From Phyllobacterium zundukense (GTDB lineage: Bacteria; Pseudomonadota; Alphaproteobacteria; Rhizobiales; Rhizobiaceae), in NCBI RefSeq assembly GCF_025452195.1, contig NZ_CP104972.1:186001-250000 (forward strand): 64,000 bases of DNA. The letters are read 5' to 3'. Of this stretch, positions 1 to 64,000 are shown piece by piece (the first letter of the stretch is position 1; each line of letters starts with the position of its first letter). The notes under the pieces were generated by a model. The model ran no database searches. It was given only the letters and a program-made list of their open reading frames with translations, and had not been told where the DNA came from. A program made the translations under genes and the position numbers.

Positions 1-103
1 TCGCTTCGGAGAATGGCTGGAGAGACAAAATCATTCCATTGTGCAGGGGGTCGGTCGCTCTCATCGCCGGGTTTAGTCAACCCATCCTCAAGTCTAGGAA
101 CGT

Positions 104-466
104 GTGACAGGCGTATTGCCGATCGGGACGCAGCCGGCTGATCTTTGCGACGTGCCTGCGCAGTTCCTAAATGCGGCAAAAGGCTATCGCGGTTATCGGA
201 TTTCACACGTGGTTCGTCCTTATCGGGTGCGCGGTGATAGCAATGCTGGCCAGCGCTTGGGCACAGGATTGGCCATATGCCGTTCAGTCATCAAAGCTCA
301 CGGCGGAGAGATAACCGCTTCAAACCATCCGGAAGGCGGAGCCGTATTCAGTTTCTCGATACCGACAAAATCCGCAGCCGAGGGTCAACTCCAAAATGGG
401 CAGCCATTCGGCACCTACCTTCAGGAGGACATCGTTTCTCGTATAATTCAGCCTCACGTCAACTGA
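104..466 (+). pseudogene. Histidine kinase C-terminal remnant
   Basis: The second half of this 120-codon frame contains a G2-box-like GTGLAICRSVIKAHGG followed by a GGAVFSFSIPT strand, which is the end of a HATPase_c ATP-binding domain of a two-component sensor kinase. No N box, H box, HAMP or sensor domain precedes it; the first 45 codons resemble nothing I recognise. With only the last third of the catalytic domain present it cannot be an active kinase. It is most likely the leftover 3' end of a deleted or interrupted gene. The window edge does not explain the truncation, since the frame itself opens inside the window. Confidence 0.55.
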
Positions 467-653
467 GGTCCGGAGGAGCCGTCACTTGGCGAGTCTTCAG
501 CGAAAGCCGATTGTCCAGATCGACGAATGCCCCCAGAAAACTGCCACAGCGGCTGCAAACAATGGCACTCGAATCGCGTAAATTGCGCCGCACCGCGATC
601 ATGATCGCTTTGCAGTTTTGGCATTCGAACTCAGGATAATCAGGATTTTCCAT
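459..653 (-). CDS. Small zinc-ribbon protein
   Basis: This 64-residue protein has two CxxC-type pairs (CQNCKA near residue 11 and CSRCGS near residue 33), the layout of a small zinc ribbon. It starts at an ATG (651-653) and overlaps the end of the kinase remnant on the other strand by 8 bases. Short stand-alone ribbons of this kind are common in rhizobia and have no settled role; binding nucleic acid or a partner protein is an inference only. There is no operon partner. Confidence 0.5.
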   Translation of the reverse strand: MENPDYPEFECQNCKAIMIAVRRNLRDSSAIVCSRCGSFLGAFVDLDNRLSLKTRQVTAPPDLS

Positions 654-1120
654 ATAAGCGAACTTTATTACAGTTTTACAAGATGCGGGATTCAGGAATT
701 TGAGTTAGGCATTTCGGTTAGGACTAACCCGTTGCTTTGGTACATTTGCAGGACGGCAGTTTTGAGCGGGAAACACGCGAAGAGCCCCGCGGAAGCGAAA
801 ATCCTTTGCGTCGGAAGAAGCGATTGCCGCAAAATTCCTAAAGCTTACCGGGCACACTCTGCCCGAAAAGCAGCGCGATGACCTTATCGGGCCGTCCTGG
901 AAATGGAAACTCTGTCTTCGGCCAATCGATTGGTTGATTTGATGCCAGTGACACCGCTGGGCTCGCGACCCGGGCACCAGCCGCCTGCGCTCATTACGAA
1001 CCCGTTACTTGACTTCCGGCGGCCAGCATCCATTTGTTCAATGTCAAATTCAACGCGAACCTGCTGCGACGAAACTCCCAATTTCGCGACGCAGCTACCC
1101 AAAAAGTTGAGGTCATATAG
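654..1120. other. Intergenic region, no gene recognised
   Basis: 467 bases between the divergent zinc-ribbon gene and the flavin oxidoreductase gene. Short frames exist on both strands but none gives a recognisable protein or a convincing ribosome binding site. A plus-strand stretch at about 835-930 reads like a protein fragment (around LPEKQRDDLIGPSWKWKLCL) but has stops on both sides and I cannot name it. The promoters of both flanking genes presumably lie here. Confidence 0.4.
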
Positions 1121-2230
1121 ATGAGCCAGTTGTTTCAGCCACTGCGATTGGATTCGCTCGAACTCGCGAACAGAATCATAATCGCGCCCATGTGCCAATA
1201 TTCCGCCGAGGATGGCTCGGCGTCAGACTGGCACATGATGCACCTGGGTCACCTCGCCCTGTCGGGTGCCGGCTTGCTGGTTACGGAAGCTACCGCCGTA
1301 ACACCTGAAGGCCGCATTTCTCCCCGGGATCTCGGGCTTTATTCCGATGCCAATGAAGCAGCACTCGGGCGTGTTGTCGCGGCGATCCGCGACTATTCGC
1401 CGATACCCATCGCCGCGCAACTAGCCCACGCCGGGCGGAAGGCATCGACCCGCGTGCCATGGGAGGGTGGCAAGCAGATTGCGCCGAATGAGCCAACCGG
1501 GTGGAAAACCGTGGCCCCTTCACCCGTGCCATATCTGAATGAGTACGATGCTCCAACGGCATTGGATGGCGCTGGCCTCGATCGCATACGGGATGCATTC
1601 GTCAAGGCGGCGAAACGCGCAGACCGGATCGGCATAGATGGCATCGAAATTCATGGAGCGCATGGATATTTGCTGCACGAGTTCCTGTCACCGCTCTCGA
1701 ACAAGCGCGAAGATAGATATGGTGGCAGTCTGGACAATCGAATGCGCTTCCCTCTCGAAGTGTTCGAAGCGGTTCGGGCAGCGTTTCCCGCCAACAAGCC
1801 GGTCTGGATACGCGTTTCTGCTTCTGACTGGGTCGATGGTGGATGGGACGTCGAGAGCACCGTGATCTTTGCAAAGGAGTTGGAGGCGCGCGGTTGTGCC
1901 GCCATCCACGTCAGCAGTGGCGGTCTTTCGCCCCTGCAGAAAATGCCGGTTGAACCCAACTATCAGGTTCCATTCGCGCAGCGGATCAAAGCCGAGGTGA
2001 AAATGCCCGTCATTGCTGTCGGACTAATCACCGAGGCGAAACAGGCAGAAGACATCATTGCCAACGGCGACGCCGATGCGATAGCGCTTGCACGCGCAAT
2101 CCTCTACGATCCTCGCTGGCCCTGGCATGCGGCGGCGGAACTCGGAGCACAGGTGGTGGCTCCCGAACAATATTGGCGATCCCAGCCCCGGAACCATGCG
2201 GATCTGTTCAAAATCCCGCAAACAGCCTGA
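1121..2230 (+). CDS. NADH:flavin oxidoreductase, Old Yellow Enzyme family (YqjM type)
   Basis: A 369-residue TIM-barrel FMN enzyme of the Old Yellow Enzyme family, which reduces activated C=C bonds in enones and related electrophiles with NAD(P)H. It has the features of the YqjM/thermophilic-like class: the Cys-containing APMCQYS motif near residue 23, the paired histidines in HGAHGYLLHEFLSP near residue 177 that bind the substrate, and the SNKREDRYGGSLDNR FMN-site segment just after. Length matches the family (about 340-370). It stands alone; the nearest downstream gene is an inserted transposase. Its physiological substrate cannot be told from sequence; xenobiotic or electrophile detoxification is the usual guess. 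Confidence 0.93.
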   Translation: MSQLFQPLRLDSLELANRIIIAPMCQYSAEDGSASDWHMMHLGHLALSGAGLLVTEATAVTPEGRISPRDLGLYSDANEAALGRVVAAIRDYSPIPIAAQLAHAGRKASTRVPWEGGKQIAPNEPTGWKTVAPSPVPYLNEYDAPTALDGAGLDRIRDAFVKAAKRADRIGIDGIEIHGAHGYLLHEFLSPLSNKREDRYGGSLDNRMRFPLEVFEAVRAAFPANKPVWIRVSASDWVDGGWDVESTVIFAKELEARGCAAIHVSSGGLSPLQKMPVEPNYQVPFAQRIKAEVKMPVIAVGLITEAKQAEDIIANGDADAIALARAILYDPRWPWHAAAELGAQVVAPEQYWRSQPRNHADLFKIPQTA

Positions 2231-2251
2231 ATTAAAACGCGAGCGGTCGTA

Positions 2252-2257
2252 GCTAGT
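2252..2257. repeat. IS481 target site duplication, left copy (GCTAGT)
   Basis: GCTAGT here is repeated exactly at 3290-3295, immediately outside the two ends of the IS481-type element. It fits the NCTAGN target with 6-bp duplication known for IS481 in Bordetella. Confidence 0.85.
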
Positions 2258-3289
2258 TGTGAGCTTTCAATAGGTTGTCCATCCGGTCCAAACCGGGGAG
2301 ACTGAGGTTGTCGAAGCTTCAGTGACTCTTGGAGGACCGGATGAACATCCACAAGAATGCCCGTCTTACGCGGTATGGTCGAGAGCGAATTGTGAGCCAG
2401 GTCGAGGGCGGGCAGACGCCGCAGGCCGTTGCCGAAGCCGCAGGCGTGTGCCCGCGGACGGTGCGCAAATGGGTCGATCGGTATCGCCGCGAGGGCTTGA
2501 GCGGACTGGAGGATCGTTCGTCGCGACCACATCGCTTGCGCCGGCCGACCCCTGAAGCCATTGTCGGGACGATTGAGCGGTTACGCCGCCAGCGTTGGAC
2601 AGGCAAGCAGATCGCTGCCGAGGTCGGCGTCTCGCCGGCAACTGTCAGCCGTGTTCTGCGCCGGTTGGGCCTCAACAAACTGAGCGCCCTGGATCCCGAA
2701 CCCGTGCGCCGCTATGAACGGGAACATCCGGGCGAACTCATTCATCTCGACATTAAGAAGCTTGGCCGTATTGGCTCGGTGGGACACCGCATCACCGGAC
2801 GGCAAACGGGCGTTGTCAACCGCCATCTGGGCATCGGCTGGGAGTTCGTCCACGTCTGCATTGATGACGCTTCGCGGGTCGCTTTTGTGCAGGTCATGCC
2901 AGATGAGCGCAAAGAGAGCGCCGTTGCCTTCCTGGAGGCTGCCGTCGCCTACTATGCGAAGCTGGGTATCTGTATCGAGCGCGTGATGACCGACAACGGG
3001 TCATGCTACCGGTCAAAGGCTTTCCGCACAGCCTGCAAACGTCTGGGCTTGCGTCAAGTCTTCACAAGACCATACACGCCTAAGACCAATGGTAAGGCCG
3101 AACGCTTCATTCAGACGAGCCTACGCGAATGGGCTTACGCTCGTGCTTACAACAACTCTCAAGAACGCACGGAGGAGCTGCCGCACTGGCTTCATCGCTA
3201 CAATTGGCACAGGCCGCACGGCAGTTTAGGATCAAAACCACCTATCAGCCGTCTCGGCCTGGATCGGGACAACCTGTTGAGGTTCCACA
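2258..3289 (+). mobile_element. Complete IS481-family insertion sequence
   Basis: The element is about 1032 bp. Its imperfect terminal inverted repeats, 2258-2280 and 3267-3289, match at 17 of 23 positions; both begin TGTG and end AGGTTGTCC. It is flanked by a 6-bp direct repeat GCTAGT. The single transposase fills most of it. Matching target duplications and an unbroken transposase suggest recent insertion. It landed in a CTAG that holds the stop codon of the convergent GGDEF gene. Confidence 0.9.
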
Positions 3290-3294
3290 GCTAG
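2341..3294 (+). CDS. IS481-family transposase
   Basis: A DDE transposase of about 317 residues read from the ATG at 2341, which follows a GGAGG (2331-2335). The N-terminal part has two helix-turn-helix segments (AVAEAAGVCPRTVRKWVDRY near residue 32, and QIAAEVGVSPATVSRVLRRLG near residue 92). The rve-type integrase core follows, with LIHLDIKKLG carrying the first Asp, VMTDNGSCY the second, and KTNGKAERFIQT the Glu, so the catalytic triad is intact. The last two codons (AGC, TAG) run into the target site: the stop is supplied by the duplicated GCTAGT and not by the element. Confidence 0.93.
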   Translation: MNIHKNARLTRYGRERIVSQVEGGQTPQAVAEAAGVCPRTVRKWVDRYRREGLSGLEDRSSRPHRLRRPTPEAIVGTIERLRRQRWTGKQIAAEVGVSPATVSRVLRRLGLNKLSALDPEPVRRYEREHPGELIHLDIKKLGRIGSVGHRITGRQTGVVNRHLGIGWEFVHVCIDDASRVAFVQVMPDERKESAVAFLEAAVAYYAKLGICIERVMTDNGSCYRSKAFRTACKRLGLRQVFTRPYTPKTNGKAERFIQTSLREWAYARAYNNSQERTEELPHWLHRYNWHRPHGSLGSKPPISRLGLDRDNLLRFHS

Positions 3295-3295
3295 T
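3290..3295. repeat. IS481 target site duplication, right copy (GCTAGT)
   Basis: Exact copy of 2252-2257. Its palindromic CTAG provides a TAG stop for the transposase on the plus strand and for the GGDEF gene on the minus strand. Confidence 0.85.
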
Positions 3296-4751
3296 CTAGG
3301 TTACGACGCTCGTTCTCTGACGAATAATGCGAACGCTTATCCTCGTACATCAGCAGATCAGCACGCTTGGCCACAGCTTCCATCTTTTCGCCAATATTGC
3401 TGGTGGCCCAGCCGATCGATATGTTCAACGGTATATTGGAATAATACTGGTTGTTTATCTCGATAAGGCTGCGGATTTCATCGATCATGCTTGCGGCGCC
3501 AAGTTCATCGATGGCCGGGAGCAGAACGGCGAATTCATCGCCGCCAATACGCGCAGCGTAGCAGGGAGGCTTGACTGCTCCCGCCAGTACCTCGCCAACG
3601 CGTCGTAACAAAGCATCTCCAACGCCATGCCCCCACTGATCATTGACCACCTTCAGCCCGTTAAGGTCGAGGATAATGATCGATACAGGGTAAAACTCGC
3701 GGCGCTCAAGCCTGTTCAACTCATCCACATAGAAGGCGCGGTTGTAAAGCTTGGTGAGCACATCATGCTTGCCGAGATATTCTAGATAAGCCTCCGCCTT
3801 CTTGCGCGCCGTGATATCGGTCAGGGATATTTGGACCAATGACCAATCCTGTTCGTGGCCCGGCAGAACCGAAAATTGCAGCAGCACATGGCGCTCGGTA
3901 CCATCAAGTGCATAGTTTACAGTCTCACGCTGATGAAAGAGGTTGCCATTCCATAGTTCGATAAGCTGTTCCCTGAAATGCGCATTCATACCATCGCGAA
4001 AAATATCAGGAAGCCTGCGCAACAATGTCAGTTTGTCGGGTGCGAGAAACAGCCTGAGCGTCTCGTTGTTGACATCGACAACGCGGATCTCGCTTGCACA
4101 TTGTCCAACAAATTCAGGATGGACATCGGTAAACACACGAAAATCGGTAATACCCTGCTCGCGCACTTCATCAAGCAAACGCTTGATGCGGCTGAAATCT
4201 TCCACCCAAAGAGATACGGGAGAATATTCGAACAATCCTTCCGCGTAGCGCTTGCTCTCGATCTGCTGCCGCCGCGCGTCCTCGCGCTCGGTGACGTCTT
4301 CGATGGAAAGCAATACCCGCGTCCACGTATCTTCATATCCCGGGAGAACCGCGCCGCGAAGCTGGATATCCAGCCGGCGACCCGTCAGGGTGTAATTCAC
4401 TGTGTCACTGGAGAACTCGGCGTCGCCATCCCACAGAGCCGACAACTCCTGTATATGCGACTGGAGCATGTCGTCGCGAAAGATGGAGTCGAGATTGCCG
4501 GTCAGGTGGTTGAAATCATTCGCCTCGAAAAGAGCAAGGGTTTTTTTGTTGACCTTGAGCACGCGGATCAGGCTTGCGCATTGTCTAATCCGGCCCTCGT
4601 CCTCACGCAGATAGGTTCTGATATCGGTGACGCCCGATTGCCTCCATTTCTCGAACAGGTGCTTGACGCCACTGAAATCCTCCAGCCACAACGAGATCGG
4701 CGCGAGATCGAATGTCTCGACATCGGCGTGATTATCGACATGCTCATTCAT
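3291..4751 (-). CDS. Diguanylate cyclase with duplicated PAS-like modules
   Basis: A 486-residue protein with two homologous N-terminal sensor modules (about residues 15-155 and 175-315) followed by a GGDEF domain. The modules share the pattern SLWxEDFSxxK, QCASxIRVxxVN, IFRDxM, LWxG, VNYxLxG, LPGxExxW and end in a PAC-like DxTxR, so this is an internal tandem duplication. The active-site motif RIGGDEFAVLLP is intact, which predicts synthesis of c-di-GMP. The inhibitory RxxD site normally found before the GGDEF is replaced by KPPC, so product feedback is probably lost. No signal peptide or membrane segment is evident. Its stop codon sits in the target site of the IS481 element. Proximity to flagellar genes and a PilZ gene suggests a motility role, but that is inference. 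Confidence 0.9.
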   Translation of the reverse strand: MNEHVDNHADVETFDLAPISLWLEDFSGVKHLFEKWRQSGVTDIRTYLREDEGRIRQCASLIRVLKVNKKTLALFEANDFNHLTGNLDSIFRDDMLQSHIQELSALWDGDAEFSSDTVNYTLTGRRLDIQLRGAVLPGYEDTWTRVLLSIEDVTEREDARRQQIESKRYAEGLFEYSPVSLWVEDFSRIKRLLDEVREQGITDFRVFTDVHPEFVGQCASEIRVVDVNNETLRLFLAPDKLTLLRRLPDIFRDGMNAHFREQLIELWNGNLFHQRETVNYALDGTERHVLLQFSVLPGHEQDWSLVQISLTDITARKKAEAYLEYLGKHDVLTKLYNRAFYVDELNRLERREFYPVSIIILDLNGLKVVNDQWGHGVGDALLRRVGEVLAGAVKPPCYAARIGGDEFAVLLPAIDELGAASMIDEIRSLIEINNQYYSNIPLNISIGWATSNIGEKMEAVAKRADLLMYEDKRSHYSSENERRNLD

Positions 4752-4922
4752 ATAGCGCGAGATCTCTCGGCTGACTGCTGTATCGGCAGCTATCTATATG
4801 AACGAAATTCACTGAACAATCATTACCTCGCGCAGAACGAACGCGCGAAGACTGCACGCTGGTCTACACCACACTGTGCAGACGCCTTGAGGGCATCTGC
4901 ACAGGATCGCTACGGGATGATT

Positions 4923-5642
4923 TTATTCTTCCCGCTGACCGGTCAGGCTGAGCAACAGCTGGAAGAGGTTGATGAAGTTAAGGTAGAGCGAGAAGGCGCC
5001 GAACACCGCCAGCTTCTGCTGCGATTCCGAATCGTAACTTTCGGCAAACTGTTCCTTGATCGACTGGGTATCCCAAGCTGTCAAACCGATGAACACCAGA
5101 ACGCCGGCAACCGACACAACGAACTGGAGCATGGAGGAGCCGAGGAAGATGTTGACAACACTCGCCACGACGACACCGATCAGACCCATAATGAGGAACG
5201 AGCTGAACTGGGAGAGATCGCGCTTCGTCGTATAACCATAAAGGCTGGTGGCACCGAACATCGTGGCCGCAATGAAGAATGTGCGGGCGATGCTGGTCCC
5301 GGTAAAGACAAGAAAGATCGACGCCAGCGAAAGTCCCATGACCGCACAGAATGCCCAAAACATGGCCTGCGCGGATGCTGCCGACATGGTTTGCATTTTG
5401 AACGAGAAGAACATCACGAAAGCAAGCGGCGCGAAGATAACGACCCATTTCAGGGGAGTTGAGAAAATCGGAACATAGAGAGCCGGCGTCGAGGCGACGA
5501 CGAATGCAACAACGCCCGTCAGAACAAGGCCCAGGCCCATATAGTTGTAGATGCGCAGCATATGCTGGCGCAGTCCCTCATCGAACAATGCGGCGGACTG
5601 TCCGCGCGCTGTGCCCATTTCATAACGAAGTGGTGTATTCAT
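4923..5642 (-). CDS. Bax inhibitor-1/YccA family membrane protein
   Basis: A 239-residue integral membrane protein with about seven hydrophobic segments after a short soluble N-terminus. The spacing and the closing segment (GLTAWDTQSIKEQF near residue 187, then the LYLNFINLFQLLLSL helix) are characteristic of the BI-1/TMBIM family, whose bacterial members (YccA, YbhL, BsYetJ) act in the inner membrane; YetJ is a pH-sensitive calcium leak and YccA inhibits FtsH. Length agrees with the family (220-240). The gene is monocistronic, set between the GGDEF gene and the anti-sigma gene on the same strand. A specific function here is not shown by the sequence. Confidence 0.9.
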   Translation of the reverse strand: MNTPLRYEMGTARGQSAALFDEGLRQHMLRIYNYMGLGLVLTGVVAFVVASTPALYVPIFSTPLKWVVIFAPLAFVMFFSFKMQTMSAASAQAMFWAFCAVMGLSLASIFLVFTGTSIARTFFIAATMFGATSLYGYTTKRDLSQFSSFLIMGLIGVVVASVVNIFLGSSMLQFVVSVAGVLVFIGLTAWDTQSIKEQFAESYDSESQQKLAVFGAFSLYLNFINLFQLLLSLTGQREE

Positions 5643-5666
5643 GGTTGTGATCCTTTGGCTGGTTAA

Positions 5667-6440
5667 TCAGTAAAGCGTTCTTGCAAGCTGCGATGCTACT
5701 GTTTCAAGGTCCGCGGGGCTTGCATCCGATACGAGGGCATAGGCAACGTCACCAATCTGGAAATAGGCGGCAGTGCTATCACCAATGCGCAACGCTTTCG
5801 GCTTCACGACATCGAAACTGCCGGGACGAACCGCGAAAAGCGAGAGCCGATCCATGTCATCCGATCTGATTTCCATCTCGACACTTGGCCCGAAGGCGGA
5901 CGGGAAAAGCTGGACATCATTGACGATCCACCGGTCCAAAAGTTGTGGCATGGTAATGGCGGTGGCCGCACGTATTTCTGCAGGATCGTAACTGTTCACC
6001 TCGGACTGCGACTTCATCCCTGCCCTGACCAAGGAGGTCTTGTGAGCCATCACCGCATCCGAAACATAGGCTGGCGGCGGTGTCGAGGCGACGACCTCCG
6101 AGATGGTGAGCGGGCCAAAGCCGGCATGCGCCAGCCAGCCAATACCGACAAGGACGGCGACAGCGGCAGCACGTTGCAAATTGGCAAGCAGCCGGTTTCG
6201 CATAAGGCCACGTTCAAGGCGACGCGCTGCTTCACTTGTCTCCGGCGATGCCTTGCTGTGCATGCCGGTTAGCGCCAGCCGCAATTCGTCCCTCGCCTGC
6301 AGATCCGACATGACACGGGCAGCCTGCTCGGGATGATGCGACAGGTAGCGGGCGATCTCGATGCGGCGGCCCGCATCCAGTTGGTCGTCGACATAGGCAT
6401 CAAGGTCGGTCTCAACGACAGGATCGATCGCGTCATTCAT
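5667..6440 (-). CDS. Anti-sigma factor, transmembrane
   Basis: About 257 residues from the ATG at 6438-6440. This start is chosen because it overlaps the sigma gene stop in an ATGAATGA arrangement. The N-terminal segment (DLDAYVDDQLDAGRRIEIARYLSHHPEQAARV) has the look of the anti-sigma domain found in membrane anti-sigma factors but lacks the zinc-binding HxxxCxxC. One hydrophobic segment (AAAVAVLVGIGWLAHAGFG, about residues 88-106) would place the C-terminal half in the periplasm. Coupled to the ECF sigma gene upstream, it should hold that sigma at the membrane until a signal arrives. The signal is unknown. Confidence 0.85.
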   Translation of the reverse strand: MNDAIDPVVETDLDAYVDDQLDAGRRIEIARYLSHHPEQAARVMSDLQARDELRLALTGMHSKASPETSEAARRLERGLMRNRLLANLQRAAAVAVLVGIGWLAHAGFGPLTISEVVASTPPPAYVSDAVMAHKTSLVRAGMKSQSEVNSYDPAEIRAATAITMPQLLDRWIVNDVQLFPSAFGPSVEMEIRSDDMDRLSLFAVRPGSFDVVKPKALRIGDSTAAYFQIGDVAYALVSDASPADLETVASQLARTLY

Positions 6441-6963
6441 CGCGGCCTCCAACAATTTTCAGATATGCGGCTTTGCCGGGCTCAGCCTCGAGAGAACGCA
6501 AGGTCGCTCGCCCGCGGCCAATTCTCGACATCAGCGTGCCAATCGGTATTGCCAAAGTTGCCGCAGCTTCTTCATAGGAGAGACCTTCGATCGCTACCAA
6601 ATGCAGGGCTGCTCGTTGCTCTTCGGGCAGCGAAAAAAACGCATTCCGGACCTCCATTAACCGCATGGAATGCTCCTGCGGCGGCTGGAGTATCGTTTCG
6701 GTGATGACTGCCAAAGCATTTTCGCGGCGCGCTTGCGACTGGCTGGAACGCTTGCTGTCGATAAAACCATTATGCAGGATCGACAAAAGCCAACCCTTCA
6801 GGTTTCCGCCATTGCGAAAATGACCGCGCCGCTCATAAGCCCGCACCAGCGTATCCTGCACAAGGTCTTCCGCATCGGTTTCATTGCCCGTTAGCGAACG
6901 TGCATACCGGCGTAACGAACCAAGCTGGCCAACAACGTCAAAACGGGGTTTCGAATTCTCCAT
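6433..6963 (-). CDS. ECF-family RNA polymerase sigma factor
   Basis: A 176-residue group IV sigma factor with region 2 (LVQDTLVRAYERRGHF and NLKGWLLSILHNGFIDSKR, about residues 34-76) and region 4 (LPEEQRAALHLVAIEGLSYEEAAATL then IPIGTLMSRIGRGR, about 112-154). It directs RNA polymerase to a small regulon, probably including its own operon. The next gene, overlapping by 8 bases, is its membrane anti-sigma factor. There is no PhyR or NepR gene beside it, which argues against the general-stress EcfG pair. Confidence 0.92.
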   Translation of the reverse strand: MENSKPRFDVVGQLGSLRRYARSLTGNETDAEDLVQDTLVRAYERRGHFRNGGNLKGWLLSILHNGFIDSKRSSQSQARRENALAVITETILQPPQEHSMRLMEVRNAFFSLPEEQRAALHLVAIEGLSYEEAAATLAIPIGTLMSRIGRGRATLRSLEAEPGKAAYLKIVGGRDE

Positions 6964-7037
6964 ATGGCGTATACGGACCTGCGGCGGATTTATTCCCTGC
7001 CATCCGCAATTATATCACGCGGCCGCGAATTTGCCGC

Positions 7038-8060
7038 CTAGATCAGCCTCTGCTTTTTAAGTTCGTCCTTGAGATAGGCATAGTAAATCGGCGCGGCGAT
7101 GAGGCCAGCGATGCCGAACCAGGCTTCCAGCACGATCATTGCGAGGAGCAACTCCCAGGCGCGCGATTTGATTCGCGATCCGATGATCTTGGCGTTGAGG
7201 AAATATTCGAGCTTGTGGATGATGACCAGAAAGGCCAGCGACCCCACTGCGGCAACAAAGGAAACACTGAGTGCCACGACGACGATCACGGTGTTGGAGA
7301 TCAAATTGCCGATAACGGGAAGTAATCCCGCAATGAACGTCACGGCAATCATGGTTTTGACCAACGGCAGGTGAACGCCAAAAAATGGCAGGATTACAAC
7401 AAGATAGATGGCGGTGAATACTGTGTTCAATGCCGAGATGCGAAGCTGCGAGAACACGATATTGCGAAATGCCGCGCTCAACAGCTCGACGCGTTCGGCA
7501 AGGGCAATCGCGAGCGGGCCTGGCTCGCGTGATGAGGCAACGGTGGAACTAAGCGCGATCATTCCCCCGATCACCATGCCGACGATTATTCGCACCAGGA
7601 GAACGCCAAGTTCCCTGCCGACGAGCTGAAGCTGGCCGGCATGTTCACGCAGCCACTTTGCCGCCAGCGTTTCCAGTTCCTCAAGATTTGAGGGGAAATA
7701 ATCGCGGGCCCAGTTCGGCAGATGTAACTGGGCGGTATCGATGATTTCGGCCATCTTCTGGAAAAGCGATACGATGCCTTCGTCGGAACCATCGGTGAGC
7801 AATGCCATGCTGCTCATGACGGCGGCAACGATCACGAGGATAAAGACCAGCGCCAGCATTGCCAACGCTATGGTTTTTGCCAGGTGGCCGGAAATGCCCA
7901 ATCTGCCGAGCAATGGCGCCGAATAATGGACGAGGTTGTAAACGAGCAGTCCTGAGAGGAGAGCCGAGAGCAAGCCTAGTTCAAGCACGGCGACGAGCGC
8001 GATGAACGACAAAATGTAGGAGGCAATTCGGGGCCTGGTGGCGGTTGGCAAGTGTGTCAC
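7038..8060 (-). CDS. AI-2E family transporter (PerM/YhhT type)
   Basis: A 340-residue integral membrane protein of the AI-2E/PerM family. It has paired hydrophobic segments at the N-terminus (about residues 12-45 and 60-85), a central soluble stretch containing PNWARDYFPSN, then about four C-terminal helices ending in the family-like GSRIKSRAWELLLAMIVLEAWFG segment (near residue 292) and a short charged tail. The family name comes from one autoinducer exporter; most members are uncharacterised efflux or permease proteins, some of them sodium/proton antiporters, so the substrate is open. Monocistronic. Confidence 0.85.
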   Translation of the reverse strand: MTHLPTATRPRIASYILSFIALVAVLELGLLSALLSGLLVYNLVHYSAPLLGRLGISGHLAKTIALAMLALVFILVIVAAVMSSMALLTDGSDEGIVSLFQKMAEIIDTAQLHLPNWARDYFPSNLEELETLAAKWLREHAGQLQLVGRELGVLLVRIIVGMVIGGMIALSSTVASSREPGPLAIALAERVELLSAAFRNIVFSQLRISALNTVFTAIYLVVILPFFGVHLPLVKTMIAVTFIAGLLPVIGNLISNTVIVVVALSVSFVAAVGSLAFLVIIHKLEYFLNAKIIGSRIKSRAWELLLAMIVLEAWFGIAGLIAAPIYYAYLKDELKKQRLI

Positions 8061-8279
8061 CTGAAGGGGCTGTCAATATTCAGCTGTACCTACTCTTGAA
8101 AATGCCCGCGGCGCAAGCACATTGATCCAGGCATGCAAATCTTCGCGATCCGAGCGCTGCATTCGAATCAAACATAACGGATTTGCAATTGTTTGCCTGT
8201 ACAAGCTATGAATGAACGCCGGCATGAAAGACATCCGTGCGCCTTTTAACCGGCTTCAATTTGGGCCAGGCGAATTTAC

Positions 8280-8621
8280 ATGCCATTGTATCAAACGAAC
8301 ACCAAAGCCGAGAAACGCGTCGAGGAGCGCAAGCGAACACGATTGCGCTCCGGCAAACTTGTTACGCTCGATGGACAATTTCTGACCGAATGTCATTTTC
8401 ACAATCTTGCCGGTGGCGGCGCCAAGATCAGGGTTGTCGGCCAATCCCCCGTCCCGACGCGCTTCTGGCTATTCGATGATCAGTATAACGGCGCGTTGAT
8501 CACGGACGTCGTTTGGCGCCAAGGCATGGAACTTGGCGTGCAGTTCGTCGACGATCCAGATGTTACGCCCTTGACGGACACAATTCTGCGCACGCTTGCC
8601 GGTAAATATTATTCACTTTGA
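8280..8621 (+). CDS. PilZ-domain c-di-GMP receptor
   Basis: A 113-residue single-domain protein with the PilZ layout: an arginine-rich N-terminal stretch (EERKRTRLRSGK, near residues 17-28) and the NLAGGGAKI motif (near residue 42) in place of the canonical (D/N)xSxxG, in which the serine is alanine. A preceding short beta strand pair and the 113-residue length fit. It should bind c-di-GMP and act on a partner, plausibly the adjacent flagellar machinery. It converges on and overlaps by 13 bases the 3' end of the flagellar locus. The only plus-strand gene near that end, it is not in a flagellar operon. Confidence 0.85.
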   Translation: MPLYQTNTKAEKRVEERKRTRLRSGKLVTLDGQFLTECHFHNLAGGGAKIRVVGQSPVPTRFWLFDDQYNGALITDVVWRQGMELGVQFVDDPDVTPLTDTILRTLAGKYYSL

Positions 8622-9097
8622 GGTGCTTGCTGACGCTGCAGACCCTTGGTGTTCTGGGCGCGGATTTCCTTGGCAGTTATGTAGTTGAATTGCTCAACGA
8701 GCAGGTCCTTCACCAATGGTTGCGGAAATCGTGCATTGACACCGTCGATGATCGATTTCTTGACATCGTCAAACCTGACTTCCTGCACGTTCTTGACGTC
8801 CGAATAATGCCCGTAGAATTGGCTGAAAATCTCGTCATTGATGAAATATGATACAGGAATTTTGAAGGACGCGTTCATGGTGTGATCGAGTGTATAGGCC
8901 AATTGGGACACTATGTAGCCCTCGACCGTGTTGTCCACGATGATCGGAACACTGAAGACTTCCGTCTTGCCATCGTCCAGTGCCTCCTGGGTGTTGGGTG
9001 TAACGGCTGCTGTCGCAGAGTTCTGCCAGACGGCAAGATACAACGATCCGAGTGCCACGGCGCAGATCCACAGGCCGATCAGCACGATACGGATCAT
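8609..9097 (-). CDS. Flagellar-locus membrane-anchored protein, unknown function
   Basis: A 162-residue protein with one N-terminal transmembrane helix (about residues 2-26) and a periplasmic domain containing GYIVSQLAYTLDHTMNAS near residue 60. It overlaps the upstream FlgN-like gene by 4 bases and is the last gene of the flagellar operon. Size and topology resemble FliL-type stator-associated proteins, but a clear fliL is present elsewhere in the window, so I do not transfer that name. It seems to be one of the flagellar-locus genes of rhizobia that still lack a function. Confidence 0.7.
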   Translation of the reverse strand: MIRIVLIGLWICAVALGSLYLAVWQNSATAAVTPNTQEALDDGKTEVFSVPIIVDNTVEGYIVSQLAYTLDHTMNASFKIPVSYFINDEIFSQFYGHYSDVKNVQEVRFDDVKKSIIDGVNARFPQPLVKDLLVEQFNYITAKEIRAQNTKGLQRQQAPQSE

Positions 9098-9510
9098 GCG
9101 CCGAGCCCATTTCTGACCTGGCTGGCCGTGTACGTTCCATCGGCCTCCTGCGTCTCAAGCGCATCGCGGATAATTCCCGCGAGCTCTGTCACGGCGCGCA
9201 GGTGCAATTTGATAGCATCGCAATTGCGATCAAGCTTCTGACGCAGGCTATCGAGGACGGGCTGGAGCGCCTTAAGTGCAGGCGTATCGACCGTCTTGAC
9301 AGCCTTGCCCATGGCCTTGTTGAAATCGCGCAGCCCGCGGCTCTTATGGGCGTTGATATTTGCAAGATCGACCAACTGGCCCTCGAGAAGCAGCCGCGTT
9401 TCACGCTCTACGACATCTTCCAGACGACGAATGGCGAAAAAGACGGGTTCCAGCGCCGGTTCAGGCACGTTGCTGCGGTTCTGCTCATTGGTCATTATCT
9501 CTATTTCCAT
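9094..9510 (-). CDS. FlgN-like flagellar export chaperone
   Basis: About 138 residues, helical throughout. Start taken at the ATG 9508-9510, which has GGAGAG 6-11 bases upstream. The segment RRLEDVVERETRLLLEGQLVDLANIN then KSRGLRD matches the FlgN layout, where the N-terminal helices are followed by a KxxLL-type stretch. FlgN proteins hold FlgK and FlgL (both encoded in this window) before export. Position beside the FlgJ-like rod-binding gene supports a flagellar role. The call rests on pattern and context. Confidence 0.6.
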   Translation of the reverse strand: MEIEIMTNEQNRSNVPEPALEPVFFAIRRLEDVVERETRLLLEGQLVDLANINAHKSRGLRDFNKAMGKAVKTVDTPALKALQPVLDSLRQKLDRNCDAIKLHLRAVTELAGIIRDALETQEADGTYTASQVRNGLGA

Positions 9511-9550
9511 ATCTGTCTCTCCAATCTCATCGGCCTTGAGAGTTCGCGCT

Positions 9551-10129
9551 CTAACTCTGCCTGGAGTTGTCAACGCTTTCCGTTGATTTCAATTGCTTAT
9601 GAATGAGCTGGCGTTGGATCTGGTACAAAATGACATTTGAATCCTGGTTTTGAAAATGTTGCTGATCTATCGACATCCCCGAAACTTTCTCAGCCTGCGC
9701 TGCGGCTTCAGACTTTGCCTTCTTTTCGCTCTGCTGCGCCAACATGCGGGCGACGCCTATGCCGCCGGCATCGGCAATCTTGTTGGCGACAGCTTCGGCC
9801 ATCATCGATTTCCAGTAGTCTCCGGCAATTCCTTCGCCGAAGACTGCCTGATTGTCTCCCGTGAACATGGATTCGACGAAGGATTGCAGCATGAATGCTT
9901 CGAACTTTTTGAATGCAGCGTTCGGTGCATGCGTTACGCTACCGGCAATGGAGCCACTTGACGAAACCGGTTGCTGCATGGCCGCAAAGTTCTCACGTGA
10001 CAGCTGCATCTGTGCCGCAACGCGGTCGGAAGCCATGCTGCGCAACTTCTCCAACGAGGTTCGCAACGTGTCCGGATCGGCTGCCATGGCAACATCCAAC
10101 ACCAGATCGGAAGGTGGATTAATAGCCAT
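9551..10129 (-). CDS. Rod-binding protein, FlgJ N-terminal type
   Basis: About 192 residues from the ATG at 10129; an ATG at 10144 is possible. The central segment KKFEAFMLQSFVESMF, then GDYWKSMMAEAVANKIADAGG, is the FlgJ_N rod-binding signature. The muramidase half of enterobacterial FlgJ is absent, as in most alphaproteobacteria, where a separate lytic transglycosylase opens the wall. A candidate FtcR box lies at 10175-10188, so this gene heads a unit that continues through the FlgN-like gene and the membrane protein. The 10129 start gives the same box spacing as in other flagellar units. Confidence 0.8.
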   Translation of the reverse strand: MAINPPSDLVLDVAMAADPDTLRTSLEKLRSMASDRVAAQMQLSRENFAAMQQPVSSSGSIAGSVTHAPNAAFKKFEAFMLQSFVESMFTGDNQAVFGEGIAGDYWKSMMAEAVANKIADAGGIGVARMLAQQSEKKAKSEAAAQAEKVSGMSIDQQHFQNQDSNVILYQIQRQLIHKQLKSTESVDNSRQS

Positions 10130-10174
10130 CGATTCCTGTTCCATCCTGTTTCATTGCATGCACCCTACCCTCCC

Positions 10175-10188
10175 AAACTTACGGGAGG
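10175..10188 (-). promoter_or_regulatory. Candidate FtcR box before the flgJ-like gene
   Basis: On the gene strand CCTCCCGTAAGTTT, a match of moderate quality to the 14-bp sequence shared by seven flagellar units. It lies 45 bases before the 10129 start. This is one of the two weakest copies. Confidence 0.5.
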
Positions 10189-10204
10189 CTTGAGACTTGC
10201 ATCT

Positions 10205-10615
10205 TTAGATTGCGTGTCTGCCAAGCAGATGTCCCATATACTCGTCCGCTTCCTCGGCAATCTCGGCTCGCGATATCCTTTTGGTTAAATCACGAAGCCG
10301 GCTCTCCAACGTGTCGAGCGTACGCGACGCTTTCAGCAGATTCCGTTTGGCTTCGACCACCTGTTCCGACAACTGGGCCTGAAGCGACTTGTTGGTCTCG
10401 AGACGCATCAAGATGATATGCACGGGAACAGACGCGCTTGCACCTACGACAAAACGATCTTCCTGCATCCTGAAAAGAGCGTCATTCTCCTCCTTGATCG
10501 CAGCCTGTTTTGCATTAAGGCGTGACAGCTCCAGCTCATGGCGCGCTTTGGCGAGCTTTTGCAGCCTGATCAATCCGAGATAGGATGTCCGGGATGCGTC
10601 ATTCATTGTCATCAC
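10205..10615 (-). CDS. Coiled-coil flagellar protein, FliJ-like
   Basis: A 136-residue, highly charged helical protein (for example LIRLQKLAKARHELELSRLNAKQAAIKEEND near residue 14 and LLKASRTLDTLESRLRDLTKRISRAE near residue 91). It starts one base from the fliR stop and is translated in the same unit. The size, the two-helix coiled coil and the absence of any other fliJ in a window with fliI and a fliH-like gene make it a good candidate for the export-ATPase stalk protein FliJ. Sequence alone is not diagnostic because FliJ diverges fast. Confidence 0.55.
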   Translation of the reverse strand: MMTMNDASRTSYLGLIRLQKLAKARHELELSRLNAKQAAIKEENDALFRMQEDRFVVGASASVPVHIILMRLETNKSLQAQLSEQVVEAKRNLLKASRTLDTLESRLRDLTKRISRAEIAEEADEYMGHLLGRHAI

Positions 10616-11365
10616 TCAAAAGTTCCTCAGATACATTCCTGCCTCATTGGTGAAAAAACGCATCAGGTCGGACATGCTGAAATAGAGTAGCATCAACCCG
10701 CCGGCGAGGACGAAGGGCAACGAAATGAAATAAACGGGAATCGATGGCGTGAGCTTGTTGATCAGGCCCACCGCTATATTGACCACGACGGCGAAGACGA
10801 TAAAGGGGGCAGCGATGCGTATGGTGCTCATAAACGCCTTGGACAAAGTGTCGGTCAGGTTGACCATCGCCGTTGCCGGCTGGAAGATGCCGTCCACCGG
10901 GATTGTCGAATAGGATGAAAGCAGCGCACGCAACACCTCCAGATGCAGGTCCGATACGAAGAACAGACACAGCGCGCAGAGCGTGATCAGGCTTGCAATG
11001 GCTGCCTGTGGTTCGTCCGATTCAATGGCACGCTCTGGTGCGCCTGAATATCCAGTCGCCATCGCCATGGCATTAGCCATGAATTGCAGCGCCCAAAAGT
11101 AGAGGCGCGACAGAATGCCGATGAACGCGCCAACGATCGCTTCGATGACGATGATCCGCATCAGCATCAAAGGGGCCGCCTTTGCCGCCGGAGTGACCTG
11201 CGCCAGCACCAGCGGCACGACCATGAGAGAGCATGCGAGTGCCAGGAAAAGGCGTATTTGCATGGGAATGCGTGGACTGGAAATGCCCGGCATGATCATC
11301 AGGCAGGCTCCTACACGGGCAAAAACAAGCAGGGCCGCAATGATGCTATCGCTTAATGGCGGCAT
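10616..11365 (-). CDS. fliR: Flagellar export apparatus protein FliR
   Basis: About 249 residues from the ATG at 11363-11365, ten bases after the flhA stop. It has the FliR/YscT arrangement of six or so hydrophobic segments, including an early IIAALLVFARVGACLMIMPG and the late ILFAVV/VGLINKLTPSIPVYFI region (near residue 195). FliR sits with FliP and FliQ in the helical core of the export gate in the MS-ring. Length matches family (about 250-260). An in-frame extension upstream to 11428 would overlap flhA and lacks homology to FliR. Confidence 0.93.
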   Translation of the reverse strand: MPPLSDSIIAALLVFARVGACLMIMPGISSPRIPMQIRLFLALACSLMVVPLVLAQVTPAAKAAPLMLMRIIVIEAIVGAFIGILSRLYFWALQFMANAMAMATGYSGAPERAIESDEPQAAIASLITLCALCLFFVSDLHLEVLRALLSSYSTIPVDGIFQPATAMVNLTDTLSKAFMSTIRIAAPFIVFAVVVNIAVGLINKLTPSIPVYFISLPFVLAGGLMLLYFSMSDLMRFFTNEAGMYLRNF

Positions 11366-11375
11366 GTTTGGAGCC

Positions 11376-13466
11376 TCACGAAATGGTGCCGAGGGAACGC
11401 ACCTCCACCCCGCGTGCGATCTCGACATGGGACAGGACTGACAATGTCGCGAACAGGCGCTCGATGATCATTCTGATGTAAGGCCGCGCTTCCGGCGAAG
11501 CAACGAGGACGAAGCGCTCGCCCCCATCAAGGTGCTTGCGGATCGCAACACTGGCTTCGTTGCCGAATTGCTCCAGGAGACGCGGATCGATATCGAATTC
11601 CGTAATCTCGCCCTTGGCATCACGTTTGAGACTCTGGTGGAAAACCAAATCCCAACGGTTGCCGAGACGCAAAACCGAAAGAACGCCATTGTCGGCAAGG
11701 TCGCCGCAAATTTGCTGTGCCATACGCATCCGCACATGTTCGACGATCATTTCCGAGCGGCGAATATGGGGTGCCACTTCCGCTATTGCTTCGAGAATGA
11801 GATTCAGGTTGCGGATCGACACCCGTTCCGTCAGCAGCAGCTTGAGAACCGCCTGCAGGCCGGAATAGGACAGATGTGCCGGACAGATATCGTCGAGCAA
11901 TTTGCGGTATTCGGGTCCAAGACGGTCCAACAGTGCGCGCATATCCTTATAGGAAAGCAGCTGTGCCAGGTTGTTGCGGACGATCTCGCTGAGATGCGTC
12001 AACAATACGGAGAGATTGTCGACCGTCATGTAGTTGTCGCGCTTGAGGTCGGCGGCAAAGATTTCCGGGACGGAATAGGCTTTCATGCCAAACGCCGGCT
12101 CCCTCACCTCTTCACCCGGCACATGCGGGGGTGGCCGGTCGCCGGGGATAACCAGGATTTCACCGACCCGCAGCTCATGCGAAGCCACGACTGTCCCGTG
12201 GATCTTGATCCGGTATGTCTTGGGTGGCAGAAGAAAATCATCTGTAACTTTGATTTCCGGGACGACAAAACCATACTCGACCGCAAATTTCTTGCGCATC
12301 TTGTTGACGCGATGCGCAAGTTCAAGCTGCGATGCGAGCAGTCTTGCCGAGATTTGCTTGCCAAGACAAAGCTCGATCTGCGCCGTTTCGAGCGAGGCCC
12401 TGACCGAATCGCGGTCTTCCTGTTCCGCATGTTTCTGCTTCAGCGCGATTTCGGCCTGCGCAGCAGCCGCTGCCTTGGCGAGCTTGCGCGGGACCGATAC
12501 ACCAATCGCCACAAGACCAGCTGCAAGCACGAAAAACGGAAAGGCAGGCAGCCCTGGCAAGATGCCGAGCACGAATAATAACAGGGCCGCGACGAACAGC
12601 GCTTTCGGATAAGCACCAAGCTGACCAAAAACGGCCTTGTCGGTGGAGCCGCGCGTCCCGCCTTTAGAGACAAGAAGGCCGGCCGCAAGCGATACGATCA
12701 ATGCCGGGATTTGGGTGACGAGACCATCGCCGACAGAGAGCTTGGTAAAGACATCGGCAGCTTCGCCGACTTCCATGCCATGCCGCGTCACGCCAATGAT
12801 AATACCGCCAAAGATGTTGACGGCGGTAATGATGAGGCCGGCAATTGCGTCGCCACGCACGAATTTTGAAGCACCGTCCATCGATCCGAAAAAGGCGCTT
12901 TCTTCTTCCAGTTCGCGCCGCCGGTGCTGCGCTTCCTTCTCGTCGATAAGGCCGGACGAAAGGTCCGCGTCGATGGCCATCTGCTTGCCCGGAATGGCGT
13001 CGAGCGTGAAGCGCGCACCAACTTCGGCAATACGCGTGGCGCCCTTGGTGATGACAAGAAAATTGACAATGATAAGGATGGCAAAGACCACAAGACCGAT
13101 GACGAAATCACCGCCCATGACAAACTGCGAAAAGCCGTGGATGACTTGGCCGGCCGCGGCGTACCCTTCATCGCCATGGGTCAGGATAACACGCGTCGTC
13201 GCAATATTGAGCGACAGGCGCATCATTGTCGCAATCAAAAGCACCGTCGGAAAGGCAGAGAAATCGAGTGGCCGCTGGATCCACAGCGACACCATCAGGA
13301 TGAGTACGGAGAGGGCAATGGAAAATGCGAGACCAATATCGAGAATGATTGGTGAAACCGGCAGGAAGAGCACCGTGAGGATGATGACGATGCCGAGAGC
13401 AAGGCCAACATCGCTGCCCGTCAGATAGCCCTTGTCACCCAATCGTTTTGCTGCGGCTTGCTGCAC
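11376..13466 (-). CDS. flhA: Flagellar export gate protein FlhA
   Basis: A 696-residue protein, the usual FlhA length. Eight N-terminal transmembrane segments end near residue 320. The conserved FHIPEP-family loop ([28 protein letters not shown] near residue 143) and the cytoplasmic nonamer-forming C-terminal domain with RYIRLLER-type segments follow. FlhA forms the export gate nonamer that docks chaperone-substrate complexes and uses the proton motive force. It is followed ten bases on by fliR. A box at 13503-13516 lies 37 bases before the start, so flhA is probably the first gene of a unit separate from fliQ. Confidence 0.97.
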
Positions 13467-13502
13467 GGCATTCTCCTGTTGTCACGCGGACAATAGATAC
13501 CG

Positions 13503-13516
13503 AAGCTTGTGCGAAG
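13503..13516 (-). promoter_or_regulatory. Candidate FtcR box before flhA
   Basis: Gene-strand CTTCGCACAAGCTT, 13 of 14 positions identical to the fliF box. It lies 36 bases before the flhA start, in the 74-base gap between fliQ and flhA. Confidence 0.65.
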
Positions 13517-13540
13517 CCAGCGCGCGCGTGGCGAAGCGCG

Positions 13541-13807
13541 TCAGAAACCCTTCTCGATCCGGGAATAGGCCAGCAGTGTCAGCGTGTTGATCTGTGAGCC
13601 GACGAAGGGCGCGGTCAATGCCAGAACCGCCAGGATGACGAGGATCTTGGGGACGAAGGTAAGCGTGATTTCCTGTATTTGTGTCAGTGCCTGAAACAGC
13701 GCAATGCAGACCCCAGCCAGCATTGCAGCTCCGACTGCCGGGCCAGACGCAACGATTACCGTCCAGATAGCCTGATTGACGATATCGAGTGCATCTGCCT
13801 CATTCAT
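13541..13807 (-). CDS. fliQ: Flagellar export apparatus protein FliQ
   Basis: 88 residues from the ATG at 13805-13807, two transmembrane helices (AIWTVIVASGPAVGAAMLAGVCIALFQ and ILVILAVLALTAPFVGSQI). This is the standard FliQ form, and QALTQIQEITLTFVPK between the helices is the family signature. Four FliQ copies pack around the FliP/FliR core of the export gate. The start overlaps the flgD stop in an ATGAATGA arrangement. Confidence 0.95.
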   Translation of the reverse strand: MNEADALDIVNQAIWTVIVASGPAVGAAMLAGVCIALFQALTQIQEITLTFVPKILVILAVLALTAPFVGSQINTLTLLAYSRIEKGF

Positions 13808-14207
13808 TGCCGGCCGAAATGACGATGCCGGCAGTGATTGGAAGCTGGGCGCCACCGACGAGCGTTGCGATCATGCCGTCACTGTAGATGCGCACGGACT
13901 CGACAACGCCCTTGACGGTACCGTCAGCACTCGTGACGGTGCGACCGATGATGCCATCGGCTTGTGACAGGGATGAACTCGCAAGCAACTGGTCGAGTTT
14001 GCTATTGGTCTGAACCGCTTGTTCAACGCTCGAAAACTGTGCGAGCTGTGAGATTTGCTGTGTTGCGTCCATCGGCTCGGTCGGATCCTGATTTTTCATT
14101 TCCGCCACAAGCAATTTCAAAAACGCCTGATAGTCGACGCCGGGTCCGGTTGCCTTAGACGTATCCGTCGTATCGGCCTGTGTTCCTACGGGAGGGATCG
14201 TGGTCAT
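13800..14207 (-). CDS. flgD: Flagellar hook capping protein FlgD
   Basis: 135 residues from the ATG at 14205-14207, overlapping the flbT stop by 4 bases. The N-terminal FlgD signature is clear (YQAFLKLLVAEMKNQDPTEPMDATQQISQLAQFSSVEQAVQTNS, residues 26 onward). The C-terminal part is short, as in other rhizobia, which lack the Ig-like domains of enteric FlgD. FlgD caps the growing hook while FlgE subunits add under it. The frame extends upstream to 14342 but that part overlaps flbT. Confidence 0.95.
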   Translation of the reverse strand: MTTIPPVGTQADTTDTSKATGPGVDYQAFLKLLVAEMKNQDPTEPMDATQQISQLAQFSSVEQAVQTNSKLDQLLASSSLSQADGIIGRTVTSADGTVKGVVESVRIYSDGMIATLVGGAQLPITAGIVISAGNE

Positions 14208-14644
14208 GGGTTTGCCTCCGGCCTGACGGCCCTGTCTGTTTGAGAGGAAATGGTTTGTTCTACTGGGCCGAAAAGAATTTGTGCTTCCAGTGCGTAGAGC
14301 AATCGGATGGATTTCAGGGCGTCGAACACACGTTCGTTGCATATCATCTCGTCGATCAGCTTCAATTCTTTCAACATCTGCCGGTTTTCGAAGGTTGAAA
14401 GGAGTGACGCCAGCATCCGCTTGAAGGTGCGGTTTGCCTCCTCTTTCACAGCAGGGTTAATCAGCATGATCTGTGCGGCGAAATAGAGCTGGCGTAGAGG
14501 CGTTGTCGTCTGATCCGCCTGAATGACGTGGCTTTCGAGAAGAAAACTGACATCGTTCATGAATTCGATGGAGACCTTGCGGTCAACACGCAAGACTGCC
14601 CCGTTCACATAGACTTTCTCACCGGCACGTAACGAGAGTTTCAT
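14204..14644 (-). CDS. flbT: Flagellin translation regulator FlbT
   Basis: About 146 residues from the ATG at 14642-14644 (MKLSLRAGEKVYVNGAVLRV), which is the FlbT N-terminus. The family is confined to alphaproteobacteria. In Caulobacter it binds the 5' end of flagellin mRNA and represses it until the hook is finished, and in Brucella it acts positively. It overlaps flgD by 4 bases and follows flaF. An internal TTG two codons earlier is possible but less likely. Confidence 0.95.
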   Translation of the reverse strand: MKLSLRAGEKVYVNGAVLRVDRKVSIEFMNDVSFLLESHVIQADQTTTPLRQLYFAAQIMLINPAVKEEANRTFKRMLASLLSTFENRQMLKELKLIDEMICNERVFDALKSIRLLYALEAQILFGPVEQTISSQTDRAVRPEANP

Positions 14645-14646
14645 GA

Positions 14647-14991
14647 TCAAAGCCCGTCGCGAATGGTCTTGGTAATATCAATAATGCTGTCGTAGTCTCG
14701 TGAGGTCTCCTGCCGGATGGATTCCAGTTGCCTCAGAATGAACAGACCGATCGAAATCAGTGATGCCCGCAATTGCGGCGGCAATCCATTGGCGGGACTG
14801 CCGAGATCTTCGATCACAATCATCCACAGACGCGAGGTAAAATACACCGCCTCGATACCCTTGTGAGAATAGCTGCCTTCGTCGCGAGCCGCTTCCAGCA
14901 TCATGATCGACTGATCGAACAAGGAACGTTCCCGCTCCCTGGCTTCGTCAGCACCGTCGTTCATGATGTCGTCGTATCGGGCCTGGTACAT
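14647..14991 (-). CDS. flaF: Flagellar biosynthesis regulator FlaF
   Basis: A 114-residue FlaF-family protein (RERERSLFDQSIMMLEAARDEGS, then WMIVIEDLGSPANGLPPQLRASLISIGLFI). In Caulobacter and Brucella FlaF is needed for flagellin synthesis and assembly, opposing or assisting FlbT. It sits two bases before flbT and 45 bases after flgL, in the usual flgL-flaF-flbT-flgD order. Confidence 0.95.
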   Translation of the reverse strand: MYQARYDDIMNDGADEARERERSLFDQSIMMLEAARDEGSYSHKGIEAVYFTSRLWMIVIEDLGSPANGLPPQLRASLISIGLFILRQLESIRQETSRDYDSIIDITKTIRDGL

Positions 14992-15036
14992 GCGCTTTTC
15001 CGGTTTTTAACGAACGCGGCTGTCGCGTTCGTTGAT

Positions 15037-16086
15037 TTACTTCAGGTAATTGAGCAGGCTCAGGCTCTGGATCTTCACGGTCAAGGCATAGGACGCATCG
15101 ATCTGGGTCCGCAAGGCCTCCACCCGGTTGGCGGCCTCAAACGGGTCCACCGCCTCCAGATCGAGGACCGAGCTGTTGAGAACATTGATCTGTACCGTCA
15201 GCCGGTCGGTCGCGTCCTTTGTCCGGGCTTGGGCATTGCCCAGGAAGGACTGAGCACCCGCCAGTGACGTAGAGTTCTGGTTGGTCGTCTCCGCGACCTT
15301 GTCGATTACCGTATCAAACGCTGCCTGATTGAGCCCGATGTCACCGAGTTCCGCCATCATCGTGTAGCTCATAGCGAGCTGACGAAACCCGGAATTATTG
15401 GCGCTAACCGACGTCTCCGCCAACTCGGTCGGGGCAATCCGGCTCTTGACGAGCGTGTCTGACGCCGAAGACCAGTTGGCCGACCAGGACGCGGAAGCGA
15501 ATTCGGCCGCGAGCGACGTGTCCAGATAAGTTTTCATGGCTGCCGCGGTTATATTTGCCACCTGCGGGTCAGTGGTCGGGAAGCCGAAATAGTCCTGAAA
15601 CGACTGCAAAACAGCGGCCCGCGCGGGATCGCCTGCGGAGCCGTAGTCCCCCAGCGGCTTTACGTCAGTGTTTTCTCCCGCGAAAATATACTCGCCGTTG
15701 TAGCTGGTGTTGATCAGGTCAGTGGCGGTCTGCAACAGACCCTTCGCTTTGTCGACTATTATCGAACGGCCCTCGCTTGCTCCGCGCATTGCCGTTACAT
15801 TGCCGAGAAAATCCTGCGATCCTTTGATGACGTTGCTCAGGGCATTTTGAGACGCCTTCATGCGTTCCGCGATCAGTCCATTGGTCTGGGTCAAAACTGT
15901 CAGGCGATCATGCTCTTTGCGCAGGGAAATCGACTGACCGGTGCGGCTGCCAAGCGTAAGCCCTTTGTCGAAAACAAAACCCGTTGTTGCTTCCTGATTC
16001 GCCTTGACCAGTTCTGCCTGGGCCCTGGCGATAATGTTCCGTGTCGAGTTGGATAGCATATAGGATGAAACCGACTGGGTCTTCAT
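15037..16086 (-). CDS. flgL: Hook-associated protein 3 FlgL
   Basis: A 349-residue hook-filament junction protein with the flagellin-like N-terminal coiled coil (SSYMLSNSTRNIIARAQAELVKANQEATTG) and C-terminal helix ending SLLNYLK. It begins two bases after the flgK stop. Secreted through the flagellar system; there is no cleaved signal peptide. Confidence 0.94.
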   Translation of the reverse strand: MKTQSVSSYMLSNSTRNIIARAQAELVKANQEATTGFVFDKGLTLGSRTGQSISLRKEHDRLTVLTQTNGLIAERMKASQNALSNVIKGSQDFLGNVTAMRGASEGRSIIVDKAKGLLQTATDLINTSYNGEYIFAGENTDVKPLGDYGSAGDPARAAVLQSFQDYFGFPTTDPQVANITAAAMKTYLDTSLAAEFASASWSANWSSASDTLVKSRIAPTELAETSVSANNSGFRQLAMSYTMMAELGDIGLNQAAFDTVIDKVAETTNQNSTSLAGAQSFLGNAQARTKDATDRLTVQINVLNSSVLDLEAVDPFEAANRVEALRTQIDASYALTVKIQSLSLLNYLK

Positions 16087-16088
16087 AT

Positions 16089-17555
16089 CTATCTCACCGC
16101 CTGAAAGAGTTCGTTCAACATGGCGTCGACGGCTGAGATGATTTGCGCCGATGCCTTGTAGGAATGTTCAAGATCAAGCATCGACGCCATCTCCGTGTCG
16201 ATATTCACACCGCTGCTATTGGAAATTGCGTCTTCGGCGCGCGATGCCAGAACGGTGTTGTACTCATTCGTCTGGGTTACGGATTTGCGCTTGGTCTCAA
16301 GCGAACTGATCGTGGCTGCAGAAAAATCAAGGAGACTTTTCCCATCGCCGGCGGCCGCGTCCGGATCGTAGGTGCGAGGCGCCGAGATAGCACCGATAAG
16401 ACCCTGGAGCCGCGCCGAAAACCCTGACGAGCCATCGGGATTGTGCACATAATCTGCTCCGGCCGCCCCGCCATCTCGCAAAAGTGCGGGATTGCCGCCT
16501 TCCGTCAGGATGAAGGCGGCGTGAACCTTGATTGTGCCGGCAATGCCCGGGAGAATCGCCGCGTCCGCCGGCATTGTTGGCGCATCTGAATAGGTGAACA
16601 GGCCCGGCACCGTCGGTAGCGTCGCTGGTGTCTTCTGGTCCTTTTCCGCGAACATGCTGACAAGGCTGCGCGCTATCTCGTCGAGCTGGTTTTGATAGGC
16701 CGGCGCCGTGTCGTCGCGCAATTGCAACAGACCGCTGAGGCGGCCAGTACCATAGGGCTGCTGAAATGTTCCATGCGACAGCGGCACGCCATCGACATAG
16801 ACATCGTTGCCGCCTGTACCGGCGCTGAATGCGCTGGTCGGTGTGAAGCTGACCGTTCGTGGGGAGCCTTCGAAAAGGGTTACGCCGGATTCGGCAAACA
16901 CCACCATGTCATTATCGCCGCGGACCAGCGTGGTGATGCCGATCTCGCCTGATATCTGCTTCAGCAGGCCATCGCGCTGGTCGAGATAATCCGAGACGTC
17001 TGTGCCGGAACGCGTGCCATTGATGATCCGGTCGTTGACGGTCTCGAACTGCGACAGCAGCGCATTCAGATTCTTGACGGAATCGCCGATGTCGTTGTCG
17101 GCATCCTGGCGCAGCTTCTGCGTTTCTTCCGTGCCCTGGTTCAGCGCGTTGGCGAGTTCCGTCGCCTTGGTGACGGTGGATTCGCCAACCGAAGTGTTGC
17201 CAGGCTGCGAGGCGTAGAGCTGCAATGAATCGCGCAAGTCTCCAAGCAGCGAACTTGGCGATCCCGATGCATCATCGGCAGAATAGATACCGGACAGCCG
17301 GTCGAGACCGGCCTGCAACGTGTTGGAAGCACTGTATTGACTGTTGCTTTCAATGAACTTGGACAGGAGCGCGGAGTCGGCGGAACGGGTCATGGATAGA
17401 TAGGTCGATCCGTTTGCCCCGCTCACGACGGTACCAATACGCCGCGTAAAATCAGGATCGTTGGCGCCCGCAATGTTGCGGGAAACCAACGCTGTCTGTT
17501 TCGATACGGTATTGAGAGCACTCTGAGCAGTAAGGAGCGCCGAAGTTAGTGACAT
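16089..17555 (-). CDS. flgK: Hook-associated protein 1 FlgK
   Basis: A 488-residue FlgK with the typical N-terminal SLTSALLTAQSALNTVSKQTALVSRNIAGANDPDFTRR and the C-terminal GVNIDTEMASMLDLEHSYKASAQIISAVDAMLNELFQAVR. It forms the first of the two junction layers between hook and filament. Gene order flgE-flgK-flgL; 31 bases from flgE. Confidence 0.96.
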   Translation of the reverse strand: MSLTSALLTAQSALNTVSKQTALVSRNIAGANDPDFTRRIGTVVSGANGSTYLSMTRSADSALLSKFIESNSQYSASNTLQAGLDRLSGIYSADDASGSPSSLLGDLRDSLQLYASQPGNTSVGESTVTKATELANALNQGTEETQKLRQDADNDIGDSVKNLNALLSQFETVNDRIINGTRSGTDVSDYLDQRDGLLKQISGEIGITTLVRGDNDMVVFAESGVTLFEGSPRTVSFTPTSAFSAGTGGNDVYVDGVPLSHGTFQQPYGTGRLSGLLQLRDDTAPAYQNQLDEIARSLVSMFAEKDQKTPATLPTVPGLFTYSDAPTMPADAAILPGIAGTIKVHAAFILTEGGNPALLRDGGAAGADYVHNPDGSSGFSARLQGLIGAISAPRTYDPDAAAGDGKSLLDFSAATISSLETKRKSVTQTNEYNTVLASRAEDAISNSSGVNIDTEMASMLDLEHSYKASAQIISAVDAMLNELFQAVR

Positions 17556-17586
17556 GCTCTGTGTCCATTCGCCATTAGAAGTTCAG

Positions 17587-18849
17587 CTATCTTTTCAGAT
17601 TGACCAGCACGTCCATCAAATCCGCACCGGTCTGAAAGACCTTCGAATTTGCCGTGTAGCTTCTCTGGGATTCGATCATTTCCGTCAGTTCCTGCGCGAT
17701 GTCGGCATTCGATTCTTCCAGCGCCCCGGATGTCAGCGTGCCAAAGCTGCCGCTGCCGGCAAAGCCAAGCTGGACGTCGCCGGATTCGGCACTCGGTGAG
17801 AACACATTGCCTGTCATGACAAGCAGGTTGTCAGGACTTGGAACGTCGGCCAGCGCAATCTGGTAGATCGCCCGTTTCGCACCGTTCTTGTAGATGGCGG
17901 TTACGGTGCCATCATCGGCGATGCTGACATTTTCGATCGGGCTTGGCGTGTTGCCGTCGATCTTTACCTCGATAGGCGTGTAATCACCTGCCAGCTGTTT
18001 GGTGGCGGAAAAGTCGATTTCCAGCGCCTGTCCGTTTGGCACTGGGATCGAGATCGACTTGTCCGCAGACGTGAGCTTGCCGGTGACGGCATCGAACGTA
18101 TAATTTTCCGTAGTCAACGGCGCGGCAGGAGCATAGGGAAATCCACCAGCAGCCGATGCATTGGCGTGATTATAGGCGGCAACTTCCCAGCTATTGTTTG
18201 CGGTCTTGGTGAAGTAGAGATCGACGACGACGACGTTACCGAGATTGTCGAATGTCTGTACGGATGTCTTGGCCGTATATTGAGCCGACGCCGTGGCGTT
18301 TGTCGGCGGGCGGTCAGCTGCGGCAATGATCGCAGCGCCCGCCGGGAGATTGGCCGTGAAGATACCCGTCTTGCTTGGATCGGCGATCAGGTCGTTCTGG
18401 GCGATATTGACCTTTTCGAGCCCCTGAAAGCCATTGGCAACCGGATTGACGTTGCCGTTGACCACGGGATAACCCATCAGATAGTAGCCGGCCGAATTGA
18501 CGAGGTTGCCTTGCGCATCAGGCACGAATGAACCGGCGCGCGTCAGATATGGGGTGTCATCCGCGTTGCCGACAATGAAAAACCCATTGCCTTTCAGCGC
18601 AAGGTCGGTCGACGACGTCGTAAAGCGCTGCGAACCGTCATCCGAGATATGGTGGCGGATGACCGTTTCGACACCACCGGAATTATAAGCCCCGCCAGAA
18701 CTTGGCAACACCAGTGATGCGAACTGCGTGCTGGCGCGCTTGTAACCGGTCGTGCTGGAGTTGGCGATGTTGTCCGCCACGGTCGACAGCCTGTTGGCCT
18801 GAGCATTCATGCCCGACACACCGGTTCGCATCATTCCATAGAGGCTCAT
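17587..18849 (-). CDS. flgE: Flagellar hook protein FlgE
   Basis: A 420-residue hook subunit with the flagellar rod/hook N-terminal motif (MRTGVSGMNAQANRLSTVADNIANSSTTGYKRA) and C-terminal MIESQRSYTANSKVFQTGADLMDVLVNLKR. Length is typical for rhizobial FlgE. It starts a unit with flgK and the genes behind it: the 14-bp box at 18896-18909 is 46 bases upstream and ftcR, its likely activator, is the next gene upstream. Confidence 0.96.
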   Translation of the reverse strand: MSLYGMMRTGVSGMNAQANRLSTVADNIANSSTTGYKRASTQFASLVLPSSGGAYNSGGVETVIRHHISDDGSQRFTTSSTDLALKGNGFFIVGNADDTPYLTRAGSFVPDAQGNLVNSAGYYLMGYPVVNGNVNPVANGFQGLEKVNIAQNDLIADPSKTGIFTANLPAGAAIIAAADRPPTNATASAQYTAKTSVQTFDNLGNVVVVDLYFTKTANNSWEVAAYNHANASAAGGFPYAPAAPLTTENYTFDAVTGKLTSADKSISIPVPNGQALEIDFSATKQLAGDYTPIEVKIDGNTPSPIENVSIADDGTVTAIYKNGAKRAIYQIALADVPSPDNLLVMTGNVFSPSAESGDVQLGFAGSGSFGTLTSGALEESNADIAQELTEMIESQRSYTANSKVFQTGADLMDVLVNLKR

Positions 18850-18895
18850 TTCCGTCTCCTTGCACCGTGATTCCGTTCAAAATCGTTAGCGCGCA

Positions 18896-18909
18896 ATACT
18901 TGCGCGAAG
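18896..18909 (-). promoter_or_regulatory. Candidate FtcR box before flgE
   Basis: Gene-strand CTTCGCGCAAGTAT. Eleven bases further upstream on that strand a half-match TTGCGC repeats, as also seen at fliF. It lies 46 bases before the flgE start, between ftcR and flgE. Confidence 0.65.
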
Positions 18910-18988
18910 CTGACGTTCAGGTGGTGTCACTGGGGAATACTTGAATTTCGACTTGACCGCCGACGGTGGTCAAAATTGCTCTGGACGG

Positions 18989-19660
18989 TTAGTCCAGATT
19001 GATGCAGTAGCCGAGAAAGCGCTTGGAATCGATCGGATCATAACCAAGTTGCTCACGCAGCTTTTTGCGAAGCTTGCTGATGTGACTCTCAACGACACTT
19101 TCCTCGACGTCGCTGTCGAAGATGCCGTAGATCGCGCTGAATATCTGCGCCTTGTTCAGGCGTCGCCCGCGATTGGCAATCAAATATTCAAGTATTCGAC
19201 GCTCCCGCCGCGGCAGGGAAAAATCAAGCCCATTGACCTGCGGATCGCGGCCGTCAGAAAATACTCGGATTGGACCTACCTGTGTTCCCGCATCCCCATT
19301 GCCATAGCGGCGGCGAATAGCATTAATTCGCGCCAGTATTTCTCGCACATGCATGGGCTTGCGAACCACATCGTCGACACCTGCCTGGAAAAGCTCCAGC
19401 GTGTGTTCCAATGACTGCGTCTCATTGACAGCAATGACCGGCGCCGAACAGCGCTCTCGAATTTTTTGTGGAAACTGGCTACGATTGACACATTCTCCTA
19501 TGAGAAATGCCTCGACCGCCATAATGTCGTTCTTCTGAACGGTGGCGACCCAATCGCCGAAATCGTTCGGAGTAAAACCTGTTGTTGTTATGCCCTCGCG
19601 GGCGAACCACGCCGAATACCCACTCGTCACCAGACTTCGTTCGTCGACGACTACAATCAC
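18989..19660 (-). CDS. ftcR: Flagellar transcriptional regulator FtcR
   Basis: 223 residues from the GTG at 19658-19660, chosen because the product then begins [11 protein letters not shown] as FtcR/Rem proteins do and because a GGAAGGTGGGG precedes it. It has an N-terminal receiver-like domain and a C-terminal OmpR-type winged helix ([26 protein letters not shown] and [17 protein letters not shown]). I see no aspartate at the expected phosphorylation site (VEAFLIGEC), so it is an atypical receiver likely working without phosphorylation. In Brucella melitensis FtcR is the master activator and binds upstream of fliF. It is read towards flgE. Confidence 0.9.
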
Positions 19661-19897
19661 TGCCCCACCTTCCGAATCATTTATTTTGCCCCAAGCAACA
19701 CACAACTAGCGGGGCCGACGACTCGGCGACAATTCCCAATATATTGTACCTAATTTATTGGGAGATCTAAATAATTCGGATTAGGTGAATTCTTGGGGAG
19801 GTTGGCGGTTCCTGCGCAAGGCAGGATGATTACTCATTCGACCTTTAAATATGACACTGAAGGCAAATTCACGTTTTATTACCAAGTATTAACACAA

Positions 19898-20488
19898 TCA
19901 CTTATCGCAAAACATTCGCGCCTTCGGCGTCCAGTTCCCGAAACCGGTAGCCACCATATTTTCCATTACCCGGCAAACATATTGCTTCTGGGCCGGGTCG
20001 TTATTGGGTCCCGCGTGATAGCGCGCAACCGCCATGGTCCAACCGCCTTCGCGTGCTCTAAGCTCTTTTAGAAATCGCGCGGCGTAATCCACATTCGTGG
20101 CAGGGTTTAACATAGCCTCTACAGAGGCAAACTTGTTGGCGTGAAAATAGTGATTTATCTGCATGCATCCAAGGTCGATGAGCTTCGCTCCCTGTGAACG
20201 CGCCTCGTTGAATTTGGCCACGGCAGCTGCCGCTGATGGCATGAAAACGGCTTTGCTTTCGATATTCATTGCATAGGGCTGGAGCGAGTCCTTGTGCCCG
20301 GTTTCAGTCAAACCGACCGCGTAGAGAATACCGATGGGAATATCGTACTTCATCGAGGCACGGTGCATTTGCCGCTCGCAGAGGTTTTGTGCCGAGGCGG
20401 TCTGCGACGCAAGTAACAGGCTAGACAACCAACCCGCGTGAAAGGCGGCGCTCGATATCCGGATGAGTTGCCTTTTCCACACGCTCAT
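19898..20488 (-). CDS. Periplasmic lytic transglycosylase of the flagellar locus
   Basis: About 196 residues from the ATG at 20486-20488 (MSVWKRQLIRISSAAFHAGW), giving a signal peptide cut after ASQTASA. The SLT fold is seen in YDIPIGILYAVGLTETG, whose Glu is the catalytic acid, then CMQINHYFHANKF and VARYHAGPNND. Because the FlgJ here lacks a muramidase domain, this enzyme probably opens peptidoglycan for the rod, as SltF does in Rhodobacter. It overlaps the fliK 3' end by 68 bases, so translation may be coupled. Confidence 0.8.
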   Translation of the reverse strand: MSVWKRQLIRISSAAFHAGWLSSLLLASQTASAQNLCERQMHRASMKYDIPIGILYAVGLTETGHKDSLQPYAMNIESKAVFMPSAAAAVAKFNEARSQGAKLIDLGCMQINHYFHANKFASVEAMLNPATNVDYAARFLKELRAREGGWTMAVARYHAGPNNDPAQKQYVCRVMENMVATGFGNWTPKARMFCDK

Positions 20489-21644
20489 CGGATCGCATCT
20501 CCGCAAAAGGCCATTGATTGCCAGAACGGTCACCGGGCGTGCCCTGGAATCCGGATTGGCCCTGGCCGCTGCCCCGTGCACCGGGCTGCTGATCCTGCGC
20601 GGACGGGTTGTGCTGCCCGGTCTGCGCGCTCGATGAGGTGCCGGAGCGATCAATCACCGAGATGGTGACCGAGGCGGCATCATCCGCCGCACCCGCGCGC
20701 TGCAGGGCCTTGCCAAGCATGTCATGGTCCTTGGCGAGATGTTCTGCCATCGCCGGGTTTTCCGCCATCAACTGGATATGCATGCCTTCGGGCGTCAGGC
20801 GCATGCGCGCGGTGACCGTTCCAAGTTCAATGGGCTGAAGCTGAACCACCAGCGTTCTGGCGCCCGGCGTGCTGCGATCGGAAAGCACTTGGACATCGGT
20901 TATCGGCCGGCGGGACGTTTGTACCGGCATCGCATTATTCGATGCAGCCGCAGTAAGTTTTGCCTCCAGCTGAACCGATGGGGATGGCGCGGACGGTGCC
21001 GTCTCAACAGGCGCGGCGTATTCCACCGGGGCGGCCTTGCTGCTCACCTTGGGTTTCGGTGCCTCAGGGGCCTGCGTCGCTGGCGCAACGTCCTGTCCGG
21101 CATGCGGGACTTGTCTGCCGGGTTCCTGTTTGTCCTGCAAAGGAGCGGCTACCTGCCTATCCGTGACGGCGTTCAGATCGGTCTTGCCGGACTTGTTATC
21201 GGGCGCGGATATCTCGGCCGGTTTTTCGCTTTTCTGACCCGCCTCGACGCTTTGTATGGGTTCTGCAGTGATAATATCGGCTTTGGTTGACGCGTTGGCC
21301 TTGGTGACAGGTTGCGGCTGCTCGCTGTTTTCGTGCTGCTGCCGGTCGAGCAGTTGTTCAAAAGCAAGGATTGCCTGCCCGAAGATGCCTTGGGCGGGAG
21401 CGTCGCGAACATCCTTGTGCTCGTCCAGCTCCGCCCTATCCCGCAATTCCGCCAAGCGCTTGTCCGGCTTTGCGTTCTCCTTGTCGAGTTTCAGCTTCGG
21501 ACCAATGGCCCTGACCATGGAGCTGAAATCCGAAAGCACATCCTTGTCCTTCGCCGGCTTTTGGTCGGGCATGTCGTCCCTGCCCTTGTCGCGGACAATC
21601 GCGTCAAGCATTGTCTTGAGAGGCATCTGAACTCCAATGGTCAT
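20421..21644 (-). CDS. fliK: Hook-length control protein FliK (MotD)
   Basis: A 407-residue protein with a long Pro/Ala/Lys-rich, low-complexity middle and a folded Flg_hook domain towards the C-terminus (RTLVVQLQPIELGTVTARMRLTPEGMHIQLMAENPAMAEHLAKDHDMLGKALQRAG, from about residue 262). That domain is the ruler/switch part of FliK. The rhizobial gene in this position after motC was first called motD. It overlaps the motC stop by 4 bases. Confidence 0.9.
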   Translation of the reverse strand: MTIGVQMPLKTMLDAIVRDKGRDDMPDQKPAKDKDVLSDFSSMVRAIGPKLKLDKENAKPDKRLAELRDRAELDEHKDVRDAPAQGIFGQAILAFEQLLDRQQHENSEQPQPVTKANASTKADIITAEPIQSVEAGQKSEKPAEISAPDNKSGKTDLNAVTDRQVAAPLQDKQEPGRQVPHAGQDVAPATQAPEAPKPKVSSKAAPVEYAAPVETAPSAPSPSVQLEAKLTAAASNNAMPVQTSRRPITDVQVLSDRSTPGARTLVVQLQPIELGTVTARMRLTPEGMHIQLMAENPAMAEHLAKDHDMLGKALQRAGAADDAASVTISVIDRSGTSSSAQTGQHNPSAQDQQPGARGSGQGQSGFQGTPGDRSGNQWPFAEMRSDERVEKATHPDIERRLSRGLVV

Positions 21645-22843
21645 TTCCTGGCCTTCCCGAGAAGCGCGTCAATGGCGTCGAGTTTCTTGCGTGTCTCATC
21701 AATCATCGGATCAAGCGTTTCAATGGGCGTTGTTTCGGCCCTGCCAGCCCCGGCGGCTGCCCTGGAACTCTCCGCGGCTGAAGCCTGCTGCGGTCCGACC
21801 ATTGCCGGAATTGGCTGCGCAAGAATCTTGTTCGCCATCGTGGTCGCAGCTTCCATCAGCTCTACATCCCGGCCGTGCAGGCGATCTTTCGGCAATTGCG
21901 AAAGCATGGCCTTGGCCTCGCCGGTCTTGTCGGAACCAACATTGCTGACCGCGAGATAGAGCCTGGCCTGCGTATCGTCTGTCTTGAGCGCAGTTGAAAG
22001 GGCTTCGGCCTGTTGCGAGGCAAATCGGGCCCGCCCCATATCGCCATCCACGATCGCACCTCGGGCAAGGCGCAGGTAGAAAGGCAAGCGGGCCCCGGGC
22101 CACGCCAATGAGGCCATTTCTTCGATTTCCGCATTGCTGATCTTGTCCTTGAACACCATCAAGGCGTCGACAAGCTGGCGAAAGAAGTCCTCCGAATAGG
22201 GGGAGAAGGCGAAGCGCTGCAGATAATTGCGCGCCATCAACCTGACCTTGTCCTTGTCGCCAAGACGTGCCGCGATCATCAGACCACGCCGCAGCGCCGC
22301 CTCCTCCAGCAGCGTTCCCGGCGCGTTGAGGCGTATATAATCCAGCCGCTTGAGTGCAGTTCCCGCGTCGATGCCGGCGAGTTGCGTCGCCGTGACCAGA
22401 TAGATCGATGCGACAAGCTCGATGGGAACATTGGGCGGCAGCTCCTGGAAATTCTCGATGATGCGCAGCGTATCGCCATCGGCATAAGCCAGAGACCCTG
22501 CCACGAGTTTGGGATCGACCTGGCCAAGATTTGCCGAGGTCAATATGGTGCGAACAACCTGCGGATTGCCGCCATTGAGGAGATAAATGAAAATGGCGTA
22601 GACATTTGCCGGTTTCGACCAGACTTCCGGCTTTGCCATTTGAAGCTGTGCAGCGATATGGCCGAGCACGCGATTGAGCATCGGCAATGCTTCCGGCTTT
22701 CCGGACGCCACCTGATCCTGCAGCATGCGCATGGATCGCACCAGCATGTAGGGCTCCGGTGAGGGCATTGCAGCCTGCGCCGTCGTCAGCGGCAGGCTGA
22801 ACAGGCCGAATAACAACAAGCGGATGGTTTGCCGCGCGATCAT
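21641..22843 (-). CDS. motC: Chemotaxis/motility protein MotC
   Basis: A 400-residue secreted protein with a signal peptide (RLLLFGLFSLPLTTAQAAM). MotC is found in rhizobia and Brucella, acts in the periplasm with MotB and is stabilised by MotE, which is encoded at 29422-29955. Helical repeats fill the body. Overlaps motB by 4 bases. Confidence 0.92.
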   Translation of the reverse strand: MIARQTIRLLLFGLFSLPLTTAQAAMPSPEPYMLVRSMRMLQDQVASGKPEALPMLNRVLGHIAAQLQMAKPEVWSKPANVYAIFIYLLNGGNPQVVRTILTSANLGQVDPKLVAGSLAYADGDTLRIIENFQELPPNVPIELVASIYLVTATQLAGIDAGTALKRLDYIRLNAPGTLLEEAALRRGLMIAARLGDKDKVRLMARNYLQRFAFSPYSEDFFRQLVDALMVFKDKISNAEIEEMASLAWPGARLPFYLRLARGAIVDGDMGRARFASQQAEALSTALKTDDTQARLYLAVSNVGSDKTGEAKAMLSQLPKDRLHGRDVELMEAATTMANKILAQPIPAMVGPQQASAAESSRAAAGAGRAETTPIETLDPMIDETRKKLDAIDALLGKARK

Positions 22844-24083
22844 CGGGACGCTGTCTTCAGAAAGATATCGATGCGCCGGTTCTGGGCAGCGTAAGGATCT
22901 GCCGGAATTTTCGGGTCGCGGTCGGCATAGCCTTCGACACGCAGGATACGCTTGCCGTCAAGACCACCACGCGTCAGCATATAGTAGGCCATGTGCGCCC
23001 GCGCGGAAGACAGGCGCCAATTGTCATAGGTTTCGCTTTTGAACGGGCGCGCATCCGTGTGTCCGCTGATGATGACATCGCCCTTGCGGCTTGCGATGAT
23101 CTTGGCGATTTCATCAAGCACCTGCACCACGCGCTTGTCGGGCTTGGCCGATCCTATGGCAAACATGCCATAGTCGACCTTGTCGGTGAGCTGGATCATG
23201 ACGCCATCTTCCGTAGGGACGACCGAAATGTCCGGCGCTTTTTCATCCTGGCTTGCGCCGATTTTCTTGGATATCTCGGCAGCAAGTTCACGCGCGGCAT
23301 TGATCTCAATCGCGCCGGGCTTCTCATCTTTCGCCGCTGCCTTTTCGGCATTCGTCGGCTTGGCATCATTGGATGGTGCAGCTTTCGCATCGTTAAGCGG
23401 CTCGCCAGCGGCCATTCGTTTTTCCAGCGCCACCTGCTTGGCTTGGACGTCAGCATCAGAAGCCTCTTTCGGCCTTGGCGCTATCGCTTTGTCCTCGGAT
23501 GGAGGTGAAGTAACCGGACTGTCCGTCAGCGGGAAAATCTCATCTTCAACGTGGGTCGACCAGTAATTGGGATTGAATGGGTCGCGATAGGCGTCTCCGC
23601 CCTTGGCACCTGTCGATGGACCGGCACGATTGGAACCGCCCTCCCCTGCTGCAGAACGATTTTGCAGGACGCCGGACTCTGTGGCGATCTCGGCAAGTAC
23701 GGCATACGGATCCTTGAAAATCTGCCGTTCTTCGGTTGCAGGTGGTGATTGAACCTGCTTTTCGTTGCGCGCACTTTTGGTTTCGGCATCAGTCGCATCC
23801 AGGCTTTCAAAGCGAACCTTGCCCTCCTGATTGTCGGTTTCCTCGATGCCCTTCGGCCTCGACTGCCGGTCCATCAGCTTGACCGGATTGAAATAGGCAG
23901 CAACGGCGGCCTTCGTTTCCTCGTTGGCCGCATTGATGAGCCACATGACAAGGAAGAAGGCCATCATCGCGGTCATGAAATCCGCATAGGCGATTTTCCA
24001 CACCCCCCGTGATGGCCCTCTTCATGTTCACGGCCACGCCGGACGATTATGATCTCACGGTGCGTTTCGGGATCAATGTTCAT
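22840..24083 (-). pseudogene. motB: Stator protein MotB, frame broken near the N-terminus
   Basis: From the GTG at 24003 the frame encodes 387 residues: the stator helix with the proton-carrying Asp (WKIAYADFMTAMMAFFLVMWLINAA), a long acidic linker, and an OmpA-type peptidoglycan-binding domain (VVIISGHTDARPFKSETYDNWRLSSARAHMAYYML, with the GHTD motif). The usual rhizobial leader is also present, starting at ATG 24083 (MNIDPETHREIIIVRRGR then HEEGHHGG), but joins the body only if one G is added to the six-G run (plus-strand 24003-24008). The natural protein would start at 24083, 11 bases into the end of the FliH-like gene. Either a real frameshift or a sequence error; translation from the GTG could still give a shortened MotB. 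Confidence 0.85.
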
Positions 24084-24739
24084 TGCTCGTATCTCTCAAT
24101 GCGTCGATGAGGCGGCCAAGCCGTGTCTCGACCACTGCGTCATCCAGTTTCATCGACAATTCCGATTGGCCAGCTTCCCGGAAGGTGCACCGTATCGGAT
24201 CGATTTCCGGTCGCATGCGAAGCACGTCGAGAAGATGGGATGGACCGGAAATTTCCATGCTCACAGCGTCGAACCCTTTGGTCATCCGTTCCACCTCATG
24301 AGCAAATGCCTCGACGGCGCGTTGGCGCAAGCGTTCTTCGACGAAAGGTGTGAGAACTGCAGCGAGCGAACCCGAAAGATCCGATGAAATCGCGGCCAGC
24401 CCGTCATTGATCTGCACAGCCAGGCGCGTGCCGGTTTGTTGCATGAAGAGCACTTCGGCAGCGGCCAGCTGATCCTGGAATTCCCTCTCAAGCCGGATTT
24501 TCTCGGCCTCGAACAGCACCGCGGCCTCTGCCTGGCCAGATTCTGCGTCCCGCGACGAATGCCTCCTTGACCTTCAACTCATAGTCGATGAGTTCGACAA
24601 CATCCTCCGATGGCTCCTCGATCTCCGCCAACAACTCGGCTCGGTCCCGGCTCACGGCCGCAAACACGGTGACGCGCTCCGCTGGCACATGCTTCGGCGT
24701 GAAATCAGTCAGCACACTGGCGACAGAGCGAGCGACCAT
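24073..24739 (-). pseudogene. FliH-like export ATPase regulator, frameshifted
   Basis: Two overlapping frames (24488-24739 and 24073-24519) read as one protein of about 220 residues if one base is removed, or two added, near 24543-24550. The first part begins MVARSVASVLTDF and ends KVKEAFVAGR; the second resumes ESGQAEAAVLFEAEKIRLEREFQ and goes on through a coiled coil to a globular C-terminal half. ATG at 24739 overlaps the fliF stop by one base. Position between fliF and motB, a charged N-terminal coiled coil and the lack of another fliH favour FliH, the FliI partner. Identity is inferred, the break is seen. Confidence 0.6.
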
Positions 24740-26388
24740 CAGGCTGCCTCGTGAACCCATTGTTTGAGGATGGCCGCGACCCGTTCTTCATCCATGTCGA
24801 TCATCTGCTCGAGACGATTTTGCGCGGGCACACGCATGCGTCGTCTAAGTTCGCTCAGATCATCATAGGGCAGGCTATGTTCGCCATGGGCCTGCGCCAC
24901 GACCGGAAGATTGGACGCCGCGGGCAAACCTGGAACCGGAAGGTTGGAGCCAGAGGCGAGTTGCAGAGCTTCCTGCGGCCTGTTCATCTCACGCATCAAG
25001 GGGCGCACTCCAAACCACAGCACAAGCCCGACAGCCGCAATCAGGGCTGCAGCATTGATGAAACTGCCGGCCTGGCGGAAGATCATCTCAGACACCGGAG
25101 TTGAGGCAGGCGCCAGCTGCTCACCGGAAGCCTCCATGAAATTGACCGCAGTCACGTTGATCACGTCGCCGCGCTTTTGATCAAGACCCGCCGCCGTTGC
25201 GACAAGTTCGGTGATTTTTGCTATCTGCTGCTCCAGGAATTTATCGGGAGCCGGTGTCACACCGGCCGTTGCCAAAAGGCGCGCCTGGTCGATGACGACT
25301 GCGATCGAGAGCCGCTTGATCTGATAGCTGTCGCTTGTCGTTGACACCGTCTTCGAGTTCAGCTCGTAATTGGTCAGTTCTTCGCGCTTGTCCGTCTTTT
25401 CCGAAGAATTATCGCCATTCTTGCTGGCGATTTCTTCCTGCGGAATGTTCTGTTCGACACCTGTCGCGTTGTCGCTGGTCGAATTTTGCGAATCGCCACT
25501 CTCGCGCACCACCCGCACCGAACGTTCGACGCGCGATTCGGGATCAAAGACCGTCTCGTTGGTCTGGCGGCGATCGGTATCGAGCGCGACCTGGACACTG
25601 GTCTGGAAATGACCAACGCCAAGATAGGGCGCAAGGGCCTTGCGGATATTCTCATCCACCGACGCCGAAACATTCTGTTCGAGCGTCGCCGACATCACCG
25701 CACCCGCATTCGTGCCGTCATCCTTCGAGGCGAGAAGACGGCCATTGGTATCGAGAATGGTGACTTCGGCAGCGGTAAGCTGCGGCACTGCGGCAGCAAC
25801 GAGCTGGCGGATCGACTGTGCCGATTCGATGGCGAAATCGCCTTCGGTGCGAATGACGACCGAGGCGGATGGCGCCTGATCGCCGCGGCGGAAGCTGCCC
25901 TTTTCCGGCAAGACGATATGAACGCGGGCGGCCTTGATGCCGCGAATTGCCTGAATGGTACGGGAAATTTCACCCTCGAGCGCGCGAACCCGGGTGATTT
26001 CCTGCATGAACGAGGTGAGGCCGAGCGAGCCCATATTGTCGAAGAGCTCGTAGCCGGCATTGTTGCTGGTGGGCAGACCCTTTTCCGCCAGGTACATGCG
26101 TGCCTGATCGGCCTTGCCAAAGGCCACGAGAATGGAGGTGCCATCGGATTTCACATCGAAGGGAATACCGGCTTCACCGAGCGCCATGCCCATGCGGTTG
26201 ACGTCGTCACGGCTGAGACCGACATAAAGGGTCTCATACTGCGGACGATTGAGGTAAAAGCTCGATACCAGGATGGCGCTGAACAGCGTGATGCCAATGA
26301 TCCCAAGAGCAATGAGCCGCCTTGCGCCAAGCTTCTGCATCGCTGTGCCGAGCTGCGCAAATGTCTGTCTTATGTTCTTTTCCATCAA
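24739..26388 (-). CDS. fliF: Flagellar MS-ring protein FliF
   Basis: A 549-residue MS-ring protein (start at 26388 or the next Met at 26385). Transmembrane helices near residues 22-46 (RRLIALGIIGITLFSAILVSSFYL) and 442-460 enclose the ring-building motifs, including the conserved ARVHIVLPEKGSF near residue 150. A C-terminal cytoplasmic tail with RRRMRVPAQNRLEQMIDMDEERVAAILKQWV binds the rotor protein FliG. It heads a unit fliF-fliH-motB-motC-fliK with the candidate FtcR box 37 bases upstream. Confidence 0.97.
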   Translation of the reverse strand: MMEKNIRQTFAQLGTAMQKLGARRLIALGIIGITLFSAILVSSFYLNRPQYETLYVGLSRDDVNRMGMALGEAGIPFDVKSDGTSILVAFGKADQARMYLAEKGLPTSNNAGYELFDNMGSLGLTSFMQEITRVRALEGEISRTIQAIRGIKAARVHIVLPEKGSFRRGDQAPSASVVIRTEGDFAIESAQSIRQLVAAAVPQLTAAEVTILDTNGRLLASKDDGTNAGAVMSATLEQNVSASVDENIRKALAPYLGVGHFQTSVQVALDTDRRQTNETVFDPESRVERSVRVVRESGDSQNSTSDNATGVEQNIPQEEIASKNGDNSSEKTDKREELTNYELNSKTVSTTSDSYQIKRLSIAVVIDQARLLATAGVTPAPDKFLEQQIAKITELVATAAGLDQKRGDVINVTAVNFMEASGEQLAPASTPVSEMIFRQAGSFINAAALIAAVGLVLWFGVRPLMREMNRPQEALQLASGSNLPVPGLPAASNLPVVAQAHGEHSLPYDDLSELRRRMRVPAQNRLEQMIDMDEERVAAILKQWVHEAA

Positions 26389-26425
26389 TTCCCACCACCG
26401 TCGCGTGATGGAACCATAGAGCGCG

Positions 26426-26439
26426 AAGCTTGCGCGAAG
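26426..26439 (-). promoter_or_regulatory. Candidate FtcR box before fliF
   Basis: Gene-strand CTTCGCGCAAGCTT, best match to the shared sequence. On the plus strand GCGCGAAG repeats at 26421-26428 and 26432-26439, an 11-bp (one helical turn) direct repeat. FtcR of Brucella binds upstream of fliF, which supports the assignment. Confidence 0.7.
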
Positions 26440-26472
26440 TTAGAGCCGCGTGTCGGAGCATCGTTGCAAAAC

Positions 26473-26498
26473 AAAAAGGGCCACGCGAAGCGTGGCCC
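26473..26498 (-). terminator. Rho-independent terminator of the flagellin gene
   Basis: A perfect 9-bp stem (GGGCCACGC, loop TTC, GCGTGGCCC) followed by five Ts on the minus strand, 26 bases after the flagellin stop codon. It separates flagellin from the fliF unit downstream. Confidence 0.92.
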
Positions 26499-26524
26499 AA
26501 ATCTGACTAGAAGAATTATCGTTA

Positions 26525-27307
26525 TTAGCCGCGGAACAGCGACAGGATGCTCTGGTTGCTGGAGTTGGCAATCGAAAGAGCCTGGATACCGAGCTGCTGC
26601 TGAACCTGAAGAGCCGACAAACGTGCGGATTCGGCGTTCATGTCAGCGTCTACGAGCTGGCCAACGCCGCGATCGATTGCGTCCATCAGATTGCCGGTGA
26701 ACGTCTGCTGGGTGTCAATACGAGTCTTGGCAGAGCCGAGAGCTGCAGCAGCAGCCTTCATGGCGTTAACGGCTGTTTCTACGGTTGAGGACGATGTTGC
26801 AGCGGTCAATGCGGCTTCAAGGTCATAGGCCGCGACGCTCATCGTTGTTACGCCGGTACCAGACGTGTAGCCGGTCACGATGTTCTGTGCCGCACCACCA
26901 GTCTCCAGAAGGTTTACACCCTGGAATGTTGCACCCTGCGCCATCTCGACGATCTGGGCCTTCATTTCAGCGATGTCGGCGTCGATGATGGTGCCGTCGG
27001 TGCCAGGCGTTTCCTTGGCAACATATTTCGCCTGAATCTTGCTGGCGAGGTCGATAGCACTGGTCAATGCGGTGTAAGCGGTGTCAACGATCGACGCGCC
27101 GAGACCAAGACCGTCCTTGACTGCCGAAAGAGCGGAATTCTGCGTGCGCATGCCGGTCGCGATTGACCAATAAGCGGCATTATCGGAAGCGGTAGAAACG
27201 CGCTGGCCGGTAGCAATACGGTCCTGCGTGGTAGCAAGATTCTTGTTGGTTGTGTTCAGTGTCTGCAGCGCAGTCATTGCTGATGCGTTTGTAAGAATGC
27301 TGGTCAT
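26525..27307 (-). CDS. fliC: Flagellin
   Basis: A 260-residue short flagellin of rhizobial/Brucella type from the ATG at 27305-27307. The N-terminal D0/D1 (MTSILTNASAMTALQTLNTTNKNLATTQDRIATGQRV) and C-terminal helix (QQQLGIQALSIANSSNQSILSLFRG) are complete, and the variable middle is reduced to a short Thr/Ser/Ala-rich stretch (TGYTSGTGVTTMS, AATSSSTVETA). It is the only flagellin gene in the window. Those surface-exposed Ser/Thr runs would be the natural acceptors if the island encodes flagellin glycosylation. It is a single-gene unit with its own terminator and no box before it. Confidence 0.95.
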   Translation of the reverse strand: MTSILTNASAMTALQTLNTTNKNLATTQDRIATGQRVSTASDNAAYWSIATGMRTQNSALSAVKDGLGLGASIVDTAYTALTSAIDLASKIQAKYVAKETPGTDGTIIDADIAEMKAQIVEMAQGATFQGVNLLETGGAAQNIVTGYTSGTGVTTMSVAAYDLEAALTAATSSSTVETAVNAMKAAAAALGSAKTRIDTQQTFTGNLMDAIDRGVGQLVDADMNAESARLSALQVQQQLGIQALSIANSSNQSILSLFRG

Positions 27308-27492
27308 AGGATGAAGCCCCTGATGAGATATCTGGATCGGGACATATCGGATTTTACCGATTTGACGGAGCGGCATGATGCCTATTGTCTCAACGACAAC
27401 CCGTCATGGCGTGATGAGTACGACATAAGTATTACAGTTTCAATAACACAAAATGTTAATTTTTTCTTCTTGGTAAAGAGCTGGACAGCCCT

Positions 27493-28227
27493 TCAGGAAA
27501 ACGAGCGGATCAGGCTGCCGACAAGAATATTCCAGCCATCGATGAGCACGAAGAACAGGATCTTGAAGGGGAGCGACAATACCGTCGGCGGCAGCATCAT
27601 CATGCCCATCGACATGGTCAGCGTCGCAACGATGAGGTCGATCACCAGAAACGGCAAGACGATCAGGAAGCCGATCTCGAAACCGCGGCGCAGTTCAGAG
27701 ATCATAAAGGCTGGAATGAGGATGCGCATGTCGACAACTTCATTGGCTTTGGTGCGAAAGGACTCGTCCGCCAGATCCTCGAAAAGGCGCAGATCCTTGT
27801 CGCGCACCTGTCGCAGCATGAACTCGCGGAACGGGGTGGCGATCTCGTTGATAGCCACTTCCTGTGTAATCTGATTGTTGACCAGCGGCTGGACGCCATT
27901 TTGCCAAGCCCGATCAAACACAGGCGCCATGACATAGAATGTCATGAACAAGGCAAGGCTGATCATCACCAGATTGGCCGGCGTCGTCTGCAGGCCCAGA
28001 CCTGAGCGCAGCATGGAAAAGGCAATGGCGAAGCGGGTAAAGCTGGTCACCATGATCAACAGGCCCGGCGCGATGGACAGCACCGTCAGCGCTGCCAGCA
28101 TCTGCATGATCTGGCCACTGGTCGATGCACTGCCGGGCGGGAGCAAACCTTCAAGCAGCGAGGTTTGGGCCATCGCGCTCCCGGTGAGAACCAGGAGTAA
28201 CGCAGGCGTCAGAAAACATCTTTTCAT
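27493..28227 (-). CDS. fliP: Flagellar export apparatus protein FliP
   Basis: A 244-residue FliP with a signal sequence (RCFLTPALLLVLTGSAMAQ), typical of the family, and the conserved LTVLSIAPGLLIMVTSFTRFAIAFSMLRSGLGLQTTPANLV and VTLVIDLIV-like C-terminal helices. FliP forms the pentameric core of the export gate. Overlaps fliL by 4 bases and ends the large flgBC...fliP unit. Confidence 0.97.
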   Translation of the reverse strand: MKRCFLTPALLLVLTGSAMAQTSLLEGLLPPGSASTSGQIMQMLAALTVLSIAPGLLIMVTSFTRFAIAFSMLRSGLGLQTTPANLVMISLALFMTFYVMAPVFDRAWQNGVQPLVNNQITQEVAINEIATPFREFMLRQVRDKDLRLFEDLADESFRTKANEVVDMRILIPAFMISELRRGFEIGFLIVLPFLVIDLIVATLTMSMGMMMLPPTVLSLPFKILFFVLIDGWNILVGSLIRSFS

Positions 28228-28706
28228 TCCATCACCAGCGCCCAGATATAGACTTTTTCGATCTTGCCTTCGGAGCGTATTGCCGCGCGCTCCTGCAAAT
28301 CAGTCCTTAGATACTCGATCCCTGCGGGCCCGCGCAGCTGCATTAAATTGACTGTTTTCATGAAAGCCATGAAATCGCCAGCGACCGTGGCGGCAAGCTC
28401 GTCCGAAACCTTTTCGCCGGGCCGCGCGACGACACCGGCTTCGAGCCTGATCCACACGTCCTGCGGTATCTTGATGTTGGTGAGTATTGGTTTCAGCGGA
28501 ACGACGCTGCCCGTAGGCACTTCCGCTGCCATAGTCTGTTTGGCACTCTCGGTCTTGGCTGCTTCGGAAAGGCCCAAGCCGAGTTGGCCGCCAAGCAACC
28601 AGCCACCGCCCGCTGCGACAAGCGTCAGCACCGCAACGACGCCGATCAGCGCGACAATCGAAGGCCCTTTCGGGGCGGATGGCGTAGCTTCAGCAACACT
28701 CATCAT
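28224..28706 (-). CDS. fliL: Flagellar basal-body protein FliL
   Basis: About 160 residues from the ATG at 28706 (MMSVAEATPSAPKGPS). One transmembrane helix (IVALIGVVAVLTLVAAGGGWLLGG) and a periplasmic FliL domain (LKPILTNIKIPQDVWIRLEAGVV) are present. FliL surrounds the stator and supports torque under load. It sits next to fliP, as usual. Starting at 28751 would overlap flgH by 40 bases. Confidence 0.92.
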   Translation of the reverse strand: MMSVAEATPSAPKGPSIVALIGVVAVLTLVAAGGGWLLGGQLGLGLSEAAKTESAKQTMAAEVPTGSVVPLKPILTNIKIPQDVWIRLEAGVVARPGEKVSDELAATVAGDFMAFMKTVNLMQLRGPAGIEYLRTDLQERAAIRSEGKIEKVYIWALVME

Positions 28707-28711
28707 CAATC

Positions 28712-29425
28712 CTAGATCGGCGACACGGTATCGAGGATCTGCTGCCCCCAAGGCGGCTGTTGCACCTCGCTTTGCCGTCCACGTCCACCATAGAAAATCC
28801 GCGCTTCGGCAATCTTGTCGTATGGAATTCTGTTCAGATTGGTGATGTCGCGGGGACGGACCACGCCCGCCACATTAAGAACCCGCAACTCGTTGTTGAC
28901 CCCGATTTCCTGGGAGCCCCGGATAACCATGTTGCCGTTCGGCAAAATGGCGGTCACGATCGCGGCAACCTGCAGATTGATCTTTTCCGATCTGTCGATT
29001 TTGCCCTCGCCCTTGGACCGGCTATCCGAATTGAGCGCAAGGTTTCCTTCAATATCGCTGGCGGACACCCCACTACCGCCTATGTCAGCGGACAATCCGT
29101 AGCCGGAGGATGCGACACGCGACCGGTCAGATTTGTTGTCCAGCTTTGCCTTGTCGTCAATCGTGATATCAACCGTCAGCACGTCGCCGGGATTGGTCGC
29201 CCTGGGGTCACGAAAGAAGCTCGCCTGACTATCGCGCCACAGCGAATATTTTTGCGGCCGCGGTTGCGACGGGTAATAGGCCGGGTCGGTAACGTTGAAG
29301 CCCTGGCCAACACCTGTGCCGACCGGCGACATTTCCGGCGCGCGATTGAAGTCGCGAATGTTGTTCGCGCAGCCGGCAAGAGCGAACACGCTGACAAGGG
29401 CGATTGATTGTGCCGCTTTTTTCAT
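28712..29425 (-). CDS. flgH: Flagellar L-ring protein FlgH
   Basis: A 237-residue outer-membrane lipoprotein: signal peptide with lipobox LAGC near residue 18, then the FlgH domain (SLWRDSQASFFRDPRATNPGDVLTVDITIDD and the C-terminal GVVRPRDITNLNRIPYDKIAEARIFYGGRG). It forms the L ring around the rod. Overlaps motE by 4 bases. Confidence 0.96.
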   Translation of the reverse strand: MKKAAQSIALVSVFALAGCANNIRDFNRAPEMSPVGTGVGQGFNVTDPAYYPSQPRPQKYSLWRDSQASFFRDPRATNPGDVLTVDITIDDKAKLDNKSDRSRVASSGYGLSADIGGSGVSASDIEGNLALNSDSRSKGEGKIDRSEKINLQVAAIVTAILPNGNMVIRGSQEIGVNNELRVLNVAGVVRPRDITNLNRIPYDKIAEARIFYGGRGRQSEVQQPPWGQQILDTVSPI

Positions 29426-29955
29426 TGGGCGGTTCTTTCTGCTGCTGGAACAATGCGTGACCCGACGATGACGCGGGCAAGCTTCGATGATTTTTCCGCA
29501 GGCATTTCATTCAAGATGACACTGGAGACCCGGGGGTTAAGTTTGAGAAGAAGTGCTGCCGCGGCTTCATCACCAAGCAGCGCCATCTGCGCTGCTGCTG
29601 CATCCGGCCGCATCTTGGAGATGATGCCAACAAGGGAATCTTCGGCCTTGTCGATAAACTCGTCGCGCCGCTTCAGCCAGACTTCATATTCCTTGCGCTT
29701 GGTATCGAGCTGCTCGATACGGCTGTCTATGTCTGCCCGCAGCTGTGCCAGTTCGCGTGTCTGCATGGCATAGCGTTCGTCGGCCGCCTTGTCGCTGATG
29801 TTGGTGCAATAGCGGTCAATCTCCTGACCGCTCTCTTGCTTGACTGCCGTTTCCTGCGAAACAGCATGGGTCACAGGCAGCAACAGAGCCGAAGTGAACA
29901 CGAGCGCCGCAAGACTTGGCCTGATCGATTTCTTTAGACCCGATACCATAGTCAT
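29422..29955 (-). CDS. motE: Motility protein MotE, chaperone for MotC
   Basis: A 177-residue protein with an N-terminal hydrophobic export signal (about residues 15-32) and a coiled-coil periplasmic region (ARELAQLRADIDSRIEQLDTKRKEYEVWLKRRDEF), ending in an MgtE N-domain-like helical fold (IISKMRPDAAAAQMALLGDEAAAALLLKLNPRVSSVILNEM). In Sinorhizobium meliloti MotE stabilises MotC in the periplasm. The position between flgI and flgH is the same. Confidence 0.9.
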   Translation of the reverse strand: MTMVSGLKKSIRPSLAALVFTSALLLPVTHAVSQETAVKQESGQEIDRYCTNISDKAADERYAMQTRELAQLRADIDSRIEQLDTKRKEYEVWLKRRDEFIDKAEDSLVGIISKMRPDAAAAQMALLGDEAAAALLLKLNPRVSSVILNEMPAEKSSKLARVIVGSRIVPAAERTAQ

Positions 29956-31196
29956 TGGACCACCAGCTCCGCATGCAATGCGCCCGCCGTCTTGATACCC
30001 TGCAGGATCGCGATAATTCCCTGTGGTTTGACGCCGATCTGATTCAGCCCTTTAACGAGACTTTCGAGATCGGTGCCGCCGAGAATGCCGAGCTTCGACG
30101 CCTGTGTTGCATCAATGGTCGTGTTCGGTTCGACTGCAGTCACGCCATCGGAAAAAGGCTCGGGCTGGACGATCGTCGGTGTCTCGGTGACGCGCACCGA
30201 CAAGCTGCCATGGCTGATTGCGACACGCGAGATACGCACCTTTTCACCGATAACCACCGTGCCGGTGCGCTCATCGACCACAACACGTGCGACTTCATCC
30301 GTCACCACCGGCAGGCCCTCGATTTCAGCGAGGAATCGTGTTGCGGAAATATTCTTTGGCCTGCGCAAGCGGATCGACTTTGAGTCGCGTTCTTTCGCAA
30401 CCGGCTGGTTATAGCGGCGCTTGGCAAAGGCATTGATCGTATCGGTGATGCGTATGGCTGTCGTAAAGTCTGCCTCGCGCAATTCAACCACAAGTTCGTC
30501 CTGGCCGAAATTGCCGGTCACTTCCTTTTCAACGAGCGCGCCGTTCGGAATGCGGCCACTGGTCGGAACGCCTTGCGTCAAGGTTTCAGCCTGTCCCGAA
30601 GCCACGAAGCCGGAGACGACCATATTTCCCTGTGCAACAGCATAGGTCTGGCCATCGGCCGCGGCCAGCGGCGTCATCACCAATGTTCCGCCGGCAAGCG
30701 AGGTTGCGTCACCGAGGGAGGAAACCGTAATATCGATGCGTGAGCCGCGTCCGGCAAAGGGTGGCAGGTTGGCGGTGACGATAACCGCCGCGACATTCTT
30801 TACCCGCGAGGAGCCCGGAGGTGGGCTAATTCCGAGATTGTCGAGCATCGCCCGCAAGGATTGTTCGGTGAAAGGTGCACTGCGCAGGCTGTCGCCCGTC
30901 CCATTCAAGCCTATGACGAGACCATAACCGACAAGCTGATTTTCGCGCACGCCCTGGATGTTGGCGATATCCTTCAGGCGGGCAATCGCGCCGCCTTGTC
31001 CCAACGGCGACGCGGGACCGCCCCAGTGCCCGTCATCACCTCTTTGCAGCGCGGCCTGGGCTTCGGCCTTTCGCCACGCAGCCTTGGCTTCGCCAGGTGT
31101 GCCATAGAGTTTGGCATTCGCCGACGGCTCAGCTGCGTTCACGACGACCGTACCTGCCAGTATCCCGACGAGGAGAGCGGCTGTAAAACGCATCAT
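29952..31196 (-). CDS. flgI: Flagellar P-ring protein FlgI
   Basis: A 414-residue P-ring protein with a cleavable signal peptide (FTAALLVGILAGTVVVNAAE) and the FlgI body (ARLKDIANIQGVRENQLVGYGLVIGLNGTGDSLRSAPFTEQSLRAMLDNLGISPP). Slightly longer than usual because of a charged stretch (about residues 30-62) between signal and P-ring domain. Overlaps flgA and motE by 4 bases each. Confidence 0.97.
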   Translation of the reverse strand: MMRFTAALLVGILAGTVVVNAAEPSANAKLYGTPGEAKAAWRKAEAQAALQRGDDGHWGGPASPLGQGGAIARLKDIANIQGVRENQLVGYGLVIGLNGTGDSLRSAPFTEQSLRAMLDNLGISPPPGSSRVKNVAAVIVTANLPPFAGRGSRIDITVSSLGDATSLAGGTLVMTPLAAADGQTYAVAQGNMVVSGFVASGQAETLTQGVPTSGRIPNGALVEKEVTGNFGQDELVVELREADFTTAIRITDTINAFAKRRYNQPVAKERDSKSIRLRRPKNISATRFLAEIEGLPVVTDEVARVVVDERTGTVVIGEKVRISRVAISHGSLSVRVTETPTIVQPEPFSDGVTAVEPNTTIDATQASKLGILGGTDLESLVKGLNQIGVKPQGIIAILQGIKTAGALHAELVVQ

Positions 31197-31675
31197 TGCA
31201 TCCCGACCTGGATGCTGCCGTCAGCCAACACCGTGCCGGAGACAATAATGCCGCTGTCCATATTGCGTACCTTGATGAAGTCGCCAGCGTGTCCGGCTTC
31301 CATCGGCGTGCCTTTGGCGGTGATGACCAATGTACCCGTGCTGTACACCAGAGCTACCGGAACACCGCGCTCGACCAGATCAGGCTCATTCAATGCATTG
31401 ACCAGAATTGGCTGTCCTGGCAGCAGGGTACGGCGTGCCACCTTGCCGACAAGCTGTTGCGAAGACAGGACATATTGGCCCGCTGCACTTGCTTTGATCG
31501 TGAAGTATTTTTCGTGAAGTCCTGAACCACCGATTATCTCGCCCGGGTAGATAATCTGCGAGGGAACGAGGAACGCTATGCGGTCGGCATGGGCGGCAAA
31601 CGCAAACGGCCAAACGCAGCCGGCCAAGGCCACTATGCGAATGATATTTTTAGCCGAACAAGTTGCCACCTTCAT
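31193..31675 (-). CDS. flgA: P-ring assembly chaperone FlgA
   Basis: A 160-residue periplasmic FlgA with a signal peptide (RIVALAGCVWPFAFAAHA), and the SAF-like domain (RRTLLPGQPILVNALNEPDLVERGVPVALVY). It helps FlgI polymerise into the P ring. It starts 8 bases after flgG. Confidence 0.93.
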   Translation of the reverse strand: MKVATCSAKNIIRIVALAGCVWPFAFAAHADRIAFLVPSQIIYPGEIIGGSGLHEKYFTIKASAAGQYVLSSQQLVGKVARRTLLPGQPILVNALNEPDLVERGVPVALVYSTGTLVITAKGTPMEAGHAGDFIKVRNMDSGIIVSGTVLADGSIQVGMQ

Positions 31676-31683
31676 AATGTTCC

Positions 31684-32472
31684 TTAGCGCAGGTTCTTTG
31701 AAACGACTTGAGCCATTTCGTCCGCAGCCTGAATCACCTTCGAATTCATCTCGTAGGCGCGCTGCGCCGTGATCAGATCGGTGATTTCCTTGACCGGATC
31801 GACATTGGAATTCTCGAGATAGGCCTGCTTCAACGTCGCAAATCCAGGATCGCCCGGGACGCCGACAACCGCATCACCTGAAGCATCGGTCTGCTTGTAG
31901 AGATTGTCGCCAAGTGGCTCCAACCCGGCTTCATTGGCGAAGTTCGCGATCGTCAGCTGGCCGAGATCGACCAGTGCCGTCTGATCGGCCATTTTCGCAA
32001 ACACCTGGCCCGTATCGGTAATTTTGACCTCGATCGCATCGGTCGGAACAATGATGTTCGGTTCGACCAGATTTCCATCGAGCGTCACCAGTTGGCCCGT
32101 ACTGTTCGTGTTGAATGCGCCGGCCCGGCTATACAGTGTCTCGCCAGCCGGATTCTGGATCTGGAACCATCCGCGGCCAACGAGCGCCACGTCGAACGGG
32201 TTGCCCGTCTGGTTGAGACTTCCCTGGATATGCAGATTGCGGACCGCCGATGTCTGAACACCAAGCCCGACCATTGCCCCTTCGGGAATGATGCTTTGGT
32301 TCGCCGCATTGGGCACGCCTGCCGTGCGTTCTGCCTGATACAGCAGATCCGAAAATTCCGCCTTGGCGCGCTTGAAGCCCGTTGTGTTGATGTTGGCGAT
32401 GTTGTTGGCAATCACTTCCAGATTGAGCTGCTGGGCATTCATGCCGGTTGCAGCAATAGTAAGCGCTTTCAT
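31684..32472 (-). CDS. flgG: Distal rod protein FlgG
   Basis: A 262-residue rod protein with the SGR/rod motif at each end ([40 protein letters not shown] and [31 protein letters not shown]). Forms the distal rod. It follows fliE by 9 bases. Confidence 0.97.
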
Positions 32473-32481
32473 CGTTGATCC

Positions 32482-32799
32482 TTAGATAGGCATGCGGCTG
32501 ATTTCGAGATAGGCCTGGACAATCTTGTCACGGATGGCGATGGCCGTTTGCAGCGACTGTTCCGCGTCCATGACCGCATTCACGACATCCCGGGTTGGCA
32601 CGTCGCCGGTCATACTCTTCATGGAAACCGCTTCGGCGCCTTCAAGCTTGTTGCTGACCGATCCTGCCAGTTGCGACAGAACATTGCCGAATGAAGACTG
32701 GCCTGTGGTTGCAGCGGGGGACGCTGCGCTTGGGGCTACGGTCTCCGCCAAATTCGAGAGAGCGTTACGCGTGGAAACACTGAGAAGTTGGTCTATCAT
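32482..32799 (-). CDS. fliE: MS-ring/rod junction protein FliE
   Basis: A 105-residue protein ending in the FliE signature ([34 protein letters not shown]). It links FliF to the proximal rod and is the first substrate of the export apparatus. Overlaps flgC by one base. Confidence 0.95.
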
Positions 32800-33218
32800 C
32801 AGGAATTCCTCAAAAGGTCGACAGTCATGGCAATCAGTTCGCGTGCTTGCTTGACCACTTGGAGATTGGCTTCATAGGAGCGATTGGCTTCACGCATGTC
32901 CGCCATTTCGACGACCATGCTGACATTGGGCAATTTCACATAGCCATTGGCATCGGCTGCCGGATGGCTTGGGTCATATTCTTCGGTAAAGGCAGAGGTA
33001 TCCTTGCCGACTTCGGCAATGCGCACCGTTTCGACGCCAGTGGCGCGATCAAGCTCTGTCGCAAAGGAAACCGTCTTGCGCCGGTACGGGTCGCTGCCGG
33101 CGGTCTTGCCGGTCGACTGTGCATTGGCGAGGTTTTCCGAAACAATGCGCAGGCGCGTCGATTGCGCGGAAAGACCGGATGCGGCGACTTTGAGGGCAGC
33201 TTGCAGTGGATCGGACAT
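32799..33218 (-). CDS. flgC: Proximal rod protein FlgC
   Basis: A 139-residue rod protein with both rod motifs ([31 protein letters not shown] and [33 protein letters not shown]). One base separates it from flgB. Confidence 0.96.
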
Positions 33219-33219
33219 C

Positions 33220-33600
33220 TTAGCTCTTTACCGCTGACAGCATCATGCGGTGAAACGCTTTGACGATGCTGGTGTTGAGAGAAAACTGACGGTTGATCTC
33301 GCCGGATTTCACCATTTCCTCCTCGAGGCTGACCGTATTTTTGGAATGATTCTGTTCGGTCACCGCATCCGTGCGCAGCGCTGTCGCGCTGATGCCGGAC
33401 GCGTCGATCTCAAGATGGTTGGGATTGGTCGCGGCCATGGTCAGCTGCGTTTGTTCCAGCACATCCTTGAACGGCTCGACATCGCGTGCCTTGAAGCCCG
33501 GCGTATTCGCGTTGGCGACATTTCCCGAGATCGCCGCTTGCCTTACCGAGAGCCATTCGGCCTGACGTGATGCCAGCTCAAACAGATGGATGCCCTGCAT
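33220..33600 (-). CDS. flgB: Proximal rod protein FlgB
   Basis: A 126-residue rod protein ([31 protein letters not shown], ending in [11 protein letters not shown]). First gene of the unit flgB-flgC-fliE-flgG-flgA-flgI-motE-flgH-fliL-fliP, with a box 50 bases before its start. Because of that box the unit should still be transcribed despite the IS110 element upstream. Confidence 0.96.
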
Positions 33601-33650
33601 GTCTTTCCTCGCACGTCTGGCTGGTTAATCTTGCCTTAACCTATGCTTTC

Positions 33651-33664
33651 AAACTTGCGTGAGA
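33651..33664 (-). promoter_or_regulatory. Candidate FtcR box before flgB
   Basis: Gene-strand TCTCACGCAAGTTT. On the plus strand ACTTGCG repeats at 33653-33659 and 33664-33670, again with an 11-bp period. It lies 50 bases before the flgB start. Confidence 0.6.
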
Positions 33665-33709
33665 CTTGCGGCCCGATCCGCCAGGAACTTATGTTCAAAA
33701 CGACGTTCA

Positions 33710-34285
33710 CTAGTTGGTGCGGCTGATCACATCGCCGTCGGATGTCTTGATCTGCCAACCGTCCTTGCCATCACCACGTTCGATGGCGACGAGCTTGCTT
33801 CCATCGGGGAGGGTTGCGCCTTTTTCGACGAACCAGTAGCCGGTATCATCTTCGATCATAACCAGTCCGCCAACGATCTCGCGTAACAGAAAAACCGGTT
33901 TGCCGGGAAACGCCTGCTTGCTGGCCTCTTCGCTGCTAGCCGTCCGGTCTTCCTTCAACTCCGCGGTCGTGGCGGTTGTCATGGGATCAAGTTCCTCGCT
34001 CGGTTTGCCTGGCGAAGCTCCATTTCTCCCATGGGTGTCACGTACGACCTTCTGATTGGTCCGGTTGAGCGGATCATTGACCTTTTTACCTGAGGATATG
34101 GGCGTCGATTGCGCGTCAAGAACGTCGTAATACATCACGAAGGGCAGCACAAAGCTGCCGACCGCCAGTACGAACCCGGCACTCTTCAGATAACCGTCAA
34201 GGCGTTTATCGCGCCGACGAACTAGCCTGGGCTCAGTAGCCGTGGTCTCGGCGGATTTCGCGGGCACAGCTTGTTGTTGCGTCAT
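33710..34285 (-). CDS. Membrane protein of the flagellar locus, unknown function
   Basis: 191 residues from the ATG at 34283-34285 (MTQQQAVPAKSAE). It has one transmembrane helix (SAGFVLAVGSFVLPFVMYYDV, about residues 35-55), a long polar linker and a compact C-terminal domain (REIVGGLVMIEDDTGYWFVEKGATLPDGSKLVAIERGDG). The gene lies between fliI and flgB, the position of a conserved unnamed gene in S. meliloti. It is now separated from fliI by an IS110 insertion, which could deprive it of its promoter. Confidence 0.75.
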   Translation of the reverse strand: MTQQQAVPAKSAETTATEPRLVRRRDKRLDGYLKSAGFVLAVGSFVLPFVMYYDVLDAQSTPISSGKKVNDPLNRTNQKVVRDTHGRNGASPGKPSEELDPMTTATTAELKEDRTASSEEASKQAFPGKPVFLLREIVGGLVMIEDDTGYWFVEKGATLPDGSKLVAIERGDGKDGWQIKTSDGDVISRTN

Positions 34286-34554
34286 GATTGCTCCAATGAA
34301 AGAACACAAGGGGCAGAACGCCTTCTACCGGCGGCTTTTCCTTGGTTCGCTTGTGTTTTGACCGGCGTCTGTGCCGATCGGCTAAATCTTTCCCTCCGCT
34401 GGGCAGTTTGTTTGCGTCCAGCGGTTCTCGAACCATTCTCCAATGCGTGACCCTGATGCCATCCTGGCTTCGGTCACATAGTGGCGTTCGGTTCCCGGTT
34501 TCCCATTCTCCTTCAAGAGCGCAGCCCAGTCCTGCCGGGCTCGCTAGGCAGTCA
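34286..34554. other. Non-coding gap between IS110 transposase and flagellar membrane gene
   Basis: 269 bases that should hold the 3' non-coding part of the IS110 element and its junction with the flagellar operon. IS110 elements lack conspicuous terminal repeats, and I could not fix the boundary by eye. No gene is seen. Confidence 0.4.
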
Positions 34555-35616
34555 TCAGGACAACCGGGATATCGTCGACGCGCCTTCCGTGGTGGTGCCG
34601 CGCGGCTCGTAAGCGCGCTGGTCACGCAGGATCTGGAAGACGATCGTCAAAAGCTTGCGCGCGATGGCCACACGCGCCTTGTTGGTTCCTCTGATCTTCA
34701 GGTGTTCGTATTGGGCGCGCAGCTGCGGATCGGTCGCGATGGCGGGCGCGACCGCTTCAACGAAAGCCCAGCGCAGCCACTTGTTGCCCTGCTTGATGAT
34801 CTTGCCGTGGAAGGTCTTGCCGCCGCTCGAATAGGTCGAGGGCACAAGCCCCGCATAGGCGGCAAGCTTCTTGGGCGTGCGGAACCGCGATATGTCATCA
34901 ATCTCCGCATCGATTAGTCGGACGAAGAACTCACCGATGCCGGGGACCGTCTTCAAAAGCTTCACATTGGCGTTGGCCTTGGTCATGGCCCGGATCGTCG
35001 CTTCCGACTGCTTGATCCGCTCATTGATATCGCCGATGAAGTCGAGGCCACGGTCGATCTGGATGCGGTCGATCTCTGAGACGTTGACCTGGGCGAGCTG
35101 GACGCGACCGGCCTTGCCGAACAGATCACCGAGCTTCTTCAGCTGTGCCGTCTGCTCCGGATACCGATCAAAGACCGTGACGATGCGGTTCTTCGTCATC
35201 GTGCGCAGCCGCACGTAAAACATCCGCTCACGCAGGGCGACGCGTAGTTCCCGGGCCTTGTCGCTCGGTGCCCAAGCCTCCGGCACCAGGTCGGCCCGAA
35301 GCAGATGCGCCAGCACCGTCGCGTCGATCTTGTCGGTCTTGATCTTGGCGTCGGCGATCGCCTTGACCTTCAGCGGGTGGGCGAGAACGACATCATCGCA
35401 GATGTCGTCGAGCCAGTCGTACACCATCCAGTTGCGGGTCGCTTCGACAACGGCATGAGAGTTCTCCCGGTAGCGTTCCAGAAACCCGCCCAGCGACTGG
35501 CGGTCATTCTTCACCCGACCGGAGCGCAGCGTCTTGCCGTTGCTGTCCTGGACAACCAGATGGCTATAGGATTTGGGGTAGTCAACGCCGATATGGTAAT
35601 CATAAGATGCAGTCAT
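34555..35616 (-). CDS. IS110-family transposase
   Basis: About 353 residues from the ATG at 35614-35616, preceded by GAGGAG. The DEDD RuvC-like domain is N-terminal (YHIGVDYPKSYSHLVV with the first Asp, VVEATRNWMVYDWL with the Glu, and DAKIKTDKIDATVLAHLL with the Asp pair), and the Transposase_20 domain with its serine (VPGIGEFFVRLIDAEIDDISRFRTPKKLAAYAGLVPSTYSSGGK) is C-terminal. All catalytic residues appear present. It lies in the same orientation as the flagellar operon, between fliI and the membrane protein gene, and has split that operon. Confidence 0.93.
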   Translation of the reverse strand: MTASYDYHIGVDYPKSYSHLVVQDSNGKTLRSGRVKNDRQSLGGFLERYRENSHAVVEATRNWMVYDWLDDICDDVVLAHPLKVKAIADAKIKTDKIDATVLAHLLRADLVPEAWAPSDKARELRVALRERMFYVRLRTMTKNRIVTVFDRYPEQTAQLKKLGDLFGKAGRVQLAQVNVSEIDRIQIDRGLDFIGDINERIKQSEATIRAMTKANANVKLLKTVPGIGEFFVRLIDAEIDDISRFRTPKKLAAYAGLVPSTYSSGGKTFHGKIIKQGNKWLRWAFVEAVAPAIATDPQLRAQYEHLKIRGTNKARVAIARKLLTIVFQILRDQRAYEPRGTTTEGASTISRLS

Positions 35617-35742
35617 GCTTCCAACTCCTCTATTGAGATCTGCAAAACCCCAATAGGATAAGCCGAAAGGCTGGAAGCGTGGCTGTCCATCAATCATCAC
35701 CTGCATCTCAGTGATCCGTTCTCTCAACGGGCGCGGCCTCTT

Positions 35743-37125
35743 TCATGCCACCTCCTTTGGTCGCAGCGACGCCGCAAGGTCGTTGTAAGGATCCTGCGAG
35801 AGTGGCGAGGCCGGCGTTTGCTGCATGGCGTCATAGATGAGAGGGACAAGATTGACCGCCTGATCGATGAGAAGATCGCTGCCTGTCTGATAGGCGCCGA
35901 TCATGCGCAGATCACGCGTTTCCTCATAGCGGGCGACAAGGCCGCGCAGACTGGTCACCAATTTCTGTTGTTCTGTTGTCCAGTTATGCTGGGCAAGGCG
36001 AGAGATGGAACCGAGAATATCGACTGCAGGGAACCGTCCCTGCGCCGCGATGCTGCGATCAAGAACAATATGGCCATCCAGCGTGCCGCGAATGGCATCG
36101 GAGATCGGATCATTGTGGTCATCGCCGTCGACAAGAACCGCATAGATACCGGTAATCGTGCCACCGCTTTTAAGACCTGGTCCAGCCCGTTCAAGCAGGC
36201 GCGGTAGCTGACTGAAGACGCTTGGTGGATAACCGCGCGATACCGGTGGTTCGCCGGCTGCGATGGCGATTTCGCGCGCAGCATGGGCGAAGCGCGTGAT
36301 GGAATCAACGATCAGCAGGACATTCTCGCCCCGATCCCGGAAGTATTCTGCAATCGCCGTCGCCGTATTGGGAGCAAGCCGGCGCATCATCGGGCTTTCG
36401 TCGCCCGTGGCGATGACGGCGATGGTCTTTTCAAGCTTCCCCGCCATTGTATCTTCAAGCATGTCCCGTACTTCACGCCCGCGCTCGCCGGTCAGAGCCA
36501 GCACGACTGTATCGAAGTCGGTGGCTCTGGTCATCATGGCGAGCAGTGTGGATTTGCCAACGCCAGACCCGGCGAAAACGCCCATGCGCTGGCCAAAGCA
36601 CATCGGTACGAAGACATCGACCACATTGACGCCGGTGCGCAGTCCCCTTTCCACCCGGCCACGATTCATCGCCGACGGTGCCGGACAATCCACCGGTTTC
36701 GGGTCGGTTCCCGCCGATAATGGTCCCTTGCTGTCGAGCGGATATCCCAGAGCACTGATCACCCTGCCCTTCCAGTCGGGTGCAGGGGCAATGCGGAACG
36801 GTCCTTCCGGGAAGACCGGTGTTCCAAGCGATGGCATGATGCGGTCATCGAACGGCTTGATCAGGACCCTGGTCTGTTCGAGCCGGACGACCTCTGCCGG
36901 GTGGAGCTGGCTGTCAGAGCGGATTGCCACGATGTCACCGAGTTGAACCTTGTCCGATATCCCACGAACCCCGATGGCGGAGCGCGACACCTCATTGACA
37001 TAGCCGCCGACAACAACCGGATTTCGCTCCTGAACGATCTGCGACACGATCCTTGCCAGCGCATCAAGGCTGCCCGTCCGTTGGCGTATCGTCGGCAAGG
37101 CGGCTTCAAGCGACTGCATGGTCAA
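35743..37125 (-). CDS. fliI: Flagellum-specific export ATPase FliI
   Basis: A 460-residue F1-beta-like ATPase. Walker A is GVFAGSGVGKSTLL near residue 183 and Walker B is NVLLIVDSITRFAHA. The arginine-containing GGTITGIYAVLVDGDDHNDPI segment is also present. It powers substrate release from chaperones at the export gate, with the FliH-like and FliJ-like proteins. Preceded by flgF (7-base gap); the gene after it has been displaced by IS110. Confidence 0.97.
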   Translation of the reverse strand: MTMQSLEAALPTIRQRTGSLDALARIVSQIVQERNPVVVGGYVNEVSRSAIGVRGISDKVQLGDIVAIRSDSQLHPAEVVRLEQTRVLIKPFDDRIMPSLGTPVFPEGPFRIAPAPDWKGRVISALGYPLDSKGPLSAGTDPKPVDCPAPSAMNRGRVERGLRTGVNVVDVFVPMCFGQRMGVFAGSGVGKSTLLAMMTRATDFDTVVLALTGERGREVRDMLEDTMAGKLEKTIAVIATGDESPMMRRLAPNTATAIAEYFRDRGENVLLIVDSITRFAHAAREIAIAAGEPPVSRGYPPSVFSQLPRLLERAGPGLKSGGTITGIYAVLVDGDDHNDPISDAIRGTLDGHIVLDRSIAAQGRFPAVDILGSISRLAQHNWTTEQQKLVTSLRGLVARYEETRDLRMIGAYQTGSDLLIDQAVNLVPLIYDAMQQTPASPLSQDPYNDLAASLRPKEVA

Positions 37126-37132
37126 ACGGCGA

Positions 37133-37858
37133 TCATGTCTTCGATCCGAGCGTCTTTATGGCTTCGGAGAAAGTGTTCTCACTGCCGCGAAGCAATGCGT
37201 CAACACGTTCGAAAGCGCGTGATACGCTCATCAACCGCGTCATTTCGCTGATTGCGTCTACATTCGACCCCTCGATCGAACCCTGTATTACACCGGCATT
37301 GGGATTGTCGATGGCAGGCTGAGCCGCCATGCTCGGAATGACCGAGGAATTGTCGAAATAGGTGAGTTTGGCGTTCGGACTGATAGTAAAAAGACCGATC
37401 GCGCCCAATTGCCTGCCGTTTTGATAGACCGCGCCATCCGACGAAATATCAGGCGGCCCACCATTCGGATCGATCGTCAATGGCTGCCCGCCCGCATCGA
37501 GAATGGGATAGCCCTTGACGGAGAGCAGTTCGCCCGTCGTCGACATCTGCATACGACCATCGCGCGTATAGACCTGACCGGCCGGTGACTGAAGGGAGAA
37601 CCAAACGTCGCCTTTCGCCGCCACATCCAGAGGATTGCCCGTCTGGGTAATCGGACCGGCTTCGGTCTTGATGTAGCTTTCGCCGGCCGTGACGAAACTC
37701 GCGTTTTCCGCGGCTTTCGACACCATTGCCTCGAACTTCATGCCTGTGGCACGAAAGCCAGGCGTCGACATGTTGGCGACGTTGTGAGCCAGCGTATCGA
37801 GCCGGCGCTCCAGCGAGATTTGTGCCGAAAGCCCAACATAGATCGAATTTTCCATCAA
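37133..37858 (-). CDS. flgF: Proximal rod protein FlgF
   Basis: A 241-residue rod protein with the flagellar-rod motif at both ends (SLERRLDTLAHNVANMSTPGFRATGMKFE and ISEMTRLMSVSRAFERVDALLRGSENTFSEAIKTLGSKT). Met1 or Met2 may be the start. Overlaps the DUF1217 gene by 4 bases and is cotranscribed with it and with fliI. Confidence 0.96.
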   Translation of the reverse strand: MMENSIYVGLSAQISLERRLDTLAHNVANMSTPGFRATGMKFEAMVSKAAENASFVTAGESYIKTEAGPITQTGNPLDVAAKGDVWFSLQSPAGQVYTRDGRMQMSTTGELLSVKGYPILDAGGQPLTIDPNGGPPDISSDGAVYQNGRQLGAIGLFTISPNAKLTYFDNSSVIPSMAAQPAIDNPNAGVIQGSIEGSNVDAISEMTRLMSVSRAFERVDALLRGSENTFSEAIKTLGSKT

Positions 37859-38637
37859 CGACCACCCAGCTTGAAGGATTGCAGGGTCGCAAGAATGCTT
37901 GCCGAAATCCCGATGGTGGCCGTTCCTCCCAGCAGCAAGGATGGCGCGCTCGCAGCAGTGGAAGGATTGTTCATCTCATACATGGCCGTGAACCGCGTCA
38001 ACAGCTTGTCGAGTTTGGCAGGGTCCTTGAGATCCTTCAGATCAAGTTTGTCCTCGACCAGTTTGGCCTGTCGGTCAATGTCGAGATTGGACATCTGCGC
38101 CGGCATGTTGAAGGTCGCCTGGAAGACCTGCAGAAGCGCCTTGTCGCCAAGTATCTCGAAAGCATTGGTAATGGTCGGCGCCTTGCGGGCGAAATACAGC
38201 GCCAGCCGCACGCCCTCATTCTGCTGGCCCGTCTCGACCTCCAGCGTCTGGCGCACATATTTGTCGACGATGGGCTGCTTCACTCCAGGCTGGGCAGTTG
38301 CCTTGTCACCAAGCTTGACGAAATTGAATGTCGTCGCAAGTTCCTTGTAACGGGGATCGGTCAGCTTGTTGGCGAAACTGTCGGGATTGTCTATGCCTTC
38401 GGTGAGCACCTTGCGGATAAAGGCTTTGGCATAGGCCATATCCTCAAGGCCGAATGCCTTCAATGCGTAGTTGTACAGCTTCGTATCTTTCATGAAATCG
38501 TCGATGGATTTCACATTGCCTATGTTTTTCAGATAATAATCGCTCTCACGCTGAACGATCGGCTCCTTGGAGACGCGGGCGAGCGAGCGCGGCAAGTCGG
38601 CGGCAATCAGCCTATAGCCCGTCATCGTATTGATCAT
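37855..38637 (-). CDS. DUF1217 flagellar-locus protein
   Basis: A 260-residue protein of the DUF1217 family, which is found in alphaproteobacterial flagellar loci, often adjacent to flgF. It reads NTMTGYRLIAADLPRSLARVSKEPIVQRESDYYLKNIGNVKSIDDFM, then repeats of helical segments with RKAPTITNAFEILGDKALLQVFQ. No signal peptide; it may be an export substrate or a rod-related protein, but no function is established. First gene of the flgF-fliI unit; a candidate FtcR box lies 43 bases upstream and the island begins 89 bases upstream. The start may instead be the Met at 38625. Confidence 0.85.
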   Translation of the reverse strand: MINTMTGYRLIAADLPRSLARVSKEPIVQRESDYYLKNIGNVKSIDDFMKDTKLYNYALKAFGLEDMAYAKAFIRKVLTEGIDNPDSFANKLTDPRYKELATTFNFVKLGDKATAQPGVKQPIVDKYVRQTLEVETGQQNEGVRLALYFARKAPTITNAFEILGDKALLQVFQATFNMPAQMSNLDIDRQAKLVEDKLDLKDLKDPAKLDKLLTRFTAMYEMNNPSTAASAPSLLLGGTATIGISASILATLQSFKLGGR

Positions 38638-38680
38638 GATGCGCCTTTCCTGAAAACGTTTGGTTCATATGTGTCAAATC

Positions 38681-38694
38681 AAGCTTGCCTGAAG
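38681..38694 (-). promoter_or_regulatory. Candidate FtcR box before the DUF1217-flgF unit
   Basis: Gene-strand CTTCAGGCAAGCTT. It lies 43 bases before the DUF1217 start and 32 bases before the left end of the island, so the insertion left this promoter intact. Confidence 0.6.
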
Positions 38695-38718
38695 CTGGCG
38701 GTGCTCATGCTGACGCGG

Positions 38719-38726
38719 GAACGAGC
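38719..38726. repeat. 8-bp target duplication, left copy (GAACGAGC)
   Basis: GAACGAGC occurs here and again at 62187-62194, directly outside the IS6-type ends of the island. IS6-family elements make 8-bp duplications. Joining 38726 to 62195 restores a 159-base divergent intergenic region between the DUF1217 gene and motA. Confidence 0.85.
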
Positions 38727-38748
38727 GGCTCTGTCGCAAAAGCTTTGG
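38727..38748 (+). repeat. Left IS6-type terminal inverted repeat
   Basis: Pairs with 62165-62186 as an inverted repeat (18 of 22). No IS6 transposase can be seen next to it, so the left IS copy has been lost except for its end. Confidence 0.75.
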
Positions 38749-39175
38749 CGCGGCGCGGCACTGACTTGGTCAGCAGTTCTTGCACAGTTACGTTGCCGTG
38801 CGAATGACAGTTGTCCGTCCTGCATGGAGATAGTCGATGTACATCATTACGGGTCGAGTTTGCTGCCGAGGATTGTCGGCTAATTTCTTGGGCAGCAATC
38901 GGTCGCGTATGAATGAGACCAATCGACCAATGGTTTTTACAAAGATGGAAGTGATCAGAAACGTTTTGAAAATGCTGATGATAGCTGATTTTTTGCAGCC
39001 ATTAATGGGTGCCCGAACCCTACAATCGCACCAGCGACCTCTCGATCGATCCTGCTATCGATTTCCCGCCAACGGGATTCGCCAGATACCAGCGAAATCG
39101 GCCAAGAAGGACGGCGATGCCAGCTTGTGAACAACAAAGATCGACTATCATCCGAACCAACAAGGGGGACGATCC
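38749..39175. other. Non-coding stretch at the left end of the island
   Basis: 427 bases without a convincing gene. A minus-strand open frame (about 38804-39020) yields a basic, isoleucine-rich peptide with no start codon and no homology that I recognise. This may be what is left of the left IS6 copy and its neighbours. Confidence 0.4.
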
Positions 39176-39454
39176 ATGGCAGTTGGCTTTTTCAAGACTT
39201 TGAGGTCATCGCTGCGCGCCAACCTGCTGAAGCGTGTCGATGCACACATTGACGCGGGAACCATGGCCGCAATGAAGTTGAAATTTGAACCTGACACAGG
39301 TCGCCGCTACGTTGTTCTCAACATCACGACAGCAGGCGGGGGATCGACCAGTATACGTGCTTACGAAGTTGACGAATTTCTTGAAGTTGCGGAGAAACTA
39401 TCTGCCGCCATAAATGACATGCGAGCGGCTATTCTGTCGCCGCCGCAAGATTGA
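39176..39454 (+). CDS. Hypothetical protein, 92 residues
   Basis: Starts at ATG 39176 (MAVGFFKTLRSSLRANLLKR). Contains a basic amphipathic N-terminus and an alpha/beta C-terminal part (RRYVVLNITTAGGGSTSIRAYEVDEFLEVAEKLSAAINDM). I do not recognise a family. GGGGGACGATCC just upstream may serve as a ribosome binding site. First of a row of five small plus-strand genes, several frameshifted, that look like accessory genes of rhizobial plasmids or islands. Confidence 0.5.
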   Translation: MAVGFFKTLRSSLRANLLKRVDAHIDAGTMAAMKLKFEPDTGRRYVVLNITTAGGGSTSIRAYEVDEFLEVAEKLSAAINDMRAAILSPPQD

Positions 39455-39457
39455 GCG

Positions 39458-39807
39458 ATGCCATGGAAAGTCAGGTTCCGCGATAAGGATTTCACGCTCG
39501 ATCCCGAGTTTGAGTACGAAATCCGGATAGCGTTGGCTGATAAGCGCGAGCTTTCGGGTTCCGTGGAAATCATCTTCCATGAGCAAGACGACGGGTCGTA
39601 AACATCACCTTTCACGAATCAGCTGATCCTGATGAATTTTCGTTTGCAGGTACTCATGGATTACATCCTGAGATGGGCGAGGTGTACATTTTCTCTGGGA
39701 TGCCCGACGATGGCGGTCCGCAAGTGCTCGCGCTTTATAGTGTCGAGAATTTTGGCGAGCCTCCGGTCAACAAGGAACGATTTCCATTGGACAAGTTCAG
39801 ACAGTGA
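39458..39807 (+). pseudogene. Hypothetical gene broken by a frameshift
   Basis: The frame from ATG 39458 (MPWKVRFRDKDFTLDPEFEY) stops at 39599-39601 after 47 residues. A second open frame continues at once (NITFHESADPDEFSFAGTHG, then EVYIFSGMPDDGGPQVLALYSVENFGEP) to the stop at 39805-39807. A single missing base near 39598 would join them into about 115 residues. The protein is acidic, beta-rich and unknown to me. Starts three bases after the preceding gene. Confidence 0.45.
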
Positions 39808-40044
39808 TCATTCCAAAGCCAATATCCGCCAAACCATCCAGACCGCTTCGCTGACTGTCAGCGGGCAGTGGAAGATCGAATGCTCGAGCTCCTGGGCGAC
39901 GCCCAGGTGGCAGGATGGGCCAAGGACGAGGTCCTCGCCGCAATGATCGAAGTAGCCGAAAATACCAATCTGGCGATGCATCCAAACGTGCTGCTTTCTG
40001 TTGAGACAGAACTGAGAAAATTGATGAAGAAAAAGGATGTCTGA
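39804..40044 (+). pseudogene. Small conserved rhizobial-type protein, probably frameshifted
   Basis: A GTGA overlap joins a GTG start (39804) to the end of the previous gene, but after about five codons the homologous reading moves to another frame: QYPPNHPDRFADCQRAVEDRM then LELLGDAQVAGWAKDEVLAAMIEVAENTNLAM to the stop at 40042. The DCQRAVED...AGWxxxEV...A pattern is common in small uncharacterised proteins of rhizobia. If the upstream part is not used, the GTG at 39868 would give 58 residues. No function known. Confidence 0.45.
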
Positions 40045-40300
40045 ATTGGCTGACGCCAAACCTCATCCCGCGCGTCTTATTATTGTTGTCGCATTCAGCC
40101 GCGCAGACAATGGGCACCTTGTGCCTGCTTACGATCCGATGCAGTTCGATACCCCAGAAGACGCCACCCGAATGGCGCGTTATCTCGCGGTAAAATGCGT
40201 GGGCGTCTTGGCGTGGGTTCGCGATGCCCAGCCTGATGTGGGTGGCTACGGCCCTCCGACGATTCTGTTTCAATCTGGCGACGTCCCGGAGATGGAGTAA
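40037..40300 (+). CDS. Hypothetical protein, 87 residues
   Basis: Its ATG overlaps the end of the preceding gene by 8 bases (ATGTCTGA), so translation is probably coupled. The protein (ARLIIVVAFSRADNGHLVPAYDPMQFDTPEDATRMARYLAVKCVGVLAWVRDAQPDVGGYGPP) has an alpha/beta look with a final Asp/Gly/Pro stretch. I cannot name the family. Confidence 0.5.
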   Translation: MSELADAKPHPARLIIVVAFSRADNGHLVPAYDPMQFDTPEDATRMARYLAVKCVGVLAWVRDAQPDVGGYGPPTILFQSGDVPEME

Positions 40301-40316
40301 TCATCAAGCGATCAAG

Positions 40317-40758
40317 ATGACGTGGGAAGCAACCGTTCAAAACCTTATCAAAATTGGCGCGGTCAAAATCACCCGGCGCGATGAACTTGTCGTTCGCCAG
40401 CGCCTGGCAGACGCCGAGGCATATTTAACAGACACAAGAAATGTTACGACCACTCAATCGCGTTTCTTGCTGGCAGTTGAAGGGGTGCGCCAGGTAAGTC
40501 TTGCGATCCTCAACCACACCGGGATCAAAGCCATTCCCACGGCTCAAAACAAGATCGACGTGGCGCAGTTGGCCGCAATGACTGCACAGCTTGAAACCGT
40601 CGTTCCTGGAGCAGCAAAGATCCTCGGAGAAATCCGGAATATCCGCATACAACGGAAGAGCGTGTCACCTGCCCACCAATCTCGCCGGAGCGGGCGGCCA
40701 AGGCAGTGGATATCCTGGTCGCCCGTGCCGGAACTCTAACACATACCGGTAAAGACCC
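40317..40758 (+). pseudogene. HEPN-like protein with shifted C-terminus
   Basis: From ATG 40317 the product reads MTWEATVQNLIKIGAVKITR, then RLADAEAYLTDTRNVTTTQSRFLLAVEGVRQVSLAIL. This helical layout, a leading NLIKIG, a (R/L)ADA(E/R) helix and a SRF..AVEG(I/V)R.. helix, resembles HEPN-fold proteins common in rhizobial accessory DNA. No RxxxxH nuclease motif is visible. After about codon 115 the open frame becomes Arg/Ser-rich, whereas another frame (TCPPISPERAAKAVDILVARAGTL) reads more naturally to a stop at 40756-40758, so a frameshift near 40660 is likely. Confidence 0.4.
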
Positions 40759-40794
40759 TTAGGCGGCGCAAGGCTAAAGGTGATGCTGATCGAA

Positions 40795-41278
40795 GTTAGA
40801 GAGCTCGGTCCAAAATGACTACGATGAGTGCTGCTATTGGGGTGCCGACTATCATAGCAATCGACCAGACAAACGCGGTGAACAATGGTTTCGCGCTTGT
40901 GAGTTCATGGTATCGCATGTGAAAGTACGCGCCTAAGACCGCACCAACCCCATGATTTGCCACATATGAACGAAAAGAATTCGGCCAATTACCATTCCAA
41001 CGATTAGGCCAAATGCTGGCGACAAGACCCGCAGAACGTCCCTAAATGTGTCGGTTGGCATCATTCTCGCCAAGGCAAAAAAAGAGGGCGACGCCTGCCA
41101 AGATAGTGCGGGTAACGTGTGCGAGAAACGCATAGGCTATTTTCGGCTCAGTTGCTTTCCGCCACACAAAAGTCGGCGGATCGCGTAATTCGTACCGAAT
41201 ATAGATATAGCACGCCATCGCTCCTGGGATGAATATCAATACAAGCGTCGTCGCAAAAATGAGGTCGGATTTGTCCAT
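40795..41278 (-). pseudogene. Multi-pass membrane protein with two frameshifts
   Basis: Three frames read as one protein from ATG 41278. First comes DLIFATTLVLIFIPGAMACYIYI, then ...YAFLAHVTRTILAGVALFF. The second frame is ALARMMPTDTFRDVLRVLSPAFGLIVGMVIGRILFVH, and the third is GAVLGAYFHMRYHELTSAKPLFTAFVWSIAMIVGTPIAALIVVIL. The first switch falls in a run of seven As on the plus strand (41077-41083); six would restore the frame. About four membrane helices. No family recognised. Confidence 0.5.
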
Positions 41279-41598
41279 TAATTGTCTCTACTTTGCTTTT
41301 GTACGGTTTGTTTCCATTAACCACCGTGATCACCCTCCCAACTGACCCTTGATGTTTATTGGGTGATATCTAATGTCGTCGAACCAGCGATTCTGATGGG
41401 AGCGATCTTTCCGTTTGCAGCCACATCATTGCCGATGAGTCATCAACTAAAGCTACAAAAAGCGGGCCACAATGCAAAAAGAATGTGAAAACGTTAGAAA
41501 TGGTACGGTTCTGCGACTGACCAAGCCCCGGAGCAACCCAATCCTGTGGGGTTTTAACCGAAGCAACACCCAGCAATTCTCTGTCGGCAGCTGACGAA
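41279..41598. other. Presumed promoter region of the glycosylation operon
   Basis: 320 bases between the divergent membrane pseudogene and the first gene of the six-gene plus-strand operon. No open frame of note and no flagellar-type box. A promoter for the operon should lie here, but I see no unambiguous -35/-10 pair. Confidence 0.4.
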
Positions 41599-42240
41599 AT
41601 GTCGGATACAGCTATAATCTATGGTGCAGGAGGCCATGCTAGAGAGCTTAGATTTCAGCTGATGGCGGCTGGTGTCGAAGTGGTGGCTTTCGTCGATGAT
41701 TTCCGCTACGGCCACTTGGTTGAGGATCTTTTAGTCCTCACGCGCGAGCATGCAATTGAGCTTTATCCTTCTGCAAAATGGCATCTCGGATTTGGGCAAA
41801 TTGCCGGCCGACGTAGAGTATTACAATCTCTTAGAGATGCGGGCTGTAGTATGGGAAGTTTTATAAGCCCAAGCGCGCTTGTTGCCCCAACGGCAAAAAT
41901 TTTTGAGCCCGCCCAAATATTTGCCAACACTGTCATCTCGACTGGGGCATCCGTGGGGGCAAATGTCATCATCAACTTTGGTGCAGTGATTTCCCACGAT
42001 GTGGTCATTGGTGAGAATAGCTACGTTTCTCCCGGGGCAAATATTGCTGGAAACGTAACGATTGGTCGTGGCGTCTGGGTTGGAGTGGGCGCAACTATAA
42101 AGAACGGTAGCTCTGGGATTGCTTTGACAATCGGCGACAATGTCGTAATTGGCGCTGGTGCTTGTGTCGTTAATAATGTGGAAGGCAATGCGGTAGTCAT
42201 TGGTGTTCCAGCAAAGGCGAGAAATAATTCCAATGTCTAG
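41599..42240 (+). CDS. Sugar N- or O-acyltransferase, PglD/NeuD family
   Basis: A 213-residue protein with an N-terminal Rossmann-like PglD_N domain (AIIYGAGGHARELRFQLMAAGVEVVAFVDD) and a left-handed beta helix of hexapeptide repeats (ANTVISTGASVGANVIINFGAVISHDVVIGENSYVSPGANIAGNVTIGRGVWVGVGATIKNG). The catalytic-type His lies in NFGAVISHDVVIG. Members acetylate or acylate 4-amino sugars (PglD on UDP-4-amino-sugar, VioB-like on dTDP-viosamine) or sialic acid. Eight-base overlap with the aminotransferase gene suggests that the two enzymes act in succession on one nucleotide sugar. First gene of the operon. Confidence 0.9.
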   Translation: MSDTAIIYGAGGHARELRFQLMAAGVEVVAFVDDFRYGHLVEDLLVLTREHAIELYPSAKWHLGFGQIAGRRRVLQSLRDAGCSMGSFISPSALVAPTAKIFEPAQIFANTVISTGASVGANVIINFGAVISHDVVIGENSYVSPGANIAGNVTIGRGVWVGVGATIKNGSSGIALTIGDNVVIGAGACVVNNVEGNAVVIGVPAKARNNSNV

Positions 42241-43354
42241 ACCTCCTATCTACGTAGCACACCCCTTGGTGCCCGCAGGCGAAGACTATCTTTCGATACT
42301 TGCTCCGGCACTGCAGAGTCGAAGGCTAACGAACGGAGGAGCGTTATCGTCAGAACTCGAATTACGTCTATCTGAATTATTCCGTACACGACATGTCAAT
42401 CTAATGAGCAACGGTACTGTAGCTATCGAAATAGCAGCTAAAGCCCTTAAGTTTAAGAATAAAGTAATCACCACGCCGTTTACCTTCGCCGCAACTGTCG
42501 GCGCCTTATTATGGATTGGACTAGATCCTGTGCTGGTAGACATCGATGAGGATTTTCTAACGTTGGATGCTACGGCAACCGAAAACGCGTTAGATGATGA
42601 TGTGAGCGGAATCGTCGGCGTTCATGTTTATGGATGTCCATGCGATTTAGACGCGTTCGCGAAGATATCGGAAGCTAGCGGCGTTCCCGTACTTTACGAC
42701 GGTGCCCATGTATTCGACGCCTCCTTTAATGGGTTACCGATCGTTGGCTATGGCGATGCTACGACCATGAGCTTTCACGCAACCAAGCAATTTAATACTG
42801 GGGAAGGTGGCGCTGTTGTCACCACTTCGCAAGAAGTCAATGCACGTGTCAACATTCTCAAGAATTTTGGCATCGAATCTGAGGATGTTATTTCGGATGT
42901 TGGCATAAATGGAAAGATGAGCGAACTCAATGCGGCCTTCGGTTTGGCCAACTTGGACGTTTTGTTCGAAGAGCGGGCACGACGGACCCAAGTAGCCCAA
43001 ATCTATACTAATGAGCTTTCTGAACACAGAAAAATCCGGATAGTGCAGCAACGGCCAGGAACTTCTAGTTCCAGTCAATATTTTGCCGTCAGACTTCCTG
43101 TCGAAAATAACGTACAACTGAGAGACAAGGTATATATAGCATTACGCGATCTTGGTATTTATACCAGGAAGTATTTTTATCCCCTTATTTCTGACTTACC
43201 CGCATACACCCAGCACATGAGCCAGAAAACATTCAATCTACCCAATGCAAATCGCGTTGCACGGGAGATCCTGACGCTACCTTTGCATGGTGGAGTTTCG
43301 GATAGCGATGCTAAATTGATTGCGAGGTCCGTAGTGGAGGCACTCGACGCTTAG
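42233..43354 (+). CDS. DegT/DnrJ/EryC1/StrS sugar aminotransferase
   Basis: About 373 residues from the ATG at 42233, which overlaps the previous stop (ATGTCTAG). A fold-type I PLP enzyme. VGVHVYGCPCDLDAF and VLYDGAHVFDA carry the cofactor-binding Asp, and SFHATKQFNTGEGGAVVTT carries the lysine that forms the internal aldimine. This family converts 4-keto-6-deoxy nucleotide sugars to the 4-amino sugar (PglE, VioA, PerA). Together with the acyltransferase it predicts a 4-acylamino-4,6-dideoxyhexose. No 4,6-dehydratase gene is in the window. Confidence 0.93.
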   Translation: MSRPPIYVAHPLVPAGEDYLSILAPALQSRRLTNGGALSSELELRLSELFRTRHVNLMSNGTVAIEIAAKALKFKNKVITTPFTFAATVGALLWIGLDPVLVDIDEDFLTLDATATENALDDDVSGIVGVHVYGCPCDLDAFAKISEASGVPVLYDGAHVFDASFNGLPIVGYGDATTMSFHATKQFNTGEGGAVVTTSQEVNARVNILKNFGIESEDVISDVGINGKMSELNAAFGLANLDVLFEERARRTQVAQIYTNELSEHRKIRIVQQRPGTSSSSQYFAVRLPVENNVQLRDKVYIALRDLGIYTRKYFYPLISDLPAYTQHMSQKTFNLPNANRVAREILTLPLHGGVSDSDAKLIARSVVEALDA

Positions 43355-43365
43355 GAGGCGGCTGT

Positions 43366-44595
43366 ATGATAAACTCGCCCAAAATATCGGTAATAATGCC
43401 GTCCTATAATCATCAGGAATTCATCGCAGAGGCCATTACTAGTGTTTTAAACCAAACAATCAGTTCTATTCAACTGATAATAGTTGACGATGGCTCCTCT
43501 GACGGGAGCGCTTCAGTCATCCGATCATTCACTGACGAACGTATTGTCTTCAAACAACTCCCTAGCAATTTAGGCGCATGCGAAGCATTGAACATTGGAC
43601 TCTCGCTTAGCGAAGCAGACCTAGTAGCCGTGTGCAATTCCGATGACCGTTGGCACAAAGATAAACTTCAGCGCCAACTCCGGGTGATGCAGGAGAGACC
43701 TGATATCGGCGCTGTTTTTACGAATGTGCAATGGATAGATGCGAATGGAGCATTTATCCCCGCTGATTCGTTAACCCCATACCATGCAGTATTTCAGCAA
43801 GCCAATCGTTCCAGGCAGGAATGGCTCAAAACTATAATAGAAAGAGGAAACTGCTTATGTCACCCATCGGTTCTTCTAAAGAAGGAAATATTCAGTAAAG
43901 TTGGCGCGTATGACAATAGATATAGACAGCTCCCTGACATGGATTTGTGGGTGCGCCTGTTACAATTGTACGAGATTTTCGTACTGCAGGACGCACTGAT
44001 AGAATTTCGCTTGCATGAAAGCAACACAAGTCGCCCTCTCCCGGCAACGAGCATACGGTCGATCAACGAACACCGGTTGGTGCTCGCGAGGCTGATGGAC
44101 GACATTAGCGCCTCCAATTTTCGGTCGACCTTTATACCCCACATCAAGAGTGAAAATGACATTGATGCCGAAAAGACTAAATACTTACTTAGTCACAACG
44201 GGCCATATGCGACCATGTTCAATCAGCTGGGTGCGGAGTGGTACTTAAAATTTGAACCGGACGCCACGGATTTGCCCATATCACCACACGAATTCCACGA
44301 AATAAATTCAATTAGTTCTCCGTGGTCACATCAGGAAGAAATACACAGGCTCAAGGAGGAAACAGACAGGCTCAAGGAGGAAACAGACGGGCTTAATGCC
44401 GAGCTGTGGCGCGCGAAAACACAGCTAAACGAACTAGCTGATCAACTGTCTGAACGGATAAAAGAAACCATCCAACTTAACACGACAATCAATCGAGAAG
44501 CAGTTTTCAATCTTTCAACTGCCAAACTTATTTCAGCGATTCTGTGTCGGTTAAAAAGTCGCACTCTTTCATTGGTAACCAGTAACTCACGATGA
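43366..44595 (+). CDS. Family 2 glycosyltransferase with coiled-coil tail
   Basis: A 409-residue protein with a GT-A domain (ISVIMPSYNHQEFIAEAITSVLNQT, then the DDGSSDGS motif, CNSDDRWHKDKL with the metal-binding SDD, and NCLCHPSVLLKK). From about residue 325 a coiled coil follows, EIHRLKEETDRLKEETDGLNAEL. This contains an exact 21-bp tandem duplication (44347-44367 and 44368-44388). Such coils are used for partner binding in polymer-assembly or protein-glycosylating enzymes. Starts 11 bases after the aminotransferase. Confidence 0.9.
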   Translation: MINSPKISVIMPSYNHQEFIAEAITSVLNQTISSIQLIIVDDGSSDGSASVIRSFTDERIVFKQLPSNLGACEALNIGLSLSEADLVAVCNSDDRWHKDKLQRQLRVMQERPDIGAVFTNVQWIDANGAFIPADSLTPYHAVFQQANRSRQEWLKTIIERGNCLCHPSVLLKKEIFSKVGAYDNRYRQLPDMDLWVRLLQLYEIFVLQDALIEFRLHESNTSRPLPATSIRSINEHRLVLARLMDDISASNFRSTFIPHIKSENDIDAEKTKYLLSHNGPYATMFNQLGAEWYLKFEPDATDLPISPHEFHEINSISSPWSHQEEIHRLKEETDRLKEETDGLNAELWRAKTQLNELADQLSERIKETIQLNTTINREAVFNLSTAKLISAILCRLKSRTLSLVTSNSR

Positions 44596-44661
44596 GAGTT
44601 TCAAACTCTCACGTTGCTCTAGTTAAACCTTAACGAGGCCCGTCGCCATTAGGAGAAACTA

Positions 44662-45426
44662 ATGCTAATTACATTCGCTGACCGATATGAGATGATTGCA
44701 ACTCTAGGCAATGGGCCACTGGACACAATGGTCGAGCTTGGTGTGTACAAGGGCGAGTTTGCCGATTTCTGCTCACAAAAGATCACTCCTAACCGGCACT
44801 ACCTGATCGATTTTTGGGATTATGATCGGTACGAGTTCGTGTTGAAAGACGCTCCCCAGAATTTAGAGCGTCAGGCGATATTTGAAAGTTATTTTGACAA
44901 TGAGCCTCGGGAGACCCTCTCAAGGGCGCAATTACAGGTAGAGGCTACGTTTTCGAATAGATCCAACACAAAGATAATAAAAGCAGACATTGCTGCAGCT
45001 GCGGTTGAGTTTCCAGATAATTTTTTTGATGTGATTTATCTTGACGGAAACCACACATATGAATTTGTTTTAAGAGATCTCTATACTTGGTATCCCAAAC
45101 TGAAGTCAGGTGGATTGTTTGTCTGCAACGATTACTTCGAGTCTTCATTTGCAGCGAAGCAAAACATTGGTGTGATCCCCGCATTTCAAACATTTTCTCA
45201 ACGCTTTGAAGTTCATCCTATTATGCTGTCAATGACTGAGTGGTCAGATTTTTATTTCTCCAACCAACCGCACTCTCCTCTGATAAGCAGACTGATAGAG
45301 GGATTGATCAATACGGGCCAAAATTTGCTGGAGATACCGTCTGATTTTCTTGGGAGCTATCATCACAGTGCAGTCAAGATTACCGGTGGACAAATTTTGC
45401 TTCCCGTCTTCGGAAAAGGAAAATGA
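44662..45426 (+). CDS. Class I SAM-dependent methyltransferase
   Basis: A 254-residue protein. The SAM-binding motif is DTMVELGVYKGEFADFCSQ near residue 20, the acidic post-strand motif comes later, and FFDVIYLDGNHTYEFVLRDLYTWYPKLKSGGLFVCNDYF is typical of the Methyltransf_24 type seen with macrocin O-methyltransferase-like and cephalosporin-hydroxylase-like proteins in polysaccharide clusters. It probably O-methylates a sugar hydroxyl. ATTAGGAGAAACT precedes the ATG. Third gene type of the operon; 66-base gap to the gene before. Confidence 0.8.
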   Translation: MLITFADRYEMIATLGNGPLDTMVELGVYKGEFADFCSQKITPNRHYLIDFWDYDRYEFVLKDAPQNLERQAIFESYFDNEPRETLSRAQLQVEATFSNRSNTKIIKADIAAAAVEFPDNFFDVIYLDGNHTYEFVLRDLYTWYPKLKSGGLFVCNDYFESSFAAKQNIGVIPAFQTFSQRFEVHPIMLSMTEWSDFYFSNQPHSPLISRLIEGLINTGQNLLEIPSDFLGSYHHSAVKITGGQILLPVFGKGK

Positions 45427-45529
45427 ATTAGGCGGCCGTTCGTTCAATTTTGAATTCGGTTATCACGCCGCTTTCTTGTCTTGTGGTTATTCCGCCGTAT
45501 TGCTAGAGCAAACCCGATAGGAACCCAGC

Positions 45530-46921
45530 ATGACAAACGAGTTTTATGATCTCCTGATAATCGACGACATCTATCCGTCGAACTTCTCGCCATTTCGGAC
45601 AATAGAATATAATCATTATATGTGGTTTTTTGATGCGGCGGTCCTCTCCATGGAAGGCTCGCAACTCTGGATCGAGAACAGCAAAATTGGTGAGCATATT
45701 GAAAAGCTGGATTTGGATTCGAAGTATAAATCTCGCATTTCTTCCTTTCGAGACGGCCATAAGATTGGCGGAAAAATCGCCTACATTACGTTCCTCGGAA
45801 ATGCCTACAAGCTATTGCCTTATCTGACCGCACGTGGATTACCCTTTATACTTCAGCTGTATCCCGGCGGTGGGTTCGCGATAGACCAACCGGAAACTGA
45901 TGAAAAGCTGAAAGCTGTTTTGTTAAGTCCCCTTTGCAAAAAGGTGATAACCACTCAAACCATTACTAAAGATTACATTGTCGACAAAATCGGCTGCAGC
46001 CCGGAAAAGATTGAGTTCATCTTCGGTGGTGTATTCGATAGTCGAATTGATTTTGATTATTACCGAGACAAGGTAGTCTATGGGAAACATAAGGAGACAA
46101 TAGACCTCTGTTTCGTAGCTCATAAATATGGTGACGATCTCGTCTCGAAAGGGTACGACTATTTTTTAGAAGTCGCTCAGACGCTTGAGCAGAAATTCTC
46201 AAACTTACGGTTCCACGTTGTAGGAGATTACTCCCCTGGCGATATTCCCCTTGAAAATATAGCCAAGAAGACCACGTATTACGGTCGCCAACCGAGTTCA
46301 TTCTTCGCTGATTTCTATCCAAAAATGGACGCAATCGTGTCGTTCAACCGGCCCTTTGTTTTGATGCCAGGAGCCTTTGACGGGTTCCCGACGGGTGCTT
46401 GCTTGGAGGCCGGTTTTCGGGGAGTCGCTAACATTATAAACGATCCTCTTAACTTAAACATCGCGTTCAAGGACGGTGAAGATCTTTTAATACTAAACGA
46501 CGATTTTCAGAGTTCGATTGAGAAAATTTCTCGGCTGCTTGCTGACCAAAACGCTCTAATGAACTTGGGCGTTGGAACTTGGCGAGCTTTTCACCGCACT
46601 ATGGACCTAGATGCCCAGCTATGGGCCAGGACAAAGGTTATAGGTGACGAACTCTTGAAACACACTGCTCTTGTCGCTGTGGCTCCTTTTACTAAGAGTT
46701 CGCTCGACGGAGAACCACTCCGATTACAAACTCAAAACATTCTACACGAGAAAAATCACCTGCAGGCTGAACTCGATAGAGCTTTGAGCCGAATTGCCCG
46801 GCTAGATTCAGAGCTCAGTCAATGGCAGCGGGTCGTTGAGCATGTCTCCAAAGGCGTACCGTATAGAGCTTATGCAAAAGTCAAGGCGTTCGCTCGCCGA
46901 AATCTGAACTTTGGAGGTTAG
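45530..46921 (+). CDS. Glycosyltransferase, GT4-like, with C-terminal coiled coil
   Basis: A 463-residue protein with a GT-B-like fold by pattern: KVITTQTITKDYIVDKIGCSPEKIEFIFGGVFDSRIDF at the interdomain start, then LRFHVVGDY and a nucleotide-sugar site resembling FDGFPTGACLEAGFRGVANIIND with the E in the usual GT4 place. The last 60 residues are a coiled coil (QTQNILHEKNHLQAELDRALSRIARLDSELSQ), like the end of the upstream GT2 protein, so the enzymes may assemble together. Sugar and linkage unknown. Confidence 0.75.
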   Translation: MTNEFYDLLIIDDIYPSNFSPFRTIEYNHYMWFFDAAVLSMEGSQLWIENSKIGEHIEKLDLDSKYKSRISSFRDGHKIGGKIAYITFLGNAYKLLPYLTARGLPFILQLYPGGGFAIDQPETDEKLKAVLLSPLCKKVITTQTITKDYIVDKIGCSPEKIEFIFGGVFDSRIDFDYYRDKVVYGKHKETIDLCFVAHKYGDDLVSKGYDYFLEVAQTLEQKFSNLRFHVVGDYSPGDIPLENIAKKTTYYGRQPSSFFADFYPKMDAIVSFNRPFVLMPGAFDGFPTGACLEAGFRGVANIINDPLNLNIAFKDGEDLLILNDDFQSSIEKISRLLADQNALMNLGVGTWRAFHRTMDLDAQLWARTKVIGDELLKHTALVAVAPFTKSSLDGEPLRLQTQNILHEKNHLQAELDRALSRIARLDSELSQWQRVVEHVSKGVPYRAYAKVKAFARRNLNFGG

Positions 46922-46923
46922 TT

Positions 46924-48108
46924 GTGAGTACTGACAAGTATGCGGTCATTTTGGTGAGAGGCGACATCGATCGGTTCAAACACAATGTTCTTTTCGCCGG
47001 AGAACTGACGGCTGCGTTTAATCGAAAGCAGTGGCGAGCTCTGACTTTGGACTACATATTAGATAGTAAGGCCGTTTTTGCTGCCTTGCGGGATCCTCTC
47101 TGCAGTTTTTTTGTCACCTTCAACGGTTTCGGAACAGAATTGGAAATGCCAACGATTGAACCTGGCCGACTAGCGCCGGCGTTTGAAGCGTTTGGTAAAC
47201 CAGTACTAGATATAATGCACGACTGCCCAGTGCATGAAAGCATGCTGCATCAACTGAAATCGACCTACGCAGCCAGAAAGCTTTTCATTACAGATTACGC
47301 CTATGCCAGAATGGCATCCGATATTGGTGTCAAGAACGTCGTGTTTGTTCCGTCAATCACTTTTCCCACAGCTAAAAGGACTTTCAAGAGCCCCACCGTA
47401 AAAAACATTCGGATACTCTTTGCCGCAGGTTTTTCAGCGCCGAGTTACAGTCGCGACCGGTTTGACATCAGCACCACAAAAGGTCGGATATACCGCGACA
47501 TACTTGATCTGATAACAGCAAAATGCGGGGATAATTGGGCCTTAGACCCGTTGACTGAAGTGCTTAATGCGCTCGCTGATCTAGACATATTTTTCGCAGG
47601 TAGCAATCCAGATCATCGTTTTCTTCTGACTACCATAATCGATTACACGAAATTTGATCGTCGCGACAAAATCTTGTCGGCAATTAGGGATCTGCCCGTT
47701 ACGCTGGTCACAGATAGAGAAATTAATCCAGCAAAGTTGGGTTCAGACATGACAGTGCTCCCCGACCGATCGGCCACGGAAATTTTGCAATTGATGGCGA
47801 ATTCTTCGATAGTCTTGTCCCCCACTACCCATATGGCCGGATTTCACGAGCGTCCTCTGTCGGCATTCACGGTTGGATCGGCAGTAGTTTCAGCTCCATG
47901 CGGTCCACTTCAGGCAAGTTTTTCACATGGAAAGGATATACTGTTCTTTTCTGACCCGACCGAGCTTCGCCATTCACTACAAACACTTCTGTCTGACAAC
48001 GATTATTGTAATTCAATTGGACAGGCGGGCAAATTGAAAGCCTCAAATCTTTTCTCACCAGATAGGCTGATCGAGACAATGTTAAATTCCATCAGAAACT
48101 TGCAATAG
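46924..48108 (+). CDS. Glycosyltransferase of CgeB/Glyco_trans_1_2 type
   Basis: A 394-residue GT-B protein starting at GTG 46924 (GGAGG eight bases upstream). The C-terminal Glyco_trans_1_2-like segment reads ILQLMANSSIVLSPTTHMAGFHERPLSAFTVGSAVVSAPCGPLQASFSHGKDILFFSDPTELRHSLQTLLSD. The HERPL-type motif with a glutamate takes the role of the donor-binding Glu. Three bases after the previous gene, and the last of the plus-strand operon. Substrate unknown. Confidence 0.75.
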   Translation: MSTDKYAVILVRGDIDRFKHNVLFAGELTAAFNRKQWRALTLDYILDSKAVFAALRDPLCSFFVTFNGFGTELEMPTIEPGRLAPAFEAFGKPVLDIMHDCPVHESMLHQLKSTYAARKLFITDYAYARMASDIGVKNVVFVPSITFPTAKRTFKSPTVKNIRILFAAGFSAPSYSRDRFDISTTKGRIYRDILDLITAKCGDNWALDPLTEVLNALADLDIFFAGSNPDHRFLLTTIIDYTKFDRRDKILSAIRDLPVTLVTDREINPAKLGSDMTVLPDRSATEILQLMANSSIVLSPTTHMAGFHERPLSAFTVGSAVVSAPCGPLQASFSHGKDILFFSDPTELRHSLQTLLSDNDYCNSIGQAGKLKASNLFSPDRLIETMLNSIRNLQ

Positions 48109-48440
48109 GATAGAACACGGTCGTTTCAATAAGTTTACATTTCCCCCTCGCATCCCGTAGGAAACAAGGGGCTGATTTATTGACGGGGGGACATAGCTCA
48201 AGGCGGCGAACTGGGGTTCCTGCGCTCGTAATCTTCCCTCGCCTGCATTGTGGCTGTTAAAGCTGCAATTGCATTGCACATACAGACCTTGCCGTGTTGC
48301 AATCGATCGAGCCTCGTAAGCGTGTCATTCTGGAAGTTGGCGGCAGTGGCGTGGGCCGTGACCTGTTTCGTTTCCACTCCGGTAAGGCGGTCATTCACCT
48401 TTACAGATTGATCAATGGCCGTGGTTGCTGTCCGGACGTG
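48109..48440 (-). pseudogene. Coiled-coil fragment of unknown origin
   Basis: After the operon end an open minus-strand frame (48198-48440) reads as the tail of a helical protein (TAIDQSVKVNDRLTGVETKQVTAHATAANFQNDTLTRLDRLQ, then QAREDYERRNPSSPP). Its start merges into IS66 sequence, so it is a truncated gene. Small helical proteins of this look occur in rhizobial prophages, but I cannot name it. 48109-48197 holds nothing visible. Confidence 0.35.
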
Positions 48441-49150
48441 GTCAGGTCGAAGAACTTGCGTCTGGCGCAAGTCCAATCAACCACCGGCCATTCGCGAGGC
48501 TGCTTGCTGGGCGCGCACGGCTCTCGTAAAGATCGCGGAAGCCTGCATAGCCATCGGCACGGAGAAGTTTGCCAGATGTTCCATCGGGTGCTGACCTTTG
48601 CGATCCGGGCTATAGAAGTAACAAACGGCGGGCGACGCATTGTCACCCCAGGGACGTCCATCACGCACATAGGTCCATAGACGGCCTGTTTTTGTCTTGC
48701 CCTTTCCGGGTTCAAGTACCGGAACGGGTGTGTCATCCGCATGCAGTCGATCCGCAGCAAAAACATGCTCCTGTAATCTGGCGGTCAATGGCTGCATCGC
48801 TGCATCAGGGCGCTCGCCTTGCCGATCCAGTCCGCCATAGTGGAGCGGGAGAGTTCGATGCCTTCACGGGCGTAAATGTCCGATTGGCGATAGAGCGGCA
48901 GGTGATCACAATATTTGGCGACCAGCACATGGGCGAGGAGACCAGGTCCGGGTTTGCCACGCTCAATGGGGAGCGACGGCATCTTCGCCCTAATATCTGT
49001 ATCACAGCCCTTGCAAGCAAAGCGCGGCTGAATGTGGCGCACCACCCGGAAAGAGGCGGAACATAATCCAGCACTTCACTGACTGTTTCGCCCGTCTTGA
49101 TGAACTCCGAGCCGCCGCAGACGCACCAGCAATACGCCAACACCACACCG
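48440..49150 (-). pseudogene. IS66-family transposase (TnpC) fragment
   Basis: Minus-strand pieces in three frames add up to the middle of an IS66 TnpC. The first is CGGSEFIKTGETVSEVLDYVPP, then VRHIQPRFACKGCDTDIRAKMPSLPIERGKPGPGLLAHVLVAKYCDHLPLYRQSDIYAREGIELSRSTMADWIGKASALM. The next piece is QPLTARLQEHVFAADRLHADDTPVPVLEPGKGKTKTGRLWTYVRDGRPWGDN. The zinc-ribbon start and catalytic Asp region are recognisable, but at least two frameshifts occur and both ends are missing. The 5' end is cut by the IS21-type remnant. Confidence 0.8.
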
Positions 49151-49198
49151 GCGAGCTTGCTGAAGCAAGCTGCCGGCATCGAATCCAATACCCTAATC

Positions 49199-49459
49199 CT
49201 GGTTGAACGGTTGATGCGCGTTCGGCCCCACCCCCAGCAGAGCTACCGCGCTGCGCAAGGCGTTCTGTCGCTTTCCCGGCGCTATGGACCTGCTCGGATG
49301 AACGCCGCCTGCGAGCGGGCGCTGACGATCAATGCGCTCTGCTATTCCTCCGTCAGCACCATTCTCAAATCGGGTCTCGATCAGGCTCCGCCTGTCGATG
49401 AGCCGGTCAAGCCAGCCCCGCCGCACGGCAACATCCGCGGCAGTTCCTATTACCAGTGA
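49199..49459 (+). pseudogene. IS21-family IstA C-terminal fragment
   Basis: The segment [61 protein letters not shown] is the C-terminal end of IstA, the IS21 transposase, with the usual stop 19 bases before istB. The integrase core and DNA-binding regions are missing. The fragment begins at the junction with IS66 DNA. Confidence 0.8.
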
Positions 49460-49478
49460 AGAAAGGAAGACACGCAAC

Positions 49479-50255
49479 ATGCTCACACATCCACCCCTCG
49501 ATCAGATGCACGCACTCGGTCTGTCCGGCATGGCGACTGCATATCGTCACCTGGCCAATCAGTCTCAAGGCAACGATCTCAGCCGTGACGAGTGGCTCGG
49601 CTTGATGCTCGCCCGTGAGATGGCAGTCCGCAGCGACAAGCGCCTGACCAATCGCCACGCAACCGCCAAACTCCGCTTCCCCGACGCTTGCATCGGGAAT
49701 ATCGACCTCGCCGCCCATCGCGGCCTCGATCGCCGACAGCTTCTCTCACTGGCGCAAGGCGAATGGCTCAAGGCGCATGAGCATCTGATCCTCACCGGGC
49801 AAACGGGAACCGGAAGAACCTGGCTCGCCTGCGCCATCGGCCGGCAAGCGGCCCGTCTCGACTATTCCGTTCTCTATGTCCGAATGCCCCGCCTCTTTGA
49901 GGACCTGGCCCTGGCACGCCTCGACGGCCGCTTCCCTCGATTGATTGACAAGCTCGCCCGCGTTCAACTGCTGATCCTGGGCGATTGGGGAACGCATGCA
50001 CTTGCCGATCAGCAGCGGCTCGATCTGCTCGAAATCTTCGAAGAGCGCTACAGAAGGAAACCCACGCTCATTACCGCTCAACTGCCCGTGGCCCAGTGGC
50101 ATGAGATGATCGGCGAACCCACGCTTGCTGATGCCATCCTGGACCGCATCGTTCACAATGCACATCGTATTACGCTCGAAGGCGACAGCATGCGAAAGCA
50201 AAAAACGAGACCGCTCTTGACGGTACCCGCAAACCCGGAAATCAATAACCGGTAA
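49479..50255 (+). CDS. IS21-family helper ATPase IstB, active site altered
   Basis: 258 residues from the ATG at 49479 (GAAAGGAAG upstream). Overall an intact IstB AAA+ helper protein, which normally loads the IstA transposase onto target DNA. The Walker A, however, reads GQTGTGRT: Arg113 replaces the nucleotide-binding lysine. The Walker B reads LLILGDWG, with Gly168 in place of the first Asp. With its partner istA reduced to a fragment it is most likely non-functional and decaying by substitution. Confidence 0.85.
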
Positions 50256-50345
50256 CACTCAACCAGGCGAACGAAAGTCGATCCCGAGAAACTGTCCGGG
50301 AATTAGTGAACCGACTGTCCGGGATTTACCGGAACCGATGTCCCT
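50256..50345. repeat. IS21-type right end with repeated ACTGTCCGGGA
   Basis: ACTGTCCGGGA occurs at about 50290 and again at about 50311, followed by TTTACCGGAACCG. Multiple short repeats inside the end are a feature of IS21 elements. The exact boundary with the IS66 fragment is not clear by eye. Confidence 0.55.
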
Positions 50346-50349
50346 TTAA

Positions 50350-50563
50350 TCCGAAATCCGCATAGAAACGTCACATCTGTCCGCGCCTCGGTGGGTTCTT
50401 GCCGCATTTGTTTCCGCCAGGAATATATCTGTTGCGGAACGATATCGTGCCGTCGGGCGACTTCGACAATACTTTGTCCGCTCGAAGCCACGTCGGCCAA
50501 GATATCCAACTTCTGCTTGTCCGACCAAATGCGCCGATGTTCCCGGCCCGTCAAAATCTCCAT
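50350..50563 (-). pseudogene. IS66-family TnpA (helix-turn-helix) fragment
   Basis: Starting at MEILTGREHRRIWSD (ATG 50563) this has the small DNA-binding TnpA reading: KLDILADVASSGQSIVEVARRHDIVPQQIYSWRKQMRQE, a helix-turn-helix protein. TnpA normally precedes tnpB and tnpC. Here the IS21-type remnant cuts it, tnpB is absent, and tnpC pieces continue beyond the IS21 DNA in the same orientation, so one IS66 was split and partly deleted. Confidence 0.75.
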
Positions 50564-50585
50564 ACGTCCCATCGTTCACCTTCGA

Positions 50586-50615
50586 TACATCGTTAACTCC
50601 GTATTTAACGATGTA
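50586..50615. repeat. Perfect 11-bp inverted repeat upstream of IS66 tnpA
   Basis: TACATCGTTAA and its complement TTAACGATGTA with an 8-base spacer (CTCCGTAT), 23 bases before the tnpA fragment start. Size and spacing fit either a repressor operator or an RNA hairpin over the transposase leader. There is no poly-T on either side, so a terminator is unlikely. Confidence 0.6.
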
Positions 50616-51060
50616 ACTTCAGTGCTTCGCAGAAAATCTCAAAGGCAGGATCACCGGACGTTTACGACGCATGATGGAAAACTGCGTCATCCAGCTTTCA
50701 AAGGAATACGTGAAACGGCTGACAACGCCGAAGTTTACGAGATTGACGGGAAATAACGCCTTCAGAGCAGCGTTGTCCGGACGACATTGACGCTCATGGC
50801 AACCGGGGCTCAGCACTTTTGGTGGACAACACGCCGGACCCCGCCGCTAGGGTAGCGGAGATTTTTTGTTGTGGCCGAATGCCTGTCCCGAAGTGGAGGT
50901 GTTATCCCGCGACTGCATTGCCAAATTCTTTCGACGGGTTTCTTCGTCAAATTGATAACGTCGCGCTCCACGGCAGTTAGCTTGATAGTCGTCTTCCGCC
51001 ATGCGTGTAGTATAAACCAGGACAGCCTAAGCGCGAGTTTACCTGGACGCTAAAACCTTA
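50616..51060. other. Intergenic region without a recognisable gene
   Basis: 445 bases between the IS66 remnant and the end of the minus-strand glycosylation genes. Short frames on both strands (for example 50871-51053 plus) lack start signals and recognisable content. It probably contains the outer end of the IS66 element and debris. Confidence 0.4.
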
Positions 51061-51210
51061 TCAGCCCGTCAATATGGCATCGTCAAACCGTCTTGGATCG
51101 TCAATCGGCCAAATATCCCCAACCTGCAAGGAGGACTCGATCAAAGTGTCTGCTCGCCCGCGGTAATAACATTCTGGCTCGCAGTCGTGATCCGGCTCCC
51201 AAGTTTTCAT
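51061..51210 (-). CDS. Small acidic protein, 49 residues, coupled to the methyltransferase
   Basis: The ATG (51208-51210) overlaps the TGA of the methyltransferase by one base (TGATG), the common sign of coupled translation. The product, MKTWEPDHDCEPECYYRGRA followed by DTLIESSLQVGDIWPIDDPRRFDD, is acidic with two cysteines. I do not recognise it, and it could be the tail of a lost enzyme. Last gene of the minus-strand unit. Confidence 0.45.
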   Translation of the reverse strand: MKTWEPDHDCEPECYYRGRADTLIESSLQVGDIWPIDDPRRFDDAILTG

Positions 51211-51992
51211 CAAAGCCAATATTTTACTGAAATATCGAAGCTGGAAATGAAACTGTCCGCCTTCGAAATTTTCAAATTGCTCCAATAACTGTCATATGAT
51301 GCTCGGTCGATATCGCCTTCGGAAAATTCGTCGCAAATCTTATCGTAAATATCCTCCTTATTGGCGCGGTCAGGGTTGAGGTTGGTGATAAGGACCAGCC
51401 CAGTGGGAGCGCAATCAAAGACCTCTATTTTCAACTCGGGGCAATATTTGCGCAATGCAGGGACGATTTTCCACACGTCCCCAGTCCAGAATTGACTAAA
51501 GGAATTGGATTGCGCCCGGCGCGGATCATCCGGATCCCTCACAGTCATATTAAAACCCGGAGGAAGGCAATCATGTAACGCAATGATAGAGTTGCGTCTG
51601 CAATAACGTTCGGTATTGAAGAAATCCCGCAGCAGAAACTCAAATAGGTGCATTCCATCAAGGAATGCCAAGTCTATTTTGTCGCCAAGGATTGCAACTG
51701 GATCGTAGTGCCGAAAGAAAGAGTCACTTCCTTCTTGTATGAATGTACAGGACGGCTTGATTCCCAGTACGTTGTTTGTGACTTGAAAAAAGGGATCGAC
51801 GGCAAGCGACCGGCACGATGAAAGTGCGAGAGTTCCCCCGGTTAGTGTTCCTATCTCGAAATAGGTTTTCGGCTTCAGGTTTTCGTGAAGCTTAAGCAAA
51901 AACGTAGTGTAGAACAGACCAGCAACCTCATCAGAGTGATCTACAGCTGCATCTTCAATGATCGCCTTTCCTTGTTCAACTTTAACTTTCAC
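51210..51992 (-). CDS. Class I SAM-dependent methyltransferase
   Basis: About 260 residues from the GTG at 51990-51992, which overlaps the stop of the large glycosyltransferase (GTGAAAGTTAA); an upstream ATG at 52064 would overlap by 83 bases. The SAM site is KTYFEIGTLTGGTLALS near residue 37 and the Asp-containing strand is KIDLAFLDGMHLFEFLLRDFFNTERYCRRNSIIALHDCLPPG. It is the Methyltransf_24 type seen in polysaccharide gene clusters. Likely O-methylation of a glycan residue. Confidence 0.8.
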   Translation of the reverse strand: MKVKVEQGKAIIEDAAVDHSDEVAGLFYTTFLLKLHENLKPKTYFEIGTLTGGTLALSSCRSLAVDPFFQVTNNVLGIKPSCTFIQEGSDSFFRHYDPVAILGDKIDLAFLDGMHLFEFLLRDFFNTERYCRRNSIIALHDCLPPGFNMTVRDPDDPRRAQSNSFSQFWTGDVWKIVPALRKYCPELKIEVFDCAPTGLVLITNLNPDRANKEDIYDKICDEFSEGDIDRASYDSYWSNLKISKADSFISSFDISVKYWL

Positions 51993-54498
51993 TTTGCGTA
52001 GCCTTAATATTTGTTTCAATTGATGTTCGCCCTTCTCCGCCCTCACGTTCGTAGACATTCTCATCGGATAACTTCCGGCCTATCGCCGACGAAACAGCTT
52101 CTAACCAACCTCGGCCGAAGGTCTGATCGGGTTCAAGGTAAGTTCCTTCTGCCCACTCGTTCCAAGCGTTTACAAAAACAGCATCCTCCGCAACGGGCTT
52201 CTCATTCATAATTTGCAGAACAGTGGCGCGCAGCCACCGCCTGAAGCTCGCAGGGCTTGCACCAAGAAAAATGTGGGCATCTTTGCCTCTACGCGCGGTA
52301 TTATCCCAGCCCATGGTTACCCCTCGGTAGCGCTTCGGGCCGCGTTGCTCAGACATCGCGTCTACAGCGGCATCCACTGTATAATTATAATTATAGCCGT
52401 TGATGGAGTCACCAGTTTCGATCGATCTGGTAGTTTCTGGTGCCGTAGGAATGTTGTGGGGAGGGAATTCAAAATATCCGTCCAATCCCAGATCTGACGG
52501 GTTGTCTGGTAACTCGGCGTCATCGCCAAGACGTAACCATCCACCGATAATCTGAACATCGGTGATGCGATTCCGCAATAACTCAGCACGTAGTTTTTCG
52601 AGAGCCAGTTTGGCGTTAGGTATGTGCTGTACGCGGTAGATGGCAACGCAGCGTTTGCCTGAAATTCTCAAGTACCGATCATCCTGCAAAAGCGGCAAAA
52701 TGTCAGCCGCGAATTTCAACTCCCATCCGTCTTCATAGGTTTGAGGTATGATCGTCTCCTTGGACAGACCATCCCAATTTCGGCTCCATGGTTCATTTGC
52801 CCAGCAAATCATGAAAGGAAAATCTGGCTGACCTGCCCGCAGAACGCTCTCCAATGGCGTTTCAAGAACTTTGCGACCGTTAAACCAGTAATAGTAGTAA
52901 CAAAACGCAGATATGCCGTAGGCTTTCGCCAAACTAGCCTGCTGTTCGCGAATTTCCGGAAGGCGCAGGTCGTAGAATCCTAGCTCTGAAGGAAGCTTGG
53001 GCTGGCGATGATACTTACATTGCGGCTGGGCCCTTGTAACGTTTGTCCATTCAGTGAAGCCTTTTCCCCACACTCGATCATTCTCAGGGATTGGGTGAAA
53101 CTGTGGTAGATAGTTTGCGATAATAAGAGGCGGCTTCGCCCGATCAGCTTGTCGCGAACCATTTTCAAGATCAGTGTTCGTCGTAATTCTCATGCCGGCG
53201 TTGTGGCAAGCGACGCTAAATAGCCGTTCTACAGCGTGCGCCAAATTCCCATCGATACCAATCGGTTCTGGCTCAAAATCATCGAAGTTTAATTTCAAGC
53301 TATCAACTTCTCGCAAAAGGAACGGCCTAATCCAAAATACGGACCCCCCCGCAAATTCCTGTTCGTAAACCTCGGTCGAGAGACCAAACCACGGCAGGTA
53401 CTTTCCAAGGTGTGCTTCGTTACCTGCCCAATATTCGCGACCTTTGTATTTTGCACCATCTGCGACGTGCATTCCCATGTCCGGATCAGCGTCAAATGCG
53501 GCCAATATCGTGGTGACCCGATCTGTATCCCTCAACACTCCGTCGACCAGGTGTTGCCGCCACTCTCCTCCACCTTCACGGTAAACGCTTTTCTTTGAAT
53601 GCAGCTTACAAATGTAATCGTATTGATAGAGAACGCCTGTAGCGACTATCTCGAGAAAAGGAATGATGTCCCTTCCATGGTTGTCGCACTGAATAATTTG
53701 CGCATCTGGAAATGTCTGGCGAATTCGATCCGCAAAGGGAGCATTTTCCTCACCTACCAGTGACACGAACAAATCGAACGCCTCTGGTATATCCATAATC
53801 GAATCCGATAGTTCGTCCCATAAGTCTGTATAATATAAATGCATGACAACCGCGATGCGAGCAGTTGGCTTGAATTCCTTAAGCAAAAGACGATCTGACC
53901 TTAGCATCGGCTCCACCCACTGGGAGTTCTTGTCTCGAAAAAACGCAGATGGACGGTGTATTACTTTCCCCTCAATCGTTGCGACGGAACTTTCGTCACT
54001 GTTTACAATGGCAATGGCCGATGGCGCGGATTCAAGCGGTGGGTTTTGCTCTCGGGATGGCACAATCCTAGTTAGGGCACTGATCGGACTGCGCATTAGT
54101 GTGCGAACCGGCCGTGGAATAACACGAGCAATTTTACGCACAGGTCCCAATGCCCTCCACAACGTCGATGAGCGCAAAGCCAGCAATTCACTTTGAACAG
54201 TCTCTCGATCCCTCTGAGCGGCATCTATCATTCGGTCGCGGTCCAGAAGCTCTGCTCTGAGCTCTCGATTTTGACTACGTGATGCCTTCAATGAAGCGCG
54301 GAGTTCGGTGACGCGTCTTAATTGGGTGGCTCCGCGTCCAGGTCCCTTCGTAACGGACGGGCTCTCAGTGGTTCGCTCTAGTATACGCGCAAGCGTTATG
54401 GCCTGCTCTCTCCAAAGGAAAAGCTCAGCATCCGGCTGCTCGGCTCGTAGCTCTGCGTCAGCCATTTGCACCGGCTTATCAGCTTTTGTCATTGTCAA
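51982..54498 (-). CDS. Bifunctional glycosyltransferase, RgpF-WbsX fusion
   Basis: An 838-residue protein. Residues 1-110 are a coiled coil. Residues about 205-455 are a rhamnan-synthesis-F (RgpF) domain (RIAVVMHLYYTDLWDELSDSI, CKLHSKKSVYREGGGEWRQHLVDGV, EFAGGSVFWIRPFLLREVDSL). Residues about 470-800 are a WbsX (GT99-like) domain (LIIANYLPQFHPIPENDRVWGKGFTEWTNV, YYWFNGRKVLETPLESVL, CWANEPWSRNWDG, NAWNEWAEGTYLEP). RgpF proteins act in rhamnose-glucose polymer assembly and WbsX in O-antigen elongation. Linked with the GT61 gene (20-base overlap) and the methyltransferase. Confidence 0.9.
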   Translation of the reverse strand: MTMTKADKPVQMADAELRAEQPDAELFLWREQAITLARILERTTESPSVTKGPGRGATQLRRVTELRASLKASRSQNRELRAELLDRDRMIDAAQRDRETVQSELLALRSSTLWRALGPVRKIARVIPRPVRTLMRSPISALTRIVPSREQNPPLESAPSAIAIVNSDESSVATIEGKVIHRPSAFFRDKNSQWVEPMLRSDRLLLKEFKPTARIAVVMHLYYTDLWDELSDSIMDIPEAFDLFVSLVGEENAPFADRIRQTFPDAQIIQCDNHGRDIIPFLEIVATGVLYQYDYICKLHSKKSVYREGGGEWRQHLVDGVLRDTDRVTTILAAFDADPDMGMHVADGAKYKGREYWAGNEAHLGKYLPWFGLSTEVYEQEFAGGSVFWIRPFLLREVDSLKLNFDDFEPEPIGIDGNLAHAVERLFSVACHNAGMRITTNTDLENGSRQADRAKPPLIIANYLPQFHPIPENDRVWGKGFTEWTNVTRAQPQCKYHRQPKLPSELGFYDLRLPEIREQQASLAKAYGISAFCYYYYWFNGRKVLETPLESVLRAGQPDFPFMICWANEPWSRNWDGLSKETIIPQTYEDGWELKFAADILPLLQDDRYLRISGKRCVAIYRVQHIPNAKLALEKLRAELLRNRITDVQIIGGWLRLGDDAELPDNPSDLGLDGYFEFPPHNIPTAPETTRSIETGDSINGYNYNYTVDAAVDAMSEQRGPKRYRGVTMGWDNTARRGKDAHIFLGASPASFRRWLRATVLQIMNEKPVAEDAVFVNAWNEWAEGTYLEPDQTFGRGWLEAVSSAIGRKLSDENVYEREGGEGRTSIETNIKATQSES

Positions 54499-55660
54499 TT
54501 TCCCTTAATGCCGCCTTCAGAACGTCGATGTTGACGCTATAGGCCATCTCTATACCTTCACTAATGTCGTGATCTGATAGAACATCAGGAGCGCAAGCGC
54601 AAAGGTACCAATCAAGTCCAAAAACGCCACACGTCTGCCTCGTCCAACCATCCGGAAAGGTAGAAGGTTGAATTTCAAGCACTTTTGCTCCGGTTTCGCA
54701 GAACGCAACGTGCGCCATACCAGCACCGCCTTCGCCGACGACGACCCTGGCATTGCTCACCTCCTGCACAATATCGTTCATAGGCGTTATAGTTGGATCA
54801 ACGATTCGAAAACCATAATCGATAAGCATTTCCTCGACCTGCGACCTGTTTCTCATGAATCGCTTTTTGCTCACCCCCCGGTTGATGAAAATTTTGGTCT
54901 GGTCGGTCTTCGTCACCGCCACACCAATTCTTAAAAGATCAAACACCGGACGAACAAATCGTGTAGGAAACTGAAGGTGCCCGTAAAGCATCGTGTTGGC
55001 CAATAGCACGCGAAATGTGGTGTGGCTGGGAAGGGGAGTATAGTTCTTCAATAGACCCAGCCTATCGAGTATGTCTTCTTGCCAAGAAGCCAAATGCCCA
55101 CCAACCAAAGTGAAATCATCATTAAAATATGGCGACGATTTCAGCGCCAACGCAGCTCCAAGCCCATCCATAAGGAAATGCCCGAAATTAGGAGCGCCTG
55201 GGCCGCATATTGGCATGGCAATTTTGTCAACATATGGCACTTTCTCCCAACTAGAGATGCTTATATCCCCGCCTTCATTGCGGAAGATCGGATCAAAGGT
55301 AGCGAGGGATTCAAGGCGAAAATCGACGCCTGCCGAGGTATCAAGAGCTCCCTTGTACAAATAGTTTCCGCTGGCGATAACTGAGTAAGAATACGGTGAA
55401 AACAACGAATACGGAAGTGAAACGAATTCTATCCCCTGCCTATGTGCGATTGGTTTCGAATACCAATCATTTATGAGACTTTCCTTTTCCGCGAATGCGT
55501 TCTTTCCAAATTCGGCTGCCTTAACTACGTTATCCAAGTGCAAAAAATCGCTCGTCCGGTACAGCATCGGCTGAGCGTAGCCTTCCAATAGGGCTTGCAT
55601 GAACTCAGAGAGCGTGCCGGCTGTTCTTCCTGTTACAGTTTCAATGAGCCGCACAGACAT
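54479..55660 (-). CDS. Glycosyltransferase family 61 (DUF563)
   Basis: A 393-residue GT61 protein, read from ATG 55660. Its C-terminal half holds the family's motif DRT/NRGxxxxRxIxN in altered form (KIFINRGVSKKRFMRNRSQVEEMLIDYGFRIVDP) and the SxAxxxVGxxGAGMxH-type site (RVVVGEGGAGMAHVAFCETGAKVLEIQPSTFPDGW). Bacterial members occur in capsule and O-antigen loci. First gene of the minus-strand unit, with 55661-55992 as a divergent promoter region. Confidence 0.85.
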   Translation of the reverse strand: MSVRLIETVTGRTAGTLSEFMQALLEGYAQPMLYRTSDFLHLDNVVKAAEFGKNAFAEKESLINDWYSKPIAHRQGIEFVSLPYSLFSPYSYSVIASGNYLYKGALDTSAGVDFRLESLATFDPIFRNEGGDISISSWEKVPYVDKIAMPICGPGAPNFGHFLMDGLGAALALKSSPYFNDDFTLVGGHLASWQEDILDRLGLLKNYTPLPSHTTFRVLLANTMLYGHLQFPTRFVRPVFDLLRIGVAVTKTDQTKIFINRGVSKKRFMRNRSQVEEMLIDYGFRIVDPTITPMNDIVQEVSNARVVVGEGGAGMAHVAFCETGAKVLEIQPSTFPDGWTRQTCGVFGLDWYLCACAPDVLSDHDISEGIEMAYSVNIDVLKAALREIDNDKS

Positions 55661-55992
55661 GGAAAAAGTCCTCTCAGGTGGTACCGATTCGTGTCACATC
55701 AGCTGCAACCGCTCTCGCCCCTAAGTTGTTGGACTCTTAACCCCAAAGTCAAAGGGTCTCCATGACAATTTTCGAATCTCCATCAAAGTTCACGGTGAAG
55801 CCGCTTTGGCAGGTTACTGAGAAAACCAATCCGATCGCTTGGATGAGACTTTCATCAGCAACAGAATGTCGACCGCCTAACGGTATTTGGTACGGATGCA
55901 CAGCTAGCGTGAATCTGTTATCTATGAATCCGAATTCGATTAGGATAGTTCTCCAATCGATAGACGTTTGAATTCTTATTGGAGAACGCGTG
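55661..55992. other. Divergent intergenic region
   Basis: 332 bases between the GT61 gene (minus) and the methyltransferase pseudogene (plus), expected to hold both promoters. A 69-codon plus-strand frame (55762-55971) opens at an ATG with GGGTCTCC upstream but its product (MTIFESPSKFTVKPLWQVTE...) matches nothing I know. I leave it uncalled. Confidence 0.4.
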
Positions 55993-57010
55993 ATGAAACC
56001 GAATGAGTTTGGTCATATTCAGCAACAGGTTTCAGCAATTGAGAAGGGTTTGCCTGCCGATGCGAGCCGCTCCCTTGCGCTGCACCATTTGCAAGAACTC
56101 GGACTAAACGACTATCTGCAAACGCTGTGGTATATGCCAGATGCCAGATATCCTCGCCTTTCAGCTGCTTTACCGGCTATGGCCTCGCCAGAAGTTCAAA
56201 TGCAGTGGACGGGTCAATCGGATTTGCCTCTCATCATTCAGACCACTTCATTTGTTCGCTCGGTAGCGGAGCATTACGTTAGGCTGCAGAACGAACCATT
56301 AACCGATAAAAAGATTCTCGACTTTGGTTGCGGTTACGGAAGGATGCTCCGAGCGTTCTCGTTTTACAGCAATAATGTCTACGGGGTAGATCCTTGGTCG
56401 GAGTTCTATACGCATTTGCAATGAAGCCGGCCTGACCGAATCCGTCTTTCTTTCAGATTATCTGCCAGACAGTTTACCCGTCCCTGATGATTTCGATTTC
56501 GTGTTTGCTTTTTCGGTGTTCACACACCTCAGTGAGCGCGCCACCAAGAAAAACCTCGCCGCAATACGGAACCATATGAAAGTCGGAGCACTGGCCTGCA
56601 TTACAATTCGTCCCGTGGAATATTGGTCGCACGTTCATGGCAGCGAGCCTCAAGATTGGCTTGAAGCTCGATGGAACGCGCATCGGGAAGAGGGCTTTAC
56701 ATTTCAACCTCATCAGCAGCGTGAACTGGTAGATGGTGACATCACTTATGGCGACACGTCAATGACGATTGAGTGGCTTATGTCAGTTGCGGATGGCTTC
56801 GAATTGGCTGCAGTCGATCGTAGCAGCGATGACGAATACCAACGGTACGTTTTCCTGCGGGCTATTCCATTCGAGGAATCGGTGTCCAGACCGACTCGTT
56901 CTGCAATCCTTCATCGTCGCCCCGCGCCAGGCCAACTTGTTCACGAGACGCGAACGGTCGACTTGGTTCGAACGGTACTCTCGCGACTTAAGTCGCGAGT
57001 GGGCATGTGA
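55993..57010 (+). pseudogene. SAM methyltransferase broken by a one-base insertion
   Basis: From ATG 55993 the frame covers a helical N-terminus and the SAM motif DKKILDFGCGYGRMLRAFSF, and stops at 56422-56424. A second frame resumes with VFAFSVFTHLSERATKKNLAAIRNHMKVGALACITIRPVEYWSHVHG and runs to 57008-57010. Removing one T from 56404-56405 (GAGTTCT to GAGTCT) fuses them as GVDPWSESIRICNEAGLTES without a stop, about 338 residues in all. It resembles class I methyltransferases beside glycosyltransferases. Either a recent frameshift or a sequence error. The last codons hold a perfect 20-bp palindrome (56980-56999). Confidence 0.75.
56980..56999. repeat. Perfect 20-bp palindrome at a gene end
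   Basis: CTCGCGACTT and its exact complement AAGTCGCGAG abut with no spacer, inside the last codons of the methyltransferase pseudogene. As RNA it would form a stem only with a strained loop and no U run follows, so it is not a standard terminator. As DNA it resembles a dimeric protein site. Possibly chance coding structure. Confidence 0.5.
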
Positions 57011-57469
57011 CAGATGGCCGGGAATTTGGCGAAACTGTTATTAATCAGATTGGTTAGCTCATTGAGGTATACGTTTCGTCTGGCAAATGCATATGGCCGA
57101 TCCCGGGGAAGTTCGAATCCAGGGGTCAAGTAATGAGCTAGCGGTGCATTGCGAAATCCGACGAATGCACGGGCAACAATGGAGGCTTTTTTGCTAGATC
57201 GTCATGCAGATTTGACACAGCGCTCCGTGCGTGCGTTTTGACGAATAAGAGCTTTTTCAGGGTCTGTGCGATGAATCGAAGAACGGCCGCGCCGCAGGCC
57301 GCAAGGAGGGTCAGCGCGGCTAAACTGAGAGAAATGCCGTCGAGCAACGGGGCATTTCCTTGGTCGTGTGGACAATAATGATGAAGTCTAGAAGATTGGG
57401 CTTCGTTGATGTATCGATACCAACCTTCGATTTATTGGCGTTTCCGTCGCCCCAGCCGAAAGTTTAGAG
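57011..57469. other. Intergenic region with one weak small frame
   Basis: 459 bases before the second GT2 gene. The only open frame of note is 57138-57347 on the minus strand (69 residues, TTG start, hydrophobic segment GISLSLAALTLLAACGAAVLRFIAQTL); there is no clear ribosome binding site and I do not call it. A GTTCGAATCC element near 57110 recalls a tRNA T loop but no tRNA fold surrounds it. Confidence 0.4.
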
Positions 57470-58519
57470 ATGGCAGAAACGACCCGGCCCCTTTCCAAAC
57501 GAAAAGCCTCGATCGTTACCATCATCCCCTACTATAACGGGTCTGCGTTCGTTGAGCGGGCCGTGAAGAGCGCCTTTGGCCAAAGCGTCCTGGCTGATGA
57601 GTTAATAGTGGTCAACGACGGATCAACCGAATCTGAGGCTGCATTCGTGCGCGACTTGGGCGAGCGTATGAAATTCAAAGTGATTGACCAAGCAAATGGT
57701 GGTCAAGGATCGGCCCGGAACGCCGGGGTTGCTGCGAGCACATCGGAGTATATCTGCTTTCTCGACCAAGATGATTTCTACCTTCCCACTCATAACGAGA
57801 TTCTCGCTAATGGCATTCCTCATGACAACAAGCGCTTCGGATGGGTGTACGCCGATCTATATCGCGCTGAAGTCAATGGAACCTTGGTCAAGAAGGAAAT
57901 TGTCAAAAATTATGGCGAGCATCCCAAGTCCTCACTGCATCAGGTCCTTGGCACAAATCTGATGATACTGCCGTCGGCGTCGTTAATATCTCGTCGGGCA
58001 TTCGAAGATGTTGGCGGCTTCGACGAACAGTTTACGGGATACGAAGATGATGACCTATTCATTCGCCTCTTTCGGGCTGGCTACTCAAACGACTTCATTT
58101 CAAAACACGTTGCTGTTTGGTGCATGCATGATGAAAGTACGTCAAACAGCATCCGGATGAGCCGCAGTCGCCTGAAATTCTTTAAAAAGTGGGCGTCCAT
58201 TTTCCCAGATGACCCAAGTACGGGTGAATTTATCCTGCGGGATTGCCTTGTCCCAAGATTCCATACCGACTTTATTGGAGAATCCATGACGGCCATGTTG
58301 CAGGATCAGGAGAGCAAGACGAACATCTATATTCACAGACCCGAGCTTAGGCACATTTTGAATGAATATGCCGGTATTGTTCTGCGCAGTCCTAGCGTTT
58401 CGCAAAAGATGAAATTCAGGTTGAGAGTGCAATTAGCGATACTGTCACTCGATTCCAAGATTGCTGGGAGCGCGGCCAGAGGCGCTATGAGGTTTTTAAG
58501 GTCGCTTAAGGGCTCATAA
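57470..58519 (+). CDS. Family 2 glycosyltransferase
   Basis: A 349-residue GT-A enzyme (VTIIPYYNGSAFVERAVKSAFGQSVLADELIVVNDGS, then NGGQGSARNAGVAASTSEYICFLDQDDFYLP with the DQDD metal motif, and GGFDEQFTGYEDDDLFIRLFRAGY with the acceptor/base aspartates). It resembles glycosyltransferases of exopolysaccharide and O-antigen clusters. The methyltransferase remnant begins within a few bases of its stop. Confidence 0.92.
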   Translation: MAETTRPLSKRKASIVTIIPYYNGSAFVERAVKSAFGQSVLADELIVVNDGSTESEAAFVRDLGERMKFKVIDQANGGQGSARNAGVAASTSEYICFLDQDDFYLPTHNEILANGIPHDNKRFGWVYADLYRAEVNGTLVKKEIVKNYGEHPKSSLHQVLGTNLMILPSASLISRRAFEDVGGFDEQFTGYEDDDLFIRLFRAGYSNDFISKHVAVWCMHDESTSNSIRMSRSRLKFFKKWASIFPDDPSTGEFILRDCLVPRFHTDFIGESMTAMLQDQESKTNIYIHRPELRHILNEYAGIVLRSPSVSQKMKFRLRVQLAILSLDSKIAGSAARGAMRFLRSLKGS

Positions 58520-58525
58520 TATCAG

Positions 58526-58877
58526 CTTTCAACGGCTGCTGGAGCCGGGTCGGAAATATTATCTTGTAATTCCTGATAAGCGCTATTGCTTCGATCATAA
58601 TAGTGATCCCTCCAGTCTTGCAGCTGTTCTGAAGAGTAAAGGGCAGACTAGACACCCGCTTCTCAAAGTTATTGAGCATCGCGCACTAACAACTCACAAT
58701 GAGGCATCAGCGGCATTGTGCTGGCGACCAGGTCAATGATGGTTGGAAAGAATCAATTGCCGAAAGGGCGGTAGCCGCAATCCACGAACACGAATTGGCC
58801 GACGGCGACTACGTTGATGTACATGGCAGTTCACACCACCGCACAATGATACGCAGTTTACGGCAGTTATGGCATTG
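58526..58877 (+). pseudogene. Class I methyltransferase, C-terminal remnant in three frames
   Basis: Immediately after the GT2 stop the sequence reads NISFQRLLEPGRKYYLVIPDKRYCFDH, then LKVIEHRALTTHNEASA to a stop at 58737. In a second frame HCAGDQVNDGWKESIAERAVAAIHEHELADGDYVDVH follows, and in a third TWQFTPPHNDTQFTAVMALS. The PDKRYCFDH...VIEHRALTTHN...DVHxWQFTP series is the C-terminal half of a recognisable methyltransferase family found with polysaccharide genes. The SAM-binding N-terminal half is absent, so a deletion fused the remnant to the GT2 gene. Confidence 0.75.
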
Positions 58878-58879
58878 TC

Positions 58880-61120
58880 CTAATTCTCTACGTGCTCCCA
58901 GATTAAGGCTGGGGAAAACTCAGGAGTTGCCGATTCAATGTCCGCGATTGGACAGCGTATGGAACCCACAATGCCTATGTTTTTTTCCGCTTTATCGACG
59001 GCGTGTTCGAGGGCAATTGCAATACTCTCTGGTGTTACCACCTGAAGACTTTCAAGGAGCGGACTTCGTTTCGACAGGTCCTTGCAATCGTAGAGATTTG
59101 TGATGGTATGAATGCCTGCGTACGCCATTTCAAGCGGAGGATAACTAGGGTGCGGGGATATCATCAAGGACAAGCCGACGGATGCTTTACTCAGCAGTTC
59201 AGCATATACAGATAGAGGCATCTTTCCAGTAATAATGGCATTGTCCAGATCCACCAACTGTCGCACATCAAATGGCTCTCCGATGCAATATATTTGCCAT
59301 TCTGCGGCTTTTAAAGGGTTTCGTCTGCTCCATAGTCCAAGCCCATCGATACCAGCTTCGAAGCAGTTCCGGACGGCAGATGGCCTGGAATAAAATAGAA
59401 TTATCTTTTCCCGTGGAACCGGCCTGAGAGCCTCATCTATTTTCCTGTTTATCTCATACCGCAGTATGCGTTTATTAGAGTGACTATATTGCTTCGCGAA
59501 AAAATTTTCCAATTCTTCAGAATTGAATATGGCAAACGTATCGTCGTCACGACGATACGTTGAGTCGGCAAGTGCGTACTTCGTAGACCACCCATAAAAT
59601 CCGGGCTCAAAATCCTGAATAAGATAAATGACTTTCGGGGCTTTCCCGAACAATATTTTCTGAGCCTCTTGGAGCCTATAAGCGTTTAAGGCGGTCCACC
59701 AAGCCGTCGCCATGAATACATCGTTCTTCGTCACTTCCAAATGATTTTTTAATCTGACAGTGGCGTCAACGATGGTGTGTTGTTTGCGGGTTTCACTTCC
59801 GATCTTCTGAATTTCATAACCTTGCAGGATATGCGGAATTGATTCACTTACAGGTGTCTCGCTTACTACAACCCTGAAGTCTGTCTCATCCTTTGAAGCG
59901 TCTGCTATCTGACGGAAGATCTTCAATGCTGTGTCAATTCCACCAAATATATGCGCAGATTCAATGGACGGAACCATCAGATTCAATCGTCGCCTACCCT
60001 CATATTTCGGAGCAGCGGTGATTCTGATAGTCTCATAATTCGTCTGCTGAGTTAGTGTGATATATTCTTGGCTGGATGTGGCCAGTGATTCGAATAAGGA
60101 AGTCATGTTAGTAGGCTCAATCTTGGATTTCGCACGTTTATCTGTGCTGACTCGTATCCAGGTGTGACCTGACTTTTCTACGAAATACAAAAGCGATCTT
60201 TCGATCGCATGCGCCAACGTCCCATCTACCTGACCGGCTTCATCTGGGAAATCCTGGTAATCCAGATTCAGGTTAAGCAATTGCTTTATCGCTGCCGACC
60301 TACCCCAGTACATAGAGCCAGATGGGAACTCGAGTGTACTGTAGGCATCAAGATTTATACCAATGCGCGCTAGCAACGTTCTCGCGATCGGAAAGTCATA
60401 ACCCCAATTAATAACGCTCTTTATGAATTCAGCATGTTCAGGGTATACTACCCCGACATTGACCCTCGACAGGAGCGACAGATTGCTAGCAGCGATTTCT
60501 GGGCTCCCTATCAATGATGAGACTAAATAGTCCCGCCATGAAGCGTATTCGCCAGCGGCGTGTAAGGATTGTTTGGAATGGAGATGCAAGAATGCTGGAT
60601 AGCGGTCATAGACCTCTCTATAGGCTATGTATTTGGGGGCAACGTCACGGCCCCTATTCGGCACAATTCTTATCTCGATCTCTACGGGAGATAGATCAAC
60701 GCGGGAAAGCAGATCCAGAATAGTAGCTTTCTTTTCTTCGCTGTCTGTCGTTATGAATAACCCATACGGCACCGGTATGTTTCCCAAGTGCTTCGCGATC
60801 TCCGCCGTAATCTCTGGATAGAAGATATGAATTATTACGGCGACACGGTCAAAAACCGAAGTGTCCACAGAATCAAGCGGAATCGCGATGGATGGATTGA
60901 CATTGTCTGGTATTGTCCTCGCAAGGACCGCACCAATCTCATTCAGTGATCCAGCATGTCGAAACTGCAAGGCAACGCTTGGGGTTGATTTGAACCAAGG
61001 AAGAGGAAACCTGAACGTTTCAATCCGAAATGCGACATACCTCAGGGAATGAGCAAATAAGCCCCGTGCCCCCTTTTCTTGATAAACTCCAAAAGCCTTG
61101 ACTGCGTAATTCGTAACCAT
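58880..61120 (-). CDS. Glycosyltransferase, RgpF plus WsaF-type domains
   Basis: About 746 residues from the ATG at 61118-61120 (GGTCGGAGCGGG upstream). The TTG at 61141 is also possible. Residues about 85-330 form an RgpF domain (RVAVIIHIFYPEITAEIAKHLGNI, FLHLHSKQSLHAAGEYASWRDYLVSSL, EFPSGSMYWGRSAAI). From about residue 385 a WsaF-like GT4 module follows (RLNLMVPSIESAHIFGGIDTALKIFRQIAD, YLIQDFEPGFYGWSTKYALADSTYR, IFNSEELENFF, PHPSYPPLEMAYAGIHTITNLYDCKDL). WsaF is a rhamnosyltransferase of S-layer glycan synthesis. Both large proteins of the island thus share rhamnan-type N-terminal modules. Confidence 0.85.
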   Translation of the reverse strand: MVTNYAVKAFGVYQEKGARGLFAHSLRYVAFRIETFRFPLPWFKSTPSVALQFRHAGSLNEIGAVLARTIPDNVNPSIAIPLDSVDTSVFDRVAVIIHIFYPEITAEIAKHLGNIPVPYGLFITTDSEEKKATILDLLSRVDLSPVEIEIRIVPNRGRDVAPKYIAYREVYDRYPAFLHLHSKQSLHAAGEYASWRDYLVSSLIGSPEIAASNLSLLSRVNVGVVYPEHAEFIKSVINWGYDFPIARTLLARIGINLDAYSTLEFPSGSMYWGRSAAIKQLLNLNLDYQDFPDEAGQVDGTLAHAIERSLLYFVEKSGHTWIRVSTDKRAKSKIEPTNMTSLFESLATSSQEYITLTQQTNYETIRITAAPKYEGRRRLNLMVPSIESAHIFGGIDTALKIFRQIADASKDETDFRVVVSETPVSESIPHILQGYEIQKIGSETRKQHTIVDATVRLKNHLEVTKNDVFMATAWWTALNAYRLQEAQKILFGKAPKVIYLIQDFEPGFYGWSTKYALADSTYRRDDDTFAIFNSEELENFFAKQYSHSNKRILRYEINRKIDEALRPVPREKIILFYSRPSAVRNCFEAGIDGLGLWSRRNPLKAAEWQIYCIGEPFDVRQLVDLDNAIITGKMPLSVYAELLSKASVGLSLMISPHPSYPPLEMAYAGIHTITNLYDCKDLSKRSPLLESLQVVTPESIAIALEHAVDKAEKNIGIVGSIRCPIADIESATPEFSPALIWEHVEN

Positions 61121-61352
61121 CCCGCTCCGACCAAATTTCAAAATGAGTATGCCTTTGCAGCGCTAGACCAATGGAGCTATGGTGTAAAGTACGTTAAGCG
61201 TCAGGAGCGTGGATGCGGTTAGTGAGACAAATCCTTTTGAGAAAAGAGAGGGCGGCAATCGTCTGCGGTGCCTGCTTCACGGCTATCCTATAGTCTAGCG
61301 TCTGAAGATTTGGGCAGACCGTCGTCAAATAATAGCGTCTTGTGCACCAAGA
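61121..61352. other. Non-coding region
   Basis: 232 bases before the terminator of the DUF1515 gene. On the minus strand at about 61145-61180 a sequence resembles a tRNA D arm but no full tRNA can be folded. Nothing else visible. Confidence 0.3.
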
Positions 61353-61412
61353 ACAAAAAAGCCGGTGGGCAAAATAAGCGCTCGGATTCCTACATGTTGA
61401 GGCCCACCCGGC
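61353..61412 (-). terminator. Rho-independent terminator of the DUF1515 gene
   Basis: On the minus strand GCCGGGTGGGC (61412-61402) pairs with GCCCACCGGC (61370-61361, one bulged base) across a 31-base loop, followed by six Ts (61360-61355). It lies 22 bases after the stop of the DUF1515 gene. Confidence 0.75.
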
Positions 61413-61434
61413 AGCCCGACCGGCAGGGCGATTG

Positions 61435-61680
61435 CTATTTGTGAAACAGTCTGGATATCCACTCTATCGAGCTGGCGAGGCTGATACCGAGCGCGGTGCA
61501 GGCAATCCCGACGACACCTAATCCACCGAGCCCCATCGCGCGCCATTGCTTCACCTGGTCAGTGACCTTCTTGCTGTCCTTGACCTGATCGGTGATCGTG
61601 GCGATGTCAGTCTTGATGTCGCCTACCTCGTTGACGATCTCATCCATGCGGCGATGAACGACCGCACGGTTAAGGTTCAT
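61435..61680 (-). CDS. DUF1515-like small membrane protein, probably N-truncated
   Basis: 81 residues: a coiled coil (HRRMDEIVNEVGDIKTDIATITDQVKDSKKVTDQVKQWRAM) and one transmembrane helix (GLGGLGVVGIACTALGISLAS) near the C-terminus. This combination and the KxVTDQVxxW segment match the DUF1515 family of rhizobial prophages, where holin-like roles are suspected. Members are usually longer by 30-40 residues at the N-terminus; that end here runs into IS6 DNA of the opposite strand (from 61655), so the gene was probably cut by it. Confidence 0.6.
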   Translation of the reverse strand: MNLNRAVVHRRMDEIVNEVGDIKTDIATITDQVKDSKKVTDQVKQWRAMGLGGLGVVGIACTALGISLASSIEWISRLFHK

Positions 61681-61815
61681 GGATGTATCTTTATCGAGCC
61701 ATCAACAGCCTTGGAGACACGGTCGGGTTCTACTTCAGGGAACAACGGGATCTGGCTGCTGCAAAGCGTTCTTCAACAAGACTCTTGGTCAACGTGGCCG
61801 ACCTGATCGTGTCCC
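61655..61815 (+). pseudogene. IS6-family transposase, middle fragment
   Basis: VKVHG, then in a second frame MYLYRAINSLGDTVGFYFREQRDLAAAKR, then in a third FFNKTLGQRGRPDR. This covers the segment around the first catalytic Asp of the DDE transposase to the start of the VxxDxS region, with two frameshifts. The first 70-90 codons and the C-terminal third are missing. It lies in opposite orientation to the N-terminal piece at 61925-62117, so a rearrangement joined or inverted them. Confidence 0.75.
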
Positions 61816-61924
61816 GTTGGCTATCCATTCATGCGATGGGCGGTGATGATCCACGCACGCGAGTCAAATAGCACACCATCCTCTGACATGTGCTTTTCGA
61901 GCAAATGGCGTAACCGCTGTAGCG

Positions 61925-62117
61925 CGTACGTGCTTGTTGAAGCGTTCAAGCAATTGCGGAAAGTAGCGCGAAAGACCAGCGATGTACCGTCGAGTGATCC
62001 ACTCGGATATTGCGTTCTTGCATCATTTCTTCCAGATCGCGCAGGCTCGGGCCATAAGTCAGATACGCGCGCACACAGCAGAATGACTGATCGGTCGAAA
62101 TGACGTCCCTTAAACAT
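61925..62117 (-). pseudogene. IS6-family transposase, N-terminal fragment
   Basis: From ATG 62117: MFKGRHFDRSVILLC, then in a second frame VRAYLTYGPSLRDLEEMMQERNIRVDHSTVHRW, then in a third SRYFPQLLERFNKHVRA. This is the helix-turn-helix N-terminus of an IS6 transposase with two frameshifts. It points into the island; its terminal repeat ends at 62186, next to the 8-bp duplication, so this is the outermost IS copy on the right. Confidence 0.8.
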
Positions 62118-62164
62118 CTGACCTCTCCGAAGTTTCACCGGAGATAGATAATGGCCCTCTCGTA

Positions 62165-62186
62165 CCGAAGAGTTTGCGACAAAGCC
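62165..62186 (-). repeat. Right IS6-type terminal inverted repeat
   Basis: Minus-strand GGCTTTGTCGCAAA with 8 further partly matching bases, starting at 62186. It pairs with 38727-38748 and marks the right end of the island. Placed 69 bases before the IS6 ATG, as expected for the family. Confidence 0.8.
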
Positions 62187-62194
62187 GAACGAGC
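62187..62194. repeat. 8-bp target duplication, right copy (GAACGAGC)
   Basis: Identical to 38719-38726. Native flagellar DNA resumes here, 16 bases before the motA box. Confidence 0.85.
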
Positions 62195-62209
62195 TCCCAT
62201 CTCTGCAAG

Positions 62210-62223
62210 GTTCACGCAAGCCG
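62210..62223 (+). promoter_or_regulatory. Candidate FtcR box before motA
   Basis: Gene-strand GTTCACGCAAGCCG, a match at 9-10 of 14 positions to the better copies. It lies 41 bases before the TTG start and 24 bases after the right IS6 end, so the motA promoter appears to have been left in place by the insertion. Confidence 0.5.
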
Positions 62224-62264
62224 ACGCTGTTAGCGCTCTATCCATAAATGGGCAGGAGAGTGTC

Positions 62265-63146
62265 TTGGGTATTCTTGTTGGACTCGTCGTGACGATGGGA
62301 TGTCTTCTCGGCGGATTTATCGCAATGGGCGGCCATGTTGCTGTGCTCATGCAACCTTGGGAATTCGTCATCATCGGTGGCTCTGCGCTCGGCACATTCC
62401 TGGTGGCCAATCCGTTTTCGGCGGTCAAGGATACAGGCCGGGCCTGTATGGAAGCCTTTACCAACAAGATTCCCAAGCAGCGGGACTATCTCGATGTGCT
62501 CGGTGTCCTTTATGCGCTGATGCGGGAGTTGCGCGCCAAGTCGCGTAATGAGGTTGAGGTTCACATTGACAACCCAACGGAATCAACAATTTTCCAAACC
62601 TTTCCGAGCGTTCTCAAGAACCACGATTTGACTCATTTTATCTGCGATTATTGCCGCCTCATCATCATCGGCAATGCGCGCTCGCATGAGATCGAAGCCC
62701 TGATGGACGAGGAGATCCACACCATCTCGCGTGACAAACTCAAGCCCTACAATGCCATGGTCAGCGTCGCCGAAGGCCTTCCGGCACTGGGCATCGTTGC
62801 GGCAGTACTCGGCGTGATCAAGGCCATGGGTGCACTGAATGAATCGCCGGAGGTGCTCGGCCATTTGATAGGCGCAGCACTCGTTGGAACCTTCGCCGGT
62901 ATTTTCCTCTCCTATGGCGTCGTCGGCCCGATTGCCACCAAGATCAAGACAACCCGTGAGAAGCAAAACCGCCTCTACATGATCGTCAAGCAGACATTGC
63001 TTGCTTATATGAATGGCGCACTGCCCCAGATTGCGCTGGAATACGGCCGCAAGACCATTTCCGCCTATGATCGCCCGTCCATCGATGTTGTCGAACAGGA
63101 AACGCTGACACCATCGGCCCCTGCCCCGTTGCGGCAAGCGGCGTAA
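62265..63146 (+). CDS. motA: Stator protein MotA
   Basis: 293 residues from a TTG start at 62265, chosen because the product then begins [23 protein letters not shown] as other rhizobial MotA proteins do and because GGCAGGAGAG lies 5-14 bases upstream. An upstream ATG (62151) would add 38 residues that run through IS6 DNA. Four membrane helices and the conserved cytoplasmic loop are present, including [29 protein letters not shown]. MotA forms the pentameric outer ring of the stator with MotB. First gene of a plus-strand unit with fliM. Confidence 0.95.
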
Positions 63147-63153
63147 GACAATC

Positions 63154-64000
63154 ATGGAGATCGAAGCCGAACAGAAACGACCCGACGCGCTCGCAGAGAA
63201 CATCCTGCGGGCTGCAGGCCTCTCGGTCGATGACCTTAAATCGCTGGAAGCAGTCTTCCGCGATCTTGCTGGTTCATTCGGTTCGAGGGTCGCAGCCCAG
63301 ACAGATGTCGCGATAGGTGCAGAATTCATCCGCATTGAATCGCTTGAGAAGGATGCGATCGGCGAGAATCTCCTTAAAGCCAGCCTTGTCGGTATGGTTC
63401 CGGTTGCCAAGTGGGGATCACGCCTGATGCTCGCTGCAGATCGCAATTTTATCGATTGCGGTGTTGAAGCGCTATTTGGTTCCGGCGCAAGTCACGACAC
63501 TGGCGCTGCGGCGCGGCCGCTGGCCTCCGTCGACCTTGGCATCGCCGGACAGATATTTAGCGATGTTACCGCTTCGCTCGATCATATTTTCTCGGCCGGC
63601 GGTGAGCCGCTTTTCCAGATCGGCGACCTCGTCGAGGCTGCGCATCTTGCACCAGGTACGGTCACGGAAACACGCATGATCTGCTGCACGATCGCGTTGA
63701 AGGCTACCGGGCGCTCGGGTCAGATCCTGATCCTTTTGCCGCGGTCGAGTTTCAAGCCAATGCAGGAAGCAATTGCCCGGTTGCTTCGGCAGCCGGCACA
63801 TCATTCCGATCCTGCATGGGCCAAGAAACTGCGGCTCGAAGTCAGCCGTGCCCGCATCGATGTTGAAGCCTATCTGCAGCAAGGCTCGATGACGCTCGAA
63901 CAAATCGCTCTGTTGCGGCCGGGTCAGGTGCTGCATTTGCCCAAGGACGCAATCGATCAGGTCCGTTTGCGCAGCGGCAAACAGGCGCTTTACAAATGTC
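63154..64000 (+). CDS. fliM: Flagellar switch protein FliM, 3' end outside the window
   Basis: The frame opens at ATG 63154, 7 bases after motA, and runs to the window edge (282 codons without a stop). It reads MEIEAEQKRPDALAENILRA, then LKSLEAVFRDLAGSFGSRVAAQTDVAIGAEFIRIE and the C-terminal SpoA-like surface-presentation domain (RLEVSRARIDVEAYLQQGSMTLEQIALLRPGQVLHLPKDAIDQVRLRSGKQ). FliM forms the C ring between FliG and FliN and binds CheY-P. Only the last few tens of residues are missing. Confidence 0.92.
   Translation, partial: MEIEAEQKRPDALAENILRAAGLSVDDLKSLEAVFRDLAGSFGSRVAAQTDVAIGAEFIRIESLEKDAIGENLLKASLVGMVPVAKWGSRLMLAADRNFIDCGVEALFGSGASHDTGAAARPLASVDLGIAGQIFSDVTASLDHIFSAGGEPLFQIGDLVEAAHLAPGTVTETRMICCTIALKATGRSGQILILLPRSSFKPMQEAIARLLRQPAHHSDPAWAKKLRLEVSRARIDVEAYLQQGSMTLEQIALLRPGQVLHLPKDAIDQVRLRSGKQALYKC

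Follow-up and report, generated by a model that had tools for sequence, protein, structure and literature searches.

Probable recurrent insertion between divergent flagellar operons of Phyllobacterium, with a glycan island between IS6-family ends in P. zundukense

The analysis of a 64,000-nucleotide window of Phyllobacterium zundukense contig NZ_CP104972.1 suggests that inserts have repeatedly entered the motA/flgF spacer in Phyllobacterium and that here IS6-family ends with an 8-bp target duplication enclose a mosaic glycan island of 23.46 kb (Table 1). We assign this joint reading a probability of about 0.75; the first-pass annotation of the window had described the island but overlooked the recurrence. 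The proposed mechanism is that a short, sequence-variable spacer between divergent flagellar operons receives inserts repeatedly, mainly, we infer, because an insert there disrupts no transcription unit; that IS6-family ends integrated in the spacer here, duplicating the 8-bp target; and that these ends now enclose a mosaic, decayed in part, of genes for glycosyltransferases and sugar modification, whose products would modify an existing surface glycan rather than build and export one alone.

The 8-bp sequence GAACGAGC lies at both island edges, exactly where it had first been noticed; in the whole window it occurs three times on the plus strand and once on the minus strand. Directly inside the two copies are 14-bp inverted ends, GGCTCTGTCGCAAA from position 38727 and GGCTTTGTCGCAAA on the minus strand, closing the island at 62186, which match at 13/14 positions, in agreement with the one-base difference claimed for them. 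Among 2335 inward-facing pairs of end-like sites in the window (at most four mismatches to the island ends, spacing above 200 bp), only the island pair has an identical flanking 8-mer, and two other pairs agree at 7/8; the chance expectation for an 8/8 match is, by arithmetic, 2335 x 4^-8 = 0.04. The ends fit the IS6 terminal repeat in being 14 bp long, close to the consensus GGTTCTGTTGCAAA (from the relevant passages of PMC6807381), with GG first and G at position 7. The 8-bp duplication of this family stands on each side, and transposase sequence adjoins the right end only, in broken form: residues 1–68 (62117–61915 on the minus strand, frame broken) and 82–145 were detected, as the reported transposase fragment had implied.

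Four close Phyllobacterium relatives lack the island as a block and are empty at the site, with spacers of 28–42 bp and flanks 93–96% identical. The single GAACGAGC predicted for an empty site was not seen, because the relatives' spacers have diverged, their sequence differing in each of the four. Excision of the island with one repeat copy leaves a 37-bp spacer in the window, and with TTG at 62265 as the motA start the restored gap is 159 bp, the length calculated before.

The flanking genes FlgF, FliI, and MotA are identified by NCBIfam; the gene adjoining on the left (37855–38637) has no NCBIfam match, the name DUF1217 being borrowed from the annotation of relatives. The divergent operons are DUF1217-flgF-fliI on the left and motA on the right; S. 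meliloti annotations show this order as well, as the comparison with Sinorhizobium had supposed, although the nearest relatives are Phyllobacterium. Both conserved boxes, putative promoter elements (core of the left box at 38683–38695 on the minus strand), remain beside every insert at the site; at one locus, L090, the right box departs from the Phyllobacterium form by four mismatches, a trait shared with the kin of that locus. The box core is also seen 39–49 bp upstream of flhA, flgE, and fliF, and is absent from the next 12 kb; at two mismatches it occurs 23 times, with 16.5 expected and 6/100 shuffles reaching 23, which is not clearly above chance. Both boxes are unplaceable in most Mesorhizobium and related loci, hence, claims on the boxes are restricted to Phyllobacterium and its near kin. 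The flagellar activator Rem, a candidate drawn from passages in the text of two papers, would bind these boxes.

Table 1. Features of the island and its boundaries (positions in the window; start codons assigned mechanically)
Feature	Position	Strand	Remark
Left conserved box CAAGCTTGCCTGAAGCTG (on +)	38680..38697	-	putative DUF1217-flgF-fliI operon promoter element
Left target-duplication copy GAACGAGC	38719..38726		
Left IS6-type end	38727..38749		14-bp IR + ~9 bp; 5' vs 3' type ambiguous
Small hypothetical ORFs	39176..40750	+	
NeuD/PglB/VioB-type sugar acetyltransferase	41599..42240	+	above NCBIfam cut-off
DegT-family sugar aminotransferase	42233..43354	+	best NCBIfam matches under their cut-offs
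Family 2 glycosyltransferase	43366..44595	+	
Methyltransferase (Methyltransf_24)	44662..45426	+	
Glycosyltransferase group 1	45530..46921	+	weak match
Glycosyltransferase-like protein	46924..48108	+	
Transposon remnants	48477..50572		IS66 transposase piece (-), IstB (+), HTH_Tnp_1 ORF (-)
Methyltransferase (Methyltransf_24)	51210..52064	-	
RgpF + WbsX glycosyltransferase protein	51982..54498	-	838 aa
Family 61 glycosyltransferase	54479..55660	-	
Two ORFs	55990..57010	+	weak methyltransferase resemblance in the first; the pair may be one broken gene
Family 2 glycosyltransferase	57470..58519	+	
RgpF + WsaF glycosyltransferase protein	58880..61141	-	753 aa
DUF1515 ORF	61435..61680	-	
IS6 transposase residues 82-145	61674..61840	+	inverted vs right end
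Right IS6 5' end + transposase residues 1-68	61915..62186	-	frame breaks
Right target-duplication copy GAACGAGC	62187..62194		
Right conserved box CTGCAAGGTTCACGCAAGCC	62203..62222	+	putative motA promoter element

The GC content of the island is 0.496 vs 0.573 in the flagellar flanks. Twenty island ORFs were scanned and 16 have matches, among them the glycosyltransferase and sugar-modification genes that bear out the polysaccharide-type cargo proposed at first. The interior is a mosaic, with IS66, IS21-helper, and other transposon remnants; parts of the leftmost segment (39176..40750), where three small ORFs have no Pfam match, show 70–85% matches elsewhere on contig C4, and the wsaF segment has a related copy at a different location in P. 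bourgognense. Island matches are found in 13/20 genus genomes (12 besides its own), as pieces only, and no full-length match is seen among the plasmids searched.

The gap between the operons is 128–182 bp long in 75/79 public loci, while the other four (L063, L090, L061, and L062) carry extra DNA of about 0.2, 1.4, 3.4, and 3.6 kb; L066 was left out of these counts, as its contig stops at the site. Phyllobacterium sp. A18/5-2 has 64.8 kb at the same gap; its flanks are 96–97% identical to those of P. sophorae, while the interiors share only 1.48 kb, and the two inserts may trace to one event. Gaps exceeding the median by more than 1 kb are seen in 4/41 loci at the site vs once across 18 neighboring ORF boundaries, in a control with a small sample and with longest ORFs picked mechanically, some of which probably run antisense to real genes; the sole such gain at a neighboring boundary is an IS110 in the window itself, further down the same flagellar operon. 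The cargo at this one site differs among related genomes: the ORFs scanned elsewhere include one with LysM, others of the DUF982, SnoaL, and nucleotidyltransferase types, and genes for catabolism and transport (of the 64 ORFs listed for the A18/5-2 stretch, 20 were scanned, 14 with Pfam matches). Generally, genomic-island hotspots are single loci with varying cargo among related strains; the present site differs from these in that a search of the window found no tRNA (nor did an Rfam search give a match) and in being the spacer of a divergent pair of putative flagellar promoters. Neither a target repeat nor inverted IS6 ends were found in the other inserts, with only an unpaired 7-mer and 8-mer in A18/5-2; hence, the hotspot is not IS6-specific, and a single mechanism common to all inserts is at most a possibility.

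As for the cause of the recurrence, mere tolerance is probable: inserts would land anywhere and survive in the divergent gap, since elsewhere they break operons. Consistent with this, the neighboring flagellar genes overlap or sit close together; however, gains of about 200–800 bp over the median are observed at five other boundaries, hence, the flagellar cluster is not closed elsewhere.

Two histories of the island itself are sub-cases of the recurrent-insertion reading. The whole 23.5 kb may have moved at once, either in the form of an IS6 pseudo-compound transposon or through fusion with a circular unit that bore IS6, and the left IS would then have been largely lost; we regard this as a serious candidate with somewhat less than an even chance. 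It agrees with the position of GAACGAGC bordering the outermost ends, with the 8-bp repeats and cointegrate-mediated DNA movement of IS6 elements (as described in passages of PMC7986276), and with the absence of the block from the four close relatives, other genus members showing only pieces. However, the left IS is reduced to about 14–24 bp, with no credible transposase piece near it, and the interior is a mosaic. Moreover, according to the same passages, ISs in functional IS6 compound structures are directly repeated, so the left end should be of the 3' type, yet it is ambiguous (1.6 vs 2.3 bits in end typing), and BLAST pairs it best with a 5' end (22/24). The typing profile, which assigns the right end to the IS6-family 5' type, was built from ends assigned through transposase homology (23 5' ends collapsed to 17, and 14 3' ends to 13), with leave-one-out accuracy of 15/17 and 10/13, respectively. 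The same unit, elsewhere or with the same ends, was not found in the 20 genus genomes, where only pieces match, or among the plasmids searched. Of the first-pass reading, the IS6-type insertion, the 8-bp duplication, and the otherwise empty divergent gap stand, and with conserved boxes kept on both sides the two promoters may still work; arrival as one unit is no more than possible, given the left IS consisting only of an end of ambiguous type, the absent left transposase, and the mosaic interior.

No clear parent element of the left end was found in the plasmids, phages, and 296 other family genomes searched, nor does its pattern (at most two mismatches) reveal one in 396 other genomes of the order. 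A P. brassicacearum contig was rejected as the source, since its 48-bp similarity (79%) falls outside the nearby IS6; a Leisingera match (22/24 bases) was rejected for having no convincing transposase alongside.

Alternatively, and tentatively, one IS6 copy entered the spacer first, and cargo accumulated inside it later, through additional insertions and rearrangements. A difference at 1/14 positions, as seen here, is common between the ends of a single IS6; the two transposase pieces are free of overlap and may derive from one copy that was rearranged; the island contains transposon remnants of several kinds; and between P. sophorae and A18/5-2 the site interior changed within a narrow lineage. 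Against this, no intermediate was found, and more events are needed than for a single arrival.

Returning to the recurrence, it is improbable that the spacer is a true docking site, where conserved flagellar flanks recombine, swapping whole islands, and cargo between the activator boxes gains flagellar control; the present data fit docking and tolerance alike, tolerance being the preferred reading. Retention of a flagellin glycosylation island beside flagellar genes for its function is similarly unlikely: the cargo includes a DegT and NeuD/VioB-type pair, glycosyltransferases, and methyltransferases, and a flagellin gene is about 11 kb off, but the scanned cargo of other species' inserts has no glycan theme, and the unrelated cargo there led us to discard the idea of a site specific to flagellin.

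Recurrent insertion with IS6-family ends has partial parallels in known systems. Pseudo-compound transposons and translocatable units of IS26, IS257, and IS6100, as described in parts of PMC7986276 and PMC6807381, share the 14-bp ends, the 8-bp repeat, and cargo between IS ends, but have two directly repeated ISs, whereas the island has a broken right IS and, on the left, no more than an end, of ambiguous orientation. Flagellin glycosylation islands of Pseudomonas, Aeromonas, and Geobacillus, in the portions of the literature covered, likewise place glycosyltransferase and sugar-modification genes beside flagellar genes; unlike them, the Phyllobacterium site has unrelated cargo in related species, and a link of its island to flagellin is hypothetical. 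In Salmonella 4,[5],12:i:- the fljAB region also acquired a large block (28 kb), which, according to PMC4861720, replaced the flagellar operon, whereas in Phyllobacterium the flanking operons and boxes are kept. No description of the present site was found among the top-ranked literature matches, a small part of all matches, which is weak evidence of absence.

The genus thus offers a natural size series at one flagellar operon pair (empty, about 0.2, 3.4, 3.6, 23.5, and 64.8 kb), including two strains with near-identical flanks and differing interiors. With this series it can be asked if two divergent flagellar promoters need mutual closeness, and it bears on how a motility cluster gains foreign DNA yet keeps its switches.

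The spacer between the DUF1217 gene and motA repeatedly takes up foreign DNA. Both flanks of this motA/flgF site are present in 79 of the best 80 of 420 candidate motA loci, in which set the relatives closest to the window's motA belong to Phyllobacterium; the gap measures 128–182 bp in 75 of the 79, and the remaining four are longer (see the table). The cargo differs from case to case: in P. brassicacearum STM 196, a single 1019-aa ORF whose only Pfam match is a LysM domain; in P. sophorae, DUF982, SnoaL, and nucleotidyltransferase ORFs; in Brucella endophytica, an ORF that by eye looks like a regulator of the LysR kind. A search of plasmids adds Phyllobacterium sp. A18/5-2, with transport and catabolic genes among 20 ORFs scanned. 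More than 1 kb is present at the site in 4 of 23 Phyllobacterium genomes, that is, 19 loci of the gap survey, the window, A18/5-2, P. zundukense (a plasmid-search record), and T1293; in the last two the site is empty, judging from the positions of both flanks. P. sophorae and A18/5-2 are 96–97% identical in the flanks up to the site, while their interiors have only 1.48 kb in common (93.6%); hence, these two inserts may trace to one single event.

Coordinates of features at the motA/flgF site, in the island, and in the flagellar cluster
Feature	Coordinates	Gap	Remark
Left box	window 38680–38697 (-)		
Right box	window 62203–62222 (+)		
Box core copies	window 13505–13517, 18898–18910, 26428–26440		39–49 bp upstream of flhA, flgE, fliF
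Rem-like regulator	window 18989–19705		domain match
IS110-family element	window 34295–35751		1457 bp
First glycan-gene block	window 41500–48200		
wsaF block	window 58533–61209		
Isolate AFS078673 (locus L063)	9685–9941	373 bp	about 0.2 kb extra in the spacer
Brucella endophytica (L090)	8544–9933	1512 bp	about 1.4 kb in the gap, holding a 312-aa ORF
P. brassicacearum STM 196 (L061)	6561–9620 (ORF)	3579 bp	
P. sophorae (L062)		3798 bp	
A18/5-2 boxes	NZ_CP104967.1 11259–11276, 76116–76135		64.8 kb apart

In the window, the insertion occurred by IS6 ends. The 8-mer at both island borders and both 14-bp ends are present exactly as the first-pass annotation had claimed, and of the 2335 end pairs that the window could form, this one alone has an 8/8 flanking repeat. 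With end classes taken from Phyllobacterium and Mesorhizobium elements, the right end fits the 5' class of IS6 (10.9 versus -1.1 bits, positions 15–24 of the end profile); inward of it lie transposase residues 1–68, then residues 82–145 inverted. At the left end, the repeat plus about nine bases resemble a 5' end in P. brassicacearum (22/24, BLAST), with other DNA beyond; its profile scores, 1.6 and 2.3 bits, are too close to assign it to the 5' or 3' class. Just inside it, 48 bp (38746–38793) are 79% like positions 1421–1468 of P. brassicacearum locus L164, near an IS6 element but outside it. Among the filled sites, the window alone carries the IS6 signature: direct repeats of 7 or inverted repeats of 8 bases are absent from the 100-bp end stretches of L061, L062, L063, and L090, and A18/5-2 has one of each, at positions far from matching. 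IS6 facts are drawn from excerpts of PMC7986276 and PMC6807381, with the abstract of PMC4861720 for further comparison; none of the literature matches listed describes this insertion site.

The site is empty, with flanks 93–96% identical, in P. bourgognense, P. trifolii, KW56, and Ca. P. onerii, where spacers are 28, 39, 39, and 42 bp, respectively; removing the island and one repeat from the window leaves 37 bp (29 + 8). The single original 8-mer anticipated for empty sites is not visible there, the spacer being too variable among the four relatives. Arrival of the whole island in one step, as initially proposed, and its build-up inside one IS6 copy are about equally probable, and inseparable here since both predict identical outer ends.

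The island comprises two glycan-gene blocks on either side of a strip of transposon remnants. Of 7997 candidates scored against its RgpF+WbsX protein, 4063 are relatives at E ≤ 1e-60; the closest, 83% identical, lies on an 8-kb contig. A search of 383 other family genomes gave no match to the GT61 gene at E ≤ 1e-25. For the first block, 296 such genomes gave no match at the DNA level at E ≤ 1e-10, though weak ones occur within the genus (68% in Ca. P. onerii). The wsaF block has a 77–79% relative in P. bourgognense, on another contig and at another locus (L224, 7261–10019); an adjacent ORF has 255 aa in that species, whereas the window matches it over only about 300 bp. Small hypothetical ORFs on the island's left (39449–40750) are in part 70–85% like several other places of the contig. 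As flippase, polymerase, and exporter families are absent from the 20 island ORFs scanned, we think that the gene set would alter an existing glycan.

The island splits a flagellar cluster. Domain matches, from which some gene names are our interpretation, place FliR, FlhA, FlgD, a flagellin-like protein (by position, read as FlgL), FlgK, FlgE, a Rem-like regulator and, further, FliK, MotB, FliF, flagellin, FliP, FlgH, FlgI, FlgG, FlgB, FliI, and FlgF on the left, and MotA, FliG, and FlhB on the right. The window covers 186001–250000 of a 990-kb contig in a 6.41-Mb genome; in four Phyllobacterium, motA and flgF-fliI are carried by replicons whose records class them as plasmids, with sizes from 211 kb to 1.59 Mb (NZ_CP017945.1, NZ_CP050300.1, NZ_CP088276.1, NZ_CP104967.1). 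An NADH:flavin oxidoreductase gene followed by an IS481-type transposase gene occupies 1121–3294. The IS110-family element separates fliI from the ORF that follows it in the flagellar operon, and could be polar on downstream flagellar genes; P. bourgognense lacks it, and the two ORFs overlap there by 4 bp.

Two conserved boxes point away from the spacer; every insert lies between them, and both are kept. Their common core, GSTTCRSGCAAGC, derived from these boxes and those of relatives, has five occurrences at one mismatch in the 64 kb, against 1.2 expected (five reached in 1 of 100 shuffles): in the two spacer boxes and in three coding-strand copies before flhA, flgE, and fliF. At two mismatches the window has 23 (16.5 expected), not clearly above chance, and the core is absent from the next 12 kb. 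We take the core as a putative flagellar activator box, probably recognised by Rem (regulation facts from excerpts of PMC8429497 and PMC9812332).

As a control, 19 neighbouring ORF boundaries were compared in 41 public loci and the window (33–42 values per boundary). At the motA/flgF site, the gap exceeds the median by more than 1 kb in 4/41 loci; the 18 other boundaries show this once, the case being the IS110 in the window itself; gains of about 200–800 bp are found at five others. A docking function of the site is possible; the simplest reading of the recurrence is tolerance, as the neighbouring genes are tightly packed.
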